Below, piece by piece: positions 1-64,000 of a DNA stretch of 64,000 nt. The stretch spans positions 25,093,938 through 25,157,937 of the forward strand of contig CAXIPT010000001.1 in the NCBI GenBank assembly GCA_964030475.1, given 5' to 3'. The DNA is from Tethya wilhelma (Eukaryota; Porifera; Demospongiae; Tethyida; Tethyidae). Within the stretch, counting starts at the first letter, position 1, and each line of letters opens with the position of its first letter. The notes below the pieces were generated by a model, which was given only the letters and a program-made list of their open reading frames with translations, had not been told where the DNA came from and made no database searches. A program made the translations under genes and the position numbers.

Positions 1-128
1 AGCATAATTTGTTGTTGAGTTTGATAAAAACTAATATGCAACAAAGCCAGCTTGGATCAATGCCACGTCACAACATGTGTGTATACCCTATACCTTAATA
101 ATGCACATAATGTACCCTAATCCCATAC

Positions 129-857
129 CCGTTCCTTTTCCTTTGAAGACAGTCTCGGTCGTCGGGGCCCTCTAGAGGAGCGGTCGTCCCCCTTTAAATC
201 CCCCTTAAAATCCCCTTGAGTCCTCCGATTATCATTCCGATCTCCTCCGTCCCTATCCCTGTCCCCTCGTCCAGACCTCTGTCGTCCTCCTGGACCTTTA
301 TCGGAACCTGTGTAAGATGTGGAACATCACACATAAAGCTAAAAAGCTTACGCAAGTACACGTACAAACATTCAAACAAGTGTAATTTTGCGTGGAGAGC
401 GTTTGAAGACAAAGCAACTGGACAACCTGTGGACAAGATGTGAATATAATTTTGAAAAAACAACAACACTCAAAGTGACGAAGCTCAAACCAATAACAAG
501 GTGTACACATATTCATGCTGACAAATTCCCTACGCTCACGCCATGCATACTATAAACAGCACACGTACAAAAAAAAACAGACACAACCACCATAAGTACA
601 TGTATACCTTTTGTTGCTGCGTTCTCGATTGCAGTTTTCTTGCTCTGCTGTTCCTTCGCCAACTTCTCCTTGTTCTCCTTAGCCTGTCTAGCTTTAGCTA
701 GCTGCTTGTTGTTTTCCTTCCCTTTAGAACTCTTCGCTGTTGTGGTGTCTTTTTCGGGCTTCACCGATTCTGTCAAAATCACATCTCCCGGGTCGTCTTC
801 TTCGCCTAAGAATAAGGCGTACCTGTTCGTAGTACCTACGCTATATAGCTGCTCCAT
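129..857 (-). CDS. SERBP1/HABP4-like RNA-binding protein, 5' exons (partial)
   Basis: Two exons are visible, 857-608 and 307-129; the gene continues past the left edge. The first ATG in frame is at 857, and the longer frame to 917 opens with GTG. The N-terminus (MEQLYSVGTTNRYALFLGEE, then DDPGDV) resembles the start of SERBP1/HABP4/Stm1 proteins, which bind ribosomes and mRNA and occupy idle 80S ribosomes. A Lys/Glu/Gln-rich helical segment follows. Exon 1 ends in phase 1 at AAAAG|GTATAC. Exon 2 opens after TTACACAG and restores the frame to an Arg/Asp/Gly-rich stretch (GRQRSGRGDRDRDGGDRN), as expected for the RG-rich middle of this family. Exon 2 ends at a GTATGG donor. The family call rests on N-terminal motif and RG content only; the C-terminal hyaluronan/mRNA-binding domain is outside the window. 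Confidence 0.7.
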
Positions 858-1454
858 TCCACCGTGCTTGTTTTGCGATTGCAACGGATTTCTATTGCCT
901 TGGCTATCTCTTTCCACAAGCGGCCATTTACAAATTTCTGCACAAACCCATACACATGGTACAAGTTCTGACCGTATATAACAACTGGTTTTCTAAATAA
1001 AGACTACAAAATTTTAAACACACAAATAGCGGGAAAAACAAACGATTCAAATAACTGTTGTAAGTACATATGCATTGTGTTCCAAATATAGCTATATTCT
1101 AAAGATATATGCGTTCCCTATATGAACAGACTTAATTAAGGTGCATGGTCACGGACAATAATTAACAAATTAATTAACTAAATTGATAGCCACATACTTG
1201 AAACATGGCATGTCATGTCTAATATAATTATAGAAGACTGCGGATATATAGCTATAGTGACACTGATGATACACTACCCCCATAAGGCCGAAGTTGATAT
1301 TCTGATGTATTTACAGATAACTAGTGGTAAAAAATTTCAAAGTGTACCAATAACTGCCTAAATAAGTTATTTTCAACTTGACTTGCCACTGAGCAACAGA
1401 AATAGACTCGGGCCAAGAAACTATAAACTTTGATTAGAGTTCAGTGCCAGGAAC
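858..1454. other. Divergent intergenic spacer between SERBP1-like gene and K1
   Basis: About 600 bp of AT-rich sequence between the start codons of two divergent genes. It should hold both promoters. I see no clear TATA box, ORF or repeat in it. Confidence 0.4.
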
Positions 1455-3841
1455 ATGGCTCAGCGGCAACCGTGGCAACATCATGACTTACCCAAAATTG
1501 GATTCAAATCTGTTCAACTCCTGAAAAAGAAAACTCTTGGTATTGGATCATATGGAATTGTCTGTAAGGCTCAGTGTGATGATCTTCTATGTGCTGCTAA
1601 GATCATTCATCAAACTCTTTTTGATCCAAATGCATATGAACAAGTTGAACGCGACAAAGAACACAGACTACCCATTAGTCGTTTCATGCAGGAATGTGAG
1701 TTCATGAGTGCAATAAAGCATCCCAATATTGTACAGTTCCTGGGAACACACCAAGATCCTCAAACTGGCCTGCCAGTTCTACTAATGGAGCTCATGGACA
1801 ATAGCTTGACCCACTTCTTGGAGAGTTCACAGGATACACTCCCCTACCACATCCAAGTCAACTTTTGCCATGACATCACCATGGCCATTTCTTACCTCCA
1901 CTCTAATGGCATCACCCACAGGGATCTCTCTAGCAACAATGTGTTACTGCATGGAAATGTGCAAGCCAAAATAACAGATTTTGGAATGGCAAAGCTGGGA
2001 GATATAAACCCTCAAGCTACTCGTGTGTCCTTTACACTGTGTCCAGGAACAGATGCCTACATGCCTCCTGAGGCTGTGAAAGATCCACCTGTCTACACAA
2101 AAAAGATTGACTGCTTTGCAATTGGAACACTCATCATCCAGATTTTGACTATGTGCTTCCCTAAACCAGGAGATCGACACAAGACCATACAAATAGACCA
2201 TCCCAGGTGGTACAGTTGATGTAAGAATTTCAGAAATTAAACGAAGACAAAATCACATAAGTCTAGTTGATCCCAACCACCTTCTCCTACCAATTGCACT
2301 CGACTGTCTCAAGGACAGTGATGTTGAACGTCCTTCAGCTCAGGAGCTGTGTCATAGAATAGCAGCTTTGAAAGAAACAAATCAGTTCGCAGAAAGTGTT
2401 AGGAGAGCTCAAGAAAGACCAGAACCAGCTGATAATACAACTGAGAGAGAGGAAGAACTACGACAACAAGTTCAAGACAAAGATGAAGAGAATCGTCAGT
2501 TGAGACAAGAACATGCTCAGCAAATCCAAGAACTTCAACAAACCATTGGATCACAAATCAACCGTCTACAGCAAAAAAATGACATAATACGAGAGAAAAA
2601 TAAAATCTTACTGAATAATAAACAGACCATTGTAGTTGGTCAACAACAATGCCAACAGCTGAGAGAAACTATCAGAGACCAACAGAGACAACTGCAACAG
2701 GTCACTCAGCAACTTGAATCCAGTCAACAAGTGACAGCTCAATTTCAAACACGAATCCAACAACTAGAACAACAACTGAAGAGAAAACCACCAACTGAGG
2801 AACTAGCTAAACCACAACAAAATCTCAGAGCCTGTGACTCTCCACTGACTCATTACTCTGACAACACTAGTACAGCCACAGCAATCAAGGACAACTTCAC
2901 ACTTAGGTGGAGAGAGGGCAAGAAGGCACCACGTAGTTTGATCAGAGGGTCTTCTGCTGTTGATGGTAAGATAGTATATTTAAGACCTAATGGTGCTAAA
3001 ACATTTTATGCCTATATACAACTCCAGAGATAAGACATGGAATGAACTTCCAGAGTGTCCAAATCAATCAGTTTTTCTAGCAGTCATTCAAAACTCCATC
3101 ACTGCCATTGGTGGAATTAGAGCTAATTTAATTTATAAGGTGACCAATCAGCTCCTCAGCCTCACTGGGGAAGGTATGAGTAAGAGATGGAGAGAGGTGT
3201 TCCCACCAATGCCCACCAAAAGATCGTTACCTATAGCAGTGTGTACTGGAGAATGTCTAATAGTTGCTGGTGGAATAGATAAAGATGGAAAGAGACTGAG
3301 AATAGTGGAAGTCATGGATATACTGAAAGCAAACAATGGTCCTCTGCTGTAGACCTTCCTGAACCACTACTGATTCTTCAGTAACCATCTGTGGTGAACA
3401 AATCTACATTGGGGGAGGAACGAGTGGCAATGAGGCATTTAGTAAGTCAGTATACACATGTACATTGGCTGACCTCTTGCTGTCTTCTCAGTCAAGATCC
3501 CTAGGAAAGCGTTTAGCTCAATTTCTATCACTTACTGGTGCACCCAGGGCTACAGTATGGAGCAAAATTGCTGATCTTCCAGTTACATCTACTTGCATCA
3601 CACTTCATGGTCGACTACTAGCCATCGGTGGCAGTGATTCCAAGGACAAACCCACTTCAGATGTTCATATCTACCATTCCACTTCTATAGCACATGGGAG
3701 GTCATCAGTAAATTAAACACTAGTCGACGCTGGTGTTTTGCAGCTATTCTCTCCACAAATGAGCTAATGGTAGTGGGAGGCTGCACTACTAGTGATTGGA
3801 ACAATTCAACTGATTCAGTAGAAATAGCAACAATTGTCTAA
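1455..3841 (+). pseudogene. K1: kinase-coiled coil-Kelch copy 1, multiple frameshifts
   Basis: First copy of the array. It starts MAQRQPW and keeps a good kinase N-lobe and catalytic core (GIGSYGIV loop, CAAKII lysine, HRDLSSNN, DFG, CPGTDAYMPPE). Compared with intact copies, about 8 bp are missing near 2205 (the segment coding QFP before GGTVDV), which closes the frame at 2219. The frame resumes from about 2230 through the coiled coil to 3033, where about 4 extra bases (near 3013) break the first Kelch blade. Further indels occur near 3320, 3372 and 3688. The last blade still ends VEIATIV and stops at 3841. There are too many lesions for sequencing error alone, so this is a dead copy. The kinase part to 2219 could still be translated as a kinase-only fragment. 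Confidence 0.85.
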
Positions 3842-4112
3842 TTTAACTTGCTTATAACTTTATTTACACGTGCAACTTGTTTTTATGCTGTTATACTAGA
3901 AGCTATTATATAATATAGTCTAAAAGTGAAGCAGCAAAACGTGCATGTGATCATGACATGAATTAATGGGCTGGTTGGCTGTGTGCTATATAAGGGTGGC
4001 AAGTCAGTATCATTTTGAGGTCTGTGGTTTCTCCGTAATGTGCAAAAACAACAAAGATTAATAGAAAATTTCACGATAATAATTGTATTTATACAGTAAT
4101 AACAAGTTTTAC

Positions 4113-4161
4113 TGCATTCCAGTCAGTTATACCTAATTTAGGTATAACTGACTGGAATGCA
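4113..4161. repeat. Perfect 23-bp inverted repeat with 3-nt loop
   Basis: The arm TGCATTCCAGTCAGTTATA (4113 on, 23 nt ending in CCTA) is followed by ATT and then its exact reverse complement, ending at 4161. It lies in the 750-bp spacer between K1 and K2 (3842-4589), which otherwise shows no gene. It could be a cruciform, the end-joined remnant of an element, or a short hairpin transcript. Confidence 0.85.
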
Positions 4162-4589
4162 CTTGCAATATTATGTCATATACAGCTAAATCTGTTAATT
4201 AAGTTATTATAGAAACAAAGTCAAGACATATACAACAACCATATAAGAATTAAAGCAAAATCGCAAGAAGGAGATCACCTTAAGGGACCTTGAGTCAAGC
4301 TAGAACTTGGGTAGAAGCATGTGAGCTAGTGTATGTTTATATGTGACACTAGAGGGTGTATTTCCAATATCATGCATGCAGTGAATAGTTATAAATTAAT
4401 TTAATTCATAGTTTGTTCCTAGAAAGAAAGCTATAGGTGTTGCTATATCATAGTGTCAGGAACTTAAAGTTGATAACAGTATCTATCATAAAGTGTTTTG
4501 AACCTGTATAAAGTTACAAAGTTTGACACTTAACATTAAGAAAGACTTTGAAATTCAACAAATTACAGAAAAGCTAGGCAATATAGGAT

Positions 4590-6925
4590 ATGGCCCAGCA
4601 ACAACATCAGGTCACACCCAAAATTGGATTCAAATCTGTTCAACTTCTCAAAAAGAAAACTCTTGGTATTGGATCATATGGAATTGTCTGTAAGGCTCAG
4701 TGTGATGATCTGCTATGTGCTGCTAAAATCATTCATCAAACTCTTTTTGATCCAAATGCATATGAACAAGTTGAACGCAACAAAGAACACAGACTACCTA
4801 TTAGTCGTTTCATGCAGGAGTGTGAGTTCATGAGTGCAATAAAGCATCCCAATATCGTACAATACCTGAGAACACACCAAGATCCTCAAACTGACCTGCC
4901 AGTTCTACTAATGGAGCTCATGGATGATAGCTTGACCCACTTTTTGGAGAGCTCACAGGATGCAGTTTCCTACCACATCCAAGTCAACTTTTGCCACGAC
5001 ATCACTGTGGCCATTTCTTACCTCCACTCAAATGAAATCACCCACAGGGATCTCTCCAGCAACAACGTTTTACTGCGTGGAAGTGTGATAGCTAAAGTAA
5101 CAGATTTTGGAATGGCAAAGCTTGGTGACATAAACCCTCAAGCTACTCGTGTGTCCTTTACACTGTGCCCAGGTACAGATGCCTACATGCCTCCTGAGGC
5201 TGTGCAAGATCCACCTGTCTACACAGAAAAAATTGACTGCTTTGCAATAGGAACACTCATCATCCAGATCTTGACCAGGTGCTTTCCTAAACCAGGAAAT
5301 AGACACAAGATAATACACACAACTGATCCTCGATTCCCAACAATTGAAGCACGAGCTTCAGAAATTGAACGACGACAAAACCACATTAGTATAGTAGATC
5401 CCAACCACCCTCTTCTACTGATTGCACTTGACTGTCTTATAAGGATAGTGATGTAGAACGTCCTTCAGCTCAGAAACTGTGTCATAGAGTAGCAACTCTG
5501 AAAGAAACACTTCAGTACACAGAAAGTGTCAGGAGAGCTCAAGAAAGACTAGAACCAGCTGGTAATACAATTGAGAGAGAGGAAGAAATACCAAGGCGAG
5601 TTCAAGACAAATATGAGGAGAATCATCAGTTGAGACAACAATATACCCAGCAAATCCAAGGACTTCAGCAAATCATTGGATCACAAAACAACCGTCTACA
5701 AGACAAAGAACAGACTATTGTAGCTAGTCAACAAGAATGTCAACAGCTGAGAGGAACAATTAGAGACCAACAGAGACAACTACAACAAGTCACTCAGCAA
5801 CTTGAATCCAGTCAACAAGTGACGGCTCTATTTGAGACACGAATCCAGGAACTAGAACAACAGCTGATAAGAAAAACACCAACTGAGGTACTAACTAAAC
5901 CACAACCAATCCTCAGAGATCCCCCACAGACTCATTACTCTGACACCAGCACTACAACAGCCACAGCAACCAGAGACAGCTTCACATTGAGGTGGAGAGA
6001 GGGTAAGAAGGCACCATGTAAGACATTCAGAGGGTCATCTGCTGCTGATGGTGAGATGGTGTACTTCAGACCAGCTAATGTTAAAACATTTTATTCCTAC
6101 AACTCAAGAGATAAGACTTGGAATGCACTACCAGAGTGTCCAAATACAGGTGTTTTTCTAGCAGTCGTTCACAATTCCTTAATAGCCATTGGAGGGAGAG
6201 ACAGTGGTGGTAAGGTGACCAATCAGCTCCTCAGCCTCACTGGGGAAGGTGGGAGTAAGAGTCTGAGATGGAGAGAGGTATTCCCACCAATGCCCACCAA
6301 AAGAGCAGTATCAATAACAGTGTGTACTGGACAAGCTCTGATAGTTGCTGGAGGAGGTAATCAAGACAGGAAGGCACTGAAGACAGTGGAAGTCATGGAC
6401 ATTGATAGAAAACAATGGTCATCTGCTGCAGACCTTCCTGAACCACTCTATTCTGCATCAGTAACCATCTGTGGTGAACGTGTCTATATTGGAGGAGGAT
6501 GGAATGACAGTGGAGGTATCCAGTCAGTATACACCTGCACCCTGGCTGACCTCTTCCTATCTTGTCAGTCAAGATCACTAGGAGAAGAATTAGCTCAATC
6601 TCTATCACTAACCAGTCCACCCAGGTCTACTGTATGGAGTAAAGTTGCTGATCTTCCAGTTACACAATCCACTTGTGTCACACTTCATGATCGACTACTA
6701 GCCATCGGAGGCTGTGATTCCAAGGACAAACCCACTTCAGATGTTCGTATCTACCATCCCACCTCCAACACATGGGAGGTCATCAGCAAGATGAAAACTA
6801 GTCGCCGCTGGTGTTTTGCAGCAATTCTCCCCACCAATGAACTAATGGTGGTGAGCGGCCGCACTACAAGTAGTGGGTTCAGTTCAACTGACTCAGTAGA
6901 AATAGCAACAGTTTTAATTGTCTAA
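4590..6925 (+). pseudogene. K2: kinase-coiled coil-Kelch copy 2, single frameshift
   Basis: ATG at 4590 (MAQQQHQVTPKIGFKS). The kinase domain is complete up to its C-lobe. Near 5437 the sequence reads CTTATAAGG where intact copies read CTCAAGG, a gain of 2 bases that brings TAG into frame at 5454-5456. The other frame is open from about 5460 to 6925 and covers the coiled coil and all Kelch blades. This is the shortest coiled coil in the array: the KDDIIxEK units are absent and NNRLQ runs straight into DKEQTIV. Apart from the one indel the copy looks healthy, so either it is recently inactivated or the base call is wrong. It belongs to the DPPVYTEK / PKPG kinase C-lobe variant. The 3' flank carries a copied piece of EFCAB7 exon 4. 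Confidence 0.8.
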
Positions 6926-7042
6926 CTGAATTTGTACATAATTTTTATTGTGTGTGCTATAATAATTTATAGTAGAAATTGTTGTTTAACTTTATATTAT
7001 TGATATCTGTATGGAATCTTATAATCTGTCACATGTTACCTG

Positions 7043-7270
7043 TGTTGAGTGTAAGTGATGAGTTCCTCGGGCTCTTCATTCTCATTCGTACGAAACACAA
7101 ACAATAGTACGTCTGTTGCTAGGATACCAGGTGAAGCCACACCCATCTCTATCCAGACATTGGTCGGAGAGGGCAGTTTGAGTCGATAATGATGACATCA
7201 ATCGAATTAATGAAACCATCACTGACATCATCAGGATCACTCTCTGCTTCATCATCACCATTCTCCTAGT
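7043..7270 (-). pseudogene. Relic copy of EFCAB7 exon 4
   Basis: Closely matches 34383-34602, the inside of EFCAB7 exon 4, on the same strand. It has an 8-bp gain near 7200 that shifts frame and a 6-bp gain near 7233, and no splice sites survive at either end. It lies beyond the EFCAB7 stop codon, so it cannot be an exon of that gene. It was probably carried here with the 3' flank of a kinase-Kelch copy. The rest of the K2-to-EFCAB7 spacer (6926-7617) shows nothing else I can name. Confidence 0.85.
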
Positions 7271-7617
7271 ATTAATTTGATGTCCATCTATAGTACAAAC
7301 TTCAGTGTAAATAATTCATGCACCTATTCTTGTTTCTTTGGTATCATATCATTGCAATGTAGAAAACCATTGCAAGATTTCATATGGCAGGTAATAGACC
7401 AAAAGTTCAAAACTGTGCACTTTTGAAACGCAAAATACAGCGGATAAAGGGTTATAAATATTCAAACTTGACCTTTGAGCTGGAATTAAATGCAGCTGTT
7501 CACTGAAAACAACACTGTGTGTGGTACAATTTGTATTACCTAACTGGTGAAAATTTAAACACACAAATGGCAAGGGAAAAAAACAAAACATTTAATAAGT
7601 ACTGTACATGTTCAGTT

Positions 7618-8346
7618 TCAACAAAGTATCTTTGAAGCTCTGCAATCTATGGAATAAGTTTCACTTGGTTCTTGAGGAACAAGACGAAAACCAACCTAAA
7701 AAGAAACAAACAAAATTAGTTTAATTATGTTTCAGAGTCAACATTTTCAAGTTGTTCCCAACTTACAGTGCTGCTCTCTGCTGGTATCCCCAACACATGC
7801 ACAGAGCTTTCACGACTGAAGAGACAGTTTTTGCTTCGACTGACATCCAACTGCACAGACACACTCTTGGAATCCTGCATCATCAAGAAGATCGAGTACA
7901 AGCAAGAAAAAATAAACGACTCACTCGTACCATCTTCCAAACAGAACAACAAGAAAAGCTCACATAACCTTTCTAACGCAACTTTTACACACAAGAATAC
8001 ATAACTAGATTACAGTAGACTGATCGGGAAACTTTCAAAGTTTTCCCCATTAATGCAAATAGGTGGAAAACAATGAATTAAAATGTACGGTCGAAATGGT
8101 TAAAATTTATCAAGCCAGTGTAAGTACGTACCTTATTCTCAACGGCTATGGTAGTGAGATGTGGTGTGATGAAGGTGTATGTGTTGAGGCTCCCCTCTCC
8201 ATCCCTCACACCCTCACACACTCCCCTGTCCACAACGAGACGAGAGAGGGCAGGGTCTATGATGGGTTGGAAAGGAAGGAGATCGACAATTTCTATTTCC
8301 CCCTCACAGTCCTCTGTGTAGACATCCATGAGGAAGGGACAGGCCT

Positions 8347-8428
<82 letters not shown>

Positions 8429-11400
8429 TCAACAGGAATAAGTATGATAGATTTTAACCCAAATTAGCAAAATCAAAATACACTATCATGTTGCAAATAG
8501 GATAGACTTTGCAATTGGATAAGCATGATCTACCAGAAGTTTTATAACTAAGAAAGGAAGTACACCAGGTCGATTATGACATACTGCCATACAAGATAGA
8601 CATTATACATTGAGAGTTGAATCTTAGTTGGACAAAACCTATACACAAGTATTTTGATTTTTGCTTATTTGTTTTTCTTATTAAATCCAAACTATCATGC
8701 ATTGTTTCCCGGCTAACCTTGTATGACTTTCCATGATTCGTCATCACAGATCTCTCCAGAGGCTCTTTCTTGGAAGAAGTCAAACTCTGTCCTCCCCAGG
8801 TAGCCATTGCTATCCAGATCCATTCGATGGAATATCTCCTCCAACGCTTCACGACAACCCTCACTCAGTGCCACGCCCCCTTCTTGAGTCAAGAGTGCCA
8901 CACCTTCTTCTTCATCCTCTTCTCTCGGTTTGAGGTGGCAGCCAGAGGTAAAGGGGATCAGAGCATACGTACCCACGTCCAAATCCAACCTGCACACCCA
9001 ACGCTGTGTGAGTGTGTGTGTGTGTTTTGACCCACACGACTGATTCTCAATATTGGTCCATTGAACAAGCTGACATGTGTAGATATGTTATGTTTATCAA
9101 TGAGATACACAACACAATGGATGTTAACATGAATGTATTGGCCATGGACATAGCTAGCCTTGTTCCCAGGCTCCTCCTTCGTATCCTTCACAAGGGAGGA
9201 GCCTGGGAATGAGGCTGTAGGTCATAGCCCTGATTTCTTGTAACAACGTAAGGAAGTCTGAAATGACATTCTCACTATTTATGCTCTGTGTAAAGGCTGT
9301 TCAGTCAGTCTATCAGCCTATAACTGTTAGTCAAAAAACCAAAGAAAGTTATGTTCAGTGAAAGACACGGTTTTGAGTGATGTAAGTGCATGATAGCTGG
9401 CACAAACACTTATGCTTACAACATGTATTGTCTTATTGCAGGAAGAATGATAACCTGTACAGAGTCTGAGGTAAGTGAGCATGTATTATATATGTGCATG
9501 TGTGTATGGTGCGACCTACAACTTCCTAAACCTGCATGGAGGTGACCTGGATTATGAGGTTACATATAATTACATTATTAAGAACTATGGAATGCAATGT
9601 GGTTACAGTAATTAAAATTAATATCCTGTCACACAAAGAAAGTCTCAGTGTGCTACAATTAGAACATCCATAGTGTAAACAAAACACTGACACTTGAAGT
9701 TTACTATCGTGTTTTAAGCTCAGCTATGAGAGTCACTGTATAGCTCCAGTTTAATTACAAAATAACTTATTTTTGGCAGTTAATTGTACACTTTGGAAAC
9801 TTTGGAGAAGTATATGATATGGCTCAGCAACAAGATCAGGACACGCCCACAATTGGATTCAAATCTGTTCAACTCCTCAAAAAGAAAACACTAGGTATTG
9901 GATCATATGGAATTGTCTGTATGGCTCAGTGTGATGATCTGCTATGCGCTGCTAAAATCATTCATCAAACTCTTTTTGATCCAAATCTATACGAACAAGT
10001 TGAACGCAACAAAGAACACAGACTACCTATTAGTCGTTTCATGCAGGAGTGTGAGTTTATGAGTGCAATAAAGCATCCCAATATCGTACAGTTCCTGGGC
10101 ACACACCAAGATCCTCAAACTGACCTGCCAGTTCTACTAATGGAGCTCATGGAAGATAGTTTGACCCACTTCTTGGAGAGCTCACAGGATCCAGTACCCT
10201 ACCACATCCAAGTCAACTTTTGCCATGACATCACCATGGCCATTTCTTACCTCCATTTGAATGGCATCACCCACAGGGATCTCTCCAGCAACAACGTGTT
10301 GCTGTATGGAACAAGTAAAGCCAAAGTAACTGATTTTGGAATGGCTAAACTTGGTGACATAAACCCTCAAGCTACTCGTGCATCTTTTACGCTGTGTCCA
10401 GGAACAGATGTCTACATGCCTCCTGAAGCTGTGCAAGACATACCAAAATACACAGTGAAGATAGATTGCTTTGCCATTGGGATACTTATCATCCAGATTT
10501 TGACCAGGTGCTTCCCTGATCCTGGAAATAGACTCAAGACTGTACAAATAGATCATCCTCAGTTCCCTGGTGGTACAATATACGTGCCTGTATCAGAAAT
10601 TGAGCGAAGACAAAACCACATAAGTCAAGTTGATCCCAACCAACCTCTCCTACCAATTGCACTCGACTGTCTCAAGGACCGTGATGATGAACGTCCTTCA
10701 GCTCAGGAGCTGTGTCAAAGAGTAGTAGCTCTGAAAGACACACCCAAGTTCTCAGAGAGTCTTAAAAGAGCTCAAGAAAGAGCAGAACCAACTGAGAGAG
10801 AGGAAGAACTACGACAACAAGTTCAAGACAAAGAAAAGGAGAATCATCAGTTGAGACAAGAACATGCTCAGCAAATTCAAGAACTTCAAGAAATCATTTC
10901 GTCACAAAATAACCAATTACAGCAAAAAGATGACATCATATCGAAGAATAATGTCATCATAAGAGACAAAGATAAAAATATTCAGGAACTAGAACAACAG
11001 CTGAAGACAAAAACACCATCTGAGGTACTAGCTAAACCACAACCAAGCCTCAGAGACCCCCCACAGACTCATCAGATTGACACCAGAACAGCCACAGCAA
11101 CCAGAGACAGCTTTACCATGAGGTGGAGAGAGGGCAAGAAAGCACCATGTGGGATGGCCAGGGGGTCTTCAGTTGTTGATGGTAACATGGTGTACTTCAG
11201 GCCAGCCAATTCCAGAAGGTGTTATGCCTACAACTCCAGAGATAAGACATGGGATGAGCTTCCACAGTGCCCAAATACATCTGCTGTTCTAGAGGTTGTT
11301 CAAAACTCTCTAACTGCCATTGGAGGGAGAGACAGAAACAGACACAGTGATATGGTGACCAATCAGCTCCTCAGCCTCACTGGGGAAGGTAGCAGTAAGA

Positions 11401-14400
11401 GATGGAGAGAGGTGTTCCCACCAATGCCCACCAAGAGATCAAATGCCATAGCGGTTAGCACTGGACAAGCTCTAATAGTTGCTGGAGGAAGAGGAATTAG
11501 TCAAAACTTGGATCAACTGAAGACAGTGGAAATCATGGACTTTGATACCAGACAATGGTCATCTGCTGCAGACCTTCCTGAACCACTCAATGATGCCACA
11601 GTAACCATCTGTGATGAACGTGTCTACATTGGAGGAGGAGTGGGTAGCAGAGGATCTACCGAGTCAGTATACACCTGCGCTCTGGCTGACCTCTTCCTGT
11701 CTTGTCAGTCAACTTCACTAGGAGAACGTTTAGCTCAATCTCTAACACTAACCAGTCCACTTACTAGTAACTCTATTGTATGGAGCAAAGTTGCTGATCT
11801 CCCAGTTAAATGGTTCACTTGTGTCACACTTAACGATCGACTGCTAGCCATGGGTGGCTGTGATTCCAAATTCACACCCATTACAGATGTTCATATCTAC
11901 CATCCCACCTCCAACACATGGGAGGTCTTCAGCAAGATGAACACTAGCCGATGGCAGCGTTTTGCAGTTGTTCTCCCCACCAATGAAGTAATGGTGGTGG
12001 GCGGTTGGACTGCTGGGAATGAAGAAACTGATTCAGTAGAAATAGCAACGATTGTCTAACAACAATGCATTGAATATTTTTTGCTATAATTATAGCAGCT
12101 GGCATTGTGACAAACTTAAAAATGCTTGCATTCATGTATGACTCCAAAATTAATGTCAAATTTTTAACGTAACTTATTATCCAAAATAAAATTATTTCAT
12201 GTAAAACTTAAATTCTAAGCCAATTATTCACTGGAAGCAAGCAATTTAATCCCATGGATTTTGTTAAATTTTTTGTGGTGATCATCAAAACTAAAACCAT
12301 GAATTCCGCCGTGTAGCACGAGCATGTGAATACACCTAATATCTGCCAGGGAGGAGCCTGGGAATGAGGCTGTAGGACATAGCTCTGATTTCTTGTAACA
12401 ATGTAAGGAAGTCTGACATGACATTCTCACTATTTATGTTCTGTGTAAAGGCCGCTCCAGTCAGTCTATCAGCCTATCTCTGTCACTCAAAATCCTAAGA
12501 TATTGAAGTAATATTCAGTGAAAGATTCAGTTTTGAATGATGTAAGAGTATGACAGCTGGCACAAACTCTCAGTTATACTAGCAACAACATGTATTGTCA
12601 TGTTGCAGGGAGAATGCTTACCTATATAGAGGTAAGTGTGTATTATATGTGCATATACATGTATGTGACTTAACCTTAAAAACCTGGCCTGCTAAAAGTG
12701 CAGTGAGAAGGCCTGGCTTATGTGTGATCAGAGGAGTTACGACATGAATCCGCCTTTGCTGAGCTGGCCGGCAAGTGGGTGCACATGATCAACCGTCTCA
12801 TTGCGAACTATTACAGTCACATGATCAGAATGTAATTAATGGATTTGCCAGCTCAGCAAAGGCACACTTGTGTCGTACCTTCTCTGATGGTGTGATGGAT
12901 GTGTAATGCCCCACATGAACTATGGAATGCAATGTGGTTAGAGTAATTACTATCAATATCCTGTCACCCAAAGGGAGTACAGTGTGCTACAATTAGAACA
13001 TTCATAGTGTAAACAAAACACTGACACTTAAAGTTTACTATCACATTTTGAGCTTTCTAAAGTTTTCAAAGAGTAATTTAAATTAACTGCTGAAATTAGT
13101 CGTTTTGAAACTCAACTGGTAGAGAACAAGCTACTCTCAGAGCAGAGTATACAATATGGCTTATCAACAAGATCAGGACATACCCAAAATTGGATTCAAA
13201 TCCGTTCAACTCCTCAAAAACAAAACTCTTGGTATTGGATCGTATGGAATTGTCTGTAAGGCTCAGTGTGATGATCTGCTATGTGCTGCTAAAATCATTC
13301 ATCAAACTCTTTTTGATCCAAATCTATATGAACAAGTTGAACGCAACAAAGAACACAGACTACCTATTAGTCGTTTCATGCAGGAGTGTGAGTTCATGAG
13401 TGCAATAAAGCATCCCAATATTGTGCAGTTCCTGGGCACACACCAAGATCCTCAAACTGGCCTGCCAGTTCTACTAATGGAGCTCATGGACAATAGTTTG
13501 ACCCACTTCTTGGAGAGCTCACAGGATGCACTCCCCTACCACATACAAGTCAACTTTTGCCATGACATCATCATGGCCATTTCTTACCTCCATTCAAACG
13601 GCATCACCCACAGGGATCTCTCTAGCAACAATGTGTTGTTGTGTGGAACGGTCAAAGCCAAAGTAACAGATTTTGGAATGGCTAAACTTGGTGACATAAA
13701 CCCTCAAGCTACTCGTGTGTCCTTTACACTATGTCCAGGAACAGATGTCTACATGCCTCCTGAGGCTGTGCAAGATATACCAAAATATACAGTGAAGATC
13801 GACTGCTTTGCCATTGGGATACTTATCATCCAGATGTCCACCAGGTGCTTCCCTGATCCAGGAAATAGGCTCAAGACTGTACAAATAGATCATCCTCAGT
13901 TCCCTGGTGGTACAATATATGTGCCTGTATCAGAAATTGAACGTAGAAAAAACCATATCAGTCAAGTTGATCCCAACCACCCTCTCCTACCAATTGCACT
14001 CGACTGTCTCAAGGACAATGATGTTGAACGTCCTTCAGCTCAGGAGCTGTGTGATAGAGTAGCAGCTCTGAAAGAAACAACTCAGTTCACAGAAAGTGCT
14101 AAAAAAGCTCAACAAAGACCAGAACCAGCTCGTAATACAACTGAGAGAGAAGAACTACGACAACAAGTTCAAGACAAAGATGAAGAGATTTATCAGATGA
14201 GACAAGAACACACTCAGCAAATTCAAGGACTCAAGCAAACCATTTCATCACTAAACAACCAACTTAAGCAAAAAGATGACATCATTCGAGACAAAGAACA
14301 GACTATCCAAGAACTAGAACAGCTGATTCAGAAGCGAAAACCACCAACTATAATCAAGGATAGCTTCACACTTAGGTGGAGAGAAGGCAAGAAGGCACCA

Positions 14401-17400
14401 TGTGGGATGGCCAGAGCATCTTCTGCTATTGATGGTGACATGGTGTACTTCAGACTAGCTCAATCTAAAACATGCTACACCTACAACTCCAGAGATGAGA
14501 GATGGGATGAACTTCCACGGTGTCCGAACACAGCTGTTTCTCTAGAAGTTGTTCAAAACTCCCTAACTGCCATTGGAGGTAAAGATATTGGTAAGGTGAC
14601 CAATCAGCTCCTCAGCCTCACTGGGGAAGGTAGAAGATGGAGAGAGGTGTTTCCACCAATGCCCACCAAGAGATCATCACCCATAGCAGTGTGCACTGGG
14701 CGAGCTCTGATAGTTGCTGGTGGAATAAGTCAAGAATGGAAGAAACTGAAAACAGTGGAAGTCATGGACATTGATGCAAAACAATGGTCAGCTGCTGCAG
14801 ATCTTCCTGAACCACTCTCTGAAGCCTCAGTAACCATCTGTGGTGAACGTGTCTACATTGGAGGAGGATGGAATGACAACGGTTCTATTAAGTCAGTATA
14901 CACCTGCACCCTGGCCGACCTCTTCCTGTCTTGTAAGTCAAAATCACTAGGAGAACGTTTAGCTCAATCTCTATCACAGACCAGTCCACCAAGGTCTACC
15001 GTATGGAACAAAGTTGCTGACCTCCCAGTTACCCAATCCACTTATGTCACAGTTCACGATCGACTGCTAGCCATCGGTGGCTGTGATTCCAAGAATACAT
15101 CCACTGCAGATGTTCGCATCTACCATCCCACCTCCAACACATGGGAGGTCATCAGTCAGATGAAGATTATTCGACGGTGCTGTTTTGCAGCTGTTCTCCC
15201 CACCAATGAGATAATGGTGGTGGGTGGCTGCACTGCTAGTAATTGGGGCAGTTCAACTAACTCAGTAGAAATAGCAACAGTTGTCTAATTATTACATGAG
15301 TTGCTAATTGTACACCTAAATGCAACTTGTTAATATGCTGTTACCATAGCAACAAACTATTAAAATTATTACAATGTAATGTATTGTCAACATTGCATTT
15401 TACGTGTGTACATGTATACTACTTTTACCCACATAAACTGGGCAACCACAAAAACAAAGACTATAGTCCATGGAGGCCATAAACAGAATCTATGTGGGTC
15501 TAGGATATTATCTTACAGGAAACACAGGAAAATTTTTGAGGCTAAAATGTTTTCATACAGTACATGCAGAACTATTATGTGGCATAAATAAGTTAATTAT
15601 ACATATAGGGTAGCTGTCACATAAAGAAAGAGTGTGCTACAATTGGAATAATCACATGCAGTCTAAAGAACTAGATTTGTGATATAGAACAACTGAACTG
15701 GATCACTAACTGGCATACCGTATAAACCACCACCAAGAGACCCTCTGCAGCAAAAGAATACTGAACAGTTGTTCTGGTATTACTATAGCAAGAAACTTGA
15801 GGCTCACAGGATCATTGTGCATGACATCGTACAAGGTATAGAGGTGAATTCCTTATTTTATTATGAACAATGTCATAATTAAGTAAATTATTAAATTCAT
15901 ACCTTAATTACCAAACAAAAGAAGGTGGTACTACAATCAAACAATCACAGTCAGTGCAAGGCACTTTATACATGTAGCTGATATCAGTTGTTGAACTTTT
16001 CTACAGTTGTTACTGCAAGTGTTTGCAATTATTGTACAGATACCTAAAACAAGCTATATTTTGAAACTCAATTTGGAACAAATCAAGCTAAATAAAAGGA
16101 TAATATGGCTCAGAAACAACGTCAGGACACGCCCACAATTGGATTCAAATCCATTAGACTCCTCAAAAAGAAAACTCTTGGTATTGGATCGTATGGAATT
16201 GTCTGTAAAGCTCAGTGTGATAATCTCCTATGTGCTGCTAAAATCATCCATCAAACTCTTTTTGATCCAAATGCACATGAACAAGTTGAACGCAACAAAG
16301 AACACAGACTACCTATTAGTCGTTTCATGCAGGAGTGTGAGTTCATGAGTGCAATAAAGCATCCCAATATCGTACAGTTCCTGGGAACACACCAAGATCC
16401 TCAAACTGACCTGCCAGTTCTACTAATGGAGCTCATGGATGATAGCTTAACCCACTTCTTGGAGAGCTCACAGGATGCAGTCCCCTACCACATACAAGTC
16501 AACTTTTGTCACGACATCACCATGGCCATTTCTTACCTTCATTCTAATGAAATAACCCACAGGGATCTCTCCAGCAATAATGTGTTGCTGTATGGAACGG
16601 TCAAAGCCAAGGTAACAGATTTTGGAATGGCAAAGCTTGGTGACATAAACCCTCAAGCTACTCGTGTGTCCTTTACACTGTGTCCAGGAACAGATGCCTA
16701 CATGCCTCCTGAAGCTGTGATAGATCCGCCTGTCTACACAGAAAAGATTGACTGCTTTGCAATTGGAACGCTTATCATCCAGATCTTGACCAGGTGCTTC
16801 CCTAAACCTGGAGATCGACTTAAGATAATACGCACAATTGATCCTCGATTTCCAACAGTTGAAGCACGAGTTCCAGAAGTTGAACGACGACAAAACCACA
16901 TCAGACTAGTTGATCCCAGCCATCCTCTCCTACCAATCGCACTTGACTGTCTCAAGGACAGTGATGTTGAACGTCCTTCAGCTCAGGAGCTATGTCATAG
17001 AGTAGCAGCTCTGAAAGAAACACCTCAGTTTACAGAAAGTGTTACGAGAGCTCAAGAAAGACCAGAACCAGCTGGAAATACAACTGAGAGAGAGGAAGAA
17101 CTACAACAGCAAGTTCAAGACAAAGATGACATCATAGACCAAAAAGATGAGGAGATTCATCAGTTGAGACAAGAATATACTCAGCAAATCCAAGGACTTC
17201 AGCAAATCATTGGATCACAAAACAACCGTCTACAGCAAAAGATTGCCATTATAGATGAGAAAAATTACATCATACAAGAAAAAAATGAGACCATACAAGT
17301 AAAAGATGATATCATACAAGAGAGAGATGACATCATACAAGACAAAGAACTAACAATTGTAGCTAGTCAACAAGAATGCCAAAAGCTGAGAAGATCTATC

Positions 17401-20400
17401 AGAGACCAACAGAGACAACTGCAACAGGTCACTCAGCAACTTAAATCTAGTCAACAAATGATGGCTCAATTTCAGGAACAAGCTCAGCAAATCCAAGGAC
17501 TTCAGCAAATCATTGGATCACAAAACAACCGTCTACAGCAAAAAGATGACATCATACGAGAGAGAGATGACATCATACGAGATAGAGAACAGACCATTGA
17601 AGCTAGTCAACAAGAATGCCAACAGCTGAGAGGAACTATCAGAGACCAACAGAGACAACTGCAACAGATCACTGAATCTAGTCAACAAGTGCAGACGGCT
17701 CAATTTCAGACCCGAATCAAGGAACTAAAACAACAGCTGGGGACAAAATCACAAACTGCACTAGCTAAACCACAACCAAGCGACAGAGACCCCACACAGA
17801 CTCATCACTCTGAAACCAGCATTCAAAGTGCCACAACAACCAGGGACAGCTTCACACTGAGGTGGAGAGAAGGCAAAAAAGCACCACGCAAGATGAAAAG
17901 AGGATCATGTACTTTTGATGGTGAGATGGTATATTTTAGACCTGATGGTGCTAAAACATTTTATGCCTACAACTCCAGAGATGAGACATGGAATGCACTA
18001 CCAGAGTGTCCAAACACAGGTGTTTACCTTGCAGTCATTCAAAACTCCCTAACAGCCATTGGAGGGAGAGACAGTCGTGGTAAGGTGACGAATCAGCCAC
18101 TCAGTCTCACTGGAAAAGGTAGGAATAAGAAATGGAGAGAGGTTTTTCCACCAATGCCCACCAAAAAAGACTTACCAATAGCAGTGTCCACTGGACAAGC
18201 TCTGATAGTTGCTGGTGGATATGATCAAGATTGGAAGAAGCTAAAAGCAGTGGATGTCATGGACATTGATACCAGACAATGGTCATCTGCCGCAGACCTT
18301 CCTAAACCACTCTGGGGTGCCTCAGCAACCATCTGTCGTGAACGTGTCTACATTGGAGGAGGAGCAAGTGACAGTGGACCTACCAAGTCAGTATACACCT
18401 GTACCCTGGCTGACCTCTTCCTGTCTTGTCATTCAAAATCACTAAGAAAACACTTTGCTCAATCTCTATCACTAACCAGTCCACCCAGGCCTACCGTATG
18501 GAGCAAAGTTGCTGATCTCCCAGTTATAGGATCCACTTGTGTCACACTTCATGATCAACTGCTAGCCATAGGTGGCAAGGATTCCCAGTACAATCCAACT
18601 TCAGATGTTTGTATCTACCATCCCACCTCCAACACTTGGGAGGTCATCAGCAAGATAAACATTAGTCGACAGGAGTGTTTAGCAGCTGTTCTCCCCACCA
18701 ATGAACTAGTGGTTGCTGGTGGCTTTACTACTAGTGATTGGGGCAGTTTAACTGACTCAGTAGAAATAACAACGATTGTCTAATCATATAGTGTTGTTAA
18801 CTTGCTTAACTTTATACCTGTATACACCTATATGCAACTTGTTAATATGCTGTTACCATAAGTATTGTCACAATGTACTGTCAACATCATAATTATTATA
18901 TCAATTGTTTAGGGATTATGTGCGTGTGTGTATATGCATGTTCGTATATATTACATGTGGGTGTGCTACAATTAGAACGAAGAAAGTAAAAGTACTGTAC
19001 CCGAAAATGACACCAAATTTGAAATTTTCAACAGTTGTTTTTAAAGTTTAATTTTAGAGTGTAAAATTAACAGCTAAAGTAACTAATTTGAGGCTCAATT
19101 GGCACAAAAAACAAGCTACAAAATAACTGTGCATGTTATGTTTACATTATAGGATACTGCATGACTTTCATCAAGAGTGCATTGCTTTCATGGATACATC
19201 AATCGTAATACGCAAAATTGATTTAGTATAAAGGAAGTCAATAACATCCTTGCCATTTATCTTCTGTTGTAAGGCATGCATGTCTCAATCAGTCTATATC
19301 AGTCTCTTTAGCAGTCGTATCTTCTAAGAAAGTTACTATCAAGGGCGCGCATATTGGGTGAATGACTGCATGAGTGTTTTGCATACAAGTGTATGCTAAC
19401 AGATTAGTTGCTATTTAAATTTGGTGCTCGGTTATTATTAAAGTCTGGAAGCCCTTTGCAGGCTAGCCTCACACGCATACCCAAGACACAAACACTCTTT
19501 GATATCAGTATGGCTAAGCAACAAAATCAGGACACGCCCAGATTTGGATTCAAATCCATTTGTCTCTTAAAGGATCAAAATCTTGGCAAAGGATCTTATG
19601 GTTCTGTTTGTAAGGCTCTGTGTGATGACCTGCTCTGTGCTGCTAAAATCATTCACCCCACTCTCTGTGATCCAAATGTATGTGAACAAGCCGAAAAAAA
19701 CAGAGAACACAGACTACCTATTAGTCGTTTCATGCAGGAGTGTGAGTTCATGAGTGCAATTAAGCATCCCAATATTGTACAATTCCTGGGCACACACCAA
19801 GATCCTCAAACTGGCCTGCCAGTTTTGCTAATGGAACTCATGGACGATAGCTTGACCAACTTTTTGGAAAGCTCAAGGGATGCAGTCCCCTACCACATCC
19901 AAGTCAACTTTTGCCACGACATCACCATGGCCATTTCTTATCTCCATTCAAATGGCATCACCCACAGGGATCTCTCTAGCAACAATGTGTTACTGCGTGG
20001 AAATATGCAAGCCAAAGTAACAGATTTTGGAATGGCAAAGCTTGGTGACATAAACCCTCAACATCTATCCTTTACACTATGTCCAGGAACAGATGCCTAC
20101 ATGCCTCCTGAAGCTGTGCAAGACATACCGAAATATACAGTGAAGATTGATTGCTTTGCAATTGGAATACTTATCATCCAGATCCTGACTAGGTGCTACC
20201 CTGATCCTGGAGGACGAGACAGAACAGTTCAAACAACTGATCCACGGTTTCCAACAGTTAAAGTTCAAGTATCAGAAATTGAGCGAAGACAAAATCACAT
20301 AAGTCAAGTTGATCCTAACCACCCTCTCCTACCAATTGCACTCTACTGTCTCAAGGACAATGATGATGAACGTCCTTCAGCTCAGAAGCTGTGTTATAGA

Positions 20401-23400
20401 GTAGCAACTCTGAAAGAAACACCTCGGTTCACAGAGAGTGTTAAGAGAGTTCAAGAAAACCCAGTACCAGCTGGTTATACAACTGAGAGAGAGACAGAAA
20501 AGACAAAGATGAGAAGGATTGTCAGTTGAGACAAGAACATGCTCAGCAAATCCAAGGAATTCGGCAAACCATTGGTGAGATCATACATATCGTTCAAATT
20601 AATGAACAGAATATTGTAGCTATAGTCAACAAGAATGCCAGCATTTAAGAGAAACTATCAGAGACCAGCAGATACAACTGCAACTGGTCACTGAAAAAGT
20701 GACTGCTCAATTTGAAACACAAATCCAGGACCTACAACAACAGCTCAAGAGACAAGCATCAACTGAGGCACAAGCTCTACCAGAACCAAGCCTCGAAGAC
20801 CCGGTCCCCACAGGTATGTGTGTGTTTTAAAGAGTACGTTGCACTCATTTTGATTGTCAACTGATCCTGTTAATAATTGTACGAAATCTCAATTGCTATG
20901 TATATGATGTACCACGTACTATATATTATTGTTATAAATGTTTGCATCCATAGCAGTCATTCTCAAAAGTCCTTTACTAACATTTGCCATTAAAAATTTG
21001 TACATGGGTGATATGCCTATTCACGCATGCATGGATCGAAGTTTGTTACATTATATGAGATCCTTGTTTTGTGCATATATGTAGGAGGTCGCTATACACT
21101 TCGTTCAAAATGGGTAGGCTGTTTCACTTCGTGTTAGCTCACTTGAGATTGCCAATTTTTTGTTATTTTTGTTGGATAACCTTCACAGTTGAGACTGACA
21201 GTTTATCGAGTCATTTTAGATTGCATGAGGTAACTTACAGTAAGATTAATTGAAAATTTTCATTTAATTAAGATGGACAATTTTCTTGATTGGGAGATTG
21301 CTACTTTTTACCCACACAAACTGGGTATAACCACAAATATATATCCCAGGCCATAACAGAGTCTATGTGGGCCTGGGATAGAATGTTACAGTAAAAACAA
21401 GAAAAAATTTGCAGTTAAAATTAATGTTTTCATACATGAATGCAGAGCCATGTATTATGTGTCATATAGGAGTTTATTATACACTGTATATTCATAGCTT
21501 AGCTGTCACACAAAGAAAGGGTGTATGTGCTACAATTGGAATACAGTTGAAAGAACTAGATTTGTGAAACAAACCCAGGAAATAGAACAGCTGAACTGGA
21601 TCACTATAACTGACATACTTAAACCATAACCAATTGAGACTCTCTGCAGCAAAAGAATACTAACAATTGTTCTAGTATTACTTTTGCAAGAAACTTGAAG
21701 CTTGTATATGGAGGTCATAATTATGTGTGCATGACATTGCAAGGTAGAGGTGAATTCCTTAAAAACAATGTCATAATTAAGTAAATTAAATTAATTCATA
21801 CCTTCACACCTTATCATGCATGCACACAAAAGAAGGTGGCACTGTATAGGGCTAGATTCAAAATACTTCACAGTGCAAGGAACTTATAAAGTTGATATCA
21901 GTTTGGAGTTTTCTACAGTTGTTATTGTGTAAGTTTACAATTAAAACGTACTTAAAACAAGCCATTTTGGAGCTCAATTGATACAAAACAAGCTAAGTAA
22001 AAGGATAATATGGCTCAGCAAAGCCAGGACACGCCCACAATTGGATTCAAGTCCATTACACTCCTGAAAAAGAAACTTTGGGTATTGGATCATATGGAAT
22101 TGTCTGCAAGGCTCAGTGTGATAATCTCCTATGTGCTGCTAAAATCATCCATCAAACACTTTTTGATCTGAGTGCATATGAACAGGTTGAACGCAATAAA
22201 GAACACAGACTACCTATTAGTCGTTTCATGCAGGAGTGTGAGTTCATGAGTGCAATAAAGCATCCCAATATCGTACAGTTTCTGGGCACACACCAAGATC
22301 CTCAAACTGGCCTGCCAGTTCTACTAATGGAGCTCATGGACGATAGCTTGACCCACTTTTTGGAGAGCTCACAGGATGCAGTCCCCTACCACATCCAGGT
22401 CAACTTTTGTCATGACATCACTTTGGCCATTTCTTACCTCCATTCTAATGAAATCGCCCACAGGGATCTCTCTAGTAACAACGTGTTACTACGTGGAAAT
22501 GTGCAAGCCAAAGTAACAGACTTTGGAATGGCAAAGCTCAGTAATATAAACCCTCAAGCTACTCGTGTATCTTTTACACTGTGTCCAGGTACAGATGCCT
22601 ACATGCCTCCTGAGGCTGTGAAAGATCCATCTGTCTACACAGAAAAGATTGACTGCTTTGCAATCGGAATACTTATCATCCAGATGTTGACTACACGCTT
22701 CCCTGATCCTGGAAACCGATTCAAAACAATACAAATAGACCATCCTCAGTTCCCTGGTGGTACAGTTGATGTAAGAGTTTCAGAAATTGAGCGAAGACAA
22801 AACCACATAAGTCAAGTTGATCCCAACAACCCTCTCCTACCAATTGCACTTGACTGTCTCAAGGACAGTGATGTTGAACGCCCTTCAGCTCAGGAGCTGT
22901 GCCATAGAGTAGCAGCTCTAAAAGACACACATCGGTTCACAGAAAGTGTTAGGAGAGCCCAAGAAAGACCAGAATTAGTTGGTAACACAACTGAGAGAGA
23001 GGAAGAACTACGACAACAAGTTCAAGACAAAGATGACATCATAGAACAAAAAGAAGAGGAGAATTATCAGTTGAGACAAGAACATGCTCAGCAAATCCAA
23101 GGACTTCAGCAAATCATTGGATCACAAAACAACCATCTACAGCAAAAGGACGACATCATACAAGAGAAAAATGACATCATAAGAGAGAAAGATGACATCA
23201 TACGAGAGAAAGAACAGACAATTGTAGCTGGTCAACAAGAATGCCAACGACTGAGAGGAACTATCAGCGACCAACAAAGACAACTGCAACAGGTCACTAA
23301 ATCTAATCAACAAGCGACGGCTCAATTTCAGACACGAATCCAGGAAATAGAACAACAGCTGAAGAAAACCCCACCAACTGAGGAACTAGTTAAACCACAA

Positions 23401-26400
23401 CCAAGCCTCGGAGATCCCCCACACTCTGACACCAATGACAACTTCACACTGAAGTGGAGAGAGGGCAAAAGGGCACCTTACAAGATGGCCAGAGGGTCGT
23501 CTGTAGTCGATGGTGAGACAGTGTACATCAGATCAATTGATGCTGCAATGTTTTATGCCTACAACTCCAAAGATGAGACATGGAATGAATTACCAGAGTG
23601 TCCGAATAAACATGTTTCTATTGCAGTCATTCAACACTCCCTAACTGCCATTGGAGGGAAAAACCCTAAGGTGACCAATCAGCTCCTCAGCCTCACTAGG
23701 GAAGGTACATGGAGAGAGGTGTTCCCACCAATGCTCACCAAGAGGTCATTACCAATGGCAGTGTGCACTGGACAAGCTCTGATAGTTGGTGGAGGACACT
23801 CCGACTATTCCACATGGTATACAGTGGAAGTCATGGATATTGAAAGCAGAAAATGGTCATTGGCTGCAAATCTTCCTGTAGTATTCTCTGATCCTACAGT
23901 AACCATTTGTGGTGAATGTATCTACGCTGGTGGAGGAACGAATAAACTTAGGTCCATATACACATGCACCCTGGCTGACCTCTTCCGGTCTTGTCAATCA
24001 AGATCAGTAGGAGAACGCTTAGCTCGATCTCTACCACTAACCAGTCCAGTGAGTCCACCCAGCTCTAGAGTGTGGAGCAAAGTTGCTGATCTCCAATATA
24101 CAGAATTCACTTGTGTCGCATTTCACGATCGGCTCCTAGCCATTGGTGGCCGGGGTTCAAAAGCACCCACATCAGATGTTAGTATCTACCATCCCACCTC
24201 GTACACATGGGAGATTAGCACCAGGATGAAGGCTAGTTACCGGTGTTTAGCATTTGTTCTCCCCACCAATGAACTAATGGTGGTAGGTGGCCGCATTACT
24301 GGTAGTCAGAGTAGTCTAATAAGTGACTCAGTAGAAATAGCAACAGTTATCTAACTTGATATAGTTTATTGTGGTGCAAAATTAAATAGCAAATACAGTA
24401 GCTGCCTAACTTATACATTTACATCTTAGTGTGTTGCAAAACTAAGTAGCAATTGAAGAGCTGTGTTAGTTATCTATATATGCAACTTGTTAATATACTA
24501 TTAGTATTGTTACAATGTATTGTCAACATCACATATCAATTATTGTTTAGGGATTATGCATGTGTATGTCCGTATATACATGTGGGTGTGCTACAATTAG
24601 AACAAAGAAAGTAAAAGTACCAGAAAATAGCACTAGTTTTGAAATTTTCTACAGTTTCTACATCATCCAGATCTTGACCAGGTGCTTCCCTAAACCAGGA
24701 AATAGACTTAAAATAATCCACACTACTGATCCTTGATTCCCAACAATCAGTGAAACTCAAGCTTCAGAAATTGAGCAAAGACAAAACCACATCAGTCTAG
24801 TTGATCCTAACCACCCTCTCCTACCAATTGCACTTGATTGTCTCAAGGACAGTGATGTTGAACGTCCTTCAGCTCAGGAACTGTATCATAGAGTTGCAGC
24901 TTTGAAAAAAACACCACAGTTCACAGAAAGTGCTAGGAGAGCTCAAGAAAGACCAGAACCAGCTGGTAATACAACTGAGAGAGAGGAAGAACTACGACAA
25001 TTTCAAGACAAAGATGACATCATAGAACAAAAAGATGAGGAGAATCGTCAGATGAGACAAGAACATGCTCAGCAAATCCAAGGACTTCAACAAATCATTG
25101 GATCACAAAACAACCGTCTACAGCAAAAAGATGACATCATACAAGAGAAAAATGACATCATACGAAAGAAAGAACAGATTATTGTAGTTAGTCAAGAAGA
25201 ATGCCAACAGCTGAGAGGAACTATCAGAGACCAACAGAGACAACTGCAACAGATCACTGAATCTAATCAACAAGTAACAGCCCAATTTCAGACACAAATC
25301 CAGGAACTGAAACAACAGCTGAAGAGAAAATTATCAACTAAGGAACTAGCTAAACCACAACCAAGCCTCAGAGACCCCCCACTGACTGATCTCTCTGACA
25401 CCAGCACTAAAACAGCCACAGCAACCAGGGACAGCTTCACACTGAGGTGGAGAGAGGGTAAGAAGGCACCATGCAAGATGATCAGAGGGTCTTCAGCTGT
25501 TGATGGTGAGATGGTGTACTTCAGACCTGGTGGTGCTAGAATATTTTATGCCTACAACTCAAAAGATGAGACATGGAATGAACTTCCAGAGTGTCCAAAT
25601 CAATCAGTTTTTCTTGCAGTCATTCAAAACTCCCTAACTGCCATTGGAGGGAAAGACAGTGGTTATAAGGTGACCAATCAGCTCTTGAGCCTCACTGAGG
25701 AAGGTAGGAGTACGAGATGGAGAGAGGTGTTCCCACCAATGCCCACCAAGAGAGATCAAACAATAGCAGTGTGTACTGGACAAGCTCTGATAGTTGCTGG
25801 AGGAGGTGATCAAGATTATAAGGTACTAAGGACAGTGGAAGTCATGAACATTGATACAAAACAATGGTTATCTGCTGCAGACCTTCCTGAACCACTATGG
25901 GGTGCCACAATAACCATCTGTAACCATCTGTGTAGTGAATATGTGTACATTGGGGGAGGTTGGAGTGGCAGTCGATATACTAAGTCAGTGTACACCTGTA
26001 ACCTGACTGACCTCTTCCAGTCTTGTAAGTCAAGATCACTAGGAGAACGTTTAGCTCGATCTCTATCACTAATCAGTCTACTCAGGTCTAATGTATGGAA
26101 CAAAGTTGCTGATCACCCAGTTACCCAATCCACTTGTGTGACAGTTCACGATCGACTGCTAGCCATCGGTGGCTGTAATTCCAAGGACACACCCACTTCA
26201 GATGTTCGTATCTACCATCCCACTTCCAACCAATGGGAGGTCATCAGCAAGATGAACACTGGTCGATGGCAGTGTTTAGCAGCTGTTCTCCCCACTAATG
26301 AACAAATGGTTGCTGGTGGCTTTACTACTAATAGTTATGGTAAAACTGACTCAGTAGAGATAGCAAAAGTTGTCTAATTTGATGCATAATCTAATTTGTT

Positions 26401-29400
26401 ATAGTGTACTAAAGTAGCAAATTATTGTATGCAATCTTAATTGTTGTAATGCTGTTACATACTGATCGCTTAATTTTAGACTATTCTGAGGTAATGTATC
26501 AGGGCATATGAGGCACGTTTACAAGGAATGGCATATGATATACTATTACTTTCTGGGTTGCATTTAGAAATAGAGAAAGGGGAGGGGGGGGCAAAATCAC
26601 TAAAAGATGTTTAGCAATATTTTCACACTTACAGCTGTATAATTATGGTAAATCACTATAACCTTAAACTCCTTTAATCCCTTCATGTATATTGTAGTGT
26701 ATATACATGTATGAACCTGGTAAACTTCGTGTTGTAGTGGTTTACTACAGTACTATTGTGTTCAGTTTAATTGAATAAATAGAGATAGCAACGGTTGTCT
26801 GACTACTATAGGTTTGCCTAAAAATGTCAACACATGCAACCACAAACCAGTCACCATGACTCATGTCCCATACTATGTACCAAGGGTTTTCCCATGCACT
26901 GGGCCTCAAGTAAACAACGTCTTTAACACCGGGTCAACAACAGCCAGAAAATGTAAACTATAGATCTAGCTAGAACAACTGTTTTTATTACGGAAACATA
27001 CTGTATTACTTTGTTTAAAGGCCTGAGCATTTTTTACATGCCTTTGCATGGTTACTAAAGCCACAAATAAACTGACTCAGGCTTTTGTAGCACATCATGA
27101 GACTTATCACATGTACATACATGTACAAACCATGCATGCATGCTTGCTGTAAATTTTGGTGTGTATAAAATGAAAGTAAAACTACACACTTTCACCAAAG
27201 TGTGCTACTATCACTTCCACACAGAAAGTGTCACCAAAAACTACACACAAATTTAACATGTAACAGGTCACTGCTAATATTTTCAGATTCAAGTATTTTC
27301 CGCAATTGTTCTGGTCATAGTTTCCTCCACAACAAGCCAGTCAACAACAACCAAAGTAAAATGAAACCAAGTGCTTATGGCACAACAAGAATGCTAGTTA
27401 TCTCTGCAATATCTCAATCTCATAAATTGCCGTGCGCATGCATGTATAAGGGGAGATCAATAGATAGTGGTCATAAGCCTGTGACATAGAGAAATAGAGG
27501 TGAATTCCTTAAAATTATGAACATGTGATACATAAAATAGTGCAAGTATATATACATATGGACTATCACACAAAGAAATAAATGTGGTGCTGCTTCAAAC
27601 AATCAGAGTAAGTTTAGTCGACACTTAAAATTGAATCAGTTTTGAGGGCAATTTTTACACTAGTATTTATACTAAACAATTAGAAACAAACTTTGTCTAT
27701 TGGTTCAAACTAGCTAAGTACTATACTTTACATAAGAGTGCAGGATATGGCTCAGCAACAAAATCAGGACACGCCCAAAATTGGATTCAACTCAATTCAA
27801 CTACTCAAAAAGAAAACTCTTGGTATTGGATCGTATGGAATTGTCTGCAAGGCTCAGTGTGATGGTCTCCTATGTGCTGCTAAGATCATTCATCAAACTC
27901 TGATTGATCCAAAAGCACATGAACGAGTTGAACGCAACAAAGAACACAGATTACCTATTAGTCGTTTCATGCAGGAGTGTGAGTTCATGAGTGCAATAAA
28001 GCATCCCAATATTGTACAGTTTCTGGGCACACACCAAGATCCTCAAACTGACTTACCAGTTCTACTAATGGAGCTCATGGACGATAGCTTGACCCACTTC
28101 TTGGAGAGCTCAAGGGATGCAGTCCCCTACCACATCCAAGTCAACTTTTGTCATGACATCACCTTGGCCATTTCTTACCTCCATTCTAATGAAATCACTC
28201 ACAGGGATCTCTCAAGTAATAACGTGTTACTACGTGGAAATGTGCAAGCCAAAGTAACAGACTTTGGAATGGCAAAGCTTGGTGATATAAACCCTCGAGC
28301 TACTCGTGTGTCTTTTACGCTGTGTCCAGGAACAGATGTCTACATGCCTCCTGAAGCTGTGCAAGACATACCAGAATACACAGTAAAGATCGACTGCTTT
28401 GCCATTGGAATACTTATCATCCAGATGTCCACCAGGTGCTTCCCTGATCCAGGAAACCGATTCAAAACCATTCAACTAAATCATCCTCAGTTCCCAGGTG
28501 GTACAATATATGTACCTGTACCAGAAATTGAGCGAAGACAAAACCACATAAGTCTAGTTGATCCCAAGCACCCTCTCCTACCAATCGCACTCGACTGTCT
28601 CAAGGACAGTGATACTGAACGTCCTTCAGCTCAGGAGGTGTGTCATAGAGTAGCAGCTCTGAAAGAAACACATCGGTTTACAGAAAGTGTTAGGAGAGCC
28701 CAAGAAAGACCAGAACCAGCTGATAATACAACTGAGAGAGAGGAAGAACTACGACAACAAGTTCAAGACAAAGATGACATCATAGAACAAAAAGAGGAGG
28801 AGAATTGTCAGTTGAGACAAGAATATGCTCAGCAAACCCAAGCACTTCAGCAAATCATTGGATCACAAAATAACACACTACAGCAAAAAGACGACATCAT
28901 ACAAGAGAAAAATGATATCATAAGAGAGAAAAATGACATCATACGAGAGAAAGAACAGACAATTGTAGCTAGTCGACAAGAATGCCAACAGCTGAGAGGA
29001 ACTATCAGAGACCAACAGAGGCAACTGCAACAGGTCACTAAATCTAATCAACAAGTAACGGCTCAATTTCAGACACGAATCCAGAAACTAGAACAACAGC
29101 TAAAGAAAAACCCACCAACTGAGGAACTAGCTAAACCACAACCAAGCCTCAGAGACACCTCACAGACTCATAACTCTGACACTTACAACTTTACACTGAA
29201 GTGGAGAGAGGGCAAAAAGACACCTTACAAGATGGCCAAAGGATCATCTGTGGTCGATGGTGAGATAGTGTACATCAGATCAATTGATGCTGCAATGTTT
29301 TATGCCTACAACTCAAAAGATGAGACATGGAATGAACTACCAGAGTGTCCAAATCGAGCTGTTTCTCTTGCAGTCATTCAACACTCCCTAACTGCAATTG

Positions 29401-32400
29401 GAGGGAAAAACTCTAATACCATTAAGGTGACCAATCAGCTCCTCAGCCTCACTGAAAAAGGTGGGAATAAGAGTTGGAAAGAGGTGTTCCCACCAATGTC
29501 CACCAAGAGAGTACTACCATTAGCAGTGTGCACTGGACAAGCTCTGATAGTTGGTGGAGGACATAATGACTTTGAAACATGGACAACAGTGGAAGTCATG
29601 GATATTGAGAACAGACAATGGACATTTGCTACAGACCTTCCTGTACAATTCTATGATCCTACAGTAACCATTTGTGGTGAACGTATATATGCTGGTGGAG
29701 GAACAAATGCTCATGGAAAACTTACGTCCATATACATGTGCACCCTGGCTGACCTTTTCCGGTCTTGTAAATCAAGATCAGTAGGAGAATGCTTAGCTCA
29801 ATCTCTATTGCTAACCAGTCCAGTGACTCCACCCAGCTCTAGAGTGTGGAGCAAAGTTGCTGATCTCCAATATACTGAATTCACTTGTGTCGCACTTCAC
29901 AATCGGCTCCTAGCCATTGGTGGCTGGGTTTCAAACGCACCCACTTCAGAGGTTCGTATCTACCATCCCACTTCTGACACATGGGAGGTTAGCACCAGGA
30001 TGAAGGCTAGCTACCGGTGTTTAGCATTTGTTCTCCCCACCAATGAACTAATGGTGGTAGGCGGCCGCACTACTGGTAGTCAGAGTAGTATAACTGACTC
30101 TGTAGAAATAGCAACAGTTATCTAACTTATGCAATTTATTGTGGAACAAAATTAAGTAGCAAATACAGTAGCTGCCTAACTTATACATTAACTTATAAAC
30201 CCTTGGTACCACATACTATATTTTTATAAATATCTGCATCTGATAACATGCAGTAATTCTCAAAAATCCTTTACTAACATTTGCCAATAAAAATGTGGGT
30301 ATAGAGGGAACCTCAAAAAGAGGGAGCTACTTAACATGTAGTTTAGAATCGTACTAGCCTAGGTTTGCCAAAAATGTCAACACATGCTACTACAAACCAG
30401 TCACCATGGCTCATGATCCATATACTGTATCAAGGATTTTAATTTCCCACTGGGCCTCAACTAAACACCAGTCTCAAATAATCATTAACACTTGGTCAAC
30501 AACAGGCCAGAAGATAGTAAAAAAATGTAAGCTAGATCTAGCTACAACTGTTTTTATTATGGAAACATACTGTATTACATTGTGTAAAAGCTCAAGCACC
30601 AGTTACATACATGTATGCCTTTGGTCACTATAGCAACAAAAAAAATTGAGGATCATAGTTTGTAGTACAATGTCATAAAACTTATCACAATCCATCATGC
30701 ACTTTGCTAGCTAGATTTGTTCCCAGGCTCCCTACCTATACCTGGGAGTGAGGCTGTGACTATAATATTTAGTCTGAGAGACAAAGCTGCATAAGTTTAT
30801 GTGAACAATGCAATGAATACACTAATTATATTCATAGCCTGTAACACACAAAAAGAGAAGGTGCTGCAATTAGAACAGTCACAGTGTGTGCCACTCTTAG
30901 AGTTGATGTCAGTTTTCAATGTTCAATAGTTTCAAAGGTGAACACTAACTGCTAAATAGAGGTATTAAACTCTCTACAATAGTTAGTTTGAGCAAGGAAT
31001 TGAAGCTACTGTAACAGATAGAGGGCCATAGGATAACATGGCTCAGCAACAACATCAGGACAGGCCCAACATTGGATTCAAATCTGTTCAACTTCTCAAA
31101 AAGAAAACTCTTGGTATTGGATCGTATGGAATTGTCTGCAAGGCTCAGTGTGATGATCTACTCTGTGCTGCTAAAATCATTCATCAAACTCTTTTTGATC
31201 CAAATGCACATGAACAAGTTGAACGTAACAAAGAACACAGACTACCTATTAGTCGTTTCATGCAGGAGTGTCAGTTCATGAGTGCAATAAAACATCCCAA
31301 TATTGTACAGTTCCTGGGTACACACCAAGATCCTCAAACTGACCTGCCAGTTCTGCTAATGGAGCTAATGGACGATAGCTTGACCCACTTCTTGAAGAGC
31401 TCACAAGATGCAGTCCCCTACCACATCCAGGTCAACTTTTGCCACGACATTACCATGGCCATTTCTTACCTCCATTCAAATGAAATCACTCACAGGGATC
31501 TCTCCAGCAATAATGTGTTGCTGCGTGGAAATGTGATAGCCAAAGTAACAGACTTTGGGATGGCAAAGCTTGGTGACATAAACCCTGAAGCTACTCGTGT
31601 GTCCTTTACACTGTGTCCAGGTACAGATGCCTACATGCCTCCTGAGGCTGTGCAAGATCCACCTGTCTACACCAAAAAGATTGACTGCTTTGCAATCGGG
31701 ACACTCATCATCCAGATCTTGACCAGGTGCTTCCCTAAACCAGGAAATAGACTTAAAATAATCCACACAACTGATCCTCGATTCCCAACAATTAAGGCTC
31801 AAGCTTCAGAAATTGAGCGAAGACAAAACCACATTAGTCAAGTTGATCCCACCCACCCTCTCCTACCGATTGCTCTTGACTGTCTCAAGGACAGTGATGT
31901 TGAACGTCCTTCAGCTCAGGAGCTGTGTCATAGAGTAACAGCTCTGAAAGAAACACCTCAGTTCACAGAAAGCATTAGAAGAGCTCAAGAAAGACTAGAA
32001 CCAGCTGGTAATACAACTGAGAGAGAGGAAGAACTACGACAAGTTCAAGACAAAGATGACATCATAAGACAAAAAGAAGAGGAAAATCGTCAGTTGAGAC
32101 AAGAATATGCTCAGCAAATCCAAGGACTTCAGCAAATCATTGGATCACAAAACAACCGTCTACAGCAAAAAGATGACATCATACAAGAGAAAAGTGACAT
32201 CATACGAGACAATGAACAGACTATTATAGCTAGTCAGCAAGAATGCCAACAGCTGAGAGGAGCTATCAGAGACCAACAGAGACAACTGCAACAGGTCACT
32301 CAGCAACTTGAATCTAGTCAACAAGTGACGGCTCAATTTCAGACACGAATCCAGGAACTAGAACAACAGCTGAAGAGAAAATCACCAACTGAGGTACTAG

Positions 32401-33548
32401 CTAAACCACAACCGAGCCTCAGAGACCCCCCACTGACTCATCACTCTGTCAGCAGTACTAGAACAACCACAGCAACCAGGGACAGCTTCACACTGAGGTG
32501 GAGAGAGGGCAAGAAGGCACCATGTAAGATGGTCAGGGGGTCTTCTGCTATTGATGGTGACATGGTGTACTTCAGACCAGCTGATACTAGAACATTTTAT
32601 GCCTACAACACTCAAGATAAAACATGGAGTGAACTACCAGAGTGTCCAAATCAATCAGTTTTTCTTGCAGTCATTCAAAACTCCCTAACTGCCATTGGAG
32701 GGAGAGACAGTGGGGATAAGGTGACCAATCAGCTCCTCAGCCTCACTGGGGAAGCTAGGAGTAAGAGATGGAGAGAGGTGTTCCCACCAATGCCCACCAA
32801 GAGATCAAATGCAATAGCGGTTAGCACTGGACAAGCTCTGATAGTTGCTGGAGGAGGTAATCAACATTATAAGCCACTGAAAACAGTGGAAGTCATGGAC
32901 ATTGCTATGAAACAATGGTCATCTGCTGTAGGCCTTCCTGAACCACTCTGGAATGCCCCAATAACCATCCTTGGTGAACGTGTCTACATTGGAGGAGGAG
33001 CGAGTGACAGTAGACTTAGAAAGTCCGTATACACCTGCACCCTGGATGACCTCTTCCTGTCTTGTCAGTCAAGATCACTAGGAGAACGTTTAGCTCAATC
33101 TCTATCACTAACCAGTCCACTCAGGTCTACCATATGGAGCAAAGTTGCTGATCTCCCAGTTACACATTTTACTTGTGTCACCCTTCACGATCGACTGCTA
33201 GCCATCGGTGGCTGTGATTCCAAGGACACAACCACTTCAGATGTTTGTATCTACCATCCCACCTCCAACACATGGGAGGTCATCAGCAAGATGAACACCA
33301 GTCGACGCCTGTGTTTAGCAGCTGTTCTCCCCACCAATAAACTAATGGTGGTGGGTGGCTACACTATTAGTAGTGTGTTTAGTTTTAGTAAAACTGACTC
33401 AGTAGAAATAGCAACAATTGTCTAATTTCATACATAATCTAATTTCTTGTAGTATATATGTATGTATATGCTAAAGTATCAAACAGTTGTAAGCAATATC
33501 TTGTTAACCCTTGGTGCGCATGCGCAGCAGGGGTTATGGTAGTCGTTT

Positions 33549-33586
<38 letters not shown>

Positions 33587-35106
33587 CCAACTATATCTCA
33601 AGAACGGCAGCTCCAGTCTTCAAAAGCGGCATACCAAGGTACAATAATCGAGATTATCTAAAAAAATTACACAAAGAATTTAACAAAACCTTGTAGTTCC
33701 TGAGATCTGAGGCTTTTCAGCCTCTTTGAGCGCTAAGCTTCGAGGCCACACCCATAATTTTGGGGGACGAGCCTGAGCGAGCTTCATAGCATAGACAGTA
33801 GAAGCTTAGCTACTGATATGAAATGGCCTCAGGTCCTTTTACAAAGCAACAAAAGCCTATAGTTTCTGAAATCTGAGGCTTTTTTTTTCTTCGAGGCCAC
33901 ACCCATTCATCCTGTTAAAATTTTGGGGCAAGCATGAGGGGCGAGCCTGAGCGAGTCCCATAGCATAGCTGCAGACCTGCTTATTGATACACACTCATCC
34001 AACTACATTATACAGAAATAACAATATAATACTAGACTACACAATAAACTGCTATAATATATCAAATACCATCAAAATACTTATAAGATTCAGTATGTAC
34101 CCCGCACCAAGGGTTATGCACCTTGGTGCCTTCATTGTAATAGTGTTACATTCTGATCGCTTAATCCATTTTGAGGTACAGTAATAGTACAGGGCATATG
34201 GGGCACATTTATAAGGAATTGCATATGGCATACTATTCAAATGTACTTTCTGGGTTTGCATTTTTAAATATAGAAAAGGGGGACTAAAATCACTAAAAAA
34301 ATGCTCAGCAATATTTTCATACTTATAGTAGATCATTGTAACCTTTAACCCGCTTACAGTGTACATGTATGTACCTGGTCGACTTTGTGTTGAGTGTAAG
34401 TGATGAGTTCCTCGGGCTCTTCATTCTCGTTCGTACGAAACACAAACAACAGTACATCTGTTGCTAGGATACCGGGTGAAGCCACACCCATCTCTATCCA
34501 GACGTTGGTCGGAGAGGGCAGTTTGAGTCGATAATGATGACATCGAATGACACCATCACTGACATCATCACTCTCTGCTTCATCATCACCACTCTCTTGA
34601 TCAAAGTAGAAACAACCCTTACCAGTGATGCTGTTCCAAGACTATATACATGGAGAAAAAAAAAAGACTAACTGTTGTAGTACATGTATACGCATAAATT
34701 CAATAACAAAACACTTGAATCTATATACCGTATAGTGGGTAAATTTGGCAGGCTTAAGATTTGGTGAATTCGCATTTTAGCATGATAGGCGATTTTAAAT
34801 TTGGCGATTTAATTTTGCATGAGCACTGCTAAAACTTTTTATTAAAGAATTTGCAGAATAATCTGCTAATTCGCCAAATTTACCTGCTATACGGTTGCTG
34901 GGTTCAAACTCTTAAGTCTTTCAGAATGTGGTATTGTAGGGTATATTATAGTACACTTTTCAGTCTGTACATTATACGTTGCAGTGTGATTTTCACTTAC
35001 ATTGAGGCTTTTAGGTTTCTTTGGTGACATTGCTACAACTGATGAAGGAGGCGCCACCTTACTCTTAGCCTCCTCTTCCTTCACTCCTGAAGCTGTCCCT
35101 TCCTTT

Positions 35107-35141
<35 letters not shown>

Positions 35142-37073
35142 TTCTGTCTGTTTTGTCTTCTCTAAGTGATCGGTTTGCCGTTCCTTCTCATCTTTCAGTT
35201 CTTCTCCTCTCTGACTAAGTGGTGACTGGCTAGAGCCTCTGCTACTGATGCTGTCTCTGTCACTGTCCCTTTGTTTCTCGGAGCTAGCATTTACTTCATC
35301 CTTGGGTTGGTTTTCACGTTGACTGCCACTGTCTATTGTATCTTTTAGATTGGGATCGGAGACTGGTGGGTTCGTATTGACTGCATTGGTAAGTTTTGGT
35401 TCATCTTGGAGCGAATTTTGGTCATTTGTATCCGAACTACTTTTGGTTATGGTTGGAGTGGTCTGTTTTTGGTCACTGTTTTTGTCAAGATTTTGGCTGG
35501 ATTCTTCACGACCACTTTCAACATTAGTATTACTGTTTTCGTGTTCCTGTTGGTGTGCATTATTTGGAATTACTTCCTCTTCGTCCTTCTTTCCTTCCTC
35601 CAAGCTTCCTCCTTTGACAAAGACAACTGCTTTACCACCATTACTGCCACCTATTGGAGGGGGTGGGGCCACAGGAGAGGAGAGAGATGGAGGGACATTG
35701 AAAGGATCATCGAGCAATTTTTTGGTCAGATTTGTAACATCCCCACTAGGTGAGTTCAGATCACCATTGCTGCCCGATCCAGTCTGATCTTTGACCTCAA
35801 CTCGATCAGTAGCACTTTTATCACTAGTCGATGCAGATGTTGATTCTAATTGATGCCCACCAGTCTCAGTACCACCATGATTGACGTGCACATCTTGCCG
35901 AGAATGCTCCACCAAGTGACTAGACAGAGGTTTGGGACCCCTCGGTCCACCCTCATGTTGTCTCCTACCACCTGTTTCACTTCTTTGGTGGTTGTACTCC
36001 AGGAAATTTCCAGACTGCATTTCTTGAATGTTTTGGGCAGCAGTGAGGTTTCCTCCAACTTGTCGATACGCTCGGTAGGGTCTTGATTGATCTCTCCTGC
36101 GTTTAGAACTAGTTTGACCTGCTTTGAAACCCGTCTGACTGGTTTTGAAACCGGTTTGCCTTGTTTTGCTGCTCCTGTCGTGAGAGGCTTTGACGCATTG
36201 CTCACTGGTGTTCATGAGCATGTGACAGAATTCGGCATAGTCCAATTTCCCGTCTCCATTTTCATCAGCTTCTTCAATGATGGCTTGGACCTCATCGTGA
36301 CTCATCTTCTCACCACGCTGTGTGATGGTGTGAGTGTGTGAGGGTATGAGGGTGTGAGGGTATGAGGGTATGAGGATATGAGGGTGTGAGGGTATGAGGG
36401 TATGAGGATGTGAGGGTGTGAGGGTATGAGCATATGAGGGTATGCATGAGTGTATGAGGGTGTAAGTGTGAGAATGTGTATGTGTGTCAGTGGGAGATGT
36501 AAGTACATGTACAAATCTCACACAACAACCTTCTCAAAGTACCTTTGTGAGTGTCTTGTGCAGCTCTTGGACTGTGATGTAGCCATCTCCATTGAGGTCT
36601 ATCTTCCTGAAGGCCTTCATCAGGTCACTCATGGTGGTCCTCTTCTCTCTCTTCATCACCAGAGAGAACTGGTCAAAGGACATTGAGCCACCGCACTGGG
36701 ACCAGTAGCGCTCCACGGCCTTCTCTGAGGGGTTACGACCAGCACACTGAAGAGCTGAAGGTGTAGGTGGAGGCAAAAACAATCAGGCCAGTGTGTGTAT
36801 GGGATGTGACTGCATGTTTTTACCTTGTGTGATGGTATACAATTAAAGTTTGCATAGATTTATGGATTAAATTTGAAGGTCATACACAATATGAGAGTCA
36901 ATTCAACCATAGATAATGATTCAACTGTGTTTTGTGTGTCTATGTGTCTTAGAATAATTTATACCATATTTCAGTTGTTCTGGTTTCGTGAGACGAGAAG
37001 AAAAGTCCTTCTCCACCAGTAGCCAACTAGTTCTACACTCTTCAGGAACGCTGCTCCCCGTTAATGACTCCAT
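7618..37073 (-). CDS. EFCAB7: EFCAB7 orthologue, eight visible exons, interrupted by the kinase-Kelch array
   Basis: Exons on the minus strand: 37073-36965, 36754-36543, 36317-35001, 34641-34375, 9003-8718, 8344-8132, 7874-7767 and 7695-7618. Phases join cleanly from exon 1 to 5 and from 6 to 8. EF-hand loops are DLNGDGYITVQE (exon 2), DENGDGKLDYAE (exon 3) and DLDSNGYLGRTE (exon 5). Family-specific strings include ALQCAGRNPSEK, RGEKMSHDEV, GTYALIPFTSGC and ACPFLMDVY. Exon 3 carries a long Ser/Glu-rich linker with a poly-Glu run, longer than in vertebrates. In mammals EFCAB7 with IQCE anchors the EVC complex at the base of primary cilia; a ciliary role here is inference. Exon 5 ends in phase 1 and exon 6 begins in phase 0, and about 48 residues known from vertebrate EFCAB7 at that point were not found, so one exon is missing or unrecognised. 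Intron 4 is about 25.4 kb and holds K3-K10 on the plus strand. Confidence 0.88.
8347..8426. repeat. (GA)n microsatellite
   Basis: About 80 bp of GA repeat. Read on the minus strand it is a CT tract that directly forms the polypyrimidine tract of the EFCAB7 exon 6 acceptor. Confidence 0.95.
9155..9217. mobile_element. Short MITE-like inverted repeat
   Basis: TAGCCTTGTTCCCAGGCTCC is followed about 20 bp later by its near-perfect inverse, GGAGCCTGGGAATGAGGCTG. Single arms or pairs of the same sequence recur near 12351, 30715-30763 and 38299-38386, so this is a dispersed family. No transposase is visible. Confidence 0.6.
9630..9712 (+). promoter_or_regulatory. Conserved block upstream of K3
   Basis: A block running from ATCCTGTCAC through GTGTGCTACAATTAGAACAT to CACTTGAAGTTTACTATC lies 110-190 bp before the K3 start. 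It is nearly identical before K4 at 12956-13043. The core GTGCTACAATT(A/G)GAA also occurs upstream of K5 (15633), K6 (18961), K7 (21528), the K8 relic (24588) and, as GTGCTGCAATTAGAAC, K10 (30861). Conservation in otherwise diverging flanks suggests promoter or 5' UTR sequence, but it may simply mark recent duplication. Confidence 0.4.
9819..12059 (+). CDS. K3: protein kinase-coiled coil-Kelch protein, 746 aa
   Basis: Intact single-exon gene. Kinase domain at about residues 17-305: glycine loop G26-V33 (GIGSYGIV), beta-3 Lys46, alpha-C Glu77, HRD 152-154 with Asn159, DFG 172-174, and PPE 201-203 in place of APE. All catalytic residues are present. HRD+2 is Ser (HRDLSSNN), neither the Lys of Ser/Thr kinases nor the Ala of tyrosine kinases; the overall look is TKL-like. 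A Gln/Glu-rich coiled coil at about 315-410 follows. The Kelch propeller at about 430-746 has six blades, seen from the IGG, VAGG, IGGG, MGG and VVGG turns and paired Trp residues. No signal peptide or TM segment is visible, so it is probably cytosolic. It lacks the QQLRGTIRDQQRQLQQ stretch found in most copies. Substrate and partner are unknown. C-lobe variant DIPKYTVK / PDPG. Confidence 0.9.
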   Translation: MAQQQDQDTPTIGFKSVQLLKKKTLGIGSYGIVCMAQCDDLLCAAKIIHQTLFDPNLYEQVERNKEHRLPISRFMQECEFMSAIKHPNIVQFLGTHQDPQTDLPVLLMELMEDSLTHFLESSQDPVPYHIQVNFCHDITMAISYLHLNGITHRDLSSNNVLLYGTSKAKVTDFGMAKLGDINPQATRASFTLCPGTDVYMPPEAVQDIPKYTVKIDCFAIGILIIQILTRCFPDPGNRLKTVQIDHPQFPGGTIYVPVSEIERRQNHISQVDPNQPLLPIALDCLKDRDDERPSAQELCQRVVALKDTPKFSESLKRAQERAEPTEREEELRQQVQDKEKENHQLRQEHAQQIQELQEIISSQNNQLQQKDDIISKNNVIIRDKDKNIQELEQQLKTKTPSEVLAKPQPSLRDPPQTHQIDTRTATATRDSFTMRWREGKKAPCGMARGSSVVDGNMVYFRPANSRRCYAYNSRDKTWDELPQCPNTSAVLEVVQNSLTAIGGRDRNRHSDMVTNQLLSLTGEGSSKRWREVFPPMPTKRSNAIAVSTGQALIVAGGRGISQNLDQLKTVEIMDFDTRQWSSAADLPEPLNDATVTICDERVYIGGGVGSRGSTESVYTCALADLFLSCQSTSLGERLAQSLTLTSPLTSNSIVWSKVADLPVKWFTCVTLNDRLLAMGGCDSKFTPITDVHIYHPTSNTWEVFSKMNTSRWQRFAVVLPTNEVMVVGGWTAGNEETDSVEIATIV
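12060..13155. other. K3-K4 spacer with repeats and a conserved promoter block
   Basis: The spacer holds a segment at about 12350-12660 duplicated from the 5' flank of K3 (about 9195-9500). It also has an inverted repeat with arms near 12749-12773 (CCTTTGCTGAGCTGGC) and 12847-12866 (GCCAGCTCAGCAAAGG), and the conserved upstream block at 12956-13043. No gene is seen. Confidence 0.6.
13156..15288 (+). CDS. K4: protein kinase-coiled coil-Kelch protein, 710 aa
   Basis: Intact single-exon gene, the shortest complete copy. It starts MAYQQDQDIPKIGFKS. The kinase motifs are all present (GIGSYGIV, CAAKII, HRDLSSNN, DFGMAKLG, CPGTDVYMPPE). The coiled coil at about 315-395 is reduced: one KDDIIRDKEQTI unit runs directly into ELEQL, and the 40-residue Gln-rich stretch and the Pro/Thr-rich linker of other copies are missing. 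Kelch begins near residue 401 (SFTLRWREGKKAP) and ends VEIATVV. The kinase half is closest to K3 (same DIPKYTVK / PDPG / GGTIYVPV variant), and the 5' flanks of K3 and K4 are duplicates of each other, so they look like a recent tandem pair. Function unknown. Confidence 0.9.
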   Translation: MAYQQDQDIPKIGFKSVQLLKNKTLGIGSYGIVCKAQCDDLLCAAKIIHQTLFDPNLYEQVERNKEHRLPISRFMQECEFMSAIKHPNIVQFLGTHQDPQTGLPVLLMELMDNSLTHFLESSQDALPYHIQVNFCHDIIMAISYLHSNGITHRDLSSNNVLLCGTVKAKVTDFGMAKLGDINPQATRVSFTLCPGTDVYMPPEAVQDIPKYTVKIDCFAIGILIIQMSTRCFPDPGNRLKTVQIDHPQFPGGTIYVPVSEIERRKNHISQVDPNHPLLPIALDCLKDNDVERPSAQELCDRVAALKETTQFTESAKKAQQRPEPARNTTEREELRQQVQDKDEEIYQMRQEHTQQIQGLKQTISSLNNQLKQKDDIIRDKEQTIQELEQLIQKRKPPTIIKDSFTLRWREGKKAPCGMARASSAIDGDMVYFRLAQSKTCYTYNSRDERWDELPRCPNTAVSLEVVQNSLTAIGGKDIGKVTNQLLSLTGEGRRWREVFPPMPTKRSSPIAVCTGRALIVAGGISQEWKKLKTVEVMDIDAKQWSAAADLPEPLSEASVTICGERVYIGGGWNDNGSIKSVYTCTLADLFLSCKSKSLGERLAQSLSQTSPPRSTVWNKVADLPVTQSTYVTVHDRLLAIGGCDSKNTSTADVRIYHPTSNTWEVISQMKIIRRCCFAAVLPTNEIMVVGGCTASNWGSSTNSVEIATVV
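15289..16104. other. K4-K5 spacer
   Basis: No gene seen. The stretch at about 15420-16080 is repeated before K7 at about 21300-21990 (shared strings CTATGTGGG, GAGGTGAATTCCTTA, ACAAAAGAAGGTGG). This shows that the K5 and K7 upstream regions were duplicated together. Confidence 0.6.
16105..18783 (+). CDS. K5: protein kinase-coiled coil-Kelch protein, 892 aa, expanded coiled coil
   Basis: Intact single-exon gene and the largest copy. The kinase domain keeps all catalytic motifs and has the DPPVYTEK / PKPG C-lobe variant. The coiled coil is about 240 residues (about 325-560) and arose in two ways. First, a run of six or so heptad-length units (EKN-YIIQ, EKN-ETIQ, VKD-DIIQ, ERD-DIIQ, DKE). Second, the whole block LQQIIGSQNNRLQQK through RDQQRQLQQ is present twice, a duplication within the gene. 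Kelch starts near residue 580 and ends VEITTIV. Neighbouring copies differ mainly in this rod, so the spacing between kinase and propeller is the fastest-changing property of the family. Confidence 0.9.
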   Translation: MAQKQRQDTPTIGFKSIRLLKKKTLGIGSYGIVCKAQCDNLLCAAKIIHQTLFDPNAHEQVERNKEHRLPISRFMQECEFMSAIKHPNIVQFLGTHQDPQTDLPVLLMELMDDSLTHFLESSQDAVPYHIQVNFCHDITMAISYLHSNEITHRDLSSNNVLLYGTVKAKVTDFGMAKLGDINPQATRVSFTLCPGTDAYMPPEAVIDPPVYTEKIDCFAIGTLIIQILTRCFPKPGDRLKIIRTIDPRFPTVEARVPEVERRQNHIRLVDPSHPLLPIALDCLKDSDVERPSAQELCHRVAALKETPQFTESVTRAQERPEPAGNTTEREEELQQQVQDKDDIIDQKDEEIHQLRQEYTQQIQGLQQIIGSQNNRLQQKIAIIDEKNYIIQEKNETIQVKDDIIQERDDIIQDKELTIVASQQECQKLRRSIRDQQRQLQQVTQQLKSSQQMMAQFQEQAQQIQGLQQIIGSQNNRLQQKDDIIRERDDIIRDREQTIEASQQECQQLRGTIRDQQRQLQQITESSQQVQTAQFQTRIKELKQQLGTKSQTALAKPQPSDRDPTQTHHSETSIQSATTTRDSFTLRWREGKKAPRKMKRGSCTFDGEMVYFRPDGAKTFYAYNSRDETWNALPECPNTGVYLAVIQNSLTAIGGRDSRGKVTNQPLSLTGKGRNKKWREVFPPMPTKKDLPIAVSTGQALIVAGGYDQDWKKLKAVDVMDIDTRQWSSAADLPKPLWGASATICRERVYIGGGASDSGPTKSVYTCTLADLFLSCHSKSLRKHFAQSLSLTSPPRPTVWSKVADLPVIGSTCVTLHDQLLAIGGKDSQYNPTSDVCIYHPTSNTWEVISKINISRQECLAAVLPTNELVVAGGFTTSDWGSLTDSVEITTIV
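18784..19509. other. K5-K6 spacer
   Basis: No gene seen. The part at about 18830-19050 matches about 24480-24660 (between K7 and K8), including ATCAATTGTTTAGGGATTATG and GTGGGTGTGCTACAATTAGAAC. K5-K6 and K7-K8 therefore look like copies of one two-gene block. Confidence 0.55.
19510..20812 (+). pseudogene. K6: kinase-coiled coil copy without Kelch, frameshifted
   Basis: ATG at 19510 (MAKQQNQDTPRFGFKS). The kinase domain is complete but the most divergent of the array: the glycine loop reads GKGSYGSV and the N-lobe HPTLCDPNVCEQAEKN. HRDLSSNN and DFG are intact. After TTERE a deletion shifts frame and stop TGA falls at 20527-20529. Coiled-coil sequence continues out of frame to about 20812, where homology to other copies ends at CCCCACAG followed by GTATGTG. 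No Kelch sequence follows. The junction resembles a splice donor but may just be the deletion breakpoint. A 339-residue kinase-only protein could still be made from 19510-20529. Confidence 0.8.
20813..22009. other. K6-K7 spacer
   Basis: No gene seen. About 20905-21010 resembles about 30200-30300 downstream of K9 (GTACCAC, TTTACTAACATTTGCCA). About 21300-21990 duplicates the K5 upstream region. Confidence 0.5.
22010..24354 (+). pseudogene. K7: kinase-coiled coil-Kelch copy, 1-bp deletion at codon ~22
   Basis: The conserved start is ATG 22010 (MAQQSQDTPTIGFKS). At about 22071-22080 the sequence reads AAAAAGAAACTTTGGG where intact copies read AAAAAGAAAACTCTTGG, one base shorter, so the start frame ends soon after. 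The other frame is open from 22078 to 24354 for 758 codons through kinase, coiled coil (KDDIIQEKNDIIREKDDIIREK) and Kelch. The lesion falls just before the glycine loop, so no initiation inside the open frame can restore the full kinase. A one-base sequencing error in an A/T run is a fair alternative. The Kelch part belongs to a distinct subtype shared with K9 (VYIRSIDAAMFYAYNSKDE, VGGGH, YAGGGTN). Confidence 0.8.
24657..26377 (+). pseudogene. K8: 5'-truncated kinase-Kelch copy
   Basis: The usual upstream flank (to TTTCTACAGTTT, about 24655) joins directly to the kinase C-lobe (CATCATCCAGATCTTGACC), so the promoter-proximal region and about 230 kinase codons have been deleted. The C-lobe remnant has TGA in place of the Arg codon in DPRFP and a small insertion just after. 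From 24902 to 26377 the frame is open through coiled coil and a complete Kelch propeller (ends VEIAKVV). A Kelch-only product of up to 491 residues is conceivable but has no obvious promoter. One blade has a short internal duplication (ITICNHLCSEYVYIGGG). Confidence 0.85.
26378..27746. other. K8-K9 spacer with a Kelch 3'-end relic
   Basis: At 26759-26806 the sequence TTCAGTTTAATTGAATAAAT and the following AGAGATAGCAACGGTTGTCT align to the last 15 codons of the Kelch genes, a remnant of a lost copy. 26451-26730 resembles 34137-34390 beside EFCAB7 exon 4. 26800-26930 is repeated at 30350-30490. No complete gene is seen. Confidence 0.6.
27747..30125 (+). CDS. K9: protein kinase-coiled coil-Kelch protein, 792 aa
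   Basis: Intact single-exon gene; ATG chosen at 27747 (MAQQQNQDTPKIGFNS), nine bases inside a GTG-opened frame. The kinase carries every catalytic motif and the DIPEYTVK / PDPG / GGTIYVPV C-lobe. The coiled coil at about 320-460 has three heptad-length DDIIQEKN-type units and the RDQQRQLQQVTKSNQQ stretch. Kelch from about residue 480 is the K7/K9 subtype: it opens YNFTLKWREGKKTP, has VYIRSIDAAMFYAYNSKDE in blade 1 and VGGGHN in blade 3, and ends VEIATVI. Its propeller pairs with K7 while its kinase C-lobe pairs with K3/K4, a mosaic that suggests exchange between copies. Confidence 0.9.
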   Translation: MAQQQNQDTPKIGFNSIQLLKKKTLGIGSYGIVCKAQCDGLLCAAKIIHQTLIDPKAHERVERNKEHRLPISRFMQECEFMSAIKHPNIVQFLGTHQDPQTDLPVLLMELMDDSLTHFLESSRDAVPYHIQVNFCHDITLAISYLHSNEITHRDLSSNNVLLRGNVQAKVTDFGMAKLGDINPRATRVSFTLCPGTDVYMPPEAVQDIPEYTVKIDCFAIGILIIQMSTRCFPDPGNRFKTIQLNHPQFPGGTIYVPVPEIERRQNHISLVDPKHPLLPIALDCLKDSDTERPSAQEVCHRVAALKETHRFTESVRRAQERPEPADNTTEREEELRQQVQDKDDIIEQKEEENCQLRQEYAQQTQALQQIIGSQNNTLQQKDDIIQEKNDIIREKNDIIREKEQTIVASRQECQQLRGTIRDQQRQLQQVTKSNQQVTAQFQTRIQKLEQQLKKNPPTEELAKPQPSLRDTSQTHNSDTYNFTLKWREGKKTPYKMAKGSSVVDGEIVYIRSIDAAMFYAYNSKDETWNELPECPNRAVSLAVIQHSLTAIGGKNSNTIKVTNQLLSLTEKGGNKSWKEVFPPMSTKRVLPLAVCTGQALIVGGGHNDFETWTTVEVMDIENRQWTFATDLPVQFYDPTVTICGERIYAGGGTNAHGKLTSIYMCTLADLFRSCKSRSVGECLAQSLLLTSPVTPPSSRVWSKVADLQYTEFTCVALHNRLLAIGGWVSNAPTSEVRIYHPTSDTWEVSTRMKASYRCLAFVLPTNELMVVGGRTTGSQSSITDSVEIATVI
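30126..31037. other. K9-K10 spacer
   Basis: No gene seen. It contains flank sequences shared with the K6 and K7 3' regions (30126-30300) and with 26800-26930 (30350-30490), a CCCAGGCTCC repeat arm at 30720-30763, and the upstream core GTGCTGCAATTAGAAC at 30861. Confidence 0.5.
31038..33425 (+). CDS. K10: protein kinase-coiled coil-Kelch protein, 795 aa
   Basis: Intact single-exon gene and the last copy, next to EFCAB7 exon 4. It starts MAQQQHQDRPNIGFKS. Kinase motifs are complete; C-lobe variant DPPVYTKK / PKPG / HTTDPRFPTI. The coiled coil has two heptad-length units (KDDIIQEKSDIIRDNEQ) and the full Gln-rich stretch. Kelch starts near residue 481 and ends VEIATIV. The 3' flank contains a 612-bp inverted-repeat element (33505-34116) that is absent from the matching flank of K8. 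Because its flank runs without a break into EFCAB7 exon 4, and partial copies of that junction occur downstream of K2 and K8, K10 may be closest to the founding position. Confidence 0.9.
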   Translation: MAQQQHQDRPNIGFKSVQLLKKKTLGIGSYGIVCKAQCDDLLCAAKIIHQTLFDPNAHEQVERNKEHRLPISRFMQECQFMSAIKHPNIVQFLGTHQDPQTDLPVLLMELMDDSLTHFLKSSQDAVPYHIQVNFCHDITMAISYLHSNEITHRDLSSNNVLLRGNVIAKVTDFGMAKLGDINPEATRVSFTLCPGTDAYMPPEAVQDPPVYTKKIDCFAIGTLIIQILTRCFPKPGNRLKIIHTTDPRFPTIKAQASEIERRQNHISQVDPTHPLLPIALDCLKDSDVERPSAQELCHRVTALKETPQFTESIRRAQERLEPAGNTTEREEELRQVQDKDDIIRQKEEENRQLRQEYAQQIQGLQQIIGSQNNRLQQKDDIIQEKSDIIRDNEQTIIASQQECQQLRGAIRDQQRQLQQVTQQLESSQQVTAQFQTRIQELEQQLKRKSPTEVLAKPQPSLRDPPLTHHSVSSTRTTTATRDSFTLRWREGKKAPCKMVRGSSAIDGDMVYFRPADTRTFYAYNTQDKTWSELPECPNQSVFLAVIQNSLTAIGGRDSGDKVTNQLLSLTGEARSKRWREVFPPMPTKRSNAIAVSTGQALIVAGGGNQHYKPLKTVEVMDIAMKQWSSAVGLPEPLWNAPITILGERVYIGGGASDSRLRKSVYTCTLDDLFLSCQSRSLGERLAQSLSLTSPLRSTIWSKVADLPVTHFTCVTLHDRLLAIGGCDSKDTTTSDVCIYHPTSNTWEVISKMNTSRRLCLAAVLPTNKLMVVGGYTISSVFSFSKTDSVEIATIV
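33505..34116. mobile_element. 612-bp non-autonomous DNA element (MITE)
   Basis: Bounded by 14-bp terminal inverted repeats TAACCCTTGGTGCG (33505) and CGCACCAAGGGTTA (34103-34116). The homologous flank of K8 (about 26440-26460) passes this point with only a short sequence, which supports insertion. Inside are a GT microsatellite (33555-33585) and a roughly 100-bp segment present twice (GAGGCCACACCCAT to GAGCCTGAGCGAG, near 33740 and 33890). No transposase ORF is visible. Confidence 0.7.
34727..34895. mobile_element. 169-bp MITE with 23-bp terminal inverted repeats
   Basis: ACCGTATAGTGGGTAAATTT (34727 on) and its near-perfect inverse AAATTTACCTGCTATACGGT (to 34895) bound an AT-rich core, inside EFCAB7 intron 3. 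A related, more decayed copy is at 43209-43363. Confidence 0.75.
36323..36462. repeat. 8-bp G-rich minisatellite, unit (A/G)TGAGGGT
   Basis: About 16 units of ATGAGGGT/GTGAGGGT, with occasional GGAT variants, fill most of the short EFCAB7 intron 2. On the plus strand a GGG run recurs every 8 bp, a spacing that permits G-quadruplex formation. Confidence 0.9.
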
Positions 37074-37249
37074 ACCAGAACTTCGTAAAAAAACTTCTGT
37101 GTTTTTAATCTAAAATTCAGTGAATAGAGGGTTAAAGCATTCTCATTTGACCTTTGACCCAAAGGACACGTAAATTATTAACCCTTTTACCACCACTGCT
37201 TATTGAGAAGACAACTGCATGAGCTGTGAGAAAGATTCTGATTTCTGTC
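37074..37249. promoter_or_regulatory. Bidirectional promoter region EFCAB7 / SIRT6
   Basis: Only 176 bp separate the EFCAB7 start codon (37073, minus) from the SIRT6 start codon (37250, plus). Both promoters and 5' leaders must fit here or overlap the genes. I see no TATA box. Confidence 0.6.
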
Positions 37250-38887
37250 ATGTCAGTCGATTATGCATCGAGATTGTCCGAGTATGAACACAAGGGAAAG
37301 TGTGGCATACCTGAGGTTAGTTTTACTATGTGCTAAATTATTACAGATCCAAGAATTCCAAGTGTCAGTGATGGTTATCTGATAATTTGATGTTGGTATA
37401 AATTATGTTGTTAATTTTCATTGAAAATTGTAGGAGTTTGACCCTCCTGAGAAGCTATCAGAAAAGATCTCTCTCTTGAGTGACATGCTATCTTCCTCGA
37501 CCCATGCTGTGGTCCACACAGGAGCTGGTGTGAGTACAGCAGCCGGTGGGTGTGTTGCAAAATATGTGTGTGCATGATGTGTATTGTCCATCCATCCATC
37601 CATTCCACCCATCCAGGCATCCCTGACTTCCGAGGTCCAAAAGGAGTTTGGACGTTGGAGAAACAAGGAAAGAACGTGGAAACAGACGTGACCTTTGACA
37701 AGGCCCACCCCACTCTCACCCACTACGCCCTAGTGACCCTCGTCAGAGCCAACATTGTGAAGTATGTTGTCAGTCAGAATGTGGACGGACTCCACATACG
37801 ATCGGGGTTGCCTAGGGAACGACTCTCGGAGCTCCATGGCAATGTGTTCATGGAGAGGTGCGAAAAGTGTGGCAAGTAAGTCACTAGCCTAGCTATCCTA
37901 TGAAATGTATGAATGTACCTACATAGCCCAATATAAGTGCCTCTTGAGTTCATTCTCTCTGGTAAATTTTGGTTGGATTGATGTCGAAAATAGTTTGCTA
38001 AACAGCGTACTTTTGGAATCAGCAACACACACACACATATACTGTGTAACTAGGACCATAGTATGTATGCATGTGCTAGTTGTGATTCAAAATTTCTCTC
38101 TATTTAAGGGAATTTGTTCGTGAGAAGGTTGTCAAGACGATAGGAATGAAACGGACTGGCAGTACGTGTCTAGGGGGAGGGGCCAAGGGAAGGTGCAGGT
38201 GAGGAGACAACCGTTCTCTTCCAGCAAAAGATTTCAAATTTTAGAGTATTTGATTTTGTCAATCATTTCTCAATACCTTCCCAGAATACCTACTTTACTA
38301 GCCTCGTCCCCAGCCTCCTTCCTCGCAAATATTATGTTTAGTATTTTTAACTCTTTGTGTTTAATATTCATAAAGGGGGAGCCTGAGAGCAATGCTACTA
38401 CTTTACCACTGCTATTTGCTTGGCTTATATGTAGTTGCTGTAATAATTGTTCTGTGGTAACCGTTTCTTTCAGAGGTAAACTTAGAGACACAGTATTGGA
38501 CTGGGAGGATGCACTACCTGAGGAGGATTTGGAGAGGGCTGATCATCACTCCAGGTTAGTGAAACGTTTCGATCACTATAATGTACCTGACAATGTACTA
38601 GGTTTACTAGATTGAGGGTCAATCATTGACCAGCCATCATTGAATCATTTTTGTTTTTGTTTTTTTTCTGTAGAAAGGCAGATCTCTCTCTCTGTCTGGG
38701 CACCACCCTTCAGATAGTACCCGCTGGGAAGCTTCCATTATTGGCAAAGAAGAATCCCAGAGGAAAACTAGTCATTTGCAACCTTCAACCCACGAGATAC
38801 GTGAGTCTTTTTTCTCTCTCTGTCCTAAGCTCTTGTTAGACCAAACTTCCAATCCTTAGCAGGCTACACATTGTCATTTTACTTTGG

Positions 38888-38945
<58 letters not shown>

Positions 38946-38946
38946 N

Positions 38947-39022
<76 letters not shown>

Positions 39023-39326
39023 TTTCACTTTGCGATCTCTCTCTTGTTTTATCTTGTTTTTGTTTATTTGTTTTTTTTATAGCAGCACAATATCACATTT
39101 CCTATTCTTTCAACAACAAAACAACAACTTTACAGTTAAAAGTAGCTAGGATATTCATGCATGTCATTTTTTATGTTATTATTTTTCCCTCAACTTTCAG
39201 GACAAGCAGGCTGATCTTGTTATCCATGGTTACGTGGATGACATCATGAGTAGAGTGATGGAGAAACTTGAACTAAAGATAGCAACCAAACCAGAACACA
39301 ACACAGATCAGGCATCAGTCACTTGA
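37250..39326 (+). CDS. SIRT6: Sirtuin 6, NAD-dependent deacylase
   Basis: Seven exons: 37250-37315, 37434-37545, 37617-37875, 38109-38198, 38474-38554, 38674-38800 and 39201-39326. They sum to 861 bp, so 286 residues, and all phases agree. The start [19 protein letters not shown] is typical of SIRT6. NAD-binding motifs are [20 protein letters not shown] and [12 protein letters not shown]; the catalytic His is in LSELHGN. The zinc site has two pairs, CEKC and the cysteines of STC and GRC, as in SIRT6. GTTLQI and the late NLQPT strand complete the Rossmann fold. The protein ends soon after IHGYVDDIM, so the Pro-rich C-terminal tail of vertebrate SIRT6 is absent. Expected role: nuclear chromatin deacylase/mono-ADP-ribosyltransferase in DNA repair and metabolism. 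Confidence 0.95.
38889..39018. repeat. (CT)n-(CA)n compound microsatellite with one N
   Basis: A CT tract at about 38889-38985, interrupted by an unresolved base at 38946, then CA to 39018, in SIRT6 intron 6. The N marks an uncertain repeat length. Confidence 0.95.
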
Positions 39327-39750
39327 ACATGGCATAGTGTAGATTCAATAATATAGTATGCTCATTTCTCATTCTTGCAAGATATAGATCCATGACACAA
39401 TTAAAATTTGATCCACTTATAATTATTACCTATCTACCTGCATGTTTTGATAACAACATACTATGCATGCCCGATAATTAATGAGGTTATCACTACTGAC
39501 TATTTATAATTAGTAGTATTATGACTTTTAAGTAAGCTTAATTTACTTTGGCTTAATAATATATTATATTTAATAATCTTTATCAAAGGAATTATTAATG
39601 ATCTACATAATACATGACATTGTGTAGAGACTACTATAGCTACTACACAATTAACTTTCATGAGCTCAAAATTTAGTTGTAATAGTTCTGTATGATGACC
39701 TTGTCTATATTCATTATTGTATTGCCATTATTATGACTAAATTTTACTAT
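39327..39750. other. Convergent 3' spacer SIRT6 / ORC2
   Basis: About 420 bp of very AT-rich sequence between two convergent stop codons. It must hold both 3' UTRs; no other feature seen. Confidence 0.5.
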
Positions 39751-42220
39751 TCACAACTCTTCTTGCTCCAGGAACTCCTCCAGTGCTGAGTCCTCCACAG
39801 GAACAAAGAGGTACTCCACGCCATCCTGACCTTTGCGACTACGAACCAACTTGTGATCGATAAACTCCGTCAACTGAGCACGTAACGTCAAGTCACTATT
39901 CACGAGGAACTTCTCTCGACACTGCAGGTAGGCATCTTGAAAAGACATTCCGAGATAAACCCCTCCTTCAGCAGCAGGCTTGTGCTCGAGTTGGTGTTTT
40001 GCAAGAAGTACGAAAATTCCTCGAGCGTTTGGAGTAAGACTTTTTGTCACGTGAGTGAGAGAGCTCAAGGCGAGGTTACCGGCTTGTTGTACAAGGAGGG
40101 AGTTCTCGTACGAAGTTTCATTGGCATAGAGTTCAAAGGTCGTCACGTCATGGTACAACCAGTTAAACTTGCCATTCTTCTTTTGGTCCCAGAGGAGGGG
40201 GGCGTTGATGTGATCAATAGATGCCAGCACGCTGATGCACGGTGACTCGGCTAGAATACTGAGAGCAGTTTGTACCATGCCTCCTCTTAGCATGGGCCCG
40301 TCAATATTGTGGATAATCAGAAACAGTTCGCTTGGAAGTTGCGATGCTACGGAAGTCGATCGCTTTGTGCTAAAACCATTAGCGGCTGATTCTAGACTTC
40401 CACAGATGTACCGAGCATGCTCAGTGAGGTTCTTAAACGTACCATCGTGTTGTAGTACGTCCACGCTCAACTTTGTCAAGATTTGCTTCATCGTCAAGCC
40501 GGGAAAAAATCCATTAATGACCATGTGACAGGAATCTGTGAGATTTTCGGATCGGAAATCTTCGAGCAGCTTTTGTTTCGAACCAAGTCCATAGAGCAGT
40601 ATGTTGTAGCCATTGCTCATCTGAAGTAGCCAATAAGGATACAATGACTTGTACTCTGTGTACAAAGCTTGGCAGTCGGTTTGAAAATTGCTCGAAGTCT
40701 CACTCAATGCCGATTTAACCGTTTGTTGGTCTAATCTCGGACAGGCGAGTTTAGCGAGCGTGTGGTCGGACGTGGCACCAGCTTTACTGGAATGAGAGGC
40801 GAAATAATCCTCCAGTGTTTCTTCGCTAACTTCTCCAACCATTGCTGCACCTTTGCTCAGTTTAGCAGCAAGACGGACTAGCTCTTCATCTTCACTTAAA
40901 TCTGTCGACACTTCTGATTCAGAGTCGGAAGGAATCGCAGCACGACTGCTGCGAGTAACTCTTTTCGATTTGACCTCACTGTCACTTTTATCGACATCCA
41001 TTTTCTTAGCAGCTTGTGCTGGGGGAAGTGTAGAGTTGGAGACCGATTTTCCACTGCTACGAGTTGCTCTCTTGGATTTGATTTTGTCTCTTTCGTTCTC
41101 ATCCTTTTTCTTCTTACTAGCTCCTTCACGTGCTCCTGACTCTGAGTCAGAATCTAAATCAGAGGGAATTCTTGCATGACTTCTTCGAGTCGTTCTTCTT
41201 GGTGTGTTAATCCCACTTTCCTTTTTCCCACTCTTAGCAGCTTCTTTCGAGTGCACTTTGGAATCATCACCCTCTGATTGTGAAGATTCAATACGACTAT
41301 TTCTAGTTCTTCTCTTTGTCAGTTTTACTTCATTTCCTTTTCTATCAACACCCATCTTCTCAGCATCAACTCGACCCGCGATCTGTTCCTGCACACCCTT
41401 GGATTTTTGTACTACAACCCTTCTTTTCTTTGCTAGCGGTGATTCGATCTCAAGATTTGTAACTGGTGGCAAAGATTTACTCAAAATTTGGTCACTTGTG
41501 TCAGTTTTTCTCGAGCTTAGTTGAGGCTTTATGGAGCTACGAGCTGAGGAGCGATGATGGAAGGAGAAGATATCTTTGCCCGTGATATTTGAAGAGGAGT
41601 CTTCTGGTGTCGAAAATGAAAAGTCCAAATCCATCGTGATATCTTCGTCAAAACTATCCTCTTTCTTCGACCTGCAAAACAGACAATAAAAAAAGAAAGA
41701 TTGATAGTGATTGTGTGTATGTACAAAGGTCGTTCTCGATTATTATTCTATGTTGATGATCCTTACCCAATCTATAACCATAAATGGGAGTAAGGGGTCA
41801 GAAAAATAAGCATGTTATAATTTGTTTCACAAACTTTTGTTTTTATCCGCTCATGCATATTATAATAATGTCCGGGCATTTATACGAATGATGTAATCAT
41901 TACCTCATTTCTTCATCCCTTGCCAACAGTCCGCTATGCTTCACGCCACTCATCCTAGCTCCCGCTATCTTCTCCTCAAATGGAGCACCCCTCACTGGAG
42001 TGGCTGCATCATCAGTGTGTTTTACATGATCCACATCAGAGGTATGTTTCACTGAAGAATCAAGGGTGGGCTTGCTGTCCCTGCTTGAACTTGAAGTAGC
42101 AGCATGCTTGGGTTTTCTAGAAGATTTTGCTATCTTGTTTTTCTCTTCAGTTGTAGATTTCTTCGCTGTAAGGCCATTTTCTAATTTGCCTTTTGCAGCT
42201 GAACGAGTAGTTCTTGGCAT
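39751..42220 (-). CDS. ORC2: Origin recognition complex subunit 2
   Basis: Two exons, 42220-41904 and 41671-39751, joined in phase 2 (AG|G), give 745 residues. The C-terminal half is clear ORC2: NILLYGLGSKQKLLEDF, VINGFFPG, LASIDHINAPLLWD, ETSYENSLLV, SLTPNARGIF, VNSDLTLRAQLTEF and a C-terminal winged-helix end GVEYLFVPV. Its AAA+-like domain lacks a normal Walker motif, as usual for ORC2. The N-terminal 370 residues are disordered and basic/acidic, with four to five repeats of a K-R-x-T-R-x-S-(R) motif, some followed by IPSDxxSE. That makes it longer than the human protein (about 577 residues). It acts in the nucleus, loading MCM at replication origins. Confidence 0.93.
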
Positions 42221-42323
42221 AATATACTGTGTACACAAACTACTCCACGTGGGTAACGAGTTTACGGAGAAACGCGGTAAATATTCGGTGATATACGGAT
42301 TTCCAGAGAAGCAGCTCGTGGAA
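42221..42323. promoter_or_regulatory. Bidirectional promoter region ORC2 / MTR4
   Basis: The ORC2 (minus) and MTR4 (plus) start codons are only 103 bp apart, the second such head-to-head pair within 5 kb. Confidence 0.6.
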
Positions 42324-55539
<13,216 letters not shown>

Positions 55540-56102
55540 AACTAAAGTTTTTTAAAACTTACAAAAATTCACACAAACAGGGACTTCAGTTTGTAAAATA
55601 CAATGTTCCCACATAATATTACACCAACAATATCATAAACTTAATGACCATCATAACATAACTTCATACTCATAGTCATCTTGAGCGCCATGTTTGGAGG
55701 TCTGAGCATGCTCAGTAGAGAGTGCTATATACACCTCTCAGAGCTCTAGCTTGGATCAGCTTCTTCACCACCTCTCACCTTGAGACCAATTTCATCATAC
55801 TTGTGTGTTTCAGGAGGGCGAGTAACATGTGTTTCCTCCCATGCCTGCATGCAGAACTAAGTAGTATTAATTTTCCTTTGTACGAAAAGCACCATGTAAG
55901 GACACAGTATATCTTTTCATAATGTGACAAGCTGTAGTATTGTTTCAGTACATGTCTGTCTCCTCTTACTAGAATATATTAATTTTTTTTTTCAGTGAAG
56001 TGTCACTAGTCCATGACAAAACCTGATCTTGCTATTGCAGGTTTTTTAGATGTCGCTTCTGACGTTTTGATTTACATCATAAAAAAAGAATTATAGCAGT
56101 TG
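55540..56102 (-). pseudogene. MTR4 3' flank with relic of an Ig-receptor tail exon (about 55662-55800)
   Basis: On the minus strand 55800-55662 reads YDEIG, then after a frameshift LSTEHAQTSKHGAQ and YEYEVM before a stop. It parallels the receptor tail at 57420-57849 (YNEIE, PSTEHFQSDTHGTQ, VEYETM). It is frameshifted, with a stop in between and no further exons nearby. The rest of the stretch is MTR4 3' UTR and unassigned AT-rich DNA. Confidence 0.6.
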
Positions 56103-56357
56103 CTGAATGAATAGAGGACTTACAGACAAGAAGAATGTGACAGGACACATAAAAACAGAAAGCCTGCATGTGTGACAAAATATATATGATTGTATGTGAC
56201 AAAAGGAGCATTGACAAAAACACGTCATAGGACATAGGGCTGTCCATTTTTTTCAATGCCCCCTTTGTCATGTACAATCATATGATATGTCACACAGGCT
56301 TTCTGGTTTTTGTGTCCTGTCACATGCTTCTTGTCTGTAAACCCTCTATTCATTCAG
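56103..56357. mobile_element. 255-bp near-perfect inverted repeat (foldback element)
   Basis: The left arm 56103-56216 (CTGAATGAATAGAGG, GACAAGAAG, GTGACAGGACAC, AGAAAGCCTG) is mirrored by the right arm 56246-56357 (CAGGCTTTCTGG, GTGTCCTGTCAC, CTTCTTGTCTGT, CCTCTATTCATTCAG), with about 30 bp between them. It looks like a foldback/MITE insertion. It has no coding capacity. Confidence 0.85.
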
Positions 56358-56775
56358 TTTTTAGCTACATTTTGTTCAGTTCTTAAGGTCATCCTGATGA
56401 TTTCTTTCATTAGTTTTGATGTATAATTATTATTATACTATTGACTGAATTTTGAAGCTAAAAGCTTTTGTTATTTTGGGAAGCTTGCACACAGTTTACC
56501 TTAATTCGTACACTACAATAATCAGCTATAGGTTTTCTGAACTACCCAAAAGTGGATGTAAATAACTTATATCCAGTGATTGTGTGAGGTTACTATGTAA
56601 CTATATACAATTATTTCCATGCAGTTTATATAACAAGCCCATTTTGCAGTTACAGCTGCAGCTAGAACTATAGGAGCTATCTTAGTGAATAAATTATATT
56701 GTGTTAATTTCTCTCGATCTATGTCAAAATTTTGTTTGAAACTCTTACTCAAGTCTCAGTCAGGACAGTGTTAGC

Positions 56776-57387
56776 ATGGGTATAGCTGATCTATATTTCA
56801 TCAAGGGCACTATTGGTGGTTTTGCTAGAGCTGAAGGAGACTTGTTTGGAGTAGTAATAGGAGTTTCAGTGGTGATTGCTATAGTAGGTGGAATTATTGG
56901 AGCTGTTTATTGCTGCTGTAAGTACTGCACGTGCAATAGGTGTCATGCATGCTGTAGTAAATGTATGAAGAGCAGCTGCTGTTATGAAAAAATTAAGGGC
57001 TGTTGTGAACGAATGAAGAGGTGTTGTGAATGGCTGAAGAGAGAAGATCCAAAATCCAAGTATGATTGTCATCGTGACACAATACAAATGTTACATACCA
57101 CCCTAGGTATACTTTTTCCAGCCATGACAAAGCGTATGGTGGAGTATCCTGAGAATAAGAAAACAGAAGTATTGTTATTTGCTGGAAGAAAACAATACTT
57201 GTCACCAAGTCCTTGTTTACTTCTTTTGGGTGAACAAATTCTCTTCAACAAAACATTATTATTCAGCTATTCCTGGATCAGTAACTTTGAACTACACACT
57301 GACTTTGTTAAGATACAAGGTTTCTGCTACGGTGCATACTATACTACAACAATCTCTATGACTATTGTGCAAATAGTAACAAACTAA
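56776..57387 (+). pseudogene. Broken paralogue of the five-TM protein
   Basis: Starts MGIADLYFIKGT. TM1 (FGVVIGVSVVIAIVGGIIGA) is followed by a longer Cys cluster (YCCCKYCTCNRCHACCSKC) and the conserved block LHTTLGILFPAMTKR ... EVLLFAGRK. Just after, at about 57190, the frame shifts: the alternative frame reads CHQVLVYFFW, matching VYFFW of the intact gene. TM3 to TM5 are missing altogether, and the ORF stops at 57387. It is therefore a truncated, frameshifted copy; a short membrane peptide could still be produced. Confidence 0.75.
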
Positions 57388-57419
57388 TCTATATCTATTA
57401 TAGATATTGTGTTATTGCA

Positions 57420-60400
57420 TCATGTCATAGTTTCATACTCTACTTGCGTGCCATGTGTATCAGACTGAAAATGCTCAGTAGAGGGTGCCACTCCTCCCTG
57501 AGTGTGAGCCTCTCTCTCCCTTGGCTCAATCTCATTGTATGCAGTGCTTGTAGTCGAAGTATCATCTACATTGGTTGGTCCAACTACATTTACGTAACCA
57601 CGTGCACTGGGTGTGTTGTGTTCTTGCTGTAGTTGTTCGAATTCACCATCACCAACTTCTTCATAACCATGGGCACTGTGTTCTGGCTGTAGTGGTTCAA
57701 ATTCACCATCACCAATCTCTTCATATATAACAGACACTGCTAAATCCTGAGTACTTAGATTCTGAACATCATAATAAGCTCCAAACGAATACATATGATC
57801 AAGGTTAGTGTTTGTTACAGTAGCTTGATTATTCTGCCTTGAGGTCTCACTGCAAGAAGTAATGTTTTAAATAAAATATTAATAATTATTAAGTGCTTCA
57901 CAAAATTATATTTATCTCCTGTGACAAAAAACTTAATTTAACTTACGTTCGTAGGTTTTTCTGGTGTTGACGTTTTTGATCTGTTTTTTTACGTCGCAAG
58001 GAAAGAATAGCAATTAGTGCTCCACTAGTGATGAGAAGAAGGATGAGGATCGCTATGACGATTGCCATTATTACTGTAGGTCCAAGAGTAGTTTCATCTC
58101 CTACATGTTTCAAAATAACATTACATGACATAATATTATTTATGGTGCAGTATATAATTAACACTTTGGGAGCAACATACTTGGTGTGGTAGGAGGAGCT
58201 GTATGAAATGGAAAAAAGGCAAAATTAATAATTTATGAAACCATAGCTAGCTGTGACAATGACTAACCATTTGTCAAGAATGTCTTCTCTATGCTTGAAT
58301 TGGACGAGAAGTCATTTGTTGCTCGGACAATGTACCTGTATCTAGTGGCTGGCATCAAACCAGTCAGATACACCTCATACTCCTGTACTCCTGGCTGGCT
58401 CTGTTGGGCTATGCTAGTGTTTTCATTTGTATTGTCAACTCCATACAAAACCTCATAGGTCTCCTCAGTAGAGGCTAGTATGGGAACTGTCCATGAAATT
58501 TTAGCTGAGTTGTAAGACACATTGCTTGATGCAACTTCTTGAGGTGGATAGGGTTCATTTCGAACTGTAAAACAAATGAATCAAACCATATTACTTCGCT
58601 AGTCTAACATCATAATTATATAATTCATGTCAATAAATAGGTATGCCAGAACTTTATATAAGAGTGAGGGTGATTGGGCTAGCTTACAGTTAACACTCAG
58701 AAGCTAGCTCCTACAGAGTCCTACCTAGATGATGATAGTCATAGATATATACTTACGTACTTGAAATTTGTATAGTCACACTTTGAATGACTGTTCCATT
58801 AGGTCTGCTGGTTGTGATGCTACACAAGTATCGTGTATTGTTCACACTCTGGTCCACTGGGTCAATGTTGAATGAAAGTGATTGCTGTCCAGAATTGCTA
58901 GCCACTTCTACTCCATTATCGCCATTCACCCATTCTATTCTCTCCACCTCCAAATCACTGGAGCATTCAATAGAACCTGAACTACCAAGAACCAATGGCC
59001 TCTCATGCCCAGTGATTTGAATAGCTGTTATGAAAAGAAAATGCATGAATCAAAGATTAAAGATTGAGGTATACTTTTTATTTGAAATCAAGGTGTTACC
59101 TTGAATGGAAAGGCTACTATCTGAAGTTCCTCTTGAATTGCTGACAGTGCAGGTGAAGTCACCAACAAAGTCATCCAGTGTGTTGCTGCTGATAGCCAAG
59201 GTATTTTGGTATTGTCCGAGTTCTGTATCCACTATTCTCTCTTCTTGAATGTTGGTCTCATCCATTGGTATTTGAGTGCCATTACGAGTCCAAGTGACAA
59301 TGGTAGCAGGACCACCAGTAGAGGTACATGTTAGTGTGCCACTTGATGGGTCATAAGTTAAGTTATTGATGGAGGGAGAGCCAGAGGTCACAGGGTACAC
59401 TCCAATATAGAGGTGTTGGTTAGTTCCACTTGCATAAGGTACCTCACAGCGGAAGACTCCAGTTGTTTGAGCATTGTTCCTGCGTTGAAGATGAGCATAA
59501 CTGGGACCTCTACCTCTGTAGATGGAATCACCAGAGGCAACATTGTTGATTGAGGTTCCATTAGGATGGAACCATTCTCCATTAATCCCCATGTCTTGAG
59601 AAGTGTCTGATGTTCTGCAACAGTCAGTGTTGTTTGTGAGACAGAACAAAGCACCACTGTCTTCACCGATCTCATCCAGTGTCACAATACTGTTGTTACC
59701 ATAAAGCACACCATTGAGAAGGAAACCAGTACCTATAACAAGAGAGCCAATTTCACAATAAGGATGCATAATTATGTTGTTCGGCAGCAAAAAAGAATTA
59801 CTTGAAGGGGTATTAGTTTGTCCCAAAATCATCCCATAAGGTCCAGTACCATTCCCACTGACTGCTGCTACCTCAAATGTATAGTTTGTACGAGGGACGA
59901 GTTCAGTAGCAGTGAATGTCCTGTTACTGGCTCCAGTCATACTGGCCACCATTCCTTCAACTCTCACAGAATAGAACGTTATCACACCACTTCGTTCAAG
60001 GCACTCAACTTCATCCCACTGGATTTGGATGGAGGTTAATGTGGCAGAGGTCACGGCAAGGGACTGAGGAGGTCCACTTGGAGCTAAGAAGGACAATAAT
60101 AATTATGTTAGATGTCAGTGGTACATAGAGTAAGAATGGCTGGTCAATTTACTAACAGCATGCGACAATCATGCCGCAAAAAATGGCATAATGTTTCAAT
60201 TTCAGCACATGACAACTTCATTCTTTATACCATATTACTCTTAAATAAGTCAAGTTTCACCTATAACAATTATATTTGTCTGCAATTACTAAGCCGCAAT
60301 TGCCACATAAATTTCATGGTAGTCTTGGTATACATATTACCATGTCATTGAACTTGGGACCCTCAGATCTGCTTCAATACATTTATGGTACTGATACTGC

Positions 60401-63354
60401 TGTTGTTGTTTTTTTTTGTTACTTGTCGATGGGTTTATGACAGTGAATACTAATGATAAGAATTGCAAACTCTTTCAAGGATGGCTACATTGATGCACAT
60501 ACCTGATGCTAGTGTTTCTACCATTGTTGATGCTTCCATACTTCTACCAGCTGTGTTCATAGCAGTGACAATAATCCTATAGCTTGAAAACTCCTCGAGG
60601 TTCATAAAAGTGTGCTCTCTATTACTACCATTGATGGACCTGTTGGCAGTGCTACCAGCAGGAGGCACACATGGTCCTTGGTATGAGTAGGCAACCTCAT
60701 ACATCACCACAACGTCTCCCTGTGGTTGGCTCCAAGTGATAGTGATGGATGTGGACTGTGGAGTGGCAGTGATAATTGTAGGAGAAGAGGGGGGAGGGCC
60801 TGTAGAATAGGCATGCAGGAGGGAAAATGGGAAGTTAATAATTAAATGAGAAACAATTATTATTAGCAACATTTATTCATTTTAACATATACCAATGGTG
60901 AGGCTGTAAGTTCCTGATCTTGGATCACTATCAGTGAGATATTGAGATGATGAACTGACAGTAGCTGTACAGGTGTAGTCTCCAGCATCACTTGTTGCTA
61001 GTGAGTTGAAGGTAGCTGTACTGGTGTACATCAGTGTAGTACCATCCCTCGTAGCAACAGAGGTGGCAGTGAATGATGCTGTATTTGGTCCTCTCCACAC
61101 TGTGTTCACTGTTATAGTGTCCACTGCTGAACTGAGTACAACAGTACAAGTCAGAGTGAGAGAGGACCCAATAAACACATTTCCAGAATGAGATATGATT
61201 ACAGACACAGACGTTGGAGGTGGAACTAAAAGAAAATAACAGCAATAATTATGATGAATGACATGTAGATTGTGAGCAATTAAATAATAAATATGTATAT
61301 ATATCTTATACTTGCAACAATCAAAGCTTGAGTATTGCTGTTTTGAGTGATGGGCTGACTTAGCTGGGTGGAACTAACAGTGACTCTACATCTGTACTGT
61401 CCAGCATCAGAGAGACTGAGAGAAGAGATGGAGAGAGTTGCTTGTGTGCGACCTGAGATCACAGTGTTGTCCTTAAACCACTGATAGGTCATGGAGGATG
61501 CACTAGGTCCCCTGTAAGTGACTCCACATGTCAGAGTGTATGAAGTACCAATAGTAGGAGTGGCTGTTGAGGCAGTGAGGGAGACTGACAGGGTGGCTGA
61601 AGAGATTGAAAGAGATTTCTTTTCATGTTTATTGGCAAAATAATAACATTTTTACTAGATAGCTATACATACTTTCACTGACAGTAAGTCTATGTGTTCC
61701 TGATCTTGGAATACTATGAGTGAGATATTGAAATGTTGAACTGACAGTTGCTGTACAGGTGTAGTCTCCAGAGTCACTTGTTGCTAGTGAGTTGAAGGTG
61801 GCTGTACTGGTGTATATCAGTGTAGTACCATCCCTTGTAGCAACAGAGGTGGCAGTGAATGATGCTCCATTTGGTCCACTCCACACTGTGTTCACTGTTA
61901 TAGTGTCCACTGCTGAACTGAGTACAACAGTGCAAGTCAGAGTGAGAGAGGAGCTAACAAAGATGGCTCCAGTGGTAGAGGGGGTTACAGTCACAGAAGT
62001 GGGAGGTGGAACTAACAGAAAATAATAATTATATCTAACATCAGTGCAAATTGTGATGGATGTCTTACTTTCAAGAGTCAGATCCTGAGTGTTGCTGGTC
62101 TCAGTGATGGACTGAGGTAGCTGGGTGGAACTAACAGTGACTCTACATCTGTACTGTCCAGCATCAGAGAGACTGAGAGAAGGGAAGGAGAGAGTTGATT
62201 GTGTTTCATCTGAGATCACAGTGTTGTCTTTAAACCACTGGTATGTCATGTTGGATGCACTAGGTCCATTGTAAATGACTCCACAAGTCAGAGTGTATGG
62301 ACCACCAACAGCAGGAGTGGTTGTAGAGGCAGTGATAGAGACTGACAGGGTGGCTGGAGAGATTGAAAGAGATTTTTCACATCAAGTTTTCATGCAGCAT
62401 TATACAGCTTTTCTTGTTACGTATACCTTCACTGATAGCAAGGTTGTATGTTCCTAATCTTGGAATACTGGTAGTGAGATGTAGTGATATTGAGATAACA
62501 GTAGCTGTACAGGTGTACTCTCCAGCATCACTTGTTGCTACTGAACTGAAGGTGGCTCTACTAGTGTACCTCTGTAAATTACCTACCCTTCTAGCAATGG
62601 AAATGGGAGTGAATGATGCTCCATTTGGTCCACTCCACATTGTGTTCACTGTGACTGTTATACCACTCACTGCAGAACTGAGTTCAACAGTACAAGTCAG
62701 AGTGAGAGAGGAGCCAATGAAGATGTTTCCAACAATAGAAGAGGTTACAATCACAGATGTTGGAGGTCCAACTAAAGAAATAAGTATTCCAGTCAAGAAC
62801 AGATATGATAAATTATTAGTTGAATACTTTATTACTTTGAAGAGTCAGATCCAGAGTGCTGCTTTCAGTGATGGGTTGTATTAGACTGGCATCAGTGACA
62901 GTGACGTCACATCTGTATTGTCCAGCATCAGAGAGACTGAGAGAAGAGAAGAAGAGAGTTGATTGTGTTTCACCAAAGATCACAGCATTATCCCTAAACC
63001 ATAAGAGGGATATGGTGGGAGTGAATCCAATATATCCTCCACGCACATCAAATCCACAAATCAGAGAGTATGGACTACCAACAGTAGGACTGGCTGTTGA
63101 GGGCCTGATGGAGACTGTCACTTCGACTAAAACAAATTGAAACATAATGCTGATCATGAAAGCACAAAACAATAAAGAGAAGAAAAGAGAAAAGGCCTAT
63201 AGGCACTTATATAATTATGGCATTGAAAATGCATGAGCTTAACTGTATACTAACAAGCAGTGAAGCACAGAGTTAATGGTACAATACCAATGGTCACCAT
63301 GACTGTGTCTGACCTTGTCCATCCACCCCTAGAGATTCTGCTACTAAAATCCAT
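57420..63354 (-). CDS. Ig/FN3 single-pass receptor with SH2-motif tail, ~1450 aa
   Basis: Fifteen exons (63354-63255, 63126-62836, 62771-62427, 62353-62069, 62011-61673, 61596-61312, 61225-60893, 60799-60503, 60083-59802, 59732-59100, 59024-58761, 58564-58268, 58198-58181, 58100-57947, 57849-57420). Nearly all are phase 1 and the total is 4353 bp. Order: signal peptide (VTIGIVPLTLCFTA), six Ig-like domains, two FN3, a Cys-containing module plus an Ig domain, an Ig-like domain, a third FN3, an 18-bp microexon, one TM helix (VIMAIVIAILILLLITSGAL) with a basic stop-transfer (LRRKKTDQKRQ), and a 160-residue tail. The tail has YYDV, YEEI, YEEV, YVNV, YNEI and YETM, and the GDGEFEPL/GDGEFEQL repeat. 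It resembles cell-adhesion or recognition receptors; the ligand is unknown. Neighbouring Ig exons alternate between two types, so the ectodomain grew by exon-pair duplication. Confidence 0.85.
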
Positions 63355-64000
63355 CCTACAAGTAATACCAAACTTGACAATGAAGTGGACATCACTGTTT
63401 GTTGATGATCTTGTATAATCATATAGCTAATAATCAGTGTCTACAATAATAAATATTATAGTAAAGATCTATACGATTTTAAAGTACAGGTTATAAAAAC
63501 TATAATCTTGAACCTGGCAGCTATCAGAGCCTATCACCTTGCACAGTTTTGTAGAAGCTAATGAGCTATCATTGTAAGTTGGATCCACCCGCTTTGAATA
63601 ACCTTAAAACTGGAAAGAACATAAACAACATGTGTATGACACGTGCAGTATAAAAATTACTTATGATTGTATTCATTAGGATTTTGTAGGCCACTTGAGC
63701 AATCATAAGTCAAGGGTGCTCGGACATAGCAAAGCAAAATTATATTATTATAGTAAACACATTACTAACAGTCTGTAGATAATGATATTCATAAACCACT
63801 AACGATATTCATACAAACTGCTACACAGGTCTAAAATTGCATTTTATATGTCTATTTTTGAATTACTTCCTGGTAGGATGTAATATGGAGCTAGTATACT
63901 TTGCACATGGTGTTCTAAAAATAACACGAACAGACTGTCTGAACCTTTTACCAATTAAGTGCTGAGATATGATAAGGTAGGTAGTGAAAAATCATACCGT
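63355..64000. other. Upstream region of the Ig/FN3 receptor
   Basis: AT-rich sequence with no ORF, repeat or exon that I can support; presumably 5' UTR and promoter of the receptor. Confidence 0.4.

What the first reader, a model, noticed from the sequence alone, without database searches (positions are those of the whole stretch)
1455..33425. Tandem array of ten intronless kinase-coiled coil-Kelch genes
Ten head-to-tail copies share an architecture I do not know from a characterised animal protein: N-terminal TKL-like kinase with all catalytic residues, Gln-rich coiled coil, C-terminal six-bladed Kelch propeller. Five are intact, two have a single indel and three are clearly dead, so there is birth and death of copies. 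A conserved catalytic head joined to a variable binding domain in an expanding array is the pattern of recognition or stress-sensing families. That reading is inference; the architecture and copy states are seen directly.
Basis: partly seen in the sequence, partly recalled or inferred. Interest (0 to 1): 0.9.

Follow-up and report, generated by a model that had tools for sequence, protein, structure and literature searches.

The report
Sponge kinases with hypervariable propeller pockets
A genome that is likely a sponge's carries at least 194 genes or gene remnants with one kind of protein-kinase head, most of the long ones ending in a propeller whose fast-changing sites cluster on the face where related proteins grip their partners, so they likely form an inborn set of intracellular recognition proteins, predicted to sense microbes.

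Summary
The array is real: ten head-to-tail copies, five intact, two with one break, three dead. The kinase head recurs at 194 or more loci of this genome (likely a demosponge's); 133 have long open frames, 111 of these with a Kelch match downstream. The kinase is under purifying selection (omega 0.25); in Kelch, 17 of 19 sites with dN>dS lie in loops of the face that binds partners in Keap1. Six groups of database proteins outside this genome's clades vary most at the same positions. A low-copy relative with the same domains shows the reverse. First and second bases of the selected codons are near saturation, third bases are not raised: selection, not targeted mutation, is the likely cause. 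Weaker points: against opposite-face loops alone, enrichment in this genome is modest (p 0.0024 to 0.021), and one of eight contig groups shows no face difference. Best reading: an inborn repertoire of cytosolic recognition kinases with a private pocket per copy, likely for microbial ligands. Ligands, expression and kinase activity are untested. Eight paper searches listed no description.

The parts
1455..3838 (+). copy 1, dead (several frame breaks)
4590..6925 (+). copy 2, one frame break between kinase and coiled coil
9819..12059 (+). copy 3, intact, 746 aa
13156..15288 (+). copy 4, intact, 710 aa
16105..18783 (+). copy 5, intact, 892 aa, longest coiled coil of the window's copies (282 residues)
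19510..20803 (+). copy 6, dead: kinase and part of the coiled coil, no Kelch
22009..24354 (+). copy 7, frame break near residue 21, rest open
24662..26377 (+). copy 8, dead: residues 1-223 missing
27747..30125 (+). copy 9, intact, 792 aa
31038..33425 (+). copy 10, intact, 795 aa, reference for residue numbers
31098..31931 (+). copy 10 kinase domain (residues 21-298)
   Evidence: Pfam Pkinase 7.4e-38
32022..32372 (+). copy 10 coiled coil, predicted single helix of residues 329-445
   Evidence: AlphaFold model; 3.5-residue periodicity p=0.0015
32493..33422 (+). copy 10 Kelch propeller, six blades (residues 486-795)
32532..33392 (+). stretch that holds the 19 codons with dN>dS (residues 499, 515, 539, 590, 591, 607, 639, 646, 658, 660, 686, 710, 730, 731, 758, 777, 782, 783, 785)
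17260..17346 (+). 21-bp tandem repeat inside the coiled coil of copy 5; likewise in copies 5 (17544-17588), 7 (23152-23213), 8 (25127-25171), 9 (28893-28952), 10 (32168-32209)

Best explanation
The ten genes belong to a family with 194 or more kinase-head loci in this likely demosponge genome and likely act as an inborn repertoire of intracellular recognition kinases: each Kelch propeller carries its own version of the pocket at the mouth of the six blades, which would bind a different, predicted microbial, ligand, and binding would bring the kinase heads together through the coiled coil and switch on a common signal. Shown: architecture, copy states, purifying selection on the head, diversifying selection at sites of the pocket-face loops, the same variable positions in other groups of the family, a more conserved pocket in a low-copy relative, seven-residue repeats in the coiled coil, disagreement of head and tail trees (recombination). 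Predicted: six-bladed fold, single long helix, no membrane segment, hence cytosolic. Inferred: ligand binding by the pocket (from Keap1), activation by oligomerisation (from kinase-coiled coil proteins in general), microbial nature of the ligands (from the pattern of selection and from what sponges face), downstream signal (solved relatives of the head include IRAK4; relatives in the same genome carry an A20-type OTU domain or lie before an SH2 exon).
Against: No ligand, expression, kinase-assay or population data. Immune use rests on analogy: allorecognition or diversified endogenous signalling could leave a similar pattern. In this genome the contrast with the opposite face alone is modest: Fisher 0.013 without and 0.0024 with the helical insert, 0.021 with predicted loops; rank test of all posteriors 0.064-0.069. 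d-a loops as a whole have omega 0.59, a-b turns 1.16 (0.83-1.63), and b-c loops exceed 1 only narrowly (2 delta lnL 4.2). One selected site lies in an a-b turn, one in the insert. One of 8 groups (c2912306, 5 sequences) shows no face difference (p 0.33). Head and tail trees disagree (6 of 8 strong kinase splits contradicted); recombination can inflate site tests. dN/dS exists for this genome only; the rest are proteins clustered at 90%, whose species are unknown, so the six groups need not be six species. The loop map was drawn after the site list was seen, though before the database groups; the contact offsets follow the published list but were written down after two groups had been viewed, and the blade-1 positions were set by hand.
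Confidence: 0.6

Rival explanations
1. Self/non-self or cell-identity code: the pockets read host peptides or allelic products, as in allorecognition, not microbes.
For: The same selection pattern would be expected; sponges show allorecognition (general knowledge, no call). No result here separates it from microbial sensing.
Against: Known sponge allorecognition works at the cell surface (recalled); these proteins show no membrane segment or hydrophobic N-terminus.
Confidence: 0.15
2. Diversified endogenous signalling: each copy targets a different host protein, as KLHL adaptors do, to tune stress responses.
For: KLHL proteins use the same fold for different host partners (structure titles); transcripts called 'Kelch motif containing gene' fall after microbial patterns in two sponges (passages of PMC6208332), architecture not stated there.
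Against: A fixed endogenous partner predicts a conserved pocket per orthologue, as seen in the low-copy relative, not genome-specific clades with near-random residues at single pocket sites.
Confidence: 0.15
3. Loops of any propeller simply tolerate change; the variability has no function.
For: Loops vary more than strands in most proteins (general knowledge); a-b turns here have omega 1.16.
Against: Opposite-face loops vary far less in 7 of 8 groups; the low-copy relative keeps the contact positions more conserved than the rest; b-c loop omega 1.30.
Confidence: 0.04
4. A targeted mutator diversifies pocket codons.
For: In one group single positions differ in 80% or more of pairs between neighbours that hardly vary.
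Against: Third codon bases at the selected codons are no more diverse than at other loop codons of that face (0.42 against 0.41).
Confidence: 0.03

Closest known systems
KLHL/KEAP1 BTB-BACK-Kelch adaptors
   Different: Kinase plus coiled coil, no BTB or BACK in Pfam; pocket differs from copy to copy
NOD-like receptors of sponges and plants
   Same: Works-like comparison (family biology recalled): large repertoires, effector head, oligomerisation part, C-terminal repeat sensor
   Different: No NACHT/NB-ARC and no LRR in Pfam hits; kinase head, Kelch sensor
IRAK4 and other TKL kinases
   Same: Kinase head matches IRAK4 (1.8e-18) and LIMK1 (1.7e-18); the two top rows are an EGFR entry (6.2e-24) and yeast PKA (8.5e-20)
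   Different: No death domain; HRDLSSNN loop has Ser where most Ser/Thr kinases have Lys
Nematode and plant F-box/MATH adaptor families under diversifying selection (recalled, no call)
   Same: Expanded adaptors with selection on the substrate-binding part
   Different: Ubiquitin-ligase adaptors without kinase

Membership tests
KLHL/KEAP1 family | C-terminal six-bladed Kelch propeller | tested here: met
KLHL/KEAP1 family | N-terminal BTB and BACK domains | tested here: not met
   Pfam scan of six copies lists none at E 0.01
NOD-like receptors | NACHT or NB-ARC domain | tested here: not met
   none listed in six copies
IRAK family | Death domain N-terminal to the kinase | tested here: not met
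   none listed in six copies; about 20 residues precede the kinase
Protein kinase superfamily (active) | Glycine loop, VAIK-type Lys, helix-C Glu, HRD Asp, DFG Asp | tested here: met
   5 of 5 intact copies; these columns are invariant or 90% conserved in 64 sequences
Protein kinase superfamily (active) | Phosphotransfer activity | not testable with these tools
   needs a bench assay
Germline recognition repertoire | Lineage-specific expansion | tested here: met
   30 of 42 own tips in one own-only clade of a 282-tip kinase tree, midpoint rooted
Germline recognition repertoire | Diversifying selection at ligand-contact sites | tested here: met
   protein-level in other groups
Germline recognition repertoire | Binding of non-self ligands | not testable with these tools
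   none

The most novel reading that the evidence does not exclude
Sponges run an antibody-like inborn repertoire inside the cell: hundreds of cytosolic kinase receptors per genome, each with a private, selected pocket at the mouth of an otherwise fixed six-bladed propeller, a class of animal immune receptor not yet described, with the low-copy kinase-Kelch gene as its fixed-ligand relative.
Probability: 0.45. Interest if true: 0.95.

Novelty: new variant of a known kind. Interest (0 to 1): 0.87.

Why it matters
How animals without adaptive immunity tell many microbes apart is open; sponges live with dense symbiont communities. A receptor class whose contact residues can be read from the genome would make ligand specificity directly testable, would add the Kelch propeller to the few folds known to carry a hypervariable binding site, and, since the designed SAKe propellers share the fold, would offer natural pocket libraries for design. 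It also suggests that single-exon host genes enter sequence catalogues as plain 'serine/threonine protein kinase' (the only name given among the 120 rows listed).

Tried and rejected
Bacterial or viral origin: one scan of the 84,980-genome prokaryote collection confirmed 381 matches, of which the best 80 were kept; these are kinase-region matches at 35% identity or less. One scan of viral contigs gave one kinase match of 28%. Both scans used kinase peptides only. NCBIfam hits, antiphage kinase MAD6 among them, lie far under their cut-offs (82 against 460 bits).

5'-UTR intron: AG within 2-11 bases of ATG in 25 of 35 copies against 0.50 by chance; suggestive for one subclade, weak overall. Dispersal by shared flanks: 32 of 820 upstream and 10 of 820 downstream pairs show collinear similarity, and by coordinates some upstream ones are the tail of the preceding copy; how copies moved between chromosomes is unresolved.

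Failed or partial computations: stuck on its starting value, superseded; one search stopped after its table, rerun; one search placed only 17 of 30 own coiled coils and none of four other groups; one search found nothing (pattern too strict), one search did; one search printed nothing, redone; iqtree gave no omega. Group 'Z(8)' holds 7 sequences. Rows dropped: of 41 full-length frames, 9 divergent, 1 near-duplicate, 1 with an over-long Kelch part; the broken copy 7 stayed in. In one search rows that repeated one search were left out when pasting and one search was not merged; not all 194 loci carry Kelch (L134 and L138 carry OTU; 22 of 133 long frames have no Kelch match in the capped lists, though two of the 22, in L012 and L049, do span Kelch). 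'Same contig' for database proteins is inferred from equal contig lengths. One Mycale paper (passages) names Kelch-type propeller and kinase families among expression changes, not this architecture.

Full report
What is there. The window lies at C1:25,093,938-25,157,937 of a 124.6-Mb assembly. Ten same-strand copies of one gene fill 1455-33425; five are intact, two have one break, three are dead. Each intact copy is one coding exon of 710-892 codons: kinase (Pfam E about 1e-37), Gln/Glu-rich coiled coil, Kelch propeller. Neighbours in the window include ORC2 and a SIR2 exon.

Host. A silicatein query recalled from memory found exons in this genome with the signature QGDCGASYAFSA, in which Ser stands for the catalytic Cys. 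Silicatein is a demosponge enzyme (general knowledge), so the host is likely a siliceous demosponge; the species was not identified (searched genome notes by size without a match).

Size of the family. Kinase-head searches with three members give 194 distinct loci on 15 contigs, 133 with an open frame of 690 aa or more and no stop; 84 neighbouring pairs lie within 12 kb and 79 of them are on one strand (from; lower bounds). 111 of the 133 have a Kelch match downstream in the capped lists. A Kelch-only search gives 136 matching stretches. Among the loci fetched, 41 frames span the whole protein. In public protein data 4,417 of 7,996 scored candidates match at E 1e-3; only the best 120 are listed, and 116 of these carry both kinase and Kelch domains. 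The prokaryote and viral scans gave only distant kinase matches.

Evolution of the parts. In 30 close copies the kinase is 303-310 residues long (285 in the broken copy 7) and has omega 0.246; the coiled coil ranges from 101 to 283 residues; Kelch has omega 0.61. Simple pairwise counts agree: medians 0.20, 0.49, 0.53 for kinase, coiled coil, Kelch. In the 17 copies whose coiled coil could be cut out, 168 of 422 internal gaps of four or more residues are multiples of 7 and 106 leave remainder 4, both compatible with an unbroken coiled coil; pairs are not independent. The DNA shows 21-bp repeats there. Kinase and Kelch trees disagree: 6 of 8 well-supported kinase splits are contradicted by well-supported Kelch splits, so heads and tails likely recombine.

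Where the Kelch domain varies. A grid estimate of dN and dS per codon finds no site with dN>dS (posterior >0.9) in the kinase, 3 in the coiled coil, 19 in Kelch. They recur at equivalent places of the blades: just before strand a and after the double glycine. I mapped strands and loops from motifs and from alignment to designed SAKe propellers: 17 of 19 fall in d-a and b-c loops, 17 of 92 against 2 of 208. Against the opposite face alone the contrast is weaker, p 0.013 to 0.0024, and a rank test of all posteriors gives 0.064-0.069. The later AlphaFold model (mean pLDDT 75, Kelch about 90, pTM 0.47, so domain orientation is not known) puts the same 17 in these loops: 17 of 123 against 2 of 179; opposite face alone p 0.021. 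In Keap1 the published partner contacts (Tyr334, Ser363, Asn414, Arg415, Ile461, Gly462, Arg483, Ser508, Tyr525, residue 530, Ser555, Ala556, Tyr572, Phe577, Ser602; passages of PMC6891428) repeat every 47 residues at the same offsets from the double glycine; that register is my reading, with Keap1's sequence partly recalled, and agrees with the structural match 507-795 to 325-587.

Other groups. Database proteins that share contig lengths form clades without this genome's copies; their species are unknown. With the loop map fixed, eight contig groups show kinase difference 0.05-0.09, strands 0.06-0.15, pocket-face loops 0.29-0.44, opposite loops 0.02-0.26; the face difference is significant in 7 of 8, not in c2912306. 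In one group (42 copies) and another (13), 31 of the 40 most variable positions of the whole protein lie in pocket-face loops in each. Contact-equivalent positions exceed every rotation in 7 of 7 groups, this genome included.

Controls. A relative with a short linker, present in two copies here (C9; next match 36-40%) and on 15 different contigs elsewhere, has the reverse pattern: contact positions 0.295 against 0.413 elsewhere in Kelch for 16 sequences, 0.082 against 0.305 for 13. So loop tolerance does not explain the arrays. At the 19 codons first and second bases differ in 64% and 63% of pairs, third bases in 42%, as at other loop codons (41%): the mutation rate there seems not raised.

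How it likely works. No membrane segment or hydrophobic N-terminus is evident, so the protein is predicted to be cytosolic. The pocket likely binds a ligand; ligand or multivalency would gather kinase heads along the coiled coil; the head would then signal. Its solved relatives include IRAK4, LIMK1 and CTR1, below an EGFR entry and yeast PKA. Relatives with the same head carry an OTU domain closest to OTUD7B and A20 in which the catalytic Cys appears replaced, or lie before an SH2 exon; this fits an immune-type signalling module but does not prove it. Every step after 'pocket-face sites are under diversifying selection' is inference.

What is known. Eight searches of an open-access library aimed at the family (two of them, 19 and 79, returned nothing) show no title or abstract start that describes it; I saw listings, and passages of five papers. 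Subscription papers and preprints are not held, and the Amphimedon genome paper could not be read. Two sponge expression studies mention Kelch genes without this architecture (passages).

Verdict. Function is unproven, but the claim is now specific: positions, controls and experiments are named.

Noticed in passing
L134 and L138 (C11:379000-381800, C11:384100-386800): Same kinase head followed by an OTU domain (Pfam 5.7e-11 and 7.2e-11), in L134 closest to OTUD7B/A20; the catalytic Cys position reads Asn or Ser, so a likely inactive deubiquitinase.
   Followed up: partly
L140 (C6:4645000-4647900): Kinase head with coiled coil followed about 445 bases on, in another frame, by an SH2 domain (Pfam 4.8e-13): likely an intron-bearing relative.
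   Followed up: partly
L137 (C9:2581000-2583600) and C9:2575997-2576857: Low-copy kinase-Kelch gene without long coiled coil, conserved pocket, relatives on 15 contigs elsewhere.
   Followed up: yes
C10:1661592-1663592 and C10:1664703-1666670: Two kinase matches in a row with the same open-frame length (768 and 787 aa) and no Kelch match: possible kinase-kinase proteins.
   Followed up: no
C7:118327-119256 and C16:740394-741323: Two kinase loci with identical scores and the same stop: a very recent duplication or an assembly duplicate.
   Followed up: no
C1:18333586-18337280: Three tandem cathepsin-L-like genes in single open frames, with the usual catalytic Cys.
   Followed up: no
window 46428-46829 and 59050-60102: Immunoglobulin and fibronectin-III exons (Pfam) of likely surface receptors downstream of the kinase array; more Ig-like frames up to 63196 were not tested.
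   Followed up: no
window 8347-8426: (GA)40 microsatellite.
   Followed up: no
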